Origin: Lophium mytilinum
Lineage: Eukaryota; Ascomycota; Dothideomycetes; Mytilinidiales; Mytilinidiaceae
DNA: 64,000 bases
Assembly (NCBI GenBank): GCA_010093605.1
Contig: MU004190.1
Coordinates: 62,001 to 126,000 of the forward strand
Direction of reading: 5' to 3'
Shown piece after piece: positions 1 through 64,000 of this stretch. How positions within the stretch are numbered: the stretch's first letter is position 1; each line of letters begins with the position of its first letter. The notes below the pieces were generated by a model. The model was not told where the DNA came from and ran no database searches. It worked only from the letters and a program-made list of their open reading frames with translations. The translations under genes and the position numbers were made by a program.

Positions 1-2
1 TC

Positions 3-818
3 GGCCGCGAAACTGCCCTCCTCTACGCTAAAGAAGGCTGCAAATCCCTTACAATCGCTGACCTCAATGCCGCTGGCCTTGAGGAGACTAAGACGAAAAT
101 CGGAGCCATCAACCCTGACGCCAAGGTCCGAATAGCCGTGTGCAATGTCACAGATGAAGCTTCCGTACAGAGCATGGTGGACGGCACTGTTGAGGAATTC
201 GGGCGCCTCGACTATGCCGCCAATGTAGCAGGAATGATATTGCTGGGCGTGCAGACGGCAGACATGAGCACCGACTTCTTTGAGAAGCATTATCAGGTCA
301 ATCTACGGGGACTATTTTTCTGCGAAAGGGCAGAGTTGCGGGCTATGCTGAAGCAGGAGCCGATTACGACAAAGGACTCGAAGTATCCTGCGAGGGGGGC
401 TATTGTAAATGTTTCGTCTATGTCGGGACTGGTGGCTTCGCCGGATATCCCTGCATATGCTACTAGCAAATTCGGAGTCGTTGGACTAACGAAGTCTGTA
501 AGTATTCAAGTGCTAACGAAGCAGGAAATCACGGGAGATGTTGGCTGATGTTCTCTTCAGGATGGTATGAACTACGGCTCAAAGCTCATCAGAGTCAATT
601 CAGTTGCACCTGGGGCAGTTGCGACCCCTATATTAGCCAACTCTGGCAACAAAGCATCCGCAACACCGCTGAAGGATTCAGCGGCAATGGATAACGCCTT
701 AGGGCGCTTCGCAGACCCAGAAGAGGTGGCGCAATGCATCGTCTGGCTCACGAGTGGCCGAGCCAGCTACGTAACTGCTTCAACCGTGGTCGCAAATGGG
801 GGACAGCTTGGAGGATAG
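3..818 (+). CDS. Short-chain dehydrogenase/reductase, 5' end outside window
   Basis: Classical SDR that would use NAD(P)(H) to reduce a carbonyl or oxidise an alcohol. The frame is open from base 3, so about 20 N-terminal residues, including the glycine-rich nucleotide loop, lie to the left. One intron (498-560, GTAAGT to TTCAG) joins two exons with the frame kept. Visible signatures are the DLNA stretch after beta-2, the segment YAANVAG, and the catalytic YATSK (Tyr-x3-Lys) preceded by NVSS. The C-terminus ends in a typical VANGGQLGG. It resembles the SDR at 19189-20203, sharing KQEP and PARGAIVNV segments, so the two are probably paralogues. The exact substrate cannot be told from sequence. 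Confidence 0.93.
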
Positions 819-1425
819 TTCTTCAATACCATGACTTTCTCGAGTCGTTCCTGAGCTTCGAGATAACACAATAATCCCCCAATCCACTTTTTACAAGCTC
901 CAAAATACATGTAAATAGGCTCCTATGCTTTTGTTCCGTATCCTTATCGTACCCGCTGTGCCGCTCTTGAATGCACCACAGCTTGCCCATATTCGTCCAT
1001 TCCACAATGTTTGTGCTTTCAAATCAGATGATTTTCTACTAGCTCTTTATTGGCCATTCCTGCATCTCGACCCCGCACGCACTAGTGACTCCGACATTCT
1101 TGGCTATCTCACCGGGGCACGACGGGGGTCGACATGAAGCATCTCTCTCACGGAAAATCTGCAATTCAACACAGAGACACCCACAGCGTCACGGATTGGC
1201 GCCTCCCCACCTCTAATAGCCATTCTGCGGTGGGGAAAGCCCTTCTTTTCATTGTCCTGCGAGCTCGAGGGCCAAAATGCCGTGATTCCGAATGCCGTTG
1301 AGAGCGGCCGGTGGGAGGAGGCAGGACGGAGAGAACGTTTGGCGGACGTTAACACGTAGACAGCCCGCTGTTGTGTCTGGCTCTTTACCTCCCTCTTTTC
1401 TGTGTGTGGTATCGGTAGGTTGACA
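819..1425. other. Intergenic: SDR 3' end and P450 promoter
   Basis: No convincing coding sequence in either strand. The stretch holds the SDR 3' flank and the P450 upstream region, including a GCGGGGTC-type element at 1067-1080 on the minus strand. Confidence 0.6.
1067..1080 (-). promoter_or_regulatory. Candidate cluster element (GTGCGGGGTC)
   Basis: Read on the minus strand it contains GTGCGGGGTC, one base from the GTTGCGGGGT element seen at 12245, 22791 and 24107. It lies about 350 bases upstream of the P450 start. It could also be a CreA-type (SYGGRG) site. Confidence 0.35.
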
Positions 1426-3344
1426 ATGGACGCCTTTCAAAAAACCACTGGTGGTGTTGTGGCTGCTTTAAGGGAATCGGCGAAGGAGATGCCTCCATTG
1501 AACGAGTATCAGCTTTGTGCAGTAATAGCTGCTCTTGTAAGTACTCAAAGGAGCCTGATCTTTGTAGAATCAAGGCGGTGTTGAGATGCATTTGCTAATC
1601 GTCCCTCCAGAGCACACATGCACTCTTCCAGCTCCATGAATTCCAGCCTATGGATGTTCTTTTCGCATTCTCTGCTCTGAATCTTGGTCTAAGACTGTTT
1701 CTCGACAAGCAAAGCACTGAGACTGGCATTGTTGCTTTACAGGCCCAGCTCAATCTGATCTACTTCGTTTCGCTTTTGTAAGAGACTTTTGATTGCTACA
1801 GAGTTTAGTCATACTGACTATCCTAGCACATCAATATCCATCTACCGACGATTCTTCCACCGTACCAGACGATACCCAGGTCCCTTCTTAGCTTCAATCA
1901 CGAAATGGTGGGCATGGGGCGTCGTCTACAAGGGCGAGTATCACCGCACTGTGCGGGCTCTGCACGACTCTACCAAGAGCGACATCGTCCGCGTCGGACC
2001 CCGCGAGCTCGACATCTGCAACGTCGATTTCATCGCTCCGATTTATGGTGTAGGCACCAAGTGCAAGAAGGGGCCATGGTACGAAGGTACTCTAATGGGC
2101 AGCCACCACCGCTTCTTGCAGAACGAGAAACCTGAGCCCCACATCTGGAAGCGGAGGATCTGGGACGCGGGTTTCAACTCGAAAAGCATTCGCGAGTACG
2201 AGCCACATGTGTTGCGTGTCAACGACGAGCTATTGGAGAAACTAAGGAAACTTACTAAAGACGGAAAGCCTATTGATCTTGGTCTCTATTTTGCATTCTT
2301 CACATGGGATATTATGGGCGATCTCGGGTAAGTCTTCGCGTATCTTATGTATTGATTGACGATACATAATCGAATCGGACTAATATGCCCTTAGGTTTGG
2401 AGAGACGTTTGATATGATCAACACAGGCACCGCAAATGACGCCATGAATATCGTGCAGGGCTTCACGCGGTTCAACTCGTTGGTTTGCACGATCCCATGG
2501 TGCTCCACTCTCTTTGCTTGGTTCCCCAAAGATCCAAAGGCCGAAGGGCTCTTTACATTTGCCAAGGAGAGAGTCAAGCAGCGCCTCCCTCTCGGCACCA
2601 CCCGCGACGACGTCTTCACGCACTTGCTCCGCGAGGATCGAGTTTCAAAGAGAAAGTATAGCGACTTGGAACTAATACTCGAGTCCCTGATGCTCACTAT
2701 CGGCGGCTCCGACACCACTTCTAGCAGCTTAGCGTAAGCACTCCCCATGCTCTTAATACGGCTTCTCAAACTAACTACCGACACCCAGAACCATATGCTA
2801 CTACCTCATGGCCCACCCCTCCAAATACGCCAAGCTTAAAGACGAAATCCACTCCTACGACGGTCCGCTCACCCACCTCCACCTCGCCAAATTCCCGTAC
2901 CTCAACGCCGTCATCCGCGAGGCTCTGCGCCTGCTACCACCCATCGGATCAGGCATGATGCACCGAGAGACACCCCCAGAAGGCCTCACCATCAACGGCA
3001 TTCACCTCCCCGGCAACACGACCGTGGGCATCGGAGCGTACGAGATCCAACGAGACGCGAGGTACTACGGGAAGCCTGACGAATTCATCCCTGAGAGGTG
3101 GCTAGGCGAAGGTCCCGAGCCATTCGATAGAAACGCGTTCCTTGTTTTCTCGTACGGTCCGTATAGTTGTGTGGGCAAGCATTTGGCGTATTTGGAGCTG
3201 TGCGATGTCATCGCGGGGGTGGTGAAGAATTTCGATATGGAATTTGCGCCGGGGTATGACGTGGGGAGTTATGAGATGAGCATTAAGGATACTGTGGTTA
3301 GTACGAGGGCGCATTTGCCGGTTATTCTTAAGGCGAGAGCTTAG
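1426..3344 (+). CDS. Cytochrome P450 monooxygenase
   Basis: Five exons: 1426-1536, 1611-1777, 1827-2327, 2395-2733 and 2789-3344. All phases agree and give 557 residues, within the 500-560 usual for microsomal fungal P450s. The N-terminal part is hydrophobic (membrane anchor) and leads into a proline hinge RRYPGPF. The I-helix reads IGGSDTTS, the K-helix ExxR is EALRL, and the heme loop is FSYGPYSCVG with the thiolate Cys near residue 500. It would hydroxylate a hydrophobic substrate at the ER with a CPR partner. It is followed in the same direction by a Baeyer-Villiger monooxygenase and a TauD dioxygenase, so it probably acts on the same substrate. The start chosen is the first ATG that splices in frame; an earlier exon is possible. 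Confidence 0.93.
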
Positions 3345-4114
3345 GGGGAGGCTGTGGGGTGCAATTCGCGAAGGCCGTGGGGAGCGGATAGCTAGCTGGA
3401 GAGAATGGAAGTGATTGCACGACTTGGACCAGTAGCCTATTTTGGAGGCTCGTGAAGTCACGAGCGTCCGTGAACACTACGCGTTTTCTGCAAAGTTTGC
3501 AGGTTGACGATTCTGCTACACCCTTTCCGCTGCTTCATCGTACGTTAAGAGGACGTTGGTTGGAGCACATCAACTAATAGTGAGACTCTCGACATAATTT
3601 ATTATGATATGTTCAACCCACGCCACCCAAGCCTTCTCGTGCCAAAACTTCAAATTCTTACCATTCACTTCCCGATTCCAATTCCCAGCCTTTCAATGAG
3701 CATCAGGAGACTCCGGAATTCAGCTACATCAAGCTCAAGCAATTCCCCTCGATCTGTGTTACCATTTGCAGTGGCAGTGGAAGTGAAGATGTGTAGAATG
3801 TAAATAGCTCGGAACGGAAGATGTGAATTGCATGACACAGTTTAGCGTATCTCCTGATGTTTTCCTAACAACGCGCCACTTTGAAGTGCCTCAGTCGCTG
3901 TGCTCTCTCATTCAGCTCACACTCGCACCAATCTCTGAGCTTGCTCGGAAACGGCGACTTCGGAACATTGGAATTGGAACCCCACAACTCGCCTAGACCA
4001 GATTCGGTAAAGCCATAGAAGGTGCATCATATCAGTATTTAGCAAAACATGTTCGGCATGTATATTGTTTGGTTTAGTTAGATAGAATTTTATTGCAATT
4101 TGTTCTTGCTGGCC
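3345..4114. other. Intergenic between P450 and BVMO
   Basis: No gene seen. It contains the P450 3' flank and the promoter of the next gene, with a GTTGTGGGGTTCC-like element on the minus strand at 3977-3989. Confidence 0.6.
3977..3989 (-). promoter_or_regulatory. Candidate cluster element (GTTGTGGGGTTCC)
   Basis: One mismatch (T for C) to GTTGCGGGGTTC at 12245, about 130 bases upstream of the BVMO start at 4115. Confidence 0.3.
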
Positions 4115-5988
4115 ATGGCGTCAAAGAATTACAAGGAGGACCGCACGTTCTGCCTCATCGTGGGCGCCGGCATGACCGGTGTCTCGATGGCGGCGCATCT
4201 GCTCAAGAAAGGTGTCTTGAAGCATGGTGAGTTCCGCCTTGTTGATCAACAGTCGGATTATGGCGGTGTTTGGGAAGCGAACAAGTATCCCGGTGCTGCT
4301 TGCGATATTCCTAGCCATGGATATGTTATGCGATTTTTCCTCAAGCCTGGTAATCTTTTCTCCATTTCAAGTCTTCATTGGCCGGAACGGAAGTTTGATA
4401 GTCTCGCAGATTGGTCAAAAAAATACGCGCCCCGACACGAAATCCAACAGTACTATGCGGAGATTGCCTACTACTACCACCTCGAACAGAGCTCCGTTTT
4501 CAACACCAAAGTCATCGAGGCGCGGTGGAACGAGGACACTCTCCTTTGGAACGTTTTGACGCAGCACATACCAACCGGCCAGCAAACACTATGGACAACG
4601 AATGTTCTAATCCACGCGGGCGGTCAGTTTTCCCGCCCAAAATGGGCCGATATCCCCGGACGAAAAACTTTCAAGGGAACGGAGTGGCATACTGCGGAGT
4701 GGCGGGACGACTTCGACCTCACTGGCAAACGTGTAGCAATCATTGGCACCGGACCCAGCACTGGACAAGTGGCACCCGCTATCGTTGATAAAGTCAAGAA
4801 ACTATACATTTACCAGCGAAGTGCTACCTACGTGGTGCCTCGCGGCGACGGTCCTATCCCCAAGTGGAAGCAGCGGTTATTCAACTGGTTCAAGCCAGTA
4901 CTCTGGCTTTACCATGTGTGGTGGTACTCTAGCGTATGAAATTCCCCAATCGCAAGTAGTTGAAGAAGAGGGAAGCTGACACACTGTAGTTCGAACGGAG
5001 CAAGCCTATGTGGCTTGTCGGAACTAAAGAACATGCTGCTGCTCAAGCTTACGCTATTCAACATCTAGAATCAACCGTTAAAGACCCCGTCACACGCGAG
5101 AAGCTGAGACCGCGGAACCAATTCGGTTGCAAGCGTCTCCTTGTCCTCGATGACTGGTATCCGCTGTTCAACAATCCCAAGGTAGAATTGATCACAGACA
5201 AACCGGTCCGGATAACGGAGAAGGGTATTGTTTCAAAACCCCCAGATCAGCTCCCCAAGAGCGAGCTTGCGAGCCTACCTCTTGGTTCTTATGACATCCG
5301 GAATGAGGCTCCTGATGCACATGAGGAAGAGCGGGAGATTGACGTCCTGCTTTGGGGAACTGGTCAGTCCTCCCTATCCTACCCTCGCATCGCACGCTAA
5401 CTCAGCTCAGGTTTCGAAATGGCAGACCAAGGCGGCCACTTCCAAATCTACGGCATTAACGGCGCCAACCTCGCAAAGACCTGGGGCGATTCGCCCAAAG
5501 CCTACTACAGCGTCGGCGTTGCCAACTTCCCCAACATGTGCCTCATGCTCGGCCCCAACGCCGCAAACTTCTGGTCCAACCTCACCACCATCGTCGAGGT
5601 GCAGTGCAACTACAACGCCAAGCTGATCAAGCACATCAAGCAGAAGAACCAGATTGGCCCATATGCGCTGACGGTAGATCCGAAGGTGCAGGAGTGGTAT
5701 AATGAGTGGATTAAAAGTAAGATGAAGGGAATCGCGATCTTGTCGGCGAATTGCTCTAATTACTATACGGTACGTGATGACATGGTGAACTTGATATTTG
5801 GATAGGTGCTGATGTTTGAGCAGAATAATAAGGGCGAAGCTACATACTGGAACCCATTCCATGGATACACATACGCGTGGCAGATGAAGTGGCCGAAGTA
5901 CAATGATTACCTCAAGTTCACGAAGCCAAAACCAGCCCTTACGAATGGCTATGCGAAGGGTGCGACTGCGACCGTTTCAGCGGTATAA
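4115..5988 (+). CDS. Baeyer-Villiger flavin monooxygenase (first of three)
   Basis: Likely five exons: 4115-4349, 4410-4933, 4990-5362, 5411-5769 and 5824-5988, about 551 residues. The FAD-binding loop is GAGMTG near residue 18. The BVMO fingerprint is FKGTEWHTAEW and the NADPH loop is GTGPSTG. The protein would insert one oxygen beside a ketone to make an ester or lactone, using FAD and NADPH. The first intron (4350-4409) is 60 nt without a stop, so an unspliced reading adds 20 residues between LKP and DWSKKYAP. Spliced, the text gives the continuous family motif LKPDWSKKYAP. The last acceptor could also be at 5805, adding six residues. It lacks the long N-terminal extension of the BVMO at 9909-11894. 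Confidence 0.93.
4350..4409 (+). other. Stop-free 60-nt intron in the BVMO gene
   Basis: GTAATC donor, GCAG acceptor, length a multiple of three and no in-frame stop. Removing it restores a conserved BVMO sequence; keeping it inserts 20 residues unlike the family. Confidence 0.75.
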
Positions 5989-6688
5989 GCTTGAATTGGA
6001 AGCTGTCTTGACGCGTCTGGGCTGGGTTTTGTCTGCATATGATTTTGGATAGCGAGGAGCTGAATGTGTACAAATGGTAGTTTTGTATCTCAAAGCATCG
6101 ATTATGGATCACCGGGGCGTTTCGTGGTTTCTTGTCACATCACTTTTGCTCGGGGCAATTTCAGTGAAATTGAACTTTGCATAGATTTGATATCATGTAG
6201 CTAATTCTGGCATTCTTTACGACACCTCTCTGAAACCCGACTTCGGCGAATCTGTCAGCCAAAAAATCACATGATTGGAATTGGAAGGGCAATATAAAGA
6301 GAGGAATGAAGTAGCGGCTGACAAGTGATGGCTGAGAAGTGGCGCATTCACTTCGACGCCGGAAGAAATATCTGGCGTTTTTCACTCCGTCATTCCCCGG
6401 ATCCAGCACCCCAGTGAGGGTCGCGGGGAACGCTATTCTAATACCCGTCATGTCAGAGAGTCTAGATTGGTGGGGTGCATGAGAGTTTGCTAACGCGTTA
6501 GAGGTCGGAATGGAATTGAGCATTCCGATTACATCACCTCCGCTTACATAGTCAGCCGCTGAACTTGATTTAAGCTTCAAGTGTTGTCGTTTTCAGCATC
6601 TTCTACAGACAACATCTTTGGTTCAACCTTCATCCCGTTTCGATTCTATCCACATTCAGACAACAGGACATTTTACAAACCGTTCGCA
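5989..6688. other. Intergenic: promoter of the TauD dioxygenase
   Basis: No gene seen. A TATA-like AATATAAAGAG lies near 6290-6300 and a TCGCGGGGAA element at 6421-6430, about 260 bases before the ATG. Confidence 0.5.
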
Positions 6689-7837
6689 ATGGTCATCCAC
6701 TCCGGCGTACCGAAGGAGATCATCTCCGAAGTTGATGGCGTCAAAGTCGCTTTCCGCCCTATAGATCTGCCAAATGCACGAATTGTCCATGGAAACCAGT
6801 TTCCTCTGGCAATGACTATGACGAAAGAGTCAGGCGAGAAGGTCACTGTTGACGAGGCAGCCAACGCTATCCGCGATCTTTCGGAGAGAGGAATTACCAC
6901 AGAGCTCATGAACAAGCACGGTGCTTTGGTCCTTCGCGGCCCAGCGGACCCATCTCCAGAGGCTTTCTCCAAGCTCGTCCATGCCGCAGAGGAAGGCCGT
7001 GGTCGTGTTCCGTATGACCAGATTGGCCTTGCTGGAAGCCGAACCGTTCATGGCAAGGAGGTCTTCAGTGCGTCTGAGTCCCCGCCACACCTCTGGATCT
7101 ACCACCATAACGAGTACTCCCGATATACAAAGTTTCCCAGCAACATTCACTTCTTCTGCAACGTCTCTGCTGAGGAGGGCGGCGAAAGCCCATTCTGCCA
7201 CAGCGGCGAGCTCTTCGACCGCCTTCAGGAAGACATCCCGGAATTTGTTGAGGAAGCTGCAAGGAGGGGCCTCAATTCGCCTGATGTCTACCGCGCACCT
7301 GGCAAAGAGGGCAAGAACTTCATCTTCACATGGGCCGGGCCGCTAGCCTTTGGCCGAGATATCAAGCCCGGAGATGATATGGCTACGATGAAAGCCAAGG
7401 CTGAGAAGGAAATTGCTAAGCTGACACCACACTTCTGGTGGATTGAAGACGACCAGCTCGAGGTCCACCAACACGTCCCTGCATTCCGCCGTCATCCGGC
7501 TACCGGAAAGCCCATCTTCTTCAGCAGCATCCCTGGACGCTATGGAACCGCTCTTGATCGTGGCGCTACTGACCCTCCATACATCGGCGACGATGGAATG
7601 GCGTTTCCCCCAGCCACATACACCGATGGTGAGGCCATCCCGAAGAAGTACCTCCATCGTGCATGGGAGATCAGCAACGAATGCCAGGTCGCCATCAAGA
7701 TGGAGGAGGGCGACATTGCGCTCGTGGATAACTACCAAACGACTCACGCCCGCGCTCCCTGGACTAAGGGCAACAGGAAGGTGTTTGTAAGTATGTGGGA
7801 CACTCTCAACCCGAAGGAGAAAATCCTCGATTATTGA
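6689..7837 (+). CDS. TauD/TfdA-family 2-oxoglutarate dioxygenase
   Basis: Single exon, 382 residues from the ATG at 6689. The frame is open upstream to 6581 but only with a GTG. Fe(II)/2-oxoglutarate enzymes of this family hydroxylate or desaturate small molecules. The iron-binding HxE is seen in HHNEYSRY and the distal His with the 2OG-binding Arg in TTHARAPW. The motif WIYHHNEYS and the segment EEGGESPFCH are typical of fungal members. It sits in the same direction as the P450 and BVMO, suggesting joint oxidation of one substrate. The stop codon overlaps the first copy of a short repeat array. Confidence 0.92.
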   Translation: MVIHSGVPKEIISEVDGVKVAFRPIDLPNARIVHGNQFPLAMTMTKESGEKVTVDEAANAIRDLSERGITTELMNKHGALVLRGPADPSPEAFSKLVHAAEEGRGRVPYDQIGLAGSRTVHGKEVFSASESPPHLWIYHHNEYSRYTKFPSNIHFFCNVSAEEGGESPFCHSGELFDRLQEDIPEFVEEAARRGLNSPDVYRAPGKEGKNFIFTWAGPLAFGRDIKPGDDMATMKAKAEKEIAKLTPHFWWIEDDQLEVHQHVPAFRRHPATGKPIFFSSIPGRYGTALDRGATDPPYIGDDGMAFPPATYTDGEAIPKKYLHRAWEISNECQVAIKMEEGDIALVDNYQTTHARAPWTKGNRKVFVSMWDTLNPKEKILDY

Positions 7838-8192
7838 GCAACTGCGTAAGCTCGTTCTATTTTCTTTCTGTTCTAGCGAGCATATTGTGGGCAACTGCGT
7901 AAGTCCATGTATGCTATGAATTGACCCCATCACCCTAAGGATTCACTCATCACGTACCCTTGTGCCGAGCAACTGCGCAAGCTCGTTGGGTTTCTTAGTT
8001 GTTTTGAACATACCTTGGGCAACTGCGTAAGTCCTGGTATGTTTCATCTGTGAACCTGCACCTCGCCGAGCGATTGAACAAGCCTGGACCACCTCACAGT
8101 TCTTTCACAGCGGAACTTGGTCAAGACGGTTGTTCGCTACTTGAGTACTCGTCAATGATTACATTGTGGTCACTGAGCAACTGCGCAAGCTC
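7836..8192 (+). repeat. Dispersed 18-bp repeat array, two ~130-bp units
   Basis: Five close copies of GAGCAACTGCGYAAGCTC or its variant GGGCAACTGCGTAAGTCC start at 7836, 7889, 7967, 8017 and 8175. A degenerate sixth is at about 8068. The first two and next two are spaced alike (offsets 131 and 128), so an about 130-bp unit was duplicated. The GAGC...GCTC type has palindromic ends and could form a hairpin or bind a dimeric factor. The first copy includes the last bases of the TauD stop codon. Confidence 0.8.
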
Positions 8193-8438
8193 ATACCGCG
8201 CCCATTCCCCCTCACTCACTACTAGGCTAGTCAATATAAGTAAATAGAATTGGTTGCCTTGAGATATTGCTGATCCGCTACCGAGTCTTGGTAGACAGGT
8301 AGTAAACGTCTGAAGCTATTGCCTTTTTACCCCTGATCATGTGTCTTCTATTAGTAGCCATTAATTTGGGTAGTCCTACAAATACGCGATCATTCAATTC
8401 ATGCTCAAATTCTGGGCAATTTTCACAATTACCATGCA
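7838..8438. other. Convergent intergenic region with repeats
   Basis: It lies between the 3' ends of the TauD gene and the aldolase gene on the opposite strand. Apart from the repeat array nothing coding is seen. Confidence 0.6.
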
Positions 8439-9305
8439 TTATAATTTTACAGCCCTCTCAACCCCCTTCCTCGCATTCTCCAAATCGGTTCTATAACCCT
8501 TCACTAACGCATTATAATCAAACGACACCAACAAAAAATCCATCCCTTGCTTCGTCCTCTTCGCCGACAGCTCCTCACCGGTCCCCATACTCCCCACCGG
8601 CTTCCCCAACCTCTTCCCAATCCCCACAATCTTCTCCAGCGCCGCCACAAACTCGTCTTCCGGCCCATCACTCCCGCCCGAAAGCCCCAAGCTCAACCTC
8701 AAATCATACGGCCCAATAAAAATCCCCGTCACGCCATCCACACTCATAATCGCCTCCGCATTCGCAACCCCCTCCCTTGATTCAATAATCGGCAAAATCG
8801 CCGGCCCCCTCGCCTGCGCCTTCGCATAGTAATCCGCAAAACTGGTCCCCGGATCCAGACTCCCAAACGGCGCATTATACGGGCCGAAACTCCGTGATCC
8901 CCTCGGCGGGTACAGCGCTTTGTCGACAATCGCCTCTGCGTCGGCGGCCGTATGGACCATGGGCACGATGATGCCCGCGGCGCCGGTGTCGAGCCCCCAC
9001 TTGATCCACTCGGTGCTGTGGGAGGGGATGCGCAGGAGCGGGAGACACGCGCCTTGGGAGGCGGCGACGACGGCGTGCACGAGGTCGGTGGCTTGCTCCA
9101 TGGTGAAGGGGGCGTGCTCCATGTCGATCATGAGCCATTGGAAGCCGGCGCGCGCGGCGAGTTTGGCGGTGATGGTGTGCGGGAAGGAGAGGATGGTGCC
9201 GAGGATGGGGCCGTTGCTGGCTGCGATTGAGGAGACGAAGGTGTGGGAGGTGGGAGCGGTTGAGGGTTTCTTTTTGGAGGGGTCGGGTTGCTCGTCGTTG
9301 TACAT
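8439..9305 (-). CDS. HpcH/HpaI-family aldolase
   Basis: Single exon, 288 residues. Members are metal-dependent class II aldolases that cleave 4-hydroxy-2-oxo acids to pyruvate plus an aldehyde, as in homoprotocatechuate breakdown. Motifs seen are MIDMEHAP (acidic/His cluster), the pyruvate-side IESREGV, and FIGPYDLRLSLG, which supplies a metal-binding acid. The short N-terminal stretch is Lys/Pro rich with no clear targeting signal. It is convergent with the TauD gene and in the same direction as the following BVMO. In a cluster rich in ring-oxygenating enzymes an aldolase suggests carbon-chain cleavage after ring opening (inference). Confidence 0.93.
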   Translation of the reverse strand: MYNDEQPDPSKKKPSTAPTSHTFVSSIAASNGPILGTILSFPHTITAKLAARAGFQWLMIDMEHAPFTMEQATDLVHAVVAASQGACLPLLRIPSHSTEWIKWGLDTGAAGIIVPMVHTAADAEAIVDKALYPPRGSRSFGPYNAPFGSLDPGTSFADYYAKAQARGPAILPIIESREGVANAEAIMSVDGVTGIFIGPYDLRLSLGLSGGSDGPEDEFVAALEKIVGIGKRLGKPVGSMGTGEELSAKRTKQGMDFLLVSFDYNALVKGYRTDLENARKGVERAVKL

Positions 9306-9908
9306 TTTGGCGGTGAGGCAGGTGGTTCTGGGGAGTTGGCCTGCAAGTTCGAGTTGGAGTTGGAGCTGAAGCTTGAGATTTGAAACGTTATCGATATCGA
9401 GATTGGTGTTGACGTTGTATCTTCAATAGCTAGCTTTTGATTCACGTGATTTAAGCCATAGCCAGGGTGATGTTTCCGTGACAATTCCGTGAATGTGTTA
9501 CCAGGGCTCCTGTCCCGAAACCCGGGGCTTGCAGATGGCCAAAGCGCTCGCTTCTGCAGCTACCCGACGCTAATCTGCACCCCGGAGATCTACCCCGCCT
9601 TGTCCATTGACTCGGCGGCTCGTACCAGGGAGGCGGCACGCGTCTGACTGTGTGTTATCTGACGGAGATCTGACATGGAAAATTCAAACTCAGACGACTG
9701 ACGAAAGGCGAGACATGCAACTTTCACCTCACGGGGCACAGCGGGACGAGTCAGGAGGCCATGAAGCTGTTCATGCATATCGTCGAGGAAACTAAGTAAA
9801 ATGGGATCTCTAGACCACAACCGGCCAATTCGAAGCAAAAACCCGCTATACGTTCAAAACACCAGCCCGCGAAAGATTACCAACATCTTCCCAGAGGCAG
9901 ATTCCCGC
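9306..9908. other. Intergenic between aldolase start and BVMO end
   Basis: No gene seen. A TACCCCGCCTTG element (GGCGGGGTA on the minus strand) at 9591-9602 lies about 290 bases upstream of the aldolase start. Confidence 0.5.
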
Positions 9909-11894
9909 TCACGTGGTCACAAAGTCATCTGGATTTGGTTTGATCACCATGGCGTGGTATTCAGACGTCGTCCACGGCATGTTGACGCCGGACCGCCCAA
10001 ACTCGTTGACGTAGTAGCTCTGGCCTTCAGAGTATTCCCAGATGAGCTTCTTGGAGGCCTCATCTAGGCTGTCCTGGTATTTGTCGTTCACCTCTGGCTT
10101 AACGTCCATCGATTTCTTGTCGTTCTCGATCATCCATTTGACGGAGACGACGGCGTAGCGGGCCCAGATCTCTGCCCACGAGTACAGGCTGCCTCCGCGC
10201 GGCTGGTGGTTGGGCCCGTAAAGAGAGAAGAAGTTAGGAAAGCCGGGCATGACCATGCCGAGATATGTTCGCGCGCCGTCCTTCTTCCAAAGCTGTTCGA
10301 GGGTTATGCCGCCCTTGCCCTTGTATACGGTCGGGAAGAAGTACTTCGAGGTCTTGAAACCTCCCGCCAAGACGATTAGGTCAAATTCCCTTTCCTTGCC
10401 ATCCTTGGTCTTGATTCCTTTCTCAGTGATACGCTCGATGCTATCGGTCACGAGCTCGCAGTTGTCCTGCAAGAGAGTGTCGTAGAAACCGTTGTCCATA
10501 ACTAGCCTGCGGACTAGGGGAGGGTAGGTCGGCACAAGCTTCTTAATCAATTCGGGCTTAGATGCCATCTTCTTCGTGATGAAGTTCGTCAGTGCCTCTC
10601 GAACGCTGTCGTTTCTCTCATTAACCCTTCCACCCTTTGCTTCGTATTCCTTGTCCTTCACTTGAACGGCTGCGAGGTCTAAACTCCGGAAATACGCTGC
10701 ATAGCAGTACCAGTTCCAGTAGTATGGCATATGATCAAACATCCAGTTTAGATCACTTGGCACCGGCGCCCGGTATCCTTCGATGGTGACGATCCAGTTA
10801 GGTGTCCTCTGGTAGATGGCAAGGTTCTTTGCCACCCGTCCAAGGTTTGGTATAAGCTGAGCACCTGTCGACCCTGTGCCAATCACGGCAATTCGGAGGT
10901 CTTTATAATCCACCTTGTGATCCCAAGCAGTTGTATGGAAGATATGGCCCTTGAAATCGGTGATGCCAGGAATGTCTGGAAGGTTCGGTGTGCTGAAAAG
11001 TCCCGTCGCGCTGATGACTGAGTTGGCAGTCACAGTCTCTTCCTCGCCTGTCAGCTTGCTCTTCAGCGTGACCTTCCATGTTGATGAGGATTCATCCCAC
11101 GTAGAACCAACGACCTCTTTGTTGAACTGGAAATCTTTCATGATATCGTGCTTCGAAGCAACATGCTTTAGGTACACCAAAGTATCCTTTCGCGCAGCGA
11201 AGAACTCCGGCCACTTGTAGTTCTTCTCGAACTTGTATTGAAATAGGTAGCTGAGTGTATCGACACGGCATTCGGGGTAGGTGTTCCAGAGCCATGTTCC
11301 ACCGAGCGTCTCTTGCCTATCGATCACAGTGTATGGGATCCCCAGGTTCTTCAGCTGAATGGCGGCTGCTATGCCGCTGAGACCAGCACCAACGATGAGG
11401 ACCTTGTAATCGGCCAGCTTCTCTTTCGGTGGTGGTGCTTTCGCCCAATCGACTCCGCGTGGAAATGTGTCAAACGATAGCTCTTCGTACCCAGGGAGGA
11501 CATCGTTCTTCTCGATCATCCGCCCGCCAAACAGATTCATCAGCTTGTTTGCCTCCGAGACTGAGGGCGGAGGTGGTTCCTCGTGGGGGCCGGATTTGAG
11601 AAATGCAACGGCTTTTTCGCGCACTGTTCTCTCGTCTTCAGCGCTAAGCACATAATCGAACAGCACACCGCCACGGATCTTTTCCTTGGTAATCTTCATC
11701 GTGGCTAGCTCAGGGTCGGCTGTAATTTGGTAGAGCGCCATTCGGAGAGGATTGATTGCGGCCTTGTCCACTGCATCCCGGATGGTTGTTTCCTCTGCTG
11801 TGAAGCCATTTACAGCTCCGTTTGTCTTCGCCGCTCCATCTTCAGGGTATCCTCGCTCCCCATGTAGGACTGCGTCCTCGATGCCGTTGACCAT
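9909..11894 (-). CDS. Baeyer-Villiger monooxygenase with N-terminal extension (HAPMO-like)
   Basis: Intronless, 661 residues. An about 160-residue N-terminal extension precedes the FAD loop GAGLSG (169-174). The BVMO fingerprint FKGHIFHTTAWD (314-325) and the NADPH loop GTGSTG (339-344) follow. Length and extension resemble 4-hydroxyacetophenone monooxygenase and other long BVMOs, which oxidise aryl or cyclic ketones. The aryl-ketone assignment is inference. Its lack of introns sets it apart from the other two BVMOs here (four and three introns), so these are not recent tandem copies. Its promoter carries GTTGCGGGGTTC at 12245-12256. Confidence 0.93.
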   Translation of the reverse strand: MVNGIEDAVLHGERGYPEDGAAKTNGAVNGFTAEETTIRDAVDKAAINPLRMALYQITADPELATMKITKEKIRGGVLFDYVLSAEDERTVREKAVAFLKSGPHEEPPPPSVSEANKLMNLFGGRMIEKNDVLPGYEELSFDTFPRGVDWAKAPPPKEKLADYKVLIVGAGLSGIAAAIQLKNLGIPYTVIDRQETLGGTWLWNTYPECRVDTLSYLFQYKFEKNYKWPEFFAARKDTLVYLKHVASKHDIMKDFQFNKEVVGSTWDESSSTWKVTLKSKLTGEEETVTANSVISATGLFSTPNLPDIPGITDFKGHIFHTTAWDHKVDYKDLRIAVIGTGSTGAQLIPNLGRVAKNLAIYQRTPNWIVTIEGYRAPVPSDLNWMFDHMPYYWNWYCYAAYFRSLDLAAVQVKDKEYEAKGGRVNERNDSVREALTNFITKKMASKPELIKKLVPTYPPLVRRLVMDNGFYDTLLQDNCELVTDSIERITEKGIKTKDGKEREFDLIVLAGGFKTSKYFFPTVYKGKGGITLEQLWKKDGARTYLGMVMPGFPNFFSLYGPNHQPRGGSLYSWAEIWARYAVVSVKWMIENDKKSMDVKPEVNDKYQDSLDEASKKLIWEYSEGQSYYVNEFGRSGVNMPWTTSEYHAMVIKPNPDDFVTT

Positions 11895-12862
11895 GATGCT
11901 GGTTGCTTCTATACTCTGTCGCTAGAGATGCGGAAGGCTTTCGCGGATTGCACTTCGGGGTATTCGAGCTTTCAAATTTCTATCGTGAGAGTGACAAGAG
12001 ACAAGTTCTAATATTCAATACCCCTACAACGTTCTCTCACAGTGTTGTTAAACACAATTAGGTTTATGTTGACGTCTACGTCTATCCAGAACTCTTCTAC
12101 CCCGGAACCCACGGAAAGCTGTCGGAGCGCAAGTTGCCTTGGTAAACGGTCTTAAGGCACTCGCTTAGTGGTCCCTTCGGGCGGCAATGCGGCAATCGTT
12201 GTTGGTCGGAAGCCGGAATGGCTCTAGTGCGGGGAATTGGCGTCGTTGCGGGGTTCAGAGCCTCGAACTGAGAATTTGAGAAGTTGCGAACGTCTTCCAT
12301 GTCAGGAGATCTATCGAGCAAGTGTCAGACCATCGAGCTGCTTTGCCGTCTTATCCGTGGGTACGTTTGAGAACTTATCTGTTTTGCGGAAGGGCGAGGG
12401 CGGAACCTGGAGATATATTCCACATGGACTTGCTAGGGTGATTCGTGGCACTGGGGCGTCAAGCGAGCGTGCCCAGGTAGATATGCAACAACGATTATAT
12501 CGCTAATCTTTTTCATGCCAACTACTTTGTAGGGTTCAACGCTATATTTGGCAGCAAATGAAGAGGTTCATATTGCCCAGTAAACGAACCCGACCAAGAG
12601 TCCATGGATTAAGCACTCTGATTACCCTGGATCAGTCTGATCGCCTACCATATTAGGCTCTTTGTTGTCAGATATGTCCTTTGGCCAGTCTCTAAACTGC
12701 GTAATTTCTTTGAAACTATCTTGATTATCATCAGGGCATTACTAGACGTCAGGAAGCGTCACTGAAACAGTTTCAACATTCGATTCGGACACTTTGTGAA
12801 CTTGCACTAATATACTTTTATCTCGACAAAGCTTTTACCGCGCCAGTGCTATAAGAGCACCC
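11895..12862. other. Intergenic: BVMO promoter and transporter 3' flank
   Basis: No convincing ORF. It contains the cluster element at 12245-12256. The part near 12600-12860 is AT-richer and looks like 3' flank of the transporter. Confidence 0.55.
12245..12256 (+). promoter_or_regulatory. Candidate cluster element GTTGCGGGGTTC
   Basis: About 350 bases upstream of the minus-strand BVMO start. It matches 22791-22802 in 11 of 12 positions and the reverse of 24107-24119 in its first ten bases. Confidence 0.45.
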
Positions 12863-14684
12863 TCATACCAGAGGACTGATATGCCTCAACCCCTCCGGCG
12901 TCAGATGCTTTTTCAGTGAGTATTCGCTATCCTCGACTGTGGTAACTTGTTTTTCTTTCTCGTGCTCGCTGCCATCAGCAACACTTCCTCCCGCTATTCC
13001 CGCTCTTTCATAATGAGCTACTAAGTCGTCGTCGCCGAATATGCGAGCTATCTCCTCCAAAGGCTTCCCCAACGTATCCGGGAAATAGAGATACATAATA
13101 ATAGACGATACGACGCAGCAGCAGATAAACACCATGTAAAACTTCCAGTGAATCGTGCGGAAAGCTATTGGCGAAACTTGCGTCCACATGATATTGATCA
13201 AGCTGTAGGAAGCTACGCACAGAGTGGCGCCTTTGGAGCGAAGATGTGTAGGGAAGATCTCGCTGGCCTGGCAAAGATGTCAGCAAATACTCGTCGCAAT
13301 TGATAAGAGTGTTACTGGAAAAGACACTAACGTAGAAGTAACCAGGCCCATCCAGGAAAATACCATAGAGGAAGATGTAGATGTACAAGAAAGCTACACC
13401 AGCGGCGAGACCAGACTTGTTTGTGGTGCCGACGTAGAGAGATGTCATGGCTGCCTCACCGGCTAGAGGAACAGCGACCGCAATCATACCGACGGATAAG
13501 ATGATGTTTCGCGGGATGCGGTCCACAACGAATAGGGAGATACATAATGCGGATATAGAGCACAAAATAATACCCGCCTGGAATTGGAGGGTTTGGGCTG
13601 GCTTATATCCTAGCTCGGCGAAGAGGGTCGGCCCGTAATCTGGAGGTGTCAGCTGTTTGCCTACAGTGTATAGCATGGACAATGTACTCACTCGAGACCG
13701 TCAAAGTTCCAGAGCTGTAGATGAACGTCAAAAGTGAGCAAGCAATGTACGCCCGCTTGCGATACGATGGTCGGGTGACCAAGATCTTCCAGGACGAATC
13801 CAAGCGACTATCAAGCTCGATTTGCCTCTGCATTTGCTGGAACTCTTCTTTTGCGTAATCGCCTTCGGGATCGTCGGCTGAGCGGTGCAGGTCCTCGACG
13901 ATCTTCCATGCTCGCTCAGGTTGGCCTTTGACGAGAAGCCACCTCGGACTTTCAGGGACCCATGGCATGAATGCCAACGTAATTAAGGGAGGTAGACATA
14001 CGAAGGCCAGAGGTGCACGCCATTGGTTGCCGGAGCCGTGTTGATAATAAAAGAATCCGACTCCGACGTACGAGGCGACCAGGTATCCAAAAACGGCCAT
14101 CAGTCCATGGATATTGCCGAAGACGCCGCGGCCGCCTGGGGGTACAACCTCCATAATCCATAGAGGTACTGATATGAGAAGCATCAAGCAGCTATGTGGA
14201 TAACGTATCAGCTAGTGCGCGAATCAAAACTGGGTCACGGACACCTTACCTCCAGCCAGTACAAAATCGGAAGACAATGAACATCGCAACATGTACCGAT
14301 CCAGCGCATAGAGCCGCTGCTATGACCATGATCACGCAGGCCGTCATGATAGAGGTCTTTCTCCCGAAACGATCCGCATACCACGCATTGAAAACCGAAC
14401 CGAAGAAGCCGCCAGCGTAGAATAATGAGTTCATGGCGCCCGTAATTTTCGCAGTGTTTGGATTCGTAGTTGTCAGGTTCATGTATGTCCTAAAAGATGG
14501 TTGACCTGGAATTGTCAGAATTGCAATCCAATTCGTGAAACTCTCAGTTTCACTTACCAAGTGTGGTGGCAATGATTGCAGAAGCAAAGCCAAACGAAAC
14601 ACTTCCCCAACACACACCAAAAACAATCAGAACCAGGCGTTTTTGGAAATGACTCCGCGTTTTCTCATCTTTAGGGGCCTCCAT
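12863..14684 (-). CDS. MFS sugar/quinate-type transporter
   Basis: Five exons on the minus strand: 14684-14558, 14505-14250, 14191-13692, 13639-13332 and 13267-12863. Phases agree and give 531 residues. Signatures are DRFGRK between helices 2 and 3, PESPRWLL in the central loop, and FPDTLGKPLEEI after helix 12, all typical of the sugar-porter family of 12-helix plasma-membrane carriers. The family includes hexose, lactose and quinate permeases; which solute is carried is unknown. It shares a divergent promoter of 634 bases with the CMD-like gene at 15319, where CTTGCGGGGATAC (14801-14813, minus strand) sits. It probably imports the substrate of the cluster (inference). Confidence 0.93.
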
Positions 14685-15318
14685 AGTGAGCAGGATATTG
14701 CGGAGCGCGAGACGTAAAATTCGTAAAGCGATGAACTTGAGGCTAAAATAGCGAACCTTGGGACATATGCATGCTCGCTTCTCGGCTATATACTATTGTA
14801 GTATCCCCGCAAGCGTGGTTTCTTTGTTGTTTGTGACCCACAATGCCGGAATTCAAAAACGATTCCAGCTCGCAGGTGGGGTGTAGCGTGACCAATGAAC
14901 GACTCGACGTGATACTGGTGCCATTATTCTTGGATACGCGACAAATCCAGTGCTTGTTGAGAAGCAAAAGAAAAAGGCAGCAGACGGGAAGTATTTCAAG
15001 AGAGGCATAGAAGGGTATCACGCAACACCAAGCCTCATTGGAACTTATGCAGGAGATGCTTGTTTATACCGCAAAAGCTGACACAGACGCATGGCAACAT
15101 GCCCAATTCCGCCACTACGATGACTATCTTACATTCGGAATTTCGCAATGCAGGTCTTCAATTGTTGATGGAGACGACATCCGAAACGGTTCACGTGGTA
15201 TACTCTCCTGCCTCTCCTCATTTGTCCCCAAGTAGGTAAACCGCAGTACCCCTCCTTCAGCCACCAACCAAGCACTGACAATCCATTCTTGCAGAGGCTC
15301 CGCGAAAAAAATCTAGAA
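14685..15318. promoter_or_regulatory. Divergent promoter: transporter / CMD-like gene
   Basis: Shared upstream region. A small open frame on the plus strand (15038-15235) has no recognisable features. A possible leader intron ends in TTGCAG at about 15294 before the CMD start. It contains the cluster element at 14801-14813. Confidence 0.5.
14801..14813 (-). promoter_or_regulatory. Candidate cluster element CTTGCGGGGATAC
   Basis: About 120 bases upstream of the transporter start and 500 upstream of the CMD-like start. Core TTGCGGGG on the minus strand. Confidence 0.4.
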
Positions 15319-16092
15319 ATGTCTCTCTCTAAGCAGCAAGAGGGGATCAAGCAGCGATTCATTGACCAAAGAGGAATATGGGACGAGAACTGGGAAGCAA
15401 TCCTCAAGCTCAACCCGGCATACTTGTCCGTCTACATCAATCTCCGTGATGCCTCTCAAAAGAAACAGCGGTTACCTCCGAAGGTGCAAGAATTCATCTA
15501 CATTGCAGTTGCGGCCTCCACAACCACCATCCACGAAACCGCGGTCAAAGCCCACATCTCCGCCGCTATCAAATGCGGCGCCACTGCCGACGAGATCTTC
15601 GAAGTCATAGGCCTTACATACCTCGTCGGTATTCACACCGTCACGCTCGGCGCACCTATACTCATCGACTTGATGGAAGAGCTGGGGATCGAGGGTTCGA
15701 AATCCGAGGAGCTGAACGCAGAGCGTGAGCGCATACGGCAGGACTTCATTCGGCAACGCGGATTCTGGCCTGAAACCTTCAATCCGCTGCTGGAGCTTGA
15801 CCCACACTACTTCGAAGCCTATACCGATTTCTCGGGCTTGCCGTCGAAGACGAACGTGCTGGAACCGAAGGTGCGGGAGATCGTGACTTGTGCTTTTGAT
15901 GCGGCGACAACGCACTTGTATGGACGCGGGACGAAGATTCATATGCGAAACGCGCTGAAACTGGGCGCGACACCGGACGAGATCATGGAGATGCTGGAGA
16001 TTACGAGCCTGATGGGCATCGATGGAGTGACGTCCGCAGCGCCAATCTTAGCTGCAGCGGCTAGTGCTGCTACGAATGGAAACGCCGCTTGA
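15319..16092 (+). CDS. Tandem carboxymuconolactone-decarboxylase-like protein
   Basis: 257 residues from the ATG at 15319; an upstream in-frame TTG was not used. Two CMD/AhpD-like helical repeats are seen, about residues 25-120 and 140-245. Each starts with a similar FI(D/R)QRG segment and contains a PPKVQEF or EPKVREI helix followed by A..H...A....GAT.DEI. The second repeat has GRGTKIHMRNALKLGATPDE. No CxxC pair, the peroxidase site of AhpD, is visible, so a decarboxylase or lactone-hydrolysing role fits better than a redox one. In other fungi related proteins take part in aromatic degradation or polyketide tailoring. Confidence 0.88.
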   Translation: MSLSKQQEGIKQRFIDQRGIWDENWEAILKLNPAYLSVYINLRDASQKKQRLPPKVQEFIYIAVAASTTTIHETAVKAHISAAIKCGATADEIFEVIGLTYLVGIHTVTLGAPILIDLMEELGIEGSKSEELNAERERIRQDFIRQRGFWPETFNPLLELDPHYFEAYTDFSGLPSKTNVLEPKVREIVTCAFDAATTHLYGRGTKIHMRNALKLGATPDEIMEMLEITSLMGIDGVTSAAPILAAAASAATNGNAA

Positions 16093-16297
16093 TTAGACTC
16101 GAGACTGGCTAGGGGCAAGTAGATAGATCTAGACGAGTCATATTTAACGGGGTTTACCCCAGAATGAGTGTTGTCGAAGTCCGGCAATGCACGTGCAAAA
16201 CCTCACTGAAGATCATGGTGTTATCAGCAAGATTGGGGGGTTGCACCGAAGTGCAACGCTTTTGATTCTCGATACGGGTATGCCGCTAGCCCTCGTC

Positions 16298-17482
16298 TTA
16301 AACTACTTCGTTGAGGCCTTGGTTGTATAGCGTCCGCATGTACTCTACCATCGACACCTGCCTTTCCGATACCACTGATCCATCTTTCCTCGTAAACGTC
16401 GCTACCGTGTCGGCAATGTAGCTATGCACCAAAATCGTTCCACCTCTTCGAATCCAGGTATAATACCACCGCCCATAAGCTGTCACAGTTGCATCCAGCG
16501 TGCCCAGTTCCGTAATTGCCGTAATCTTCCACTTCGACGGATTGATCTGGTTTGTTTTTGGGTCGAACCAGTTATCCAGAGCAATTATCTGCGCGTACAA
16601 CGGCTCCTCGACAATGATTGTTTGATTGTCTATGTTGATGAACATCTGGATAGACATGGTATCGTTCCCGACATCGGTTCCCATAGTCCAGAAGGAGAAC
16701 TGTTTGCCCCAGCTGTTGAACCAAGGACTTCCACGGCCACCCATATACTGAAGCCGAGCTGGGACCACTCCAGCAGTGATGATGCGTTCATGAATAGCAT
16801 AGCCTTCCGAGATGGTGTATGTGATGTTGTTTGCAGTGACGGTGCCATTGGCTTTGAGGTGAAGGATGCCACCAGCTCCGCCTCCCTCGCTATTGATCTC
16901 AGTAAAAGGCCCGATCTGATAGAAAAGATCAGACCACTGCACGAGATCGAGGTTGACTTTGATCCCGCCATGCTCTCCTCTTGCCTTGTAGTGCGGGGGG
17001 CTGGAAGCCAGTTCGCGACCATCCAACTTCCACGTAACCTCGTCCTTCGTTTCATTGAATTGCAAAGCCCCAGGGGTATAGTAGTCATCGATGTTCTGGC
17101 CCTTGTTCAGGAAAGGAGTGTTATGCATGATCTCTTTCTCAGCCGCAGTATAATTGGTGACTACCATCGCGGACTGCGAAATGTCGCAATCGATGACCGT
17201 GTCAGTGCCTACCTGGCGATATAGGAATAGCCAGAGTAGGAGGTCCTCCTCGGACTCGGTCTTAGCACGAACAACGTAACCAAAGTCGCTGAACAGGTCT
17301 TTGGTATAGTTATCGGGCACGATTGGGCCATCCTGGGGGACTTCGAACGCTGGTGCAAGTAGATTGGTGTAACTGGGAGGCGCCGGGATGCATAATGAGC
17401 TAGCGAGAAGGGCCGCCGTGCTGGTTGATGCAAGCAGCTGGCCAGGTGGAGTATATGTTGGAGTAGGGAATAGTAGAGACAT
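16298..17482 (-). CDS. Possible AttH/kievitone-hydratase-like protein
   Basis: Intronless, 394 residues. An N-terminal segment (about residues 18-33, STAALLASSLCIPAP) is hydrophobic and could be a signal peptide, although it is preceded by a polar/proline stretch. Several N-x-S/T sites support a secretory route. Beta-rich text with WKLDGRELASSPPHY, GGAGGILHLKANG and many aromatic residues suggests the lipocalin-like AttH fold. That fold includes fungal kievitone hydratase and Diels-Alderase-like pericyclases. This family assignment is from impression only and is tentative. If right, it could hydrate or cyclise an unsaturated substrate outside the cytosol. It is divergent from the SDR at 18160. 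Confidence 0.6.
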   Translation of the reverse strand: MSLLFPTPTYTPPGQLLASTSTAALLASSLCIPAPPSYTNLLAPAFEVPQDGPIVPDNYTKDLFSDFGYVVRAKTESEEDLLLWLFLYRQVGTDTVIDCDISQSAMVVTNYTAAEKEIMHNTPFLNKGQNIDDYYTPGALQFNETKDEVTWKLDGRELASSPPHYKARGEHGGIKVNLDLVQWSDLFYQIGPFTEINSEGGGAGGILHLKANGTVTANNITYTISEGYAIHERIITAGVVPARLQYMGGRGSPWFNSWGKQFSFWTMGTDVGNDTMSIQMFINIDNQTIIVEEPLYAQIIALDNWFDPKTNQINPSKWKITAITELGTLDATVTAYGRWYYTWIRRGGTILVHSYIADTVATFTRKDGSVVSERQVSMVEYMRTLYNQGLNEVV

Positions 17483-18159
17483 GATGAAAGACTAAAGTTC
17501 GTCCTTGATCGCTGTAACTTGCGATTGAACAAAGTCTCATTCACTTGCGCCCTTTATATAATTCTCTTGACTATGCCGACATTCCCGAAACTTGACTGAA
17601 TATGCTCGTATACCTGGCATAACCTCATGTCATTTGCAAAGTTTTTCAAACGCATTTGGTAAAACGCGGGGATATCTGGGGAAGAGGTGGGATAAGGTTC
17701 CGTTAGTGCGTCACTGTCAAGGCTGTTGGCATGGGTTACCTTCACCGCTGCCAACTTGGCAGATTCGGGCAAGGAGTTCTCTCCTCTCGTGCTCCGGAAG
17801 TTGGTGAACATGCTATGCTACGCTTTGCCAAGACGGCCCATCGAGATCACTGTTTTCTTACCGAATACAAACGCGGGGTGGTCGTGGTGGGGCGTGAGGA
17901 GCTTCCAGTGACGTTCCGAGAATGTTCCGCCCTGAAACGCAACCTCGAACATTGAGATGTAGTCAATTCGTTCAAAATAGGACAACAAGAGATAGAAATT
18001 GCCAAACCATACCATCGAAACGTTACATGATCAGATACTTGAGTACCCGCCTGCCGGTCAGAAGCATCATCAGCCTCGAAATCAAGAGCTGCCCTTGATC
18101 TGTTGCTAAGATCAAGCCGAATCCCGGAGGTCAGCCACAAAAGCCAGAACTCCATCAAT
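17483..18159. promoter_or_regulatory. Divergent promoter: AttH-like gene / SDR
   Basis: No coding sequence recognised. It carries ACGCGGGGATATC at about 17664-17676, a weaker form of the cluster element, 180 bases from the AttH-like start. Confidence 0.4.
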
Positions 18160-19092
18160 ATGGCAGAAAAAAAGGTTGTCAGTTCTGCAATGGAGGAGGT
18201 CTTGGACATAATCCCCCCTCCAGAAGTCTCCCTCGAATCCCAAGGAAAGGCACCCGGCCGCGGTCGTCTCATCGGGAAGCGCATTCTGGTCGTCGGCGGC
18301 GGCCAATCGGTCAACACCTTTGACGACAACCCACCTATCGGGAATGGACGTGCGTCATGCGTGCTCATGGCACGTGAGGGCGCTACAGTGGTGGTAGCAG
18401 ACCTTTCCGCAGAAGCCGCCCAAGGCACCGTCGACATTATCGAGAAAGAGGGAGTCGGAAAAGCTCACATGGTCATCGGAGATGTCTCTACCCCTGAAGG
18501 ATGCTCGGGTATTATTCAAGACTCGTTGAAGGCCCTAGGCGGGCAGTTGGATGGGTTGGTGATCGGCGTTGGGATCGTGGGAGCTGGAGCGTCAATACCG
18601 CACTACTCTGCAGCCTACTGGGACCGAGTGATGAATATCAACGTCCGCTCTCACTTTTTGATACTCCAGGAAGCTCTGCCGCATATCGAGAAGCAGCCTG
18701 CGGGAGGATCGGTGGTCTCAATCAGCTCGATCTCACAATATCTGCCAGCTTCCACCGAGCCTGCGTACAATGCATCGAAGGCGGCACTTTCGATTCTCAT
18801 TAAGAACGTAGCGTACCAGTTCGCTCCTCGTGTGAGAGTGAACACTGTCGTACCTGGATTGATTGACACGCCTATGGGACGAAGTTCAGGAACGAAGATC
18901 AAGGGTCGGAATGCAAGTGCTGTACCGCTGGCACGACAAGGATCCGGCTGGGATATAGGATACGCTGTCACTTTCCTAATGAGCGGAGAAAGCTCGTTCA
19001 TAACCGCAACGGATATGATTGTAGACGGTGGTTACGTCGGCATGGGAAGTAAGACAGCGAAGAAGCCGAACCAAGAGACAGGGGTGTCGTAG
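18160..19092 (+). CDS. SDR with an enlarged nucleotide-binding loop
   Basis: Intronless, 310 residues from the ATG at 18160. An about 40-residue N-terminal extension precedes the Rossmann fold. Instead of the usual TGxxxGxG, the glycine motif is stretched: GGGQS at 46-50, then a 10-residue acidic/proline loop, then GNGRA at 61-65. After it come ADLS (beta-2 acid, suggesting NAD preference), SISS and catalytic Tyr203-x3-Lys207 in YNASK. The C-terminus has the usual VDGGYVG. It would oxidise or reduce an alcohol/ketone pair. Substrate unknown; the company of BVMOs suggests it supplies or uses ketones. Confidence 0.9.
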   Translation: MAEKKVVSSAMEEVLDIIPPPEVSLESQGKAPGRGRLIGKRILVVGGGQSVNTFDDNPPIGNGRASCVLMAREGATVVVADLSAEAAQGTVDIIEKEGVGKAHMVIGDVSTPEGCSGIIQDSLKALGGQLDGLVIGVGIVGAGASIPHYSAAYWDRVMNINVRSHFLILQEALPHIEKQPAGGSVVSISSISQYLPASTEPAYNASKAALSILIKNVAYQFAPRVRVNTVVPGLIDTPMGRSSGTKIKGRNASAVPLARQGSGWDIGYAVTFLMSGESSFITATDMIVDGGYVGMGSKTAKKPNQETGVS

Positions 19093-19188
19093 GGTTTTGC
19101 TACCCCTTGAGTCAATCGAACGACTGATGCAATTATTACTTGAAGGCACCAATCATAGGCGCTCATACTGTTACATATGCACCATAAG

Positions 19189-20203
19189 TTATCTATATCC
19201 TCCGTCCGCTGCCAAGTACGTCGCAGTGACAAAACTAGATCTTCCACTCGTCAGGAACATGATGCAATGCGCCATTTCGTCTGACTGCCCAACCCGTTTC
19301 ATAGCAATCTCTCTCATCCTAGCTTCTTGTCTCTCTTTCGCAACATCACCTTGCGGTAGCTTCCCTAATATAGGAGTCTCAATGGTTCTAAGATCGTGAG
19401 CTGTGTCCTCTAAGCCTCCTTCAAAAGCGTTGTACTTACCCAGGACATAACGCGTTCACTCGAATCCCTTCCGTTGCAAACTTCAGGCCGTCCTAGGGAT
19501 ATGGTCAGTGTTGTAAGTGACAGGAGGTCGTAAACACCCACAGATTTCGAGAGCCCCACAACCCCGTGCTTGCTGGCTGAATAGCAGGGCAAGTCTCCAT
19601 TGCCTTTCAGGCCAGCTTGCGACGCTACGTTTACGATAGCACCTCTTGCCGGATATGGAGAGTCCCTATTGAGTATCAGAATCGTGCTAATTCAATCCTG
19701 CAAGTACCCAGGGGGTTGCTTTGGAGGTACTCCATACTTGCTCGTCAAAGGTTCTTGCTTCAACATCTGCTTGATCACTGCCTTGGAGCAGAAGAACACT
19801 CCTCTGAGATTCACTTGGAGCACCAGGTCCCAGTCTTCCTCGCTCAATATCGTAGTATTCCCGTACTTGACAATGCCAGCTACGTTGGCAAGATAGTCGA
19901 TTCTCCCAAACTCTGCTACGGCTTCGTCGACCATATTCTGGACGGATTCTAGGCTGCGGACGTCCAGAGTAATCGCCTTGACTTTCGCATCTGGGTACTT
20001 TTCTTGGATTTCCTTTTGAGTGGTCTGGAGGAGTTCGGCGTTGACGTCGGCGATTACGATGCGTTTGCAGCCTTCAATGGCGTAGCGGATGGCAGTTGCT
20101 TTTCCGATGCCTATGAGTACGATTAGAAGACTTCGCTATTGTGATTGATAGATTGAGTACCAGAGGCCCCTCCAGTCACTAGTGCGACTCCAGGGAAGTC
20201 CAT
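19189..20203 (-). CDS. Short-chain dehydrogenase/reductase (five exons)
   Basis: Exons on the minus strand: 20203-20161, 20110-19738, 19665-19542, 19492-19440 and 19387-19189. Phases agree and give 263 residues, the usual length of a classical SDR. The N-terminus reads VALVTGGASGIGKATA (TGxxxGIG). NVAG follows, then catalytic YSASK, and the C-terminus ends ADGGYR. The introns break the frame so that short open stretches alone hide the gene. It is closely similar to the SDR at the left window edge, sharing KQEP(L/I)T, PARGAIVNV and VVGL(S/T)KS. The two therefore look like duplicates lying at opposite sides of the cluster. It is convergent with the SDR at 18160. Confidence 0.92.
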
Positions 20204-20594
20204 ACTGAGAAATTTGGATTTTGAGCACAACTCAGATTTGAAGGTTTTTGTTGAGGTGACTGAGAAGTGTTCCTAGGAAATGTTGAGCGACTACACTCCC
20301 CTTATGTATATTTTCGAAATCGCAGGTCCATTGTTCCGCCCTTTCGCTCGGAATTTGATTGATCGGAAAGACCCCCTATGGGGAAGTTCGCAATATCCAC
20401 CGCACCTCTATCTCCAAATATTTAGTATTTAGTATTCCAGTCTCTTTGATTATCAGCCGCGACACTTCATCATATGAGTTCACTGTTTACGAAAGCTTAT
20501 TTTTGCACTAGATTGGATACGCCTCTTCTATGTCAAAACTTTCCATTACCGACCAATCATACATCCAAGAATCGAAACGCTCTACAGCTCCGCC
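20204..20594. other. Intergenic: SDR promoter and BVMO 3' flank
   Basis: No gene seen. A small palindrome-like CCCCCTATGGGG occurs at about 20372-20383. No clear TTGCGGGG element was found. Confidence 0.45.
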
Positions 20595-22508
20595 TCAAAG
20601 CAAACCAGGCACAGTGACCGAATGTGCTACACCACCTGGCGTATGCTCCTCTGGGTTGATGACAGGCGGGATATTGACCTTATCAAGATATTCCGTCGTC
20701 ACTCTCTCCTCATGCTGCGCCAAGGTATGCCCGTTCCCAAGCCACGAGTATTCATTGCCCACAATCTCAGGCATCAAGTCGTAGTTGAAGTCCTCCCACC
20801 TCGGGTTCTCAAACGCCACCGTAGCATGAATACACGACCCAGACCAGAGCGTCACGACACGGCCGTCCTCTTTCCCACGCTTCATCCACGACTTGCATGG
20901 CTGTGTATAAATAGTCTTAGTGAAGTACTTGTCGAGATGCCCGCTGAACTGCTTGTTGGCTCGTGGGCTGATGACGATGGACTTGATGTACTCGCGCTGC
21001 AGCTTCTGCACTACTTTGATCATGTACTCAGCTGCGCACTCGACTAGATGAATCAAGCTTCCGGTGCCAGGACCGCCGTTGGGACCCAAGAAGCGCATAT
21101 GGTTGGGCATTTTCGGGGGGAAGATGCCAAAGTAGCATTCTGGAGTAGGATTCCATACATCATCTAGGGAGACACCGTCTTCGCCAATGATTGGGAGGGG
21201 CTGTCGCAGTGTGGTGTCGAAACCCGTAGCGCAGATGATGGTGTCGACCTTGCGGAGCTTGCCATCGACGGTCTCGATACCTTCGGGCACAATCTTCTTG
21301 ATCTTGGTGTTGATGAATTCCACGTTATCTTCTAGCAAAGCCTCGAGATAGCCAGGACCGGGAGTGAGACGCCGGCAGCCTGGTGGGAATGCGGGCTCCA
21401 GAGCGGCCATGATCTCGGGCTTCTTCTCCAACTTCTTGGCCATTGCTTCGCGATTGATGATCTGGAACTCCTTCTGGGATGGCGTGCCGAAGAGAGTGAT
21501 CAAGGAGGCTTCATTGACCATAGCTTCGATGTGATGCCTGTATGCCAGGTACTCTTTCGGGTCTTTCCTCCATTTCTCTAGCTCCTCTTCCGAGTGCTTG
21601 ACTACGGGTTTGTCAGTTTCGCGGAGTCGTGAGAAGCTAAACATGGACACTTACAGTTACCAGTAGCTCCCCGAAGTTTGAGTTCTTGACTGCCGAAACC
21701 AATAGGCGATATCCAGGTCTTGCCGGACATATAATGATCTACCCGTTTCGCAATGGGTTGAATGGTAGGCAGAATCTGGATCCCCGAAGAGCCAGCGCCA
21801 ATGAGTGCCACGTCCTTATCCTTGAGCGGTGTGTCTTCCTCCCAGTTCGCCGAATGCACGAGCTTCCCCTTGAAGTCTTTTAGTCCCTCAATGGTTGGCC
21901 ACTGCCATTTGTTGAGGATTCCGGTTGCGCTGAGGTAGATATCACAGGTGTCGACAAAAGTCTAGATAATCATTAGCAGAGGTCCCGGAACAAAATTCAC
22001 GATCCTTACAGTTCCAGTTGTCGTATCTTCAAGAGTGACGTGCCACTTCCCCTCGTCTGCTTTCCAGGTCGCGCCTTTGAGAGTGTGGTTGAACTTCATA
22101 TATCTATATGCGCCATACTTCCGTGCCGTGCGCTGAAGGTACGCCTGAATCTCAGAACCAGTTGAATAATATTCACTCCATTGATTGTTGTTCTCGAAGG
22201 TGTACTGATAGCTGTGGCTGGGGATGTCGCATCGAACACCGGGGTATCTAGAGCTCACGGTCAGATCCAGTGATTGGAATAAGTGAATTTGGCGGAATCG
22301 CGCACCTGTTCTCGAACCAAGTTCCGCCAACGTCGGCATTCTTATCGTATACAGTCAAAGTGAGATTCTGGATTTTTTGCGGAAAACGGATGGCAGTAAG
22401 AATGCCAGAGATGCCGGCACCAATGCAGATGACCTTCATGGGCCTGTAGTCGTCGATGCAGTGCTCAAAAAGCGGCGGTAGGCCGTCGAAGGTTCCGGTT
22501 GATCCCAT
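20595..22508 (-). CDS. Baeyer-Villiger flavin monooxygenase (third)
   Basis: Four exons on the minus strand: 22508-22306, 22247-22010, 21961-21655 and 21601-20595. Phases agree and give 584 residues. The first donor is GTGCGC, an uncommon form. The FAD loop is GAGISG. The family segments GGTWFENRYPGVRCDIPSH and FKGKLVHSANW (BVMO fingerprint with Ser in place of Thr) are visible once introns are removed, and the NADPH loop is GAGSSG. It would convert a ketone to an ester or lactone. Divergent from the ABM gene at 22958 across 449 bases that contain GTTGCGGGGTAC, so the pair is probably co-regulated. Confidence 0.93.
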
Positions 22509-22957
22509 GTTGAAGAAAGTCGACTCGGTCTTTGGTGATGTGGTTCGAGAAGCTACAAATTGCAACTAGGAATGTTCGAAAGATGGTTAAGCAGGACTGT
22601 GATTCTTCGCGCTGAAAGATGCTCTTTATCCCTCTGAGTTCTTCGAATGTTGGAGAGGTCGAAGATAGATTTCCAGTTAGCCATTCGGGGCCTCGGCTGC
22701 CGATTAACCGTCTTTCGGAATTCAGCATTTCCAGGATTGGTCGAACCACTGGTTTGTATAGAGAAGCGTGACGACAGGGGCAATTCCGGCGTTGCGGGGT
22801 ACGAGTAGCTTTTGGGAGGGGCAACTTTGCCCCTCCATCACAAGTTCTATCGATGAACTGAACAATAGCAATATTGCATCACGCGATATTCAGGTTCTCT
22901 TTTTGCTTGCAGACACATCGCTTTTTGACTCGTTCTAGGCCTTGACAGATATCCAAA
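22509..22957. promoter_or_regulatory. Divergent promoter: BVMO / ABM-domain gene
   Basis: Contains the cluster element at 22791-22802 roughly in the middle. No gene is supported here. Confidence 0.5.
22791..22802 (+). promoter_or_regulatory. Candidate cluster element GTTGCGGGGTAC
   Basis: 285 bases from the BVMO start and 156 bases from the ABM-domain start. Nearly identical to the element at 12245. Confidence 0.45.
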
Positions 22958-23707
22958 ATGTCGTCGAATATTGCACTTCACGTGAGGATGAAAGTCCAAC
23001 CAGGGAAACGGGACGAGGTATTGTTATTAACACCTTAAACGCCCATATACTGACTAATTGCTTCAAAGCTGATTGACGTATTGCGCCCAATAGAGAAGAA
23101 AGCACGAGAAGATCCAGGAACCCTGGCATACTTCATTGCAATTCCAGCTCAGGGAGATGACGGTACACAGATTGCCATGTTTGAGATGTATGCTACATCA
23201 TCCCGCAAGCTTTTAAGATACCACTAAGAACATCATAGATATGAAGATCTAGCAGCATGCGATGCTCATTCCGCAATGCCAGAAGTCGAACCGTTAAGAA
23301 AGGCCCTCCCAACTCTCCTCGCAGAGAAGCCTTTCTCACTTCGCTGCACCCCATTCGGCAAAGGCTTCATACGCCCAGGTATCTCAGAAGAGAAGGCAGA
23401 CGCCGGCCTGTCCCTCATGATTCGCATGACCTGGGCCGAGGGCACTGATATGGCGCAAGTCAAATCGAATTTCGAGGATCTAATTGCATACAGCCAAACG
23501 GAGTCTCAGACGTTTGCGTATCACTACGCTACCAATGAAGAGACTCCAAACACGTTATACGCTTTTGAGCAGTTCGAGTCAGGGGAGTTTTGCATGGGAA
23601 CACATATGAAGTCGGATCAGTTTATCAAAACTCAAAGCTATGCTGCGGATGCGCTCACGCCTGATCCATTGTTTGCGAAGAGAGTACTGGGCTTTTCAAA
23701 GAAGTAA
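22958..23707 (+). CDS. Double antibiotic-biosynthesis-monooxygenase (ABM) domain protein
   Basis: Three exons: 22958-23017, 23069-23187 and 23239-23707. Phases agree and give 215 residues. The first half has the ABM pattern: an ALHVRMKVQPGK strand, Arg-Glu-Asp-Pro-Gly, then MFEIYEDLAACDAHS. The second half repeats it with SQTFAYHYATNEE, TLYAFEQFESGEF and a THMKSDQF segment. ABM proteins are small ferredoxin-like dimers that act as cofactor-free oxygenases on aromatic substrates, or simply bind them. A fused double domain would be a built-in dimer. Divergent from the BVMO at 20595-22508. Confidence 0.82.
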
Positions 23708-24295
23708 CAATTCTATTTGAACAGTCACAGCTATATTAACTATTCAATTCAAACTTCTGCCAACACTATTATGTTCCAAACCTATGCCTATCTGAGCTCT
23801 AGATTAGAGAGCAATATGTGTGCTTAACAGGGACCATTTCAGCCAATGATCGTCAATACCGGCCTGGTCTAAAAGATGCGAACAGTCATTGGCTGCATTA
23901 GCCCTCGTCCTTGCAGCTCGGGAATCGGTTGAGCTATAAACGAGGTCCGCGACCTCAATACCGCACCTCTCTCTGTTTTGCTTTGCACATACCCAGGACG
24001 GACACTGCCACGACGTTCACCCTTCACGGCCGACACGCCACGCTATCCCACACAGTTAGAACCGCAGATTTCGGTTACAACGGTAGTCAGATACCCAAGC
24101 ACACTCGTGACCCCGCAACCACATCTTTCCGCGCGCTTTTCCGCCCCTCCGCGTTGTACACAACGCGAACTTCCAAGCGGAGTCTGCGTTGTTGTTTGTA
24201 GATTTGAACTAGTAGTAGACGAAAGTGGTTTCTTCCAGATCTCACACCACCAGTTTCTCTCTCCCTCGACAATTCCTTTGAAGTATCGAGCCACC
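23708..24295. other. Intergenic: promoter of the cyclase-family gene
   Basis: The frame of the next gene is open back to 23978, but no family sequence precedes the ATG at 24296. The cluster element at 24107-24119 is in this stretch, with a CT-rich leader after it. Confidence 0.5.
24107..24119 (-). promoter_or_regulatory. Candidate cluster element GTTGCGGGGTCAC
   Basis: Minus-strand match lying 177 bases upstream of the ATG at 24296. Core identical to 12245 and 22791. Confidence 0.45.
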
Positions 24296-25512
24296 ATGCC
24301 CATTCAAGTCCCAAAATACGGTGACCTCCCCATAAAACCCGACGCGCCTGCAGGCTCAGCATGGGGCGTCTTCGACAAGGATGGGAAACGCGACGTCTAC
24401 GGCACGCTGAACTTCATAACGCCCGAAGCCGTCGTAGCCGCGAAATCAGAGATTCAAGTCGGAGAGTCCGTGGTGCTCAAGTACTCCACCCACTCCAGCA
24501 ATCCTTCCATAAGCTGACGTTCCGCCTCAGCCTCCCATTCCATCTCCCTCATGTGCCTTGCGGCGCTGAAATCCGCAAGAAGTCGACGCACAATGTCCTC
24601 ACCAAGAACTTTGGCATGTTCTGCCTCGACGACGAAGTGAGCTTCAACACGCAGAGCTCGAGCCAATGGGACGGATTGTGTGCGACGACTGTCCAAGTAT
24701 GCGCTTTCTCTGGCTAACGGATGATTAGTGCATTACGCGCACCAGGAGCGCCAGGAGTTCTACAACGGCGTCAAGTACGCTGATGTCGCGGAGACGCGGA
24801 CGGATGCGACGCTTGGGATACAAGGTTCGCAAGGCTCCTTTTTCTATCACACACACTCAAACATGTCCCAGTTGAGGTTGAGGTTGAGGAAGTTGGCTGA
24901 TATGCATAGCGTGGTGCGACCGCGGTGGGATCGTCGGCCGCGGCCTCCTCCTCGACTTCGTGCGCTACGCAGCTAAACACAACATCACCTACGACCCGTT
25001 GACTAATTACGCTATCACCCTTACGCAAATCAAGGAGATGATCGCAGAAGCAAAGCTAGATATCCGGCAAGGCGACATCCTTATGATCCGCAGCGGTCTC
25101 AGCAAGTGGATCCGTGCGTCCACGCCTGAGAAAGGGGATCCGTGGGTGGGCAACAAGCACATTGGCGTGGATGCCACTCCGAAGCTGATTGAGTGGGTGT
25201 GGAATCAGAATTTTGCTGCCGTGGCGGGGGATGCAGTGGCGTTTGAGGCGTGTCCGTGTCCGGATGGGAGCTGTAAGTCGAGACTGTTCGATTCTGGTGT
25301 CGGGGTTAACAGGCGCTGACCATGATGTAGTCATGCGGTTGCATCAAGCGGCATTGGCTGGATGGGGAATGCCGATCGGCGAGCTTTTTGATTTAGAGAA
25401 GTTGGCGGAGGTATGCGAAAGGGAAAAGCGGTGGAGCTTCTTCGTGACGGTGTGTCCGCTTAATGTGACTGGAGGGGTAGCTACGATGTGCAACACGTTA
25501 GCCATCTTGTAG
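24296..25512 (+). CDS. Cyclase-family (PF04199-type) hydrolase
   Basis: Five exons: 24296-24480, 24531-24679, 24729-24824, 24910-25272 and 25331-25512. Phases agree and give 324 residues. The second and third introns use rare donors (GTGCGA and GTTCGC). The assembled protein shows the fungal family landmarks: a start like PKYGDLPIKP, NTQSSSQWDGLLHYAH, WCDRGGIVGRG, QGDILMIRSG, and LHQAALAGWGMPIGE with PLNVTGG near the end. Bacterial relatives are metal-dependent hydrolases such as kynurenine formamidase with HxGTHxDxPxH. That motif is replaced here by the QWDGLLHYAH form usual in fungi, so the true activity is uncertain. It may hydrolyse a lactone or amide made upstream. Confidence 0.88.
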
Positions 25513-28180
<2,668 letters not shown>

Positions 28181-28646
28181 AGGCGGAGCTAGCCTCGTCT
28201 CATCAAGTTGGGGGTTTAAGGGTGGTTTTCGAGATTATGGCAGCAGGTGGCTTTACCACAGGCTCAAAATATGTGTTGGGTGGGTTGGGATGGTTTGGCT
28301 GCGGATGAGGAGCTTGGATTACCCTGGGATTGGGGGACGGTGACCACGGTTCCGATGAATGGATGAGAATGATATCAACTGCACTGAATAGAGGCAACAC
28401 TATAGTCTCCTCATCATACCTGCTCCAGTTTATTACTAGTGAAACTACTGCGAGGGGGGGGGGGGGGAATCCCGTGACTTAGACCTCCATCGGATGTCCT
28501 TGCCATTCCCCTCACAACCTTGGAAGGAATCAATAACCTGGAGCTGTACAACACGACATGCTTTTCTTGTCCGCCCAATCCGCAATGAGGAGTCCGCTGC
28601 CATCCAGCCTCCTCAACCGCCACCACCGCCTCGACGCCATCTAGCA
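28181..28646. other. Intergenic with 14-G homopolymer
   Basis: Between the epimerase and kinase genes. A run of 14 G at 28454-28467 stands out. No gene is supported. Confidence 0.6.
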
Positions 28647-30906
28647 ATGGCTGAAGACCGTCAGCGCAGCATGTCACTCGTCCCATACGTCCCCGCCGAG
28701 TCGCGCGAGGTCGTCCTGTCAGTATTGCCATCGCGATGCGCTTCGATCACTAACATTATAGAGTCGCCACGGATCCGCCGTCGTGGTCTTTGACCAGCAC
28801 TCCAAACAGCTCTCCCTCCGCGCCGCCTCGTCCACCTCCGTCGAGCCCACTTCGTGTCCCTACTGCCACCGCCCGCTGCGCGATCCCTCTGCCCACGATC
28901 CTGATATCGATGACCACCTGCCCCCCTCGAACCTCGAAACTGAGCATGGCTTCGTCAATCCAGCATACTTTGGCATGCTGCGCCGCAGCCAGCCCGGGTC
29001 CACCGAGCCCTCGCGCCCTTCGTCGCCCACCAAGCGCTTGCGCCAGATACCTTTGCCCGGCCGAGAGAGCAGTGGGAGTGCTAGTGCTGATATAGAGATG
29101 CATGCGCCGCCAGGAACGGAATTCGTGGAGAGCTCGCCTGCCATGCCATCGCGTGAAGGGGGCATCTCGGCCAAGGCATTCAGTCCTAACTACTTCAAGG
29201 ACTTCTTCGTGGAAGAGAGGGAGCTTGGGAGGGGCGGGAAGGGGGTCGTGCTGCTTGTGAGGCATCTGCTGGATGGGGTGCCGTTGGGCCAGTTTGCGTG
29301 CAAGAGGGTGCCGGTTGGGGATGATCACGAGTGGCTGGAGAAGGTCTTGATTGAAGTGCAGTTGCTACAGAATCTCCAGCACCAGAATCTGGTATGTTGA
29401 AAACCTTGAGCCGGCCAGCGGTTTTCAGTAGGCCACGCGCTGAGCAAAGCACTTCAAACTAACATCAAGCAGGTGTCGTACCGCCACGTCTGGCTCGAGG
29501 ACTACCAAATCTCAAACTTTGGACCCAGCGTTCCATGTGCCTTCATCCTACAGCAATATTGCAATTCCGGCGATCTACATCACTACGTGTTGGGAGGCTC
29601 GATGGGTAGAAATGAAATGACTCCTCAAGAATTAAAGGCACGGTTGCGTCGCCGATCAAAAGGTCAACTGGACGTACCCCATGAGTTAGGTGGACCGCGG
29701 CGAATGCATTTCGAGGAGATCCTGTCGTTCTTCAAAGACATCACCTCTGGTCTCAATCACCTCCACGCGCACGGCTACATCCATCGGGACCTGAAGCCCA
29801 GCAATTGTCTTCTACATGACGATGGCAAGCGGCTAACGGTCTTGGTGAGTGACTTTGGAGAAGTTCAGGTAGCCAATGCTACACGCAAGTCTACTGGAGC
29901 GACTGGCACCATATCATACTGCGCTCCTGAAGTCCTCCGGCGCCAAACTCCCAATGGGCCTCTGGGCAATTTCTCCACCAAATCCGACATCTTTTCTCTA
30001 GGGATGATCGTCTATTTCATGTGTTTTGGCCGCCTGCCGTACATCAATGCAGACGGTATCGACGAAGACAACGAGGACCTCGAATTACTCCGAGAAGAGA
30101 TTATGGGCTGGGCCGGCTTCAACGACGAACAACGTGCCAGACCCGATCTCCCCGATATCCTTTACCGCCCTCTCCGAAGGCTCCTCTCCCTCGATCCGGC
30201 GGAGCGCCCTGGCACGGAAGAGATCCTCCAAGTCTTCAAATCACCATCTAAATTCGATGAAATGAGCGGATATGCTGCACCCTCTGGCCTGGAAGAGCTT
30301 GGCTCCCGCATCTCTCGCGCCGACACCCCATCACCAGCTCCATCGAAGCATGCACGGAAGCCCTCGAAAGCGACTTTTGTTCGCCCGGGTGCATCAAAGC
30401 TTTCCGCCTCTCTCGAGCCTTCCCGTTCTCCTAGCCCAGCCGGGCGTACCACATTCTCTTCATCTCCGAGCGCTACACCACCCGAATCCTCAGTGATGCT
30501 GCGTCCGCGGAAGTCGGTGCCAGATGTTATAGCTCTCCCCCAACCTCGCTCACTCTCCCGACCTACGTCTCCCCGCCTGATGCTACCCCCTCCGCCACCC
30601 CGTACTCTCGCCGATCGCCTACACCACGCCCTCTCGCACCCGAGTCTCCTCGCACTCCTCAAGATCATGTTATTTGTGAGCAAACTAGTAAGTCTGAGTA
30701 GTCCGTGCTTTCCGCTCGCGCCGAACCCGAAAGTCGCATGGCCGCTCCTTTGTCTGGCGCTTCTCGACTTTGGGATTGGTGTTGATGAAGCTGGGGCGGG
30801 GTATTGGAGTAGTGTGGTGCTGGCAGCGGTACATATCGCTGCTGTACTGGGAGTGGTGAAGTGGGGAGGCGGCTTGTGTGTGAGTCCGAGATGGAGTGAT
30901 TTGTGA
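28647..30906 (+). CDS. IKS1-like Ser/Thr protein kinase with C-terminal membrane segments
   Basis: Three exons: 28647-28717, 28764-29391 and 29473-30906, giving 710 residues. The N-terminus SLVPYVPAESREVVLRHG and the CPYCHRPL pair resemble yeast Iks1 proteins. The kinase domain begins at ELGRGGKGVV, has the ATP lysine in FACKRVP, catalytic HRDLKPSN at about 337, DFG at about 360, and GTISYCAPEVL. A Ser/Pro-rich tail (about 500-620) is followed by two or three hydrophobic helices at the C-terminus, so it may sit on a membrane. The first acceptor is ATAGAG, not the nearer ATAG, because only that restores LRHGSAV. The substrate is unknown. Confidence 0.93.
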
Positions 30907-32952
30907 ATATTCCATAGTGGAGTGAGTAGATCTTAAGGCGTTTCGGCGGTATGAGAAAGCATGTGGGCTTTTCCCTGGTAGGTCTGCACGCTGGCGTCGT
31001 GCCGGAAGATCTTAGATGGTAGGCTTTTGTCGTGATAGCAACCTGTCTCCATCAATAACTTTCCCTTTATCACAGCCTCGCCGCGCTTGGTTTGATACCC
31101 GCTGTATAAGCTAATCGCATGCAAGTGCAAACCTGCTTAGCCCTCGTAAACGCATGGCAGCGAGTTACGTCCGTTTGATGAACTTTTTACAAAATTAAAT
31201 GGACCCGACTATGCTTTGTCGAGTTTGTTTAAGGCTAGCCGCCTCAAGCTTATATACATATAGATGACCCATATTGATACTCACGACTACAACAAAAAAA
31301 AGCCTGCTAGGACCCGCCGACTCGTGCCGCGTGATGCTCAGTTTGGGGGAGGTTCTGAGGAACAGGCGCTGCAACCAGAATGTCCACAATCGAAGCAGTG
31401 TGGAGTAGATTTGATTGATTGAGGTCCTGCGCCACAATTACACTACTTCCTTGTTCGTAAATCGGGTCTCGTAAAGCAAGTGGTCTAACGTACACAGTAG
31501 TAGTACCAATCCTTTGAACCACCCACAAGCAAAGAAGGTGGAGATGCGAAATTTTGGCCAACACACTCGACTCTTTCATAGTGAGGAGGCGGAGATGCGA
31601 AGTTTTGGCCCACACACTCCACTCCTTCACATCGAGGAGGCGGGTTGAGAGCTTCACGAGTGATCAATTTAACCACCAACCCTGCACACAACTCGTAAAT
31701 ATACGGGACGACACGCAGGCCGGCATGGCGCCAGCTGGCTTTGGAACGCTCACGCGAGCGCGCATCGCTGTTTGAAAGGTATTCTGACATGGGATGGAAT
31801 ATGGTCAGTGATGCGATCGATTGAAACCGTGGATATCACTTGTTTCCGTTTATGCGGGGTGGTAATAAGGCTGAACTTGACAGCTCCCGGGTGGTCGAGA
31901 GCTGGTTATAAGGAATGTGGATGATCAATCATGCAAGGCCACATGCTCAAGTACTAGGATATGGTAAACACTGGCGTGACTGGTTTCTAATAGGATGCCC
32001 TACCTCGGAGGAGGATCTCAGCCTTGCTGCGTCGCCGTCCAATCCATCATAAGGCGTTTGTGTGTCACGTTCCGTTCACGTTACTTTGTAGGACATAGTG
32101 GGTTCGCAAGGGTTACACGGTGGGCCTCTTATCTTCATATCATTTCCCCCTAACTAAGTCCAGTTCGGACTATAAATCAGGCTGAGTGTGTATAGTTGGC
32201 CGTTATGAAATTGATCAGTGCACGCACTGCACCCAAAATGCCCGCAGGAAATGCAAGTTGGTTGCAGGGAAATGTTCATAGGTCCATGCTTACAGGAACA
32301 CCATATCTCGGTCAGTAATAGTATTTGTTTGAGTAGGCTCGCCGGGTTGTATCCTGGTAACTTACGCAATGCCATTCGCCCGGTGCATGGGATGTTGGAT
32401 TAAAAGGCGAAGGCAAAAGTAGCAACCGTACTCCTTTTATCATCGAATCGTTTGCGCAGCAACTTTGAAGTACTACGGTGAGTCCACCATGATCATCGTA
32501 CTGTTGGTTGGCAGGTGCGTGGGATATATAACGCTCCACAATCCGATCTTGTGCGCAACGAACTGGGTTTAGTCAGAAAGACTAAAGAGCAAGAGCCGGT
32601 GCTACTTACATTCGTTCATCTCGGCCTAGAAATTAAATCAGCGTCGTAGTTTTGTGGTGATCGTGTAATCCTTCAACCTCTGTCAAAAAAAACGCGGGCT
32701 GCGTACTCGTATTTTGGTCTGCCTGAGGCCATATGCAAGGCCACGTAGCATGCAAGGCTGCAAGGATCGCCGTAAGCCTCGTGGCCTGGTTGGTTAATCG
32801 GCGTTGCACAGAGTGCAAGGCGGATTTCAGCCTTGTTGCCTTCGTGCGAACTTAACCATAGATCTGGCGCTCGCGCATCACTTTCTCAAAAGGCACTGCT
32901 GAAGCTCTACAAGCCAAGAAACTCTTCACTGGTCTCCGAGTCTCCGTATAGA
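30907..32952. other. Gene-poor 2-kb stretch with a 51-bp tandem repeat
   Basis: Several short frames on both strands lack family features and overlap one another. The only structure seen is the duplicated 51-bp unit at 31541-31642. Nothing else could be supported, including tRNA. Confidence 0.5.
31541..31642. repeat. Two-copy 51-bp direct tandem repeat
   Basis: Copies at 31541-31591 and 31592-31642 both begin GAGATGCGAA/GAGATGCGAA and contain a TTTTGGCC, CACACTC and GAGGAGGCG series. They differ at a few bases. The period is a multiple of three. Confidence 0.85.
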
Positions 32953-34979
32953 ATGGCCGAGGTCGTCGCAGTAACTGGAGGAATCGCATCCATCGCCCAG
33001 ATCCTTGTTTACACCGTCAAGACTGTGAAGGTAATCACAGACTTTTGCGACGATCTACGAGATGCGCCAACCGAATTCAGTCGTATCAAGTATCGAATCA
33101 TACTGCTCCAAAGCATCTTATCATCTATCCACGACGCTCTCAACGCAAGTGTCGATGATGGACTTCTGCCGCCACAGCTGCGACGCATAACATTAGACGC
33201 TATCCGATCGGTGTACGACAGCATCATTAATCTGCAACGAAAGTGTCTCATCAGTGAGATGACCAACGAGAAGACTCTCAAGAATCGATTTAAGTGGGTG
33301 ATGTTAGAGAGTCGCTCGGCGGAGAAACTGCTCACACAGCTTCGTGATGCAGAAGGGACTCTCAGTACTTCAATGCAATTGCTCACATGGTAGGGAGAAT
33401 AGCTTTACAGGCATTTAATAACCCGAGGCTGACTTAGAAATAGTCGTAATACTATGCTCAACTGTATCTTCACCCGCCAGATCACGGAAAATCTTAGATC
33501 GAGCCAAATTCGCGTTGACTGTCCAAGTGAGCACGCATCGGATAGCCTGCATACTCAGACAAGTAGCGTCACTCATTCGAAAATACCACCAAGCCGCATT
33601 CGATCATCCCCATTGCTTCTATCTTCTTCTATCATACCCGTTCTATATGAGGTCAAATGGCTGAGACGATTTGGATTTTACGCTTCCATAACCTCGAAGT
33701 CAATCCAGGATGGCCACCGCACAAGCAAGTTGCATCTGGAGTACAAGTTTCCAGCTTGGATTTGCGCATATATTCTCTCATATGAAGCGACAATCACGTT
33801 ACCGCGGTGCCTGACTATTCAAACTCAGGTGCCAGAAGATTCTCCCTTCATGTTGGCGTGCAGTCAAGGCGATATTGCACTCATAAGGCAGCATTTGAGC
33901 GAACGTCCGGATCTCTTACATTGCCGTACTGCTCAGCTAGGCAAGACCCCACTTCTGGTTCGTGCATGATCGGATACGTTCCCCTGCGCCTTAAGTATCT
34001 CACCTCGAATTAGCTTGCTATTGGATCGCAAAATGTGGAAGCAGTGACATTACTACTCAACGAAGGCGTGAACCCAAACATGGGCGACGACTCACGCGTG
34101 TAAGTTTTCTTACTTAGGTTGAAGTGTTTCGCTGATAGTATAAGCAGCCTTCCCGTGTTCGCCGCTCTTGGATACAAAAGTCTCATCGAGCGAAAAGTGA
34201 GAAAAGGCGCTCCGTGCGGTCCTTGCAACACAGACTTCATCGACATCATTAGGGTCCTTGTTCAACATAACGCGTCTGTCCACGAAGTAATCGACGGCAA
34301 GACCTTGACAATGCTATACATCGCCCCTGAACGGTATCCGCATGGTACCACAACAGATTTCTTCGGGATCCTCATCTCAGAGAGCTATGTTGACTTCGAT
34401 TACGCGGATGAAAGAGGCATGTCTGCATTGTTCAATGCAGTAGGAAGTGGGGAATGCGGGGCTGCGGCACTGCGAGTTCTTTCCCAAGTCGGTGTTCAAA
34501 TGGAGCGCATCTTACCAGACGGGAGAACTCTCCTACACCTAGCAGCTGAGTTGGCAGATAGTGCAAAGATTCTCCAACACGTCTACGAGACATATGGCGT
34601 CCAAGAGGTGAATAGACAGGACAAGTATGGCTGGACGCCTTTGCACTACAGCCTCACTTCACGTTCACATCGGTTCGGGAATGGTGCATGTTGGAAGGTT
34701 CGATATCTCATGGAGAAAGGAGCAGATCCTTGCATTCAAGGAGTGGGTTTGGTCTTCTGTCAAATGGGCCTACCTTTCAACGGGACTGCGAGAGACGCAT
34801 ACGAACTCAGCAGCGCATTGGGCCCGGAGCTGCATGCCAAGTTCCTCGAAGCCTTACAAGGAACCGGAAGCGCAGTAGTTGACGACTCGGATACTGAAGT
34901 CTTTGAGGACGCAGAGGAAACACTGGAACAGGCTACTATATGCACACGCGGAACTCTGAGTTTAGGGAGATGGAGTTGA
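32953..34979 (+). CDS. PigL_N-type N-terminal domain protein with ankyrin repeats
   Basis: Proposed exons: 32953-33389, 33444-33957, 34014-34099 and 34145-34979, giving about 623 residues. The first acceptor is GAAATAG at 33443, because the nearer TTAG would create a stop. The N-terminal 145 residues (MAEVVAVTGGIASIAQ, then helical text with RDAEGTLSTSM) match the fungal domain found in STAND/NLR-like and ankyrin proteins. The middle (about 146-300) is less certain. Ankyrin repeats follow: DSPFMLACSQGD, KTPLLLAIGSQNVEAVTLLL, RTLLHLAAELAD and GWTPLHYSL. Such proteins are often linked to self/non-self recognition, but no NACHT or effector domain is present, so the function is open. Confidence 0.75.
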
Positions 34980-36197
34980 GATTCGCCGTAGAGTCAACCT
35001 TAGAATGCTATACCATACAGAGAAAAGAGGATAAATCTGTGAACACGCGGACACTATCTCTGAGCAAACAGACCCGAGAAAAAATAAACCGTCCATATGC
35101 CACACATCTAAACACTATTTCATGCCGCTAAATGCGCTCCAAATTTCGTCCGCAAAAGCAACAGCTCCTTAGAACGCTTTTGTGTGCACCTTATTCACCG
35201 GCTAAAGCACCTCAACTACCCCAAACCCCACCTCCACCATCGCGGTTGAGACCAGCCTTCGTCTTTCGACTGTCTCGTTCAACGCAAGCGCAAGATAGTA
35301 GGCTATAGAGAGACTGATTCCTCTAGCTCCTAGATTTACGGTATCTTCTCAAAGACCGTGGTACTCTCCAACATCTAGTATCATTTCTTGCGACGGAACC
35401 ACGTCCTGGTTATAGAAAGATAGAAAGGGAGGCAAGACAAGGCCTATCTTAAAAGGCGTAAAACAAATATTATTATTAAAAGGCTTAATTAAGTAGGAGC
35501 CTAGGAATACATACCTAATATTTAAGCTCACAGCCTCTAAGGTATATAGCAAGCACTAGGTGTAATCTTCCCTTATAAATTAGAAGTTGCTCTAGTTAAG
35601 CGTAAATTGCCTCTCTTTACCTTAAAGACCTATAATTAGGATGTTATAGTAAGGAGCTAACTCTTTATTTAACTGCTATCCTAGCGGGAGCATCGACGCC
35701 GGGACATTAGTATAGTATAGTTTAGTAGTTTATGCTTCTCTAGATCTTTTAGATAGTGTAAAGTTACTTGCGTAGATAGAGCCCGCCTCGAGGAGCGGGA
35801 CAGGGCATGATAAAAGCGAGAGGTAATAATCCTAGGCTGGCGGCGTAAGGAAAGAAATAATCTGTTTTTCTTGGATTTAGGAGATAGTAATGGCAACAGC
35901 GGATATTTCGGCATATGGCGGAATAGATATGCGGGCATCCTATATAAATATACCTATCGCGCCTCTTCAGGTGCTTATAGATATACTTGATAATCCTTTG
36001 TAAGTCTGCTAAGAGATAAAAGGTCGGAAAAGGTAACTTTACAGCGATCTAGACGTGTATGCTAAGTTACAAGGTAGATTACAGCATGTTAGAGCGTCAC
36101 TAGACCATAGAAATAGACCGGAGATAACCCGACTGCATGTGTCTACGAAGTAGACTGCCAGTGCTCTGGTGGAATAATAGAAACTCGATCAAAATTC
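34980..36197. other. Non-coding stretch containing a TA-rich island
   Basis: No gene supported. The 3' flank of the ankyrin gene changes at about 35400 to a TA-rich island; see the separate entry. Confidence 0.6.
35400..36010. repeat. TA-rich decayed repeat, RIP-like
   Basis: Very rich in TA dinucleotides (CTTAATTAAGTAGG, TTAGTATAGTATAGTTTAG), unlike the flanks. This is the usual look of repeats mutated by the fungal genome defence RIP. The family of the original element cannot be told; no terminal repeats or protein match were recognised. It appears old and inactive. Confidence 0.6.
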
Positions 36198-37461
36198 CTA
36201 TTCTTTCTTACTAAGGTTGTTGCGGTTCGGGGTTACAAGAATCTTGATATGGTCGTCTTTGTTTTTGATTAGTTCAGCAAATCCCTTCTCCGGTACGTCA
36301 TCGAGATGAATCCGACTGGTTACCATCGTTTCAACTCCCTTGAACTTTCCTAGAGAGGCATTAGCTATCTTAACTCATATTTCTGTGGTGTTAGCTCGAT
36401 GTCTAGGATCTAGAAGACGTACCATCTACAAAAGCCTCAACCGTCTCCCTAAAATCTCGATCATCATACGCTAGAGACCCTCTCACCATGATTTCCTTGA
36501 ACATCAAGTCCAATTGCGGAACTACTATCTAAGAACAATCAGAATCGGTTTCTCCAATGCCGCGAAAGAAAACTCACCGGCTTCTCCCACCCCGCAACGT
36601 TCACATACACCCCCTGGTGCCTTAATGCTGCCATGCCTTCATTCATTCCCGCTTGAATGCCGGCGCAATCAAATACATATCCCACGCCTTCTCCACCAGT
36701 CTTTTCAAGACACTTCTCTGCAACCTTCTCTTTTATCGGATCGAACACCGCGTCCGCGAGCTTTGCATTCTGCTTCGCGCGCTTTACCGTTGGTTCCGAC
36801 ACAAACACCTGCTTTGCCCCTTTCGCCCTGAGCACAAGCAGTACTGCGATCCCCACTGGTCCACCTCCCAAGATCAGTACAGACTCGCTGCTGAAATCAT
36901 CTTTACCAGAACCGCGCACCGCATGCCACGCTACTGCCAGCGGCTCAATCAAGGCCGCCAGATCTAGAGATGAATCTGGGAGGGCGTAGCACATGCTTGC
37001 ATCTACGGTAATGGACTCGGAAAACCCCCCGCCGTTGCCTGAGAGCCCGTGGAAGCCCCAGCTGTAGCAGGTGTTAGTGGCCTGGGAGGAACACCGGGTG
37101 CATGAGCTACAGTAGAGGCGTGGGTCGACCATAACGGCTTGGCCGGGCTTCAAAGTGGAGTTCGGAGGGGCGGAGACAACGCGGCCGCAGAATTCGTGGC
37201 CCATGGTTATGGGAAGGACCTCGTTGGTGAGCGGATGCGGTTTCGCACTTGGAATTGCCATCGGACCTGTGAGGAAGCATGTTAGTATCTGAGGACTAAG
37301 ACGTACGACTTTAGTCACTCACCCATGATATACTCATGGAGATCGCTACCGCATATCCCGCACCATTCAATGTCGATTAAAACTTCATTGTCTTTGGGTT
37401 CCGGTTTGGGGACATCCGTGACTCGGATGTCTTCCTTTGCAAAGAACTGTGCCGCTTTCAT
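36198..37461 (-). CDS. Zinc-dependent alcohol dehydrogenase (butanediol/sorbitol dehydrogenase type)
   Basis: Four exons on the minus strand: 37461-37323, 37266-36578, 36528-36423 and 36364-36198. Phases agree and give 366 residues, usual for medium-chain dehydrogenases. The catalytic zinc ligands lie in WCGICGSDLHE and GHEFCGRVV. The structural zinc lobe is CSSCTRCSSQATNTC, and the NAD loop is GGGPVG with an acidic Glu after beta-2 (VSEP), favouring NAD. It resembles fungal (R,R)-butanediol and sorbitol dehydrogenases that oxidise secondary alcohols or polyols. It is divergent from the Zn2Cys6 regulator at 38540 across about 1.1 kb. Confidence 0.93.
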
Positions 37462-38539
37462 GGTTAATATCGATTTCAAGCTTAATGTTGAACGAAGGTT
37501 CGAAAAGGGTCTTGAATAAATATGTATATGGGCGACCACACGCTGACACAAGTGTTACCCGAAACGGTGTAAAGCGGGGAAACTTGCAGGAAGATTGTGT
37601 GTTGTAGCGAACAACGAGTCGGGGTAACGAACTCCTCACGAGGTCGACGAATACAGTCATACTTCTCACACAAGAGAATGGAATTCCGAACCTTCAAGAC
37701 AGAACGTCCTGTTAGTTTATTTTGAGGCGCACCTAAGACTTCTTAAATGACATATCTCTAATTTCCGGTGTCGACGGTGTTGCATTGCGGCATTTCAATT
37801 GCCGACCCTCTAGAGTGAGGGGCCGGTATTAGTTTGTTTAGATTGAAGATGGATTCGTCTGCTCAGCCGTCTGGCGTGTCTCAAGTCAAACTTCTAATGA
37901 CGCAGTAATAATGCTGTCACCTGTGACATTGGACAAGGCCTTACTAACCTCCTAGAACAGACGAGTACACTTTACGTTGACTTGGTAGCTGCAATTGTTT
38001 CTCGCTACTCTGTTATCGTTTTGTATCCAGGTACCCCGTTGTGTCGCCCGAGCTGCTTGGTAGATCGTAGACAAGAATTGAGGATTGAAGGATGATTCCG
38101 GCACTTGGGAGTCTCATAGTTTCAGGTGCCCGACCTGGATTTCCATGCCCGCCTGGCAGCTAAAACTGCCAACTGGCAGCACCAGAAAAGAACGCCCGCA
38201 CTTTCAGGGACATCATACACCACCATAAAGGCAAAGAACTCTACTGTGGATGCAATCTCGTTAAGAAAAGATCTTAACGGATCGAATTCCGTACTTTCCG
38301 ATAGCGTTCATTAATGTGGCGAACGTCCGCATTGGATGAGGCCAACGACCAGATCTATCGTGCATGCTGCTAGAGCCAAAAGCCGTTAGCATCGTGAAAA
38401 TTACTCAAAGCAGTATAGTGGTCTTGCAACTCATGCCTTCATCTTCGATTTTACTCCTCTAACTCCATCCAACCCATCTAATCCTTTCTTCTCTCCAATC
38501 GTCATTTCCTCCTATTCAATCTAATAGCCATCTATCATC
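37462..38539. promoter_or_regulatory. Divergent region: alcohol dehydrogenase / Zn2Cys6 regulator
   Basis: About 1.1 kb with no supported gene. AAGCGGGGAAAC at about 37573 lies 110 bases upstream of the dehydrogenase. A short plus-strand frame (38126-38314) has no features. Confidence 0.45.
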
Positions 38540-40202
38540 ATGCGAGCAAGCGCAGTCCGAAGCAAAGGCTGCGCAGAGTGTCGGCAGCGCCGTATAAAGG
38601 TTCGCTGCTCGTTCCTACGTCGACCAACTATTCTAAGCTACGTTTAGTGCGATGAGACCCCAGGGAGGTGTAAGCAATGTGCCCGGCTGAGGCTGCTTTG
38701 CTCAGGGGCCACTCAAGGCTCCATGATTATCGATATGACCGAAAGAGTGAAGAAGCCAAGAAAGCGCAAGCAAAGGGTCTTGCAGCAGCCAGTTGAAACG
38801 CCCCAGACAAAGATTGGTAGCGCGCAAGACTCGTTTCAATACGACGGAAGCAGCCAGCCTGCAGCACTACATAGTCTAGCTATCAGACCGAATCCCATTG
38901 AGGCTAGTGCGGTATTTGTTAGGCCAACCTCAGACGAGACCAGTCGTGTGCTCGATGTAAACCCTACCATCTCGGGTTGTCGCCAGCACTTTAGACTAGC
39001 CATCCCGTATCAGCCCTCGCTAGTCGACATATACGACCAAGCATTCATCTACCAATTCGTAGAGCTCCACAAAGGGTGGCGAACACCCAAGGTGTACGGC
39101 GGAGAGACTCCTTGGATTACCCTTCTGCCAGAGCTGCCTTCCTCGTCTGCTATACCTGTCGTAAAATACTCAATCAGAGCAGCGTCTATGGCATTCTATG
39201 GTCAGGTCCACCAAGATGTATCCGTCATGACTGATTCCTACAGATGGTATAGCACAGGATTGGCTCTGCAACGATCATGTATATCTGATCTCGAGGAGGA
39301 CCGCATCCCCAGAATTGAGGAGGTGATAGTTCCGATCATAATGTCGCTATACGAAGTGGTCGCGAGCACAACTCAGACGAGTGTCTTCCACCATCTGGAC
39401 GCCGCATCGAAGGTCCTTGAGATGAGAGGGCCTACGAACTGCAGCACCGGGCTTCCGCACCAGCTGTTCAAAGCCGTCAGAGTCACAAACGTAAGCTACA
39501 AGTTCTCGCCGATAGCCCATTGCTCTGCGCGACTTACATTCTCTAACTCACATTCCCTAAAACTACTAGGCTAATGTCTCTTTGATGACCAATACCCCAT
39601 CCTTCTTCTCCAATCGCCCCTGGCTCACGGTTCCCTTTTCTGCCAACCCCAAAAGGCCCCTCCACCTCCTCACCGACCTCATCCTATCCATCCCTCACTG
39701 CCTCTCTCTCTCCGGTCGCCGCTGTTCCCTCGTCCGCTTCTTCGACTCGCCCCCCGCAGACCAAACCATCCGAACGGCAATCTCCCTCCGCGCTACCGAC
39801 CTGCTCAATGACCTCGTCGCCTGGCGGAGCGACTATGAAGAACCCACATTCCGAGACGCATATACCGCACTCACCACCTGCAATTACTACGCCGCCAGCC
39901 TAGTCGTGCGGCTTATCCTTTCCGTAACATCCTCTACTACCGAAGAACCGACTACCGATACGGACTCGAAGTCGCATTCTGGCTCCGCGGTCCTCCACGC
40001 AAAGTCAATTCTACAAATTTCACGATTTCTGGAGTATCTTCGGCCGGTCGGCTTTGATTTCATGCAGAGTGTTTTCGCGCTTGCAGTGGTGTCGCTTCTA
40101 AGCCCTAACGAGGAGCAGAAGGGGGAGGCGGCGAAGATGTTGGAGCGGTGGGGGCAGGAGAGAGGGTTGAGTGGGATTTGTCGTGCCTGGAATATCGTGT
40201 GA
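38540..40202 (+). CDS. Zn2Cys6 transcription factor
   Basis: Three exons: 38540-38599, 38648-39490 and 39570-40202, all phase 0, giving 511 residues. The binuclear zinc cluster at residues 11-38 reads CAECRQRRIK then CDETPGRCKQC and ends LRLLC. It is split by the first intron right before CDE, the usual place. A basic patch follows (KKPRKRKQR). The middle and C-terminus have the helical fungal regulator region seen in related C6 proteins. It is the only DNA-binding regulator seen in the window and could control the nearby dehydrogenase, P450 and 2OG dioxygenase (inference). Confidence 0.92.
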
Positions 40203-40286
40203 TTAAAAGCTTTCTTTTTTTGCTGGCTGGTCCCACGTTTGCGCCCTTCCGAGGACCTCTCCGAGTGACGCATTTTGGCTGCCTTC

Positions 40287-41747
40287 TTAATCTTCGACGG
40301 GTGTAGCAGTATGTGCAGTGCTGGTAGTCTCAGACTCTGTCGTGGCTACGGATCCGCCTGGTTTAAACTGAGACGTGTTCAATGGTGGTGGCGACGCTCG
40401 TTGCTTCAAGAGATCCTCTAGCTCCTTTATCCGACCATCTCTCCTCTCGAGTAGCGTGGCGAGTTCCACATGCCCGTGCGCATTGTTCATCGCCATCTGG
40501 CCCAAAGCCTGTGATAGCTCAGCGACCTCGAGAGCCTGCTCTTGGGACCTTCCAGCTTCCTCTTGTGCTTGCGACAACTGTATTCTCGTCTCCTGGAGCT
40601 TCGTGTTGACGACATGCCATTCATCAATGATCTCCTGCGCCTCCGCTTGGGATACAACTAGCTTCTCTCGCGTCTGTTCCAATGAGTGCTGTGCTTCGAG
40701 AGATGATTTATGCAGTTGGCGGCCTTGTTCTTCGAGCTCTTCCTTCTCTTTTTCTGCTTTGTCAAAGGCGCTTTTTGTTTCTTGGATCTCTTTTGCCGAG
40801 ACCTCAAGCTTGCGCTTAGCGTGCTGTGACTTGCGTAGAGCATCGTCGAGATCTTGTTGCAGATGTTTACGCTCCAGTTCCAGTCTCTCGTTTGCGTTGC
40901 TGACGGCATCTAATTTATCACTTAATATTTTCGCCTCCCATTCCGCTTTTGCGCGATATTCTTCGCCTTTGAGCTGTGCCTGACCGAGTTGATTTCGCCA
41001 AGTATGTTCAGCTTTTGCGGCTGTGAACTTGTGCTCGTCGATACGTTGCTGTAGAAGCTCTCTCTCGCGCGCTAACTCCTCGTATTTACTGGTAACGAAG
41101 CTCAATTCGCCCTCGAGTCGCTTCACCGCTTTCTCGGCTTTTCTAATCTTTTCGAGCTGCTCCTTTACTCTTTCCAGAGCATGTTGTTCGAACGCGTCGA
41201 ACAGAGCCAGGACCATATCCCTTGGGTTCTCACAATTGCGTATTACATCAGGAAGAGAGTGTAGTCCCCGATCATGCAAGTATGATACTTTCTCTCGAAC
41301 CAAACTCTGCACGCTTTCAAGATCGTGCTTCAGACGTTCGGCGCGCTTTTCTGATTGATTGTACGACATTTCCCAATTCTGCTCGGGGTGTGTTTCCTTT
41401 GACTGTACCCAGCGAGAAGGCGAGGTGGCGGACAACTTGTCTGCAGACCTAGGCATAGCAGAATCCTGTAGAGACCTAGGCGAATTCCCTAGATCCTCAG
41501 TAGTCGCGTTGCGCTCCGATTCACGCTGTTTGTACTTGCTCCTTCTCTCTTGCCTTGGTTTCAGCACCACGTGCCCGTTCCGGTATTCTTGCGTCGGTTT
41601 CGATACTGAGTGACCATTTCGGTATTCGCAATCGAATGCTGCGTCTCCCACGTCGGTGCCCCAACCAGTGCCCTCGGCGGTGCCCCTGCCATTCCCATCC
41701 TCCCCTCCAACCACTTTTTCGCTCTTCAGCCCGAGCCCCCGCAACAT
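40287..41747 (-). CDS. Coiled-coil protein of unknown function
   Basis: At least 486 residues from the first ATG in frame (41747, MLRGLGLK). Two near-identical EYRNGH segments (about residues 42 and 55) are followed by a long heptad-rich coiled coil from about residue 130 to 460. The C-terminus is Thr/Ser rich. The open frame continues upstream to about 41822 without an ATG. A different frame at 41800-41940 (SPWKKRELRFSALRH) looks like coding text and may be a first exon. I could not find a splice that joins them, so the true start or a frame change here is unresolved. Convergent with the regulator gene; the 3' ends are 84 bases apart. Confidence 0.75.
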   Translation of the reverse strand: MLRGLGLKSEKVVGGEDGNGRGTAEGTGWGTDVGDAAFDCEYRNGHSVSKPTQEYRNGHVVLKPRQERRSKYKQRESERNATTEDLGNSPRSLQDSAMPRSADKLSATSPSRWVQSKETHPEQNWEMSYNQSEKRAERLKHDLESVQSLVREKVSYLHDRGLHSLPDVIRNCENPRDMVLALFDAFEQHALERVKEQLEKIRKAEKAVKRLEGELSFVTSKYEELARERELLQQRIDEHKFTAAKAEHTWRNQLGQAQLKGEEYRAKAEWEAKILSDKLDAVSNANERLELERKHLQQDLDDALRKSQHAKRKLEVSAKEIQETKSAFDKAEKEKEELEEQGRQLHKSSLEAQHSLEQTREKLVVSQAEAQEIIDEWHVVNTKLQETRIQLSQAQEEAGRSQEQALEVAELSQALGQMAMNNAHGHVELATLLERRDGRIKELEDLLKQRASPPPLNTSQFKPGGSVATTESETTSTAHTATPVED

Positions 41748-42306
41748 CGACGGATTTGGTGCTCCTGTTCTTTTGATGGGAACCACTCCAAACGGACTCG
41801 ACCTGATCGTCCTCGCTGGCACTGGTAGGCGCCACTAGTTGTTCCTGAGTCGGAGTGTTATCGCGAGCTTCACAGTGTCGCAAGGCTGAAAAGCGCAGTT
41901 CCCTTTTCTTCCACGGGCTTCGCACAGCCTTGCGAGTCTAAGCTTCAGCAATGCCTCTGAATACGCATATTACCCTGAAAATAAAAGCAGAACGGTCGCA
42001 GACACTAAATTGCGACTCCGAGAGTGTCTAGGAGCCTGGAGGTGGAGGTATCACGCCCGTCTGAAGCCTGCACTGGGCTGAGCCGTATTGGCGTCTGGGC
42101 GTGGCGTCGTACACGTGGAAATCAAACGGCAGTGAGCAGACACGCTCTCAAGACTCGGACCATTACAACATTAACTTCACTCCTTTAAGATTTTGGTTTC
42201 AGGGGACGAGCAAAGGTATGGCCAGCCCATCTATTGAATTTAGCGTGCTGACTAATCAACACATGACCGTACTGCCTTCCTCCCCCCTTCCCCTTTCACC
42301 CATCAA
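41748..42306. other. Upstream region of the coiled-coil gene
   Basis: Contains the possible first exon at 41800-41940 in another frame and the 3' flank of the dioxygenase. Nothing else is recognised. Confidence 0.4.
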
Positions 42307-43467
42307 CTAAGCATACTTCCTATCCTTAAACCCCCCAATCAACTTCACCGTCCCATCCCCGGCCTCCGCCCACCTCTTCGCCGCAATCTCCGGATTCAAC
42401 TGCAGCGTCTGCTTACTCTTCACCCAATCCTCCATCTTCACCGGCTCGTCAAACCTTGACTTCACCCCCGCAGCCTGCAGCACCGGCGAGTCCACAATCG
42501 GCTCTAGGACCGTATCGTTGTGCGGGCGCGCAAAATACAGCAGCCCCGTGCGGTCGTACTGCCACTGGTCCTCAGGCGGCGCGACAACGCGGTGCACGCT
42601 GCTCTTCAGCCAGCCGCCCGTGATGTGCGAGATGGTGTCGGCAAGGTTGACGGTGATAGTGCCCGGCTGCGCGGACACATACGTCCACTTGCCGTCCTCG
42701 CCCAAGATCTGGAGGCCGGCGACGGGCTGGCGGAACAGCAGCGTGACGGTGCCGAGGTCCGTGTGGCCGGTGGAGTGGCCGAAGCCGCTGGCGGCGTGCT
42801 CCGCGGCCGTGCGCTTGTGGTAGAGCATGTAGCGGAAGTGGTCCTCGCTCTTCTTGTCGTAGGTGTGCTGGCGCACGAGGTAGTCCTCGTCGGGGAGTTG
42901 GAGCACGATGGCGAAGAGGCGGAGCAGGGGCAGCACGACGTTGGAGTGGAGGGCTTTGGAGAACGTCTCGATCTCCGCGAGGTGGGCGTTTAGGAGGGCG
43001 GGCCGCGTGTATTTGCCTTCGAAGTCTTGGGTGAACTTGGGGATGTTGAACATCTCGATGGCGTCGCGGGTGGCGCCGTTCTGGGCGCGGCCTGCGCGGC
43101 GCCAGCCGTTGTAGTCGGCGTTGGCGTAGTCGACTTCGTGTTTGGCCTTTTCTTCGATGGGCAGGTTGAAGAAGTTTTTGGCAAGGGTGAACTGGTTGTC
43201 GACTTGGTGTTGAGACAGGCCGTAGTTCTTCACGTAAAAGAAACCGACATGGTGTACGGCGTGCTCGAGCTGCTTGGCCAGTCGTTCTTTGCCTCCGGGA
43301 CGATCAAAGTCTTCGAGGTCTAGCGTGACTAGTTCTGCCCATGGGAGTTCTTCTTTCGTCTCGGGGGGATGGACGTATTTGGGGAGGTTCTCATAGTCGT
43401 ATTGATGCGGGTCCGCAGGCTGTTGTGAGACCGCTGGTCGTGCCGTTTGAGTGATTGTTGCAGACAT
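42307..43467 (-). CDS. 2-oxoglutarate/Fe(II) dioxygenase, isopenicillin-N-synthase-like
   Basis: Intronless, 386 residues. N-terminal DIOX_N segment (VTLDLEDFDRPGGKERLAKQ, GFFYVKNYGLS) and C-terminal 2OG-Fe(II) domain. Iron ligands are His and Asp in GHTDLGTVTLL and His in SSVHRVV; the following YDRTGLLYFARP includes the probable 2OG-binding Arg. Members hydroxylate, desaturate or close rings in small molecules. GC content is high, and a long antisense frame at 42520-42993 is only a shadow. The next gene downstream on the same strand is a coiled-coil gene; upstream lies a P450 on the same strand. Confidence 0.93.
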   Translation of the reverse strand: MSATITQTARPAVSQQPADPHQYDYENLPKYVHPPETKEELPWAELVTLDLEDFDRPGGKERLAKQLEHAVHHVGFFYVKNYGLSQHQVDNQFTLAKNFFNLPIEEKAKHEVDYANADYNGWRRAGRAQNGATRDAIEMFNIPKFTQDFEGKYTRPALLNAHLAEIETFSKALHSNVVLPLLRLFAIVLQLPDEDYLVRQHTYDKKSEDHFRYMLYHKRTAAEHAASGFGHSTGHTDLGTVTLLFRQPVAGLQILGEDGKWTYVSAQPGTITVNLADTISHITGGWLKSSVHRVVAPPEDQWQYDRTGLLYFARPHNDTVLEPIVDSPVLQAAGVKSRFDEPVKMEDWVKSKQTLQLNPEIAAKRWAEAGDGTVKLIGGFKDRKYA

Positions 43468-44127
43468 GGTTATTCTGTGGTACTCAGATGACCGAGATAT
43501 GATATAAATCGCTTTTGGTTGACTTCTTCTTATATAGTACTGGCACTCACATGACCTCTTGGGATGGTTCCATTATCAGTATCTCAACCTCGATTCGTCA
43601 TTCCATCCCCGCATGTTATCATCGACTTCCCCTCATTTGCTTACCAAAATGTCCGAACACCAACGTTTCGAATTGCCGCATTATCCGTTATCATTAGAGA
43701 CTAACACAAGTTCCATCGTAAATCGACTGGTATTGAATGTAATTGGGAAGGGCTTCACTGAGGCGTACCATTCGACCAATAGGCTTCCGCTCCACAAAAT
43801 CGCCTAGACTGTGCATCGATTGCAACATCGACCTATCCAAAGACCGTTAATAGAAAGCACTCTGGCTTACAAATGTTACCCTTACAATACACTCGGGTAT
43901 GAGATAGGTGCCTAGTGTCTCCAATCACGGGGGCTCATTTACAAGCCACCAGCAGAAGAAAATACTGGCAACGCCTGATGCCGCGAACCACCTATTTGAC
44001 AGCTCTTGAACACTAGACCTTTTGGAGCAGCCTCTGCGATTGGTCCCCACCTAGTCGATGTCTACATGTGTCTCCTAAACGCTAACATCATTATGTTTAC
44101 AGCTCATCGGGGGTAGATTCAACTCCA
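43468..44127. other. Intergenic: dioxygenase promoter and P450 3' flank
   Basis: No gene supported. CATCCCCGCATG at about 43604 is a weak GCGGGG match. Confidence 0.5.
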
Positions 44128-45925
44128 TTACTCCTTCTGCTTCTTCACCAGGACCCTTAAGCCATTCCCTTCACTCCCATCTGGCCTCCTCGTCATTCCT
44201 GCACAGTAGTCATGCACAGCCTCCATGTCCCTCTCTTCAGTTTGGTACAGCTCTAAGCGGGTTCCGAACTGCCTCACCACGGTAGCCATGACACTATACA
44301 GCTCAGCATACGCAAGATTGATACCAACGCACCCACGTGCACCCTTGCCGAAAGTCAGCAAGTAATGCTCTAGGCGAAGAGCAGTAGCACCGATGCTACC
44401 ATCAGGCTCTAGCCAGCGTTCTGGGATGAAGGAGAGCGCATCTGGGAAGATTGATTCGTCGTGGGACACGAAAAGCGCAGACATTCCTATAGCAGATCCG
44501 GCGGGGATGGTGTATTGCTTGTACCGCATGGCTTCGTAGCGGTTGACGCGAGAGAGACGCGAGTACGCTCCCACGGAAACCCTGACCATAATTTAGCAAG
44601 GGATTTAGTTAAATGGGCATCACGCGAGCGACTCACCGGAGACTCTCCTTCACGACTGCGAAGAGGTATGGGAGTCTCTCGAGAACCAAGTAGCCGGGTA
44701 TTTTGGATGGATCCGGAATTGCCCGCTCGAGTTCGGCGAGAAGTGTCTGGTGAACTTTCGGATGAGAGAGTACAAGGTAAGTCATCAAGGTTAGTGTACC
44801 GCCAGTAGTCTCGAATCCCGCAGCAATCAAACTATTAGCTTCAACTGCGAGGCGCTTCAGCGTCTTCTCTTGGGGCGGCAGTGCGTCACTCTTTGAAAGT
44901 TCCCATATCACGGTCGGTTGTGGCTGCGCTTCAATAGTCTTCGGGTCTGAATTAAGCAAAACCTCGGTCTGGTGGTCAATCTCGGCGAACATGTCAACGA
45001 CCTCCAGTGCCCTCGGATCCGTCAACTTGGTCATCCAGCGTGGCATAGACATGATAACATCGATCATCCAGGGGAATTGACGAGTGGTTGGAGAAAGCTC
45101 CCACAGGCTGCGCCAGGCGGAGTAGAAGTACTTGCCCCAATCCGCACGATCGAGCAGGCCCAATTGATGTGCAAAGACGTACTCGGAGATAATATCCACC
45201 GTCATGCAGCGGTATGCATAGAAGAGTGGGATTGGCTCAGCTTTCTCTGCGCACAGCTCCATTCGCTCTATCAATCGATCTACGACGGATTGCACTTGCG
45301 GGTAGAACTCGGCGACGGCTTTGGTTGAGAAGAAGGGGCCTAGTGCCGATCGCCTGACTCTATGCACGTCTGCGGCGATGGTACCAAAGGTTGCAAGAGG
45401 GTTGCCCATCATACTATAGAAGTAGTCGTATTTGTCTAATCGGTTTGTCATGTTGTAGAGTTGATTATAGTACTCCGAGTCCAGAATATGCACTTCGTTG
45501 GGTCCGACACGAACGATTGGACCTGCAGGTTGTTAGAATATGCACGAAACCAAAAGGAACCGGGTCAAGTGCTGAGACATCGACAGGCTTCTGCCGAACA
45601 GTGTCGCTGACCGGTGTCGGTTGCATGAGTGACAGGGTGTCCTGCCAGTCATGTTTACCGTCTGTCTGGGACCACGCGGGCGGAACGGGTTCCTACTGAA
45701 TTAACGGACGGAACGCTACTTACCGTATTTCTTGTGCATGCGCCCAATTTCAAAGACGTACTGGCCCTTCTTGACGACATCATAGTAAGCCTCGTACCAG
45801 TGTGTCAGAGCCGCCAGCTTGGGTCCTGGGATGTGTGCCAGCGGATGCAGGTAGAGGCGGTAAAAAGCAGCTGCGACAGACGCCACCACCAGTGCGACCA
45901 CAGCTGATGTCCAGTATTCCGGCAT
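44128..45925 (-). CDS. Cytochrome P450 monooxygenase (second)
   Basis: Three exons on the minus strand: 45925-45724, 45522-44637 and 44581-44128. Phases agree and give 513 residues. An N-terminal membrane anchor precedes the hinge [19 protein letters not shown], a start typical of trichodiene-oxygenase-like fungal P450s. The I-helix is AAGFETTGG, the ExxR is KESLR, and the heme loop is [10 protein letters not shown] with Cys near residue 447. The first intron (45523-45723, 201 nt) is about four times longer than most introns here. Same direction as the dioxygenase gene; both may modify one metabolite. Confidence 0.94.
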
Positions 45926-46909
45926 GGCGTTCGCAAGAGAACAGATGTCGGGAGACGAGGTACGACGCGGAACAGTGACGCTAGGAAAAAGCAAACGAGA
46001 ACAATGAAAAATGTCCACCACTGTTGATGCACCGTTGGGGCGCGGTTCACATTTGTAGAAATGGCAGCGACGGCTCGCAATCGCGCCTGCGAGTTTGCGG
46101 CACGGCTCGTGCCATGCTTGCGGGCGGAGAGGGGAGCTTCATCCCCGCTGCATGAAGCTCGGCTGTGATGCTGCTTTGAGGAGAGGTGGAGAGGACTGAG
46201 CGGGTTGAGGTGCAGCTGAAAGTGGTAGAGATCGCTACCTGGTTTGATATGCCTCTACCGCGACACTTATTCGCCTAATGCGACGATAACGCCCTATGCC
46301 TATATATATCTTCGTGTACTCTTCGTTTCATTTTGTTCCATGACACCCAGTGCATTCCACCGTCAACTTCCACAGCTACCTGCCTTTCCAGTAGACCAAG
46401 GCGACTTTTGGTCCATGTAAGACGCACTAAATAACAGAAACAAAAAGGAAACGACCTGGAATCATATGCTGGCACTTCCCAAGGAAGTAGGTAGGTAAAG
46501 TAAAAGGTGCAAAGACGCAAAACAGAGAGATTGAAGCCAAGAAAGTGGCTCGCACGTTATCAGTGAAGATCTCGATGCATTACTCGGCGGCACATCCGCA
46601 CACATGGTATCACTACGCCTTCCTGCGGGCATCGGAAACCATCACGGTCACTAGACCATGTTCGGGGAAGACAAAGGCGGCCAAGCATCCTGCTCGGCTG
46701 ATCGTGGCACGCACAAAACATGCAGCATCCCTCTGTACGGCGCAATGCATCGTCCTCTTTCCCAGCACACTGGAACCGGCGGGGAAGACACCGTGCCGCG
46801 CGGTTATCGCCCTCAGTATTAAACAGCAGGCTCCCCTTGACCGCGGCGTAGTCAGCTTGTTCCTTCGACCTTCACACCAGCTTTCCCCCACTTGTCGCAA
46901 GTCCCCCAG
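45926..46909. promoter_or_regulatory. Divergent region: P450 / methyltransferase
   Basis: About 1 kb between two divergent starts. The open frame 46545-46922 (+) lacks family features. It is pyrimidine-rich just before the methyltransferase ATG. Confidence 0.45.
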
Positions 46910-48447
46910 ATGGCGGCAGTAAGCGACAACCCAGCCGTGCCGAGCGGGCCGCAACCAGTTCAAATCGAAGCCGAAGAGGTGGGGATCAAACCACGTGGAC
47001 GCTAGTATTTGCGCAGATGCTCATGAAATCCAGGGCGAGCTAGAAACGGATTCGGCCTTCGGCGATGATGCGTGAGTAATGCGGACTCTTGCGTGTTCAG
47101 AGTAGGCTATCTGACCAGCACTTTCGCATAGCGAGAGTTATACAACGTCACTGAAGTCCAGTATCACGAACTATAAATATGAGAATGGCCGAAGATACCA
47201 CGCTTTCAAAGATGGGTCATATTTTCTACCTAACGATGAAGTGGGCCTTAAAAAAATACCTGCCCCACATTGAGAAGGCAATGCCTGATTCTTCTAGTCC
47301 GAAGCCGATCGATTGGATCTTTTCCACCACATCATGTCCCTTCGATGTGACGGAGAACTCCATTGGGCCCCTATAGGGGACAACCCGGGCCGAATCTTAG
47401 ACATCGGGACAGGAACTGGTATATGGGCCATTGATATGGGTACTCAGAGCCCTTCCACGCTTTACACCGCGCAACATTAGCTAAACCGCCTACCAGGGGA
47501 CAAATACCCATCCGCAGAAATACTAGGAAACGACCTTAGCGCCATTCAACCTACACTGTACAATCATGCACTCGCCGGCAGCAAAAAGTCAACGCGTGCT
47601 AAGACTTCTACAGAGTTCCCCCAAACGTCAAATTCGAAGTCGACGACGCCGAAAACGAATGGGTCTACAGCTCCACATTCGACTACATCCACTGCCGCTA
47701 CATGGCTGGCTCGCTGAAAGACTGGCCAAGACTGATGCAACAAGCTTTCAAGTACGCTCTCCCTAAGCCAAGATCACTTACTTGGCATAACACCACTACC
47801 TCCATCAATTGACTCAGACCTACGACAGGTACACCAAACCCGGCGGCTGGGTCGAGTTCCAGGACTTCGACATGACATTCTACTCCACAGGTGGCGAATT
47901 CAAAGAGGGCAGCCCTCTCGATCAGTGGGCAGCCGGCGTCAAAGAAGGAATCGCAAAGTTCGGACTCGTAGCGGAGCCGGGGCCGAAACTAGAGGGGTGG
48001 GTCAAGGACGCGGGCTTCACGAACGTGCATCACAGCGTGTTGCCGATTCCGGTTGGCCAGTGGCCGAAGGATAAGAAACTGGTACGGACATTCCACCATA
48101 TGCACTTCAGCAATTATCCCGAGGATCGAGGGGACAACCAGGGGAAGTCACAGTACTGATAAAAGTGCAGAAAGAAATCGGCGCATTCGACTTAATCCAG
48201 TTCCTCGACGGCTGCGAGGCAATCTCGCTGCGGATTTTCACAAACGTACAGGGATGGAGTCCGGAGCATATTCAGGTGTTCCTCTCTGATGTGCGGAAGG
48301 ATCTGAAGAATACACGGTTGCAGGCGCAACATAATTTGTAAGTTGATTCCGTCTCTGTGGTCTAGCTGATAAGGAGCGAGAAGCTGACTATGATGTTCTA
48401 CTATTAGCCACGTCGTGTATGCCCAGAAACCTCTAACCGTCGAATGA
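46910..48447 (+). CDS. LaeA-like SAM-dependent methyltransferase, frame unclear in first exon
   Basis: Proposed exons: 46910-47071, 47132-47240, 47298-47439, 47497-47557, 47614-47751, 47829-48081, 48171-48337 and 48408-48447. Phases agree from ADAHEIQGELETDSAFGDD onward. The family order is seen: ITNYKYENGRRYHAF, NDESEADRLDL across an intron, the SAM loop LDIGTGTGIWAIDMG, GNDLSAIQP, PPNVKFEVDDAE, FDYIHCRYMAG and KPGGWVEFQDF. Relatives include LaeA and many cluster methyltransferases. The first exon from the ATG at 46910 is one base out of frame with the rest near 46978-46990 (GTGGGGATC), so either a frameshift, a read error, or a missed exon is present. Confidence 0.82.
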
Positions 48448-48752
48448 AAGGGAGACTACTTGGATATAGTTATACTGCCGGGTGGTATAATAATGATGCC
48501 CGGTACGCAAAAGCGAGTGCCAGAAATGCAATTACACGATTAATGAGACTTGGAAACCGGTATATCACACTTTTCGGCGTCAACGTGCAGATAAGCCAGA
48601 TACAACCAGCCCAACTCTCCCTCCGCGTGTAAACTCCATAACAAAGCAACCTCTACACCGTTCATCCTCCGCCGACACAGTGCTACACACTTCAAGCCCC
48701 CGTCCGCATCTTCCCACCCCTCCCCCCTTCCCCTATCCACCTATCCACCCCC

Positions 48753-49100
48753 TCAATCAAACAACCCAAATATCCCGCCCCCATCCTCAGAATCATCATC
48801 CCGACTCCCCTCAACAGCAACATCCTCCTCCACCCCCTCCCCCTCCTCCTCTCCCTCATCCTTCCCCCCGTCTCCCCCGCCCCCCTCTCCACCACCAGCC
48901 GGCACCCTCAACATCAACTCCTTCACATCCCTCCCCTCCAACGCCTTCGCAAACAAGCTCCCCCAAATCGGCTCGACATCCTGCACCCCCGCCGCCCTTA
49001 TCAGCGTCATCATTTTCTCCGCCGTGATCGCGACCTCGGCGTCCGCGAGGATGAGCGCCGCGTAGGCGGTTGCGGTTTCGGGGTTGGTGGTAGTACACAT
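48753..49100 (-). CDS. 60S acidic ribosomal protein P1, divergent
   Basis: Intronless, 115 residues from the ATG at 49100. The N-terminal helical domain is well kept ([36 protein letters not shown]). P1 forms the ribosomal stalk that binds elongation factors. The usual Ala-rich hinge is replaced by a Gly/Glu-rich one, and the C-terminal end is GGGIFGLFD rather than the standard DDDMGFGLFD. It may therefore be a second, diverged copy rather than the main P1 of this genome. The frame is open upstream to 49436 but has no P1-like sequence. Confidence 0.88.
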
Positions 49101-49940
49101 TTTGCCCAAAAACGAAGAGGTTGAATTGTAGATTGTTGAGGAGGTGGTGGGGGTCTCAAGGAACGTAAAAGTGCATGGTTTGGGTTGTCGAAGGGGAGGA
49201 GTAGAAGGAGGGTATTTATACGGTTTGGTAGTAAGAAAGGGAACATAGGGTAGGGTGGAGTAGCGGTAAGGCGCCCGTTGTGACAAGCGGTCTGGCACGC
49301 CTGGGAAGGGGGAGGGAGGCGAGGCACGTGACGGTGACTCTGAGATGGGATGACTGGATGTGGGACGGGGAGGGCGGTGAGTCACGGTGTTGGCGCACTG
49401 CGGATTTCGTGGAAGGGGGAGCTGAGTTTGAGACACGGGATTCAGGAAGATTGGGAGTGTGGTGAAAGTTGACTCATGCGGATGCTATATGCGGTGGACC
49501 TGCGTAAGGAAGGGTCTGGGGGACGACATGGAATCTGGATGACTGTGAAGGGGATGCGACAAGGAGACGGAAGTACCAGAGTCAGGCAGATACCTGCAGA
49601 CTCTTGTTATCGTGTGTCTTTATTTGTGGAACCTTTGACTTGAGCGAAACTTGCAGGCTTGAGTCTCAGCGTAGTTTTTTTACGAAATTCTTCCTCTTAA
49701 GACTTACATGAGTTTATATGAAAGGATTCTGAACTCTGTAGCATTATACAGATAATTTCTTAGTCGTGCTCGTCTTTAGGTAGCGTAGTCTCCCATATTA
49801 GCCACCTGATCAAACAACACTTTCCCAATCTGCTCTATTCACCATGACGCAAAGTGTATTTTACGCCAAATGTCTCATTCGACGCGAGGCCCAACCTGGG
49901 TTCTAGGACAAAGCCACTTTACCCAGCCCTCTATCATCCT
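49101..49940. other. Intergenic: P1 promoter and 3' flank of RG-rich gene
   Basis: CT/GA-rich near the P1 start, otherwise featureless. No gene supported. Confidence 0.5.
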
Positions 49941-51617
49941 CTATGAGGCACCCTCAACTTGATCTGCCCAACTTCTGCCTGCTGCGGGACTCGGCAATCC
50001 AAAGCTTTCCTGCTGCTTCAGCTGTCCAGGCCTCGGGCTCGCTACCGTCTCCTTGCTCTCCTTCGTCTCCGTCGCCACGTTCGTATCCAGCTTCGCCGCC
50101 TTCCCCTTGATCGGGAAATCCAGTATCTTGGGCTTCTCACCCGCCGTCTCTTCCACCTTCTTCTGCTTGGCTGGGAGATCCGGGAAGTCGTCTGCACCGG
50201 GAGGTTTCTGAGCCTTGGGCTGGGCCTTGGGAGTATGCTCGGCATGGGGCGTGGAGGCCGCCGCATCACCTCTTCCACCTCGCCCGCCCCGTCCCCTTCC
50301 TCTGCCCCGACCACCCCTCTCACCGCCCCTATGACTAGGCGTGCTCGGCGCCTCGTCCTCCCGGGTATCCTCTGACCTCGCAGCAGGCACGCCTCCCACA
50401 ACGCCTCCAAATGCGCCCCTCCTCGCGCCACCCCTCTGCTCCTCCCCAGTCCCGCCAAAGCCCTTTTCTTTCTCTAGATCCCACTCCCGGCCGCCCATTG
50501 CTTGTAGTTTCCGCTGCGCGTTCCGTTCACGCTCGCCCATCATCTGCGCGCGGTTCTGGCGATCGGCTTTCTGGCGTTGCTGGAGTTGCTTCCGCTTCTC
50601 GGCATTGTGATGGGCGGCCTGCGCCTCGCGAGCTTCGAAAGACGCGAGGTCGGCTTCGGCGCGGGCGTGGGCGGCGGTGCGGAGGGAGTTTTTGAGGGAG
50701 ATGGAGGCGAGGCGGGCGGAAAGTTCGGCTTCGGTGAGTTTGGTCTGCGGATAGTTAGTAGAATGTACGTTAGGCCTGTGAATGCTGGCATATAGGGTCC
50801 AGAGGTTGGATAGACATACTCTCTTCACACCCCCAGTCCCACTCCTGTCTCCTCTCACCGCACCCTCCCTTGCAGGCGTCTGGGGCAGAGTCGGTTTCGC
50901 GACCTCACCCTCAATTTCGGCGTCTCCCTCCCCATTGGCAACCTTCTTTGCGACCACATCCTTCTCGAGTTCCTCGCTCTCTACCGGCGGCGCATGAACC
51001 GCGGGAGCATGAGCTGACGCCTGCATACTCCCCCCACCGCCCTGTGTATGCTGCTCCCGCCCACCCTGGTGGTCTCCCCTCCCACCCCTCCCCCGTCCCC
51101 TATTCCCCCTTCCCCTGCCCCTCTGGCCCTGGTCCCTCGGTCCATGAGGCGCATTAGGTGGCGGGTTTGGTGCTGAAACAACAGGGCTCGGTGCTACAAC
51201 AGGGCTCGGCTCGACAACAGGTTCCGGCATGGGCGTGAAGTCGTCGTCAAACAGATCATCGGGGGGTCGGGTTTGCGCGAACTCGTCCTCGGGGTTGAAG
51301 TCGGCGTACATGTCTGTCTATGGAGAGGAAGGGGAGGTAAGTATACAAGGGTGTGGTGGGGAAGGGAAGTGTGCTATGGGGGACGCGAAGGAGCTACTTA
51401 CGGAGAAGGATGAGCTTTCGACGGGTATTGGGTCTTCGAAGTGTGGTATTGCGGTTTCCGCTGGGGCTGGTGCAGCTTCTGCTTCTGGTGCTGGAGCTTG
51501 TGGTTCGTCTTGTACAGCTGGTTCTGGCGCAGGTTGCGGAGCTGGTTGTGAGGTGGAGGAAGGTGGCGGGAGAGATGCCGCGGCGGCGGGCTCTTTGGCC
51601 CAGCGGGAGGACTGCAT
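49941..51617 (-). CDS. Conserved RG-rich, probably RNA-associated protein
   Basis: Three exons on the minus strand: 51617-51402, 51317-50820 and 50744-49941, all phase 0, giving 505 residues. The start MQSSRWAKEP, the acidic DDLFDDDFTPMPEP patch and then RG-rich stretches (RGRGRGNRGRGRGGRG; RGGERGGRGRGRGRGG) bracket a charged helix (TKLTEAELSARLASISLKN, then Ala/Arg-rich coiled text). RG boxes usually bind RNA and can be arginine-methylated. The second intron (50745-50819) is 75 nt without a stop, so unspliced reading adds 25 residues. The family is not firmly named; the role is inferred only from composition. Confidence 0.8.
50745..50819 (-). other. Stop-free 75-nt intron in the RG-rich gene
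   Basis: GTATGT donor and CCGCAG acceptor with a CTAAC-like branch site. Length is a multiple of three and no stop occurs in frame. Its removal joins VKR to TKLTEAEL. Confidence 0.75.
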
Positions 51618-52223
51618 TGGTGAATTAGAATTATAGGGGTGGTGGTGGTAATAATTATTTGGTATACGGCTGGTGTTTGTCGAGACGAATGGAGGCCGGT
51701 GGTGAATATTGCGGAGGACGCCAGGACGCCGAGGCGGAAAGTAGTCGCTAGCGGGTTTAAAATTACGCATTTGAGGCGCAGACTGTAGCACGATCCTCAT
51801 TGATATCCTCGTCTCATGTCAACTACGACAAATGCTAGATCTGTCTCATGGACTAAGAGATGTGTTGATTGAGACATGCAGCTGCTCAGTCTATAGAAAT
51901 ATGCCGCTGTCATGTGTGCTGACCTCCACATCACCTATTCTACCATTACCACGACTACACCTCTACACCTACCCGTCACTCCTAATGCAAGTCTAATGCA
52001 AGATAGCCAGATATGTACCCACCACCTACTGTCCAACACGTCCGATCTCGTTCCCCCCTAAATCTACTCCGCGACACTATACCTCCTTACCAGAATCTGA
52101 GCCTGGCAAACAGCCCACCGAACGGCCATCGACATCGACACCGGCGTCTTCTAAGAGTCAGTTCACATCAGCCTCGTCCCAACCCTGAACACATACGCAA
52201 AGCTCCAACGCGACGGCATCGAC
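51618..52223. other. Intergenic upstream of the RG-rich gene
   Basis: A plus-strand frame at 52013-52264 is Pro/Arg/His rich, overlaps the next gene and has no support. Nothing else seen. Confidence 0.45.
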
Positions 52224-53236
52224 CTACGCCTGTGCAGACACCTGCTTCGCCCCCTCTTGACTAACCACCCTCTCCAAATCTCCGCCTTCAGTCGCGCCAT
52301 TCGTCGGCGGTAGCTTCGCCTTCAAGAACCCGTTCGTGATCCAATTACTCGTCGCCGCATCCGCCAAATTCCGTTGCTCGGCCTCAGTGAGCGGTATCTC
52401 ATGCCCCTTACGCCTCAACCTCGACTCGCTCGTCTCCACCAACGCCGCATCCGCCGTCTTCGCCGGCGTCGAGGTATCGAGCGAATATACGCGGTACTCG
52501 CAATTCGCCCATCCAGTCCCTGCACCCAGTGTTAGCATGCCGCCACCCTCACCTCCGCAAAACTTATAAGGGAAACATTGCCTGTAATGGGCACCCCGTC
52601 CCGCGCCTCATCATACGCCCACGCCTCCGCCTCCGCCACCATCCCATCCAACCCCATCCCCACCCCCGCACCGGTCAACGAAACACGCCTCCTACCGGTG
52701 AATATCGAGTGGTCCGTCCAGTCCCCCGTGAAGAAGTGCAGGAAGCCCCCGTGCGTGACTACCGCAACCTCCTTCTCCTCGCGCTTCGCCAGCCACTCTC
52801 TCGCGCGCTTCGCCCGCGCGAGGATCAAGCCCGGCACCGGCGCGTACGGCGCAGTGGTCTTCTCGTTCCAGCCGTCGAAGAGCAGTGAGAAGTCGACGGG
52901 GTGGTCCTTGAACTCCTCGATCAGGTCCGGGATGTCGGAGCCCGTGTCGCAGGGTAGCGCGCTGGTCTCCTGCAGGTCCGGGAGCGCGATGATGCGGAGG
53001 TCTGGGCGCTGCTTGAAGAGCGCCGCGAAGGTGTAGAGCGCGGTGTAGATGGTGCGCTTGATCGGCGAGGCCACGATGAGGTCGAAGGAGGTGATGTTGG
53101 GGATTTTGGTCGCGAGCTCGCGGCATTGCTGCTCCCCGAGCTCGGTGAGGCGGGGGTCGCGGAGTTGGTGATTTGCTTCACAGAGGTTGTGGAAGCCTTG
53201 GGCGTGGCGGATTAGGGTTAGGTGTTGGGGAGGCAT
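52224..53236 (-). CDS. Histidine phosphatase (phosphoglycerate-mutase-like)
   Basis: Two exons on the minus strand: 53236-52564 and 52519-52224, 322 residues. The donor GTTTTG was picked because it keeps phase and uses the CTAAC branch site; its exact place is uncertain. Start MPPQHLTLIRHAQGFHN has the catalytic RH motif. RDPRLTELG, ASPIKRTIYTA and the second catalytic His in VVTHGGFLHFF follow. After the intron comes GTGWANCEYR and a charged C-terminus (RLRRKGHE). It would remove phosphate from a small molecule or protein through a phospho-His intermediate. Typical lone fungal family member; substrate unknown. Confidence 0.9.
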
Positions 53237-54233
53237 CTTGTCTAAAACGTAGATATGGTAGGCGTCAGATTGAGGGCAGTCGTCCTGTAAGTATGTCTGT
53301 GGTGGTAGTGGTGGTTGCTGAGTTCCGGTTCCAAGGTTCGTGCTGTGAGTCAAATCTGGTAATCTCTGGCGGGGATCAAAGCGCGCAAGGTAGGAACTTT
53401 TTATAGGCCCATGAATACCGCCGCTGCCGAAAAACTCTACCCTGCTGTCACGCAACGTAGCGGCACACTGGGGAGTGGACACTTGCCGAATCATCAGCGA
53501 TGTTGAGGCCGTAGTTGACGAATCAAAGGCGTGGTGAATGCATCGTCATAGTTGCCGAAGAAAACTTATCGATAAGCGAACAAAGCAAATCTCGGCTTGC
53601 CTATTTCGGAGCGCCACCTCTAGCAACGTTATACAGCAACTGCCACATCTTCGTTAGCTGTTGCTTCGAAGAGATTCCGTTGACTTTGCAGTCGTGTTAG
53701 CTTTGTGTCCGTTCGGTTTGCCACATCAATTCACTCACCGGGTTTCATCGGCAAAGTTGCATCTCTGCGTCTCGGCAGACTTACCTGATGCAGTCAAAAT
53801 ACCCAGTATTCCAAGACTCATATCTTTGCTAACCAAGAGCCTGTTGCGGAACAACACGGAGTTTCGAGAGTGTTGGTTGAACAATATATTTTTAGATACT
53901 GTATAGTGTTGTCTCGGTAGGTGTGCAGAAACCATTCGCCTCTGGTTTGTGTAAGAGCATGATATTAGTACAGTAACGCAATGTAGACTATTCCCAACAT
54001 TCCACTACTCCCTTCACATCAAGTTTGTCGAGAGGTGTTGGTATTTTTAGTTCAATCTACTTCTCCTTCAGGCGCGCAGTTCCATGATGAAAAATTGTGA
54101 TGGTGCCGCAGATGACCATATCCTAGTCATATTACTCCTTGATGGCACCAGAGCATTGCAATACTTCTGAGCTATATCAGACGGAACATCCGAGAGGATC
54201 GCCCACAAGGTTCATACTCAGTCCTTCGTGAAG
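53237..54233. other. Intergenic upstream of the phosphatase
   Basis: No gene supported over about 1 kb. Short frames on both strands have no features. Confidence 0.55.
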
Positions 54234-56267
54234 CTATAGCTTGGTCGTACCTGCGTCTGTGTCTTCGTGATCGTTTCCCACTAGCGTCGAAGCCGTGTCT
54301 TCCCACTCGTCATCGCTACCATAGCCATCCTCCTTTTTGGGAGATGATCCGCTCCGTACACTTACCACGTCCCAATCCGTAAGGGCATTATCGTCGACAA
54401 CCAAGTCTGAATCGCGGCGGACAACTTCGTACCCCTCTGCCTCTAGCTCCTCAAGCGCAGCTAGCTCCTTCGTGAATTGGTCAAGTCCTTTCACACTTGC
54501 CAGGCCTTGGTCGATCTCCCCAGTAGCCGCCTTTGGCCACTCTATCCATTGCGACAAACTCAGGCGCTCGAGTTGATGAATTCTGGCAGCAAGCGCGTTA
54601 ACTGACTCAGACGACTCGGCATTGAGCTTGTCCATCTGCGATTTGAGCAGTGCCGCGAGCTGTTCGTTTTTCAGTTCGCGCTCCTCGGGCCAGTCTATTT
54701 GCTGTGGCACACTTGAGAGATCCATTTCGTCTGTCCTAGTAGCGATCTTCCCTTTTAAAGCGATGATTTTCTGTTCTTCCTTCTCTATTTGTTCCTTGAT
54801 CTCAGTTATGCGCTTTTCGTGACGCAAACTTTGGATCTTCTCCCGCGCAAGCTGTGCAGCCCACGCAGCTCGCTTCAGGTCCAGCTCCATCTTCTCTCGT
54901 GTAACTCTCTCGCCCCTCTCTTTGGCTTCGGCTTTCGTTTTCTCCTCCCGGACCTTTGCATTGGCTTTGAGAAAAGCTGCCGCATCTCGCAACATATCGT
55001 CGAACATTAGGTCTTCATCGCTGCAAGCCTCAGGCCAGATACAGCCGGAGTGCACCAACCGCTTCGTTGCCTTGATCTTGCAGAGGGGGTGGACCAGCTG
55101 TTTCGAGGCTCGCGGGTCCAGAATCTCGTGACCCGAGATTTCTAATCCTTGAAGTGTGTCGTTGAGCTTAGCTATCTGCGCACATGTTATTGCCCAGTGG
55201 AAGGCGCGTGCTTTGCGCTTGCTCAAAGCTCCAGGGTCTAGTGGCACAGCTGGCAGACGGATTGTTCGAATGCAACGGCGGGTGGGTTCAGAAAGCTGGT
55301 CAAGGAATAGCTGAAGGAGGCCTTCGACATCGTGAAGGTGGAAAGTTTTGTCGCCGTAAAGGATAGCGAGAGCCTCGCCGTAGATAGTCTTACTGGTACG
55401 GAGGATCGCAGTCGTAAAGGGCGTCTTTGGCTGAGGAGTAAGGCTAAAGCTCAGCGTCGGATTGAGGGGACGAGTCAGCTTATAACAGGGTAGCTGAAGT
55501 TGCCGCTTTATGCCGACAACGGTGGATTGTGCGTCCAAGTCCGTCAGGAGATAGCTATAGATTCGCTGCCGAATGAACGTCGGGAGGGACAGAAATGACG
55601 ATGAGGCTCGGACAGACGGGCCGTGCGAGGTACATTCATTCGCAAGGCTGGCCTGATCATACTGCGGCGGAGGTGTTGACTCCGCGGCCAGTTTCTGTAG
55701 TCTCTGGGAGAGCTCCTCGGCTTGGACCTTTTCGCGCCACTCTGGGTGCCTGTTCTCGACATGCTTCGTCCAGAAATTTCGGGCTTTGAACAGCTTGGTA
55801 CATTCTGCTAGCTTGCAGCGCCACCTAGCTTCGGCTTCTTTATGCACGTATTGGCTCATTTCAACCTCCACAGGCTTCTCCGTCATCTCCTCTTGCTGCC
55901 TGCTTTCCGTCTTCCTTCTCCAGCCTTCCTTGTTTTGTTGCAATACGTATGCCCTCCGAACAACGCGATCCAGCTCTTCGCCGTCTCTCTTGTGGCAGTC
56001 CGCATGTGATAGCTGTGCCTCCTGTATCAGCCTCGAGCTGTCCTCCAGACTGAACCCTCGATCACTCGGAGCCAGTGGCTGAGTGTGGTGTTCTCCGTCG
56101 TGCTCGGCTGGGGAGTGCATGGATTGAGATTGATCCGCGTCTATGGCGCTCGTGCTGGGCTCAATTCGTGCTTCAGGTAAAGATAAAGGGGATTCCGTGG
56201 CGTGTTGGTGGAGGAGGGCGGGCTGTGGAGCTGCAGCCACTGTATCAGCCTTGCAGGCAGACGACAT
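54234..56267 (-). CDS. DUF7730-like protein with an Ars2-like zinc finger and coiled coil
   Basis: Intronless, 677 residues from the ATG at 56267; the frame is open to 56372 from a TTG. A C2H2 finger at 151-174 reads CKLAEC, then KLFKARNFWTKHVENRH, much like the finger of Ars2/SERRATE. A middle domain (LPTFIRQRIYSYLL, RTSKTIYGEALAILYGDKTF) is the fungal F-box-like DUF7730 type. Then comes a long charged coiled coil (about 450-560) and an acidic tail with GYGSDDEWEDTAST. The combination is unusual. The finger may bind RNA or protein, but no function is established from sequence. Confidence 0.85.
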   Translation of the reverse strand: MSSACKADTVAAAPQPALLHQHATESPLSLPEARIEPSTSAIDADQSQSMHSPAEHDGEHHTQPLAPSDRGFSLEDSSRLIQEAQLSHADCHKRDGEELDRVVRRAYVLQQNKEGWRRKTESRQQEEMTEKPVEVEMSQYVHKEAEARWRCKLAECTKLFKARNFWTKHVENRHPEWREKVQAEELSQRLQKLAAESTPPPQYDQASLANECTSHGPSVRASSSFLSLPTFIRQRIYSYLLTDLDAQSTVVGIKRQLQLPCYKLTRPLNPTLSFSLTPQPKTPFTTAILRTSKTIYGEALAILYGDKTFHLHDVEGLLQLFLDQLSEPTRRCIRTIRLPAVPLDPGALSKRKARAFHWAITCAQIAKLNDTLQGLEISGHEILDPRASKQLVHPLCKIKATKRLVHSGCIWPEACSDEDLMFDDMLRDAAAFLKANAKVREEKTKAEAKERGERVTREKMELDLKRAAWAAQLAREKIQSLRHEKRITEIKEQIEKEEQKIIALKGKIATRTDEMDLSSVPQQIDWPEERELKNEQLAALLKSQMDKLNAESSESVNALAARIHQLERLSLSQWIEWPKAATGEIDQGLASVKGLDQFTKELAALEELEAEGYEVVRRDSDLVVDDNALTDWDVVSVRSGSSPKKEDGYGSDDEWEDTASTLVGNDHEDTDAGTTKL

Positions 56268-56598
56268 GCTCTCTGCGGAGGGGTGTCGCCGTAAGACACG
56301 GGGGGTGGGGGGGTGTGGACTTCTCGGGGCGGCGGAGATGATGGTGGAATAGGAAGGAGAATGACAGGTCAAAAGAGGTTTGCTACATGAGCCTGATGGA
56401 TGAAGAAGAGAAGTTCGGATGTCAGATGTTGCTGCAGATGGAGCTGGAGTGCTGCCTGGACCGCCCCCGCGTTTCGTCCGTGCACACTAAACCCTCAGCC
56501 TTCCTCTCTGCGCCCCTCACCCCTGACACGCCTCGGGACGGGTGACGGGACGGTAGTGTTCCTTCTCCCGCCCCGTCCTTCTCTTCTCTACACTTTCG
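56268..56598. other. Upstream region of the DUF7730-like gene
   Basis: Contains its promoter and leader. A GC-rich stretch is seen; no other gene. Confidence 0.5.
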
Positions 56599-57239
56599 CT
56601 ATCCAATTGCAACATCCCACACCGCTGAAGATGGCTGAGGGTTGATTTGCGCCCCTATGCCAGCTGACTGCTGCAGGACAGGTTTTGCACGACTCCTGCG
56701 CCGCTGGGCATGTTGCAAAGAGAATGCAATTAGCGCTGAGGCGTCCCAGATTCCAGCTCGACGGCGTGGCTTGCATTCGTTATCAGAAGCACTGCCTTCT
56801 AGAAGCTCAGATGCAATATTCGGCATGCACGGCATTGACCTTCTCAAAGACCTCCTGCGTGCCTCAGGACCCCACGTCCCACGTCCTGCCCCTTCCTGCA
56901 CTCCGTTATCAAGTGTTTCAGCCTTCTTCTCCCAATCATCGTCCGTCTTGTCCGTCTCAGCGTCATTTAGGTGCTGTGCCTCAGCCAAGTCATCTCGAAT
57001 AGGATCGCTCCCCAGCCCTGGGCCAGTATAGTAGCCACGAGGACCGTTCCCGGGAGCTTGGTCTGCCTTGTCGTCAATCCTCTCGCCTTCTTAATGGCCG
57101 TTGATAGGCTACACCCCGTCGGCTTATCCTCAGATAGAAAGGCACAGACTTGAAAGACGTAGGTTGGATGCTCGCCCATACCGTTGAGCTTCTCAGCAAT
57201 GACTCCCTTAGTGTATGTCTTATAATCCCATACTCCCAT
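56599..57239 (-). CDS. Small conserved-looking hypothetical protein, two exons
   Basis: Exons 57239-57182 and 57086-56599, joined in phase across a 95-nt intron (GTATGG to AAGAAG), give 181 residues. The joined protein is coherent: MGVWDYKTYTKGVIAEKLN, then a polar Gly/Asp stretch with RGYYTGPGLGSDPIRDD, a charged central part and a basic C-terminus with RRRAGIWDASALIAFSLQHA. The two exons lie in different frames. Its start is only 67 bases from the start of the divergent membrane protein gene. I do not recognise the family; an alternative earlier ATG at about 57308 would overlap the opposite gene. Confidence 0.65.
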
Positions 57240-57306
57240 CTTCTTTGTAGTTAAAGCCCTACTCCTTCTCCATTGTCGCTTTGTTTCAAGTCGCTCTCTA
57301 CTTGCC

Positions 57307-59546
57307 ATGGGCTCCACTGCTCAGTCAATCGCTACTGGCAGTCAAGACTTTGCCGCCCTTGCTGGCTTGTTTTGCACTGACGGCGTTGAGAGAAACCTAC
57401 TTGCTGCCCAGTACGGATATGCTTCGGTAGCTGCTTCGTCTCTGTCTATTTTGGGACTGCTCGGCCTCGTCAAGAGCACCGTTAAAGTTGCTATGGGGTT
57501 GGAGAAATGTAAGTGCCCTCGCGTCCAGATTGCAGACCTACTCTACATCTCTCAATAAAACGTCGAAACCTGATAGTCACGCACGACTCGCTATGACCCA
57601 CTATCAATCGTACGGACCCACAAATTTCTGCTGGATTCTACCTACGGAATTGGAGAGCATGTTGCTAATTAGTAGCAGGTGTCACAGCTGGTTTCACGGT
57701 TGACTCATTGCGAGGAAGATTCGGGTTTCTTCTCGATGAGACTGCTCCAATTGACTTAGTCGAGTGCGACGTGGTCGAAGTATCCCTCTGGGACAAATTC
57801 TATCACATCAAGAAATCGAAACAGTACCTCCAAAAGGAACGGAACCCTATCGTTGCTGTCGGAAGCGACTGGCCTGGTGGACTCCATGGGATCACCGCCG
57901 TCAATCTCGGAAATGCCAGACGGGAACGGGCGTTTATACGACACCCGCTTGTCATCGCTACGCTTGCCTTATTTTGCTCGGGAGCGACAGCATGGCTTCT
58001 ACTGATCGTCAGTACTGAGCGAACGTGGGTGACATCTGTCGCGGTACCCGGCCTGCACGCGAGCCTACTACTGATGCTAGCCATACCACTTCTTCACGAT
58101 CACCAGACGAATCGGCCAGCCAGGCATATCAGCGCCGCCAAATACAAAGCCCTCTTCACTGGCGTGAATGATAATGCAACCCGGCTCCGATTCCTACAAT
58201 CACGCGTAAATGGAGGCGATGTGCTCCACTTTCGCGGTAGTACGGCTTTAGTTGATCCTGGATTTATGCCGGTGCCAGCAATAATTGTGTCGGCCTTTTG
58301 TGCCGTCGCATACATTTGCCAGTATGCAGTTCTTAAGAAAGCTTCCAGCACTAGAGCGTTCCTATGGATAGGTGCACAAGCAACGCTCGCACTGATTCGC
58401 GTCGGGCTGTGGGCCTGGAATCCTTCTTTTGACGACCCGAGAACCGAGCAGACCGAGTTCGCCCTTGTCAAAAATGACGCTTCCGAATCGATCACCTTTG
58501 CTGAACTCGTTTGTGCATCCTCCAGTACTGAGTTCAAGCTGAAGGAAAAGTTTTGGAAGTTTCTTGCTTCCAACGACACATACAACATATTAAGACACGC
58601 ACTAGAGTTTGAATGGGAGCACAGCTTCACCCCGGTTGAGACCATCCCCCTTCTCTTCATGGATCTTGGGCGCATACTGAGAAATAGAGTATCATCGGAA
58701 GAGGAGAAGAAAGAACTGGACGCCATTCTCAACGGTCTTCCACTGCGAATCGGCTTGTACATCAACAACAAGAATCACGTGCGTCCGTTCGTAATGACCG
58801 AGACTTCCTACACGCTGGTTCCATCGGAATACAGCCACGCGCTAACAACAAGATGGTGCTGGGTGCAAGTTACTAGAGAAGAAGAAACATTCGGGTTTTC
58901 TCCATGCCGCGGCTTTGCTGTCAAAGAGGACGGTGATCAGGTCCATCTTCGTGGGCCCTCAGACTGCCACCGACAGTGTATGCACGATGCAGACTCAATC
59001 CCCGGCCTTACATCGTGCAGTAGAGGGTGTCCATTTAAGAAGTCCTCACAAAACCACCTCGATCAGGATGATCTCAAAGGCTTCTCGGACAAAATGCGGC
59101 GTATCGCTAGGCTCCAAGCGTACCTAGTGAAGAAGAAGTCGTCTCCGAGCTTGACGGGTCGACCAGACGTCTATCTCACTGCCACACCGGGAACGACAAC
59201 ACGCAAGGGTCTCTACTGCGATCCAGCACACCGCCACGGCGGCACACTTAGCGACAAAGGCTTCGACTTTGTTAGCGGTCTGGCGAGTATCGCTAACTAT
59301 ATCGACCACGGATTCGCAGAGCAGCAACGCGAGAAGCTTTCGTTCAAGGATATCGGTTTAGAGTCGTGGAACTCTTTCACAGGCTCACTTCGCCTTCCGA
59401 ACACTGTCCTTAAAGAACACCTTCGTGATCGTTCCGCGTCGTCCCTCGATAGTTCTCTCTGGAAAGCCGAAATCAGCTCTATCGCCAAGCCATCGACATC
59501 CATATCACCTGGTCTGAGGACAGCATCTCCGTTTCATTTTGTCTGA
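57307..59546 (+). CDS. Multi-pass membrane protein of unknown function
   Basis: Two exons, 57307-57508 and 57679-59546, joined in phase, 689 residues. Hydrophobic segments lie near residues 45-62, 137-180 (two helices) and 232-275. The rest is soluble with Cys-rich stretches (CHRQCMHDAD, CSRGCPF) and a Ser-rich tail. I see no known catalytic motif. It resembles large hypothetical proteins found in filamentous ascomycetes, with a single intron near the start. It is divergent from the small gene at 56599-57239, suggesting a shared promoter. Confidence 0.85.
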
Positions 59547-59994
59547 AAAACTGCTTCAATATATCGAGGTTAGAGTGATGCAGTAGCCATTGAAGGCCGA
59601 CGCTACCATGCATTCCCTAGCTCATCATTTATTTTAGGCCCACCGTTAGGTTTTTTACTCATCTGCGCGATCTTCTCGGTTATTTCAGTAACACATGGGC
59701 GGCCCCTTCGTTTCAAACTTGAGAACTTTGACACAGTCGATTTCGTATCTACAGCCTTGTCATCGAACCCGGCCTAGGCCTCCACGTGACACATTTCTCG
59801 CGACACTCCATCAATTGCCTCCACCCCAAGATCAGGTACGTTGACAACACGAAACAGTGTTCATCCTACTGAAATCCTCTCAAGATCATCCCGCTCATCC
59901 ACTCAAAGCAAGGGTATACGAGCACGAACCACGACCACGACACCACAGCAGCTCTCATTCGAATCTCAATACAAAGCCCTGTCATAATCGGCAC
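59547..59994. other. Convergent 3' flanks
   Basis: Between the membrane protein and the DUF3602 gene, both ending here. No gene supported. Confidence 0.6.
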
Positions 59995-60370
59995 CTAGTC
60001 TTCCATCTCTTTCTGCGGCATCTCGGTTGTGCTGCCACGTCTGAAGATACTCAAGATAGACCCCTTCCGTTCTTTTATCGAAGTCGTGGACCAGACGCTG
60101 CTGCGGCGGCGGGGCTCTGTGGAAGTGTCAGTGATGTATAATTAGATGTTGGTACGGGTCAGACGAAATTCACATACGTTCCGACGGCATATTGGCCAGG
60201 GTCTCTTTTGCCGCTTCGACGACTGAGGGCCGGCCTGATTTAGATGTGTTAGTTGTGCAAGGCTGATTGCGAACGAGCAGGACGAATGAGACTCTGGGAG
60301 TGGGAAGCAGCTTACGCAAATTGCCAGCGCCGCCGATGCCGTAGGAGGTGTGGCGTTCGTTGTCGGTCAT
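59995..60370 (-). CDS. Small DUF3602-family protein
   Basis: Three exons on the minus strand, 60370-60316, 60234-60178 and 60116-59995. Phases agree and give 77 residues. The start HTSYGIGGAGNLRRPS matches the fungal family with YGxGGxGN repeats. The rest has RRRSSVWS and GSILSIFRRGS, serine/arginine-rich text that may be phosphorylated. The family is of unknown function, sometimes annotated as conserved fungal protein. The introns leave only short open frames, so it is easily missed. Confidence 0.82.
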
Positions 60371-61664
60371 GGTGTATGATATGATAAAGTACTTCGAATT
60401 CTTATATCCTGCACGTGGATACCTTGAATGTATATATAGCTGGGATATATCTGATAGCAGAAAAGAAGTTCAGGAAAGCCCTAGCCCACCAGCTCCGAGA
60501 GAGGACCAGACGAGGATACTAAATACCTCCCCGTCCCACCCTAACCCAACCCCCCTCCGCATATCACGCCTCAGCAGCCGACGAACCCACCGCTTGATTC
60601 GCCTGCTCTACCCCCAAAGCTATCCCGTTGACGCACCCCGCAAATCGCGCACCGCATCCAGACGTCAGGGTCTGAAGCATCTCCACCCTTCTGAACCCCA
60701 GATCCTACAACTCCGAGCATCCTCACCTCGCACGCCCCCGTTAACTCCTTCCTCCACCTCCACCTTCCCATATCTTCCTCAACCCTCTTCATGCCACAGC
60801 GTCTCACATCACTAGAAGAATCATACACAGGTGATGATCGCGTTACACCACCGCGTCATCTCGCTGCGCCCACGCTCACGCCAACCCGCGACGCCCAGCG
60901 AATCGTGGGCGCCGTGTCTATCGCAGCCCTGCCCAGCCCGCTAAGCCGCTCAAGCCTTCGCTAGCGTGGATCCGCGGGCTTGGCCAGTGGGGTTGCGGGA
61001 GCTTATCAGTGACGTTGGGGCACGCCGGAGTGGAGGTGTGCGGGGTCGCGTGAGGGTGGATCGAGGGACTAGCTCTACGTCGGAGTAATAACCTCTCGTT
61101 TTAAGGCTCGTGCGCGACAACACCCAGCACTCTGAACTACCTCCAAACCTTGATAAATAATTTCAAAAAATATCTTAGGATATAGCTCTGACTTTGCGCT
61201 TCAAGACCGTTCAAAAGTACTTTCGAATATCGAGGCTGGGGGTGTTGTTTTAAAGTCTTAACGTTGGTGTGCAAGCTGCCTTAAAAACGGAGGTTATTAC
61301 TCCGACGTAGAGACTAGGTACTGTCGGTGAGGAAGGCGAGGGATGGTAGAGGGTGGAAAGGTTGTTGTGGCGCAATTGGACTGTTGTTAGGCGGAGCGAA
61401 GAAAGGGGGGTTTGGTCACGTTCATGTCTACATCACGTTCATGTAGACATGTAGAAGGGGAAGGTGGTTGGGAAGGTATTATCTGGTGATGCCTCTTGTG
61501 CCTAGTTTCGTAGTGTATATTAAGGCGTAGGCAAGTTTTGTGGGTAGGTAGGGGTATATCCAGCTCCGATATCGTGAGTCTTGATGTCTCGCTTCGAAAA
61601 CCAATAGAAAACCAGCAGTGTAGGTATGCTCCCGCCTATTCAACGCCATTTTTATTCGTTCATA
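60371..61664. other. Intergenic with MITE
   Basis: No gene supported. The notable content is the 240-bp MITE at 61073-61312. The frames at 60348-60815 (+) and 60571-60828 (-) overlap and look like shadows. Confidence 0.55.
61073..61312. mobile_element. MITE (non-autonomous DNA transposon), 240 bp
   Basis: The two ends are inverted copies. The first 23 bases (start CTCTACGTCGGAGTAATAAC, continuing CTC) are identical, and the match goes on imperfectly through a TTTTAAGGC to about base 36. The same 5 bases, ACTAG, lie directly outside each end (61068-61072 and 61313-61317), as a target-site duplication. Internal inverted segments (CAACACCC and GGGTGTTG) make the element largely foldback. It carries no ORF and must be moved by a transposase elsewhere. 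Superfamily not assigned. Confidence 0.88.
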
Positions 61665-63062
61665 TCATAACCCCTCGTCCTCGTCATCCCATTTCATCTC
61701 CTGCTCCTGTTCCTGCAATCGCACAGCCATTCCATCGCATATTCGTCCACAAAGCTTTTCGAATCCGGGGAAAAGGCGGTCCCGCAGCGCTGGAAACGTG
61801 GAGAAAAGGGAAAGAAGCTCCCTGAGTCTCCCGGAGACGGCTTGTTGCAGCGTGATCGAGAAGTGGGACGGACTGCAAGTCACCCCCTCTGCTGGCGGAA
61901 GGATCGAGTTGAAGACTTGCTCCATGACTGTCACCTCGGAGCAGAAGATGGGGTTGAGGCGGCGCTCAGAGTAGGTAGAGGCCTCCTCTTTAACCTTGAA
62001 CTCGTGGTACCAGTCTTCTAGGACGGCGCACTTTATCGTCACTGGTTGGTCATAAGGTCCGAAGACTGGCGGAGGTGTGATAGTACGCGGAGTCGGCGGC
62101 CGAATCGCTTTTCGGCAAGCTGGGCAAGGCTTTGGTGGGCTGGTCGACTCGACCCATCTCTTGATGCAGTTTCGGCAGAAGACATGGTTACACTCGAGCC
62201 GAGCAGCTCTTTTAGGGCCCTTGTACGTAAATTGCTCGAGGCAGATCAGACAGCGCGTGTCCTCTTCGGAGTCGCCCAGTTCGTCGCGCCATGCATCAGT
62301 TAGCCGCGAATCAATTGGAGGGGTTTTCCACTTCTTCAACCCGTTGTAGCTGTCCAGTCTCCCGATTCTTCCCATAGCAAGCTGGACGGAGTGGTACGCT
62401 CGGTCAGTCTTTGCAAGTCGCAAAGTCTCCATTCGATCCCACCATACCTTGAGGGGCTGTTGCTGACGCTCTGCCTGTCGTTTCAGACGTGCGCCCAACT
62501 CCATCCATTTGAGAAGGGTCATCGAGTAGTCTTCCGACTCGCGGATGGGGAAGAGGCCTCCATTGGGGATGTCTATTTCAGTATTTCGGGATACGAAGAA
62601 CTGGAAATAGCCAGTCACTAGGCCAAGTGTTGTCCTCCCCGCGTATTTGCTCACCCGATCCATATCATGCTCCAGCCGCTCCGCAGCATGGCAGACTTGT
62701 CCGCCAGAAGCCTGTTCGTTTTCATATATGTACTGCGCCGTTCTTTCTTGTCCGATGATATCGCTTGACACAGGGTCTGCTGCTGCTTCGGTGATTGAAA
62801 AGTACATGCAGTCTTCCGACCTCCATGGGGGTGGTGCAGGATCTGGTTCCATTCTGTTCTCTTGGTTGTCTGGTCGGAAAAGTCGCAATATAAAAGGTTC
62901 GTCTTGAGAATGGTCGTAGATCGATCTGCATTTCTCGAGTAGTGCGTGGTCCGGGCAGAGATATTGGGTGAAATGGTGCGGTCTCCATCGCTCCCCGTTG
63001 TCCTGAAAGCGGTGTTGGCCGAATGAGCTGTTGAGATCTCGCGGTTGTACGTCGTTTGACAT
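61665..63062 (-). CDS. RING-finger (C3HC4) protein
   Basis: Intronless, 465 residues from the ATG at 63062; a TTG lies 21 bases upstream in frame. The RING domain in the middle reads CLICLEQF, then CNHVFCRNCIKRW and CPACRK, a full C3HC4 set. Such domains usually recruit E2 enzymes for ubiquitin transfer. The flanks are not of a known family. The N-terminal half holds LGARLKRQAERQQQPLK and Trp-rich text; the end is acidic (EQEMKWDDEDEGL). Substrates unknown. Confidence 0.9.
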   Translation of the reverse strand: MSNDVQPRDLNSSFGQHRFQDNGERWRPHHFTQYLCPDHALLEKCRSIYDHSQDEPFILRLFRPDNQENRMEPDPAPPPWRSEDCMYFSITEAAADPVSSDIIGQERTAQYIYENEQASGGQVCHAAERLEHDMDRVSKYAGRTTLGLVTGYFQFFVSRNTEIDIPNGGLFPIRESEDYSMTLLKWMELGARLKRQAERQQQPLKVWWDRMETLRLAKTDRAYHSVQLAMGRIGRLDSYNGLKKWKTPPIDSRLTDAWRDELGDSEEDTRCLICLEQFTYKGPKRAARLECNHVFCRNCIKRWVESTSPPKPCPACRKAIRPPTPRTITPPPVFGPYDQPVTIKCAVLEDWYHEFKVKEEASTYSERRLNPIFCSEVTVMEQVFNSILPPAEGVTCSPSHFSITLQQAVSGRLRELLSLFSTFPALRDRLFPGFEKLCGRICDGMAVRLQEQEQEMKWDDEDEGL

Positions 63063-64000
63063 TTCGGATATCTTTATTTTCAAGGGTAATTGCTTTAGCG
63101 GGCGTAGCTGTGGACGCTTGACGTCAAGCTTGCCCGTGGGACGTATTTGTCGTCGTAGTCTAAATTAAAATGGACGCACTGAGACTGAGTTAAGCGCTCG
63201 CTTTCAGGAAGCAGGCAAGGATCTTCGCTAGCTGTTTTCAAAGCTATCGCAAACCTAGGGTATTTTATAGCGTGGGGTCAACGACATTGTTCAAGGTGAA
63301 GCCATCGTCGGGTTAGCCAGCAAGGGAAACGGCCGAGTATTCTAGAGGAGTCCGCGCGAGAAACATCCACTGACTTCCACCGTCTACAGGGACAGAAGGA
63401 GATGTAGGAGCTTGCTACCTAAGTAAAGCCACGAAGCTGATGTGGTGTTGTTGCCTGCAGGTGTGAGCCTAGTGGCGGACGGCAAGACGCTGCTTTAACG
63501 GACTTAACGCTAGTTCTAATCGGCTACTAGCGCTGATGACACTCCTCAGTCCGCGACCTCCAGACCTCAGCGACCTCATCCCATTTCCCCCATCTCGTCC
63601 TCCTGCTCTTATGCTCGTCCGGACAGTCTCACTGTGGTAATGAGGCCAAGCATGTTCGACCAAATCTACATATTCAAAGACCAAACTGATGAACCAGCTT
63701 GTCCGAAACCCTCACATTGTTTGTGAGCGATATGGCTTAAAATATCGTGCTCAGCCCGTGATGGAGACAGTTTCATGGCTCGATAGAACCTCCACGTCTG
63801 AGAGTTTACCGCTCTCTTCAGCTTCTGATCAAGGAAGTACCACAACTATAGACAGCGCACCAGGATCTCGTCATTTTTTAGGAAGCTTATGTGCCTAGTA
63901 TGTCCTTCCGCCTCTCTGAACAGGCGTCCGGTTGCCTTCGCCTTTGACTATTCAGGAATGACTTCTGTATATGTTCTTGAATCTTCTCGCAACCTAATAA
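63063..64000. other. Right-end stretch without a supported gene
   Basis: Promoter side of the RING gene and further sequence. Frames at 63469-63684 (-) and 63689-63898 (+) have no recognisable features. A gene may begin to the right of the window. Confidence 0.45.

What the first reader, a model, noticed from the sequence alone, without database searches (positions are those of the whole stretch)
1..25512. Fourteen-gene oxidative cluster without a backbone enzyme
Three Baeyer-Villiger monooxygenases, a P450, a TauD dioxygenase, three SDRs, two ABM and two CMD domains, an HpcH/HpaI aldolase, a cyclase-family hydrolase and a sugar/quinate-type transporter sit next to one another. This set can in principle oxidise a ring ketone, open the lactone and cut the chain, with import included. 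No PKS, NRPS, terpene synthase or prenyltransferase is seen. A catabolic or detoxifying island for a plant phenolic or cyclic ketone is the preferred reading. A tailoring arm of a larger biosynthetic cluster is the alternative.
Basis: partly seen in the sequence, partly recalled or inferred. Interest (0 to 1): 0.85.

Follow-up and report, generated by a model that had tools for sequence, protein, structure and literature searches.

The report
Fungal subtelomeric ketone-breakdown gene cluster
Near one chromosome end of a filamentous fungus lies a block of genes that share a promoter signature and look built to import a ring-shaped ketone-type compound and break it down, with no product-building enzyme recognised beside it; the kind of cluster is known, its substrate is not.

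Summary
In detail: window 1-25512 holds 14 fungal genes (SDR x3, P450, three Baeyer-Villiger monooxygenases, TauD, HpcH aldolase, sugar-type MFS, one two-domain CMD protein, one ABM protein, cyclase-family hydrolase, one orphan). No core synthase was recognised to the left. Instead the block goes on for about 20-25 kb: SDRs, bicupin, second sugar-type MFS, TfdA-like TauD, second cyclase, FMN dehydrogenases, a/b hydrolase, regulators. No ketosynthase, NRPS-condensation or PF19086 terpene-synthase match lies on this contig. New here: CGGAAT occurs within 500 bp upstream of 12 of 15 core genes against 6 of 70 control genes, in silico evidence for common control. Best reading: a coordinately regulated catabolic cluster that imports a ring ketone (or alcohol), inserts oxygen, hydrolyses the esters and cuts the chain by retro-aldol. 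Substrate unknown; expression not tested. It is a new member of a known kind (fungal degradative clusters). A phenolic substrate is not shown: no ring-cleaving dioxygenase was recognised among the annotated genes, though the bicupin's activity is open.

The parts
1..818 (+). SDR1 (266 aa; first exon lies at -108..-66, left of the window)
   Evidence: 51% identical to SDR3
1426..3344 (+). cytochrome P450, 5 exons, 557 aa
   Evidence: PF00067 E 3.1e-53; heme motif FSYGPYSCVG, EALR, GGSDTT
4115..5988 (+). BVMO1, 4 exons, 571 aa (one intron border set by hand)
   Evidence: no close paralogue in the genome search
6689..7837 (+). TauD-type 2-oxoglutarate dioxygenase, 382 aa
   Evidence: PF02668 E 5.5e-29; At3g21360 1y0z E 1.3e-23, 9yut E 3.5e-29
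8439..9305 (-). HpcH/HpaI aldolase, 288 aa
   Evidence: PF03328 E 2.6e-32; PDB aldolases and macrophomate synthase; motifs
9909..11894 (-). BVMO2, single exon, 661 aa with ~150-aa N-terminal extension
   Evidence: one 54% paralogue at C20:678797
12863..14684 (-). MFS sugar-type transporter 1 (531 aa, C-terminal exon joined by hand)
   Evidence: PF00083 E 1.7e-81; 46% identical to MFS2 left of the window
15319..16092 (+). two-domain CMD protein, 257 aa, the only match in its own genome
   Evidence: AF2 model pLDDT 82.2, Foldseek 2q0t E 1.3e-15
16298..17482 (-). orphan 394-aa protein, possibly of the AttH/CrtC lipocalin-like superfamily (weak)
18160..19092 (+). SDR2, 310 aa
19189..20203 (-). SDR3 (260 aa, last exons joined by hand)
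20595..22508 (-). BVMO3, 4 exons, 584 aa
22958..23707 (+). ABM protein, two ABM-like halves by reading (first exons joined by hand)
   Evidence: PF03992 E 4.9e-13, one stretch
24296..25512 (+). cyclase-family (PF04199) hydrolase, 5 exons
   Evidence: 5ibz E 1.6e-27 (with two borders changed by hand); 36% identical to the second cyclase left of the window
1285..1290 (-). CGGAAT promoter element (P450)
3714..3719 (+). CGGAAT promoter element (BVMO1)
6506..6527 (.). two CGGAAT promoter elements (TauD)
9484..9489 (-). CGGAAT promoter element (HpcH)
12214..12219 (+). CGGAAT promoter element (BVMO2)
14847..15141 (.). three CGGAAT elements in the divergent MFS1/CMD promoter
20349..20354 (+). CGGAAT promoter element (SDR3)
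22716..22788 (.). two CGGAAT elements in the divergent BVMO3/ABM promoter

Best explanation
It is a subtelomeric, coordinately regulated catabolic gene cluster of a filamentous fungus, about 45-50 kb and 20-26 genes, of which the window holds the right half. Proposed working: sugar-type MFS proteins import a ring compound; the P450 and TauD enzymes hydroxylate it; SDRs oxidise alcohols to ketones; three divergent BVMOs insert oxygen next to successive ketones to give lactones or esters; cyclase-type hydrolases and the a/b hydrolase open these; SDRs, the CMD and ABM proteins process the fragments; the HpcH aldolase cuts a hydroxy-keto acid to pyruvate or oxaloacetate plus an aldehyde; FMN dehydrogenases oxidise 2-hydroxy acids. 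Shown: gene content, order, catalytic motifs, no backbone enzyme by the searches made, shared promoter element. Inferred: every reaction, their order, the substrate class and the direction of transport.
For: Gene content. Left flank to the telomere read, no backbone enzyme recognised; no KS, condensation or PF19086 match on C10. Shared promoter element: CGGAAT upstream of 12 of 15 core genes against 6 of 70 controls (hypergeometric 5.1e-8; 0 of 56 consecutive and 0 of 300 random 15-gene control sets reach it); divergent pairs merged, 9 of 11 core and 4 of 7 left promoters, 14 core sites against 1.0 expected; the three convergent gaps have none, nor has the gap up to the right neighbour. Motifs kept in BVMOs, P450, aldolase, TauD. 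Two transporters with 46% identity and two cyclases with 36%. The double CMD has 214 prokaryotic relatives confirmed by the scan; in the 80 kept, neighbours similar to the fungal queries include SDR in 63, BVMO in 12, HpcH in 10, and BVMO plus HpcH together in 5.
Against: No expression or growth data. No classical ring-cleaving dioxygenase and no CoA ligase or beta-oxidation gene was recognised, so the route to central metabolism is incomplete inside the cluster; the bicupin is unassigned. P450, BVMO, ABM and SDR genes are also common tailoring enzymes. A backbone gene elsewhere could act in trans, and families not searched (other terpene synthases, prenyltransferases) are excluded only by reading. 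Two core promoters (orphan/SDR2 and cyclase) lack CGGAAT. The density version of the motif test was matched by 2 of 200 control sets, and by gaps it is 9 of 14 against 15 of 71 longer control gaps. Start codons, here and in controls, are predicted. The bacterial neighbour counts have no background control.
Confidence: 0.65

Rival explanations
1. Tailoring arm of a biosynthetic pathway whose core synthase sits elsewhere in the genome: BVMOs, P450, ABM and SDRs modify a polyketide or terpenoid made in trans.
For: The family mix is typical of tailoring. The best NCBIfam match of BVMO2 is pentalenolactone D synthase (E 1.3e-47, 162 bits against a cut-off of 1100); the P450's three best are albaflavenone monooxygenase, a RiPP P450 and pentalenene oxygenase, all far below cut-off. 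KS, condensation and terpene-synthase stretches exist on other contigs.
Against: None of these on this contig; two sugar-type MFS, two cyclases, TfdA-like dioxygenase, aldolase, FMN dehydrogenases and a/b hydrolase point to breakdown.
Confidence: 0.17
2. Two adjacent catabolic clusters: a left one (a/b hydrolase, FMN dehydrogenase, TfdA-like TauD, cyclase 2, MFS2) and a right one (window genes), for different substrates.
For: The left half repeats families of the right half, and CGGAAT is weaker there: 6 of 11 genes, 4 of 7 merged promoters. A different pattern, CCG-N10-CGG, is commoner on the left (4 of 7) than in the core (2 of 11), against 1 of 70 controls.
Against: CGGAAT occurs in both halves; no housekeeping gene between them was recognised.
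Confidence: 0.13
3. Accidental gathering of non-housekeeping oxidoreductases in a subtelomere, without a common pathway.
For: Subtelomeres of fungi collect such genes (recalled); other BVMO groups exist in this genome, e.g. C2:620-651 kb and C10:1927-1932 kb.
Against: Density far above uniform placement and the shared promoter element.
Confidence: 0.05

Closest known systems
Fungal degradative (catabolic) gene clusters, e.g. the FDB1 benzoxazolinone cluster of Fusarium verticillioides (PMC4726666, passages with its gene table seen)
   Same: Linked enzymes, transporter and Zn2Cys6 regulator; degrades rather than builds.
   Different: FDB1 lists NmrA-like, MFS, two amidases, dienelactone hydrolase, metallo-beta-lactamase, amino acid transporter and salicylate hydroxylase; no BVMO, TauD, HpcH, CMD or ABM in that table.
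BVMO-based terpenoid detoxification by Grosmannia clavigera (review PMC8120277, passages seen; original not held)
   Same: Two BVMOs, CMQ_7007 and CMQ_6956, implicated in detoxification of monoterpenes in a fungus.
3-hydroxyanthranilate/salicylate cluster of Aspergillus terreus (PMC7842363, passages seen)
   Same: A fungal catabolic cluster with a BVMO and an SDR as syntenic neighbours in some aspergilli.
   Different: Its core is 3HAO, ACMSD and AMSDH; none recognised here.
Bacterial operons with a double CMD protein (Acidiphilium pACRY02, Sodalis pHS1, Paraburkholderia, Phytohabitans)
   Same: Double CMD with cupin, NIPSNAP (recalled to share the ABM fold), NAD(P)-dependent oxidoreductases and MFS on the three plasmids; in Phytohabitans SDR, HpcH and BVMO lie within about 7 kb.
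   Different: Identities to the fungal queries run from 22% to 50%; no TauD, orphan, ABM or bicupin match in the 80 loci; their function is also unknown to me.

Membership tests
Fungal secondary-metabolite biosynthetic cluster | core PKS, NRPS or terpene synthase in or next to the cluster | tested here: not met
   no KS, condensation or PF19086 match on C10; gene models of the left 62 kb and right 38.5 kb show none by eye; prenyltransferases and other terpene-synthase families judged only from the gene models
Fungal secondary-metabolite biosynthetic cluster | co-located tailoring enzymes, transporter, regulator | tested here: met
   shared with catabolic clusters, so not discriminating
Fungal catabolic gene cluster | physically linked degradative enzymes, transporter and regulator without a synthase | tested here: met
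Fungal catabolic gene cluster | common control | tested here: met
   in silico only: CGGAAT upstream of 12 of 15 core genes against 6 of 70
Fungal catabolic gene cluster | induction by, and growth on, the substrate | not testable with these tools
   needs RNA-seq and deletions
Type I Baeyer-Villiger monooxygenase | FxGxxxHxxxW fingerprint (recalled) | tested here: met
   all three proteins
Type I Baeyer-Villiger monooxygenase | two GxGxxG Rossmann motifs (recalled) | tested here: inconclusive
   both found in BVMO2 and BVMO3; in BVMO1 only the first matched
HpaI-type pyruvate aldolase | curated equivalog score of TIGR02311 | tested here: not met
   132.7 bits against cut-off 368.8
HpaI-type pyruvate aldolase | active-site His, Glu and Asp motifs (recalled) | tested here: met
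   DMEHAP, IESREG, IGPYDL
AhpD-type alkylhydroperoxidase | CxxC (recalled) | tested here: not met
   none in the double CMD protein
FDB1 benzoxazolinone cluster | amidase, metallo-beta-lactamase, dienelactone hydrolase set | tested here: not met
   none among the annotated cluster genes against the table

The most novel reading that the evidence does not exclude
An undescribed fungal route in which three non-redundant BVMOs act one after another on a polycyclic or terpenoid-like ketone, joined to retro-aldol cleavage and helped by a bacterial-type double CMD protein and an uncharacterised orphan family, all under one CGGAAT-reading regulator and without a classical aromatic ring-cleaving dioxygenase.
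Probability: 0.3. Interest if true: 0.6.

Novelty: new member of a known kind. Interest (0 to 1): 0.42.

Why it matters
If right, it offers a defined regulon, with a candidate operator sequence and candidate regulators, for breakdown of a ring ketone in a fungus. According to the review seen in passages (PMC8120277), the only fungal enzymes characterised in terpenoid detoxification are from one species, and the purpose of clustering detoxification genes is still elusive. Three divergent BVMOs and a small uncharacterised family (the orphan, with four more copies in this genome) are also enzyme leads. The operator makes the hypothesis directly testable.

Tried and rejected
Orphan 16301-17482: no Pfam match at 0.001, no PDB match by sequence, one chance-level profile hit, AF2 single-sequence model useless (pLDDT 30.6). 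Only weak Lipocalin_9 (2 of 6 members), DUF7065 and DUF7064 (1 of 6 each) matches among six families listed, so the AttH/CrtC label is a lead. Species: the 5.8S search gave nothing; left unknown. Rejected: AhpD peroxidase for the CMD protein (no CxxC); FDB-like benzoxazolinone cluster; classical aromatic ring cleavage (no such enzyme recognised). Paired CGG patterns: of 63 spacings tried, CCG-N10-CGG stood out in 9 of 26 core plus left genes against 1 of 53 (p 1.2e-4 uncorrected); with merged promoters 2 of 11 core and 4 of 7 left against 1 of 70. It is kept as a second lead, not as the core signal. A first attempt to refine models used a wrong start setting and was replaced.
Full report
Setting. 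The window is bases 62001-126000 of contig C10 (1,945,977 bases) of an unnamed 43.18-Mb genome in 24 contigs. C10 starts with a (TAACCC)n telomere. Introns, fungal Zn2Cys6 and Fungal_trans regulators and neighbours recognised by eye, such as NPC1-, DBR1- and importin-like genes, show a filamentous fungus. The species was not determined (one search found no 5.8S match).

Gene content. A small splice-aware gene finder trained on 94 long ORFs of this contig, with some exon borders set by hand, gives 14 genes in window 1-25512. Pfam names 13 of them: SDR1, P450, BVMO1, TauD, HpcH aldolase, BVMO2, sugar-type MFS, double CMD, SDR2, SDR3, BVMO3, ABM and cyclase. One, the orphan at 16301-17482, has no match at E 0.001. 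The gene at about 27 kb, aldose-epimerase-like by eye, starts the right flank, where no synthase was recognised by eye up to 64 kb.

The enzymes look functional by motif. All three BVMOs have the FxGxxxHxxxW fingerprint and share only 25-32% identity with each other. P450, SDR, TauD and aldolase motifs are present (motifs recalled; SDR2 has an unusual glycine-rich stretch). By sequence the BVMOs are nearest to cyclohexanone, phenylacetone and related monooxygenases, the aldolase to HpcH/HpaI aldolases and macrophomate synthase, and the TauD protein to At3g21360 and 9yut. The double CMD protein models well with a 30-row alignment (pLDDT 82.2) and matches 2q0t, a putative gamma-carboxymuconolactone decarboxylase subunit (Foldseek E 1.3e-15).

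The left side. Next to the window lie an SDR (C10:60.4-61.2 kb), a 915-aa regulator with C2H2 fingers, two Zn2Cys6 stretches and Fungal_trans, a bicupin (only weak PDB matches, to DMSP-lyase cupins and others), an SDR, a second sugar-type MFS (46% identical to the first), a Fungal_trans regulator, a second cyclase (36% identical), a TauD protein closest to 2,4-D dioxygenases (5j92 E 3.6e-40, 5bke E 2e-39), an FMN dehydrogenase with a cytochrome-b5 domain upstream, an a/b hydrolase, a regulator-like gene without a Pfam match, and another FMN dehydrogenase. Left of about 34 kb the genes are mixed: housekeeping-like ones, plus an MFS gene at 29.6-31.6 kb that I did not count in. Whole-genome family searches found ketosynthase (21 stretches), condensation (20) and PF19086 terpene synthase (2), none on C10.

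Clustering. In the genome I counted 40 BVMO/FMO-like loci (72 fragments merged), 25 TauD (43 fragments), 9 cyclase (27 fragments), 5 orphan-type, 2 HpcH and 1 double CMD. Ten of these 82 lie in 42 kb of C10. In 20,000 uniform placements the fullest 42-kb stretch held 5. BVMOs group elsewhere too (7 neighbouring pairs under 20 kb against 0.72 expected), so the uniform null is generous.

Common control. Hexamers in 500-bp upstream regions of 15 core genes (the 14 plus the SDR at C10:60.4 kb) were compared with control genes on the same contig. CGGAAT was the best: 12 of 15 against 6 of 70 (p 5.1e-8); none of 56 consecutive and none of 300 random 15-gene control sets gave any hexamer as extreme. 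An earlier run with 53 controls gave 12 of 15 against 3 of 53. Neighbours share divergent promoters, so I merged them: 9 of 11 core promoters carry 14 sites where 1.0 is expected (p 9.0e-7 by promoters); in the left block 4 of 7 merged promoters, or 6 of 11 genes. By intergenic gap it is 9 of 14 core gaps against 15 of 71 control gaps, which are longer on average; by density 14 sites against 2.1 expected, and the three convergent gaps have none. In that density version 2 of 200 random control sets had a hexamer as extreme as the best core one (AATTCC, which overlaps the longer form CGGAATT), so the support there is about 0.01. The orphan/SDR2 and cyclase promoters have no CGGAAT. The 1.5 kb between the cyclase and the epimerase-like start has none. 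A second pattern, CCG-N10-CGG, is in 2 of 11 core and 4 of 7 left promoters against 1 of 70. CGG is the usual half-site of Zn2Cys6 regulators (recalled). The regulator is not identified.

Relatives in prokaryotes. The CMD protein has relatives at up to 50% identity; of 214 confirmed, the best 80 were kept with up to 10 kb on each side. In these 80 the fungal queries found an SDR in 63, BVMO in 12, sugar-type MFS in 12, HpcH in 10, a cyclase in 1 and no TauD, orphan, ABM or bicupin. BVMO and HpcH occur together in 5 (L050, L052, L053, and L072 and L096 with a BVMO cut by the locus edge); in Phytohabitans L050 a GntR gene, HpcH and a BVMO lie beside the CMD operon. On plasmids of Acidiphilium, Sodalis and Paraburkholderia the double CMD lies with cupin, NIPSNAP, NAD(P)-dependent oxidoreductases and MFS. 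In the archaeon Natronosalvus a cyclase gene is next to it; the Ensifer record shows a different setting, and one Paraburkholderia record had no annotation. There was no background control, so these are parallels. The orphan has one plasmid record with relatives, in Novosphingobium (38.6%), and a paralogue on C4 beside a cyclase paralogue.

Interpretation. No synthase, two importer-type transporters, hydrolases, an aldolase and hydroxyacid-type dehydrogenases argue for breakdown. Three BVMOs with P450, TauD and SDRs argue for a ring ketone or alcohol with several oxidation sites. Weak NCBIfam resemblance of BVMO2, and in part of the P450, to terpenoid enzymes hints at a terpenoid, no more. The order of steps is inferred.

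Literature. Searches of the open library showed no description of this gene set in the listings seen (titles and abstract starts; long lists were capped at 10-20); that does not show it is unpublished. The passages seen place it among fungal degradative clusters: the A. terreus cluster, the review of plant-defence detoxification, FDB1 and toluene-degrading Cladophialophora immunda, for which five clusters are reported.

Noticed in passing
C10:56674-59718, left of the window (window -5326..-2282): One predicted regulator carries C2H2 fingers, two Zn2Cys6 stretches and Fungal_trans in 915 aa; possibly two merged genes, otherwise an unusual build.
   Followed up: partly
G000:C4:1371204-1373914 (L126): A paralogue of the orphan lies head to head with a cyclase paralogue about 600 bases away, suggesting the two families work together.
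   Followed up: partly
G000:C2:619908-651315 and C10:1927354-1932432: Other groups of BVMO/FMO-like loci: three in 31 kb on C2, and two about 14 kb from the right end of C10.
   Followed up: no
window 36198-45925: A second small group: zinc alcohol dehydrogenase, and by eye a regulator-like gene, a 2-oxoglutarate/Fe oxygenase and a P450.
   Followed up: no
L050, L052, L053 (Phytohabitans): Bacterial double-CMD loci with HpcH, BVMO and SDR neighbours within 10 kb, of function unknown to me.
   Followed up: partly
C10:43383-44970: The FMN dehydrogenase ends in AKL, a possible peroxisomal signal (recalled), and a cytochrome-b5 domain lies upstream in another frame.
   Followed up: no
C10:36573-60218, left promoters: CCG-N10-CGG occurs in 4 of 7 merged left promoters and 2 of 11 core promoters against 1 of 70 controls, a possible site of a second regulator.
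   Followed up: partly
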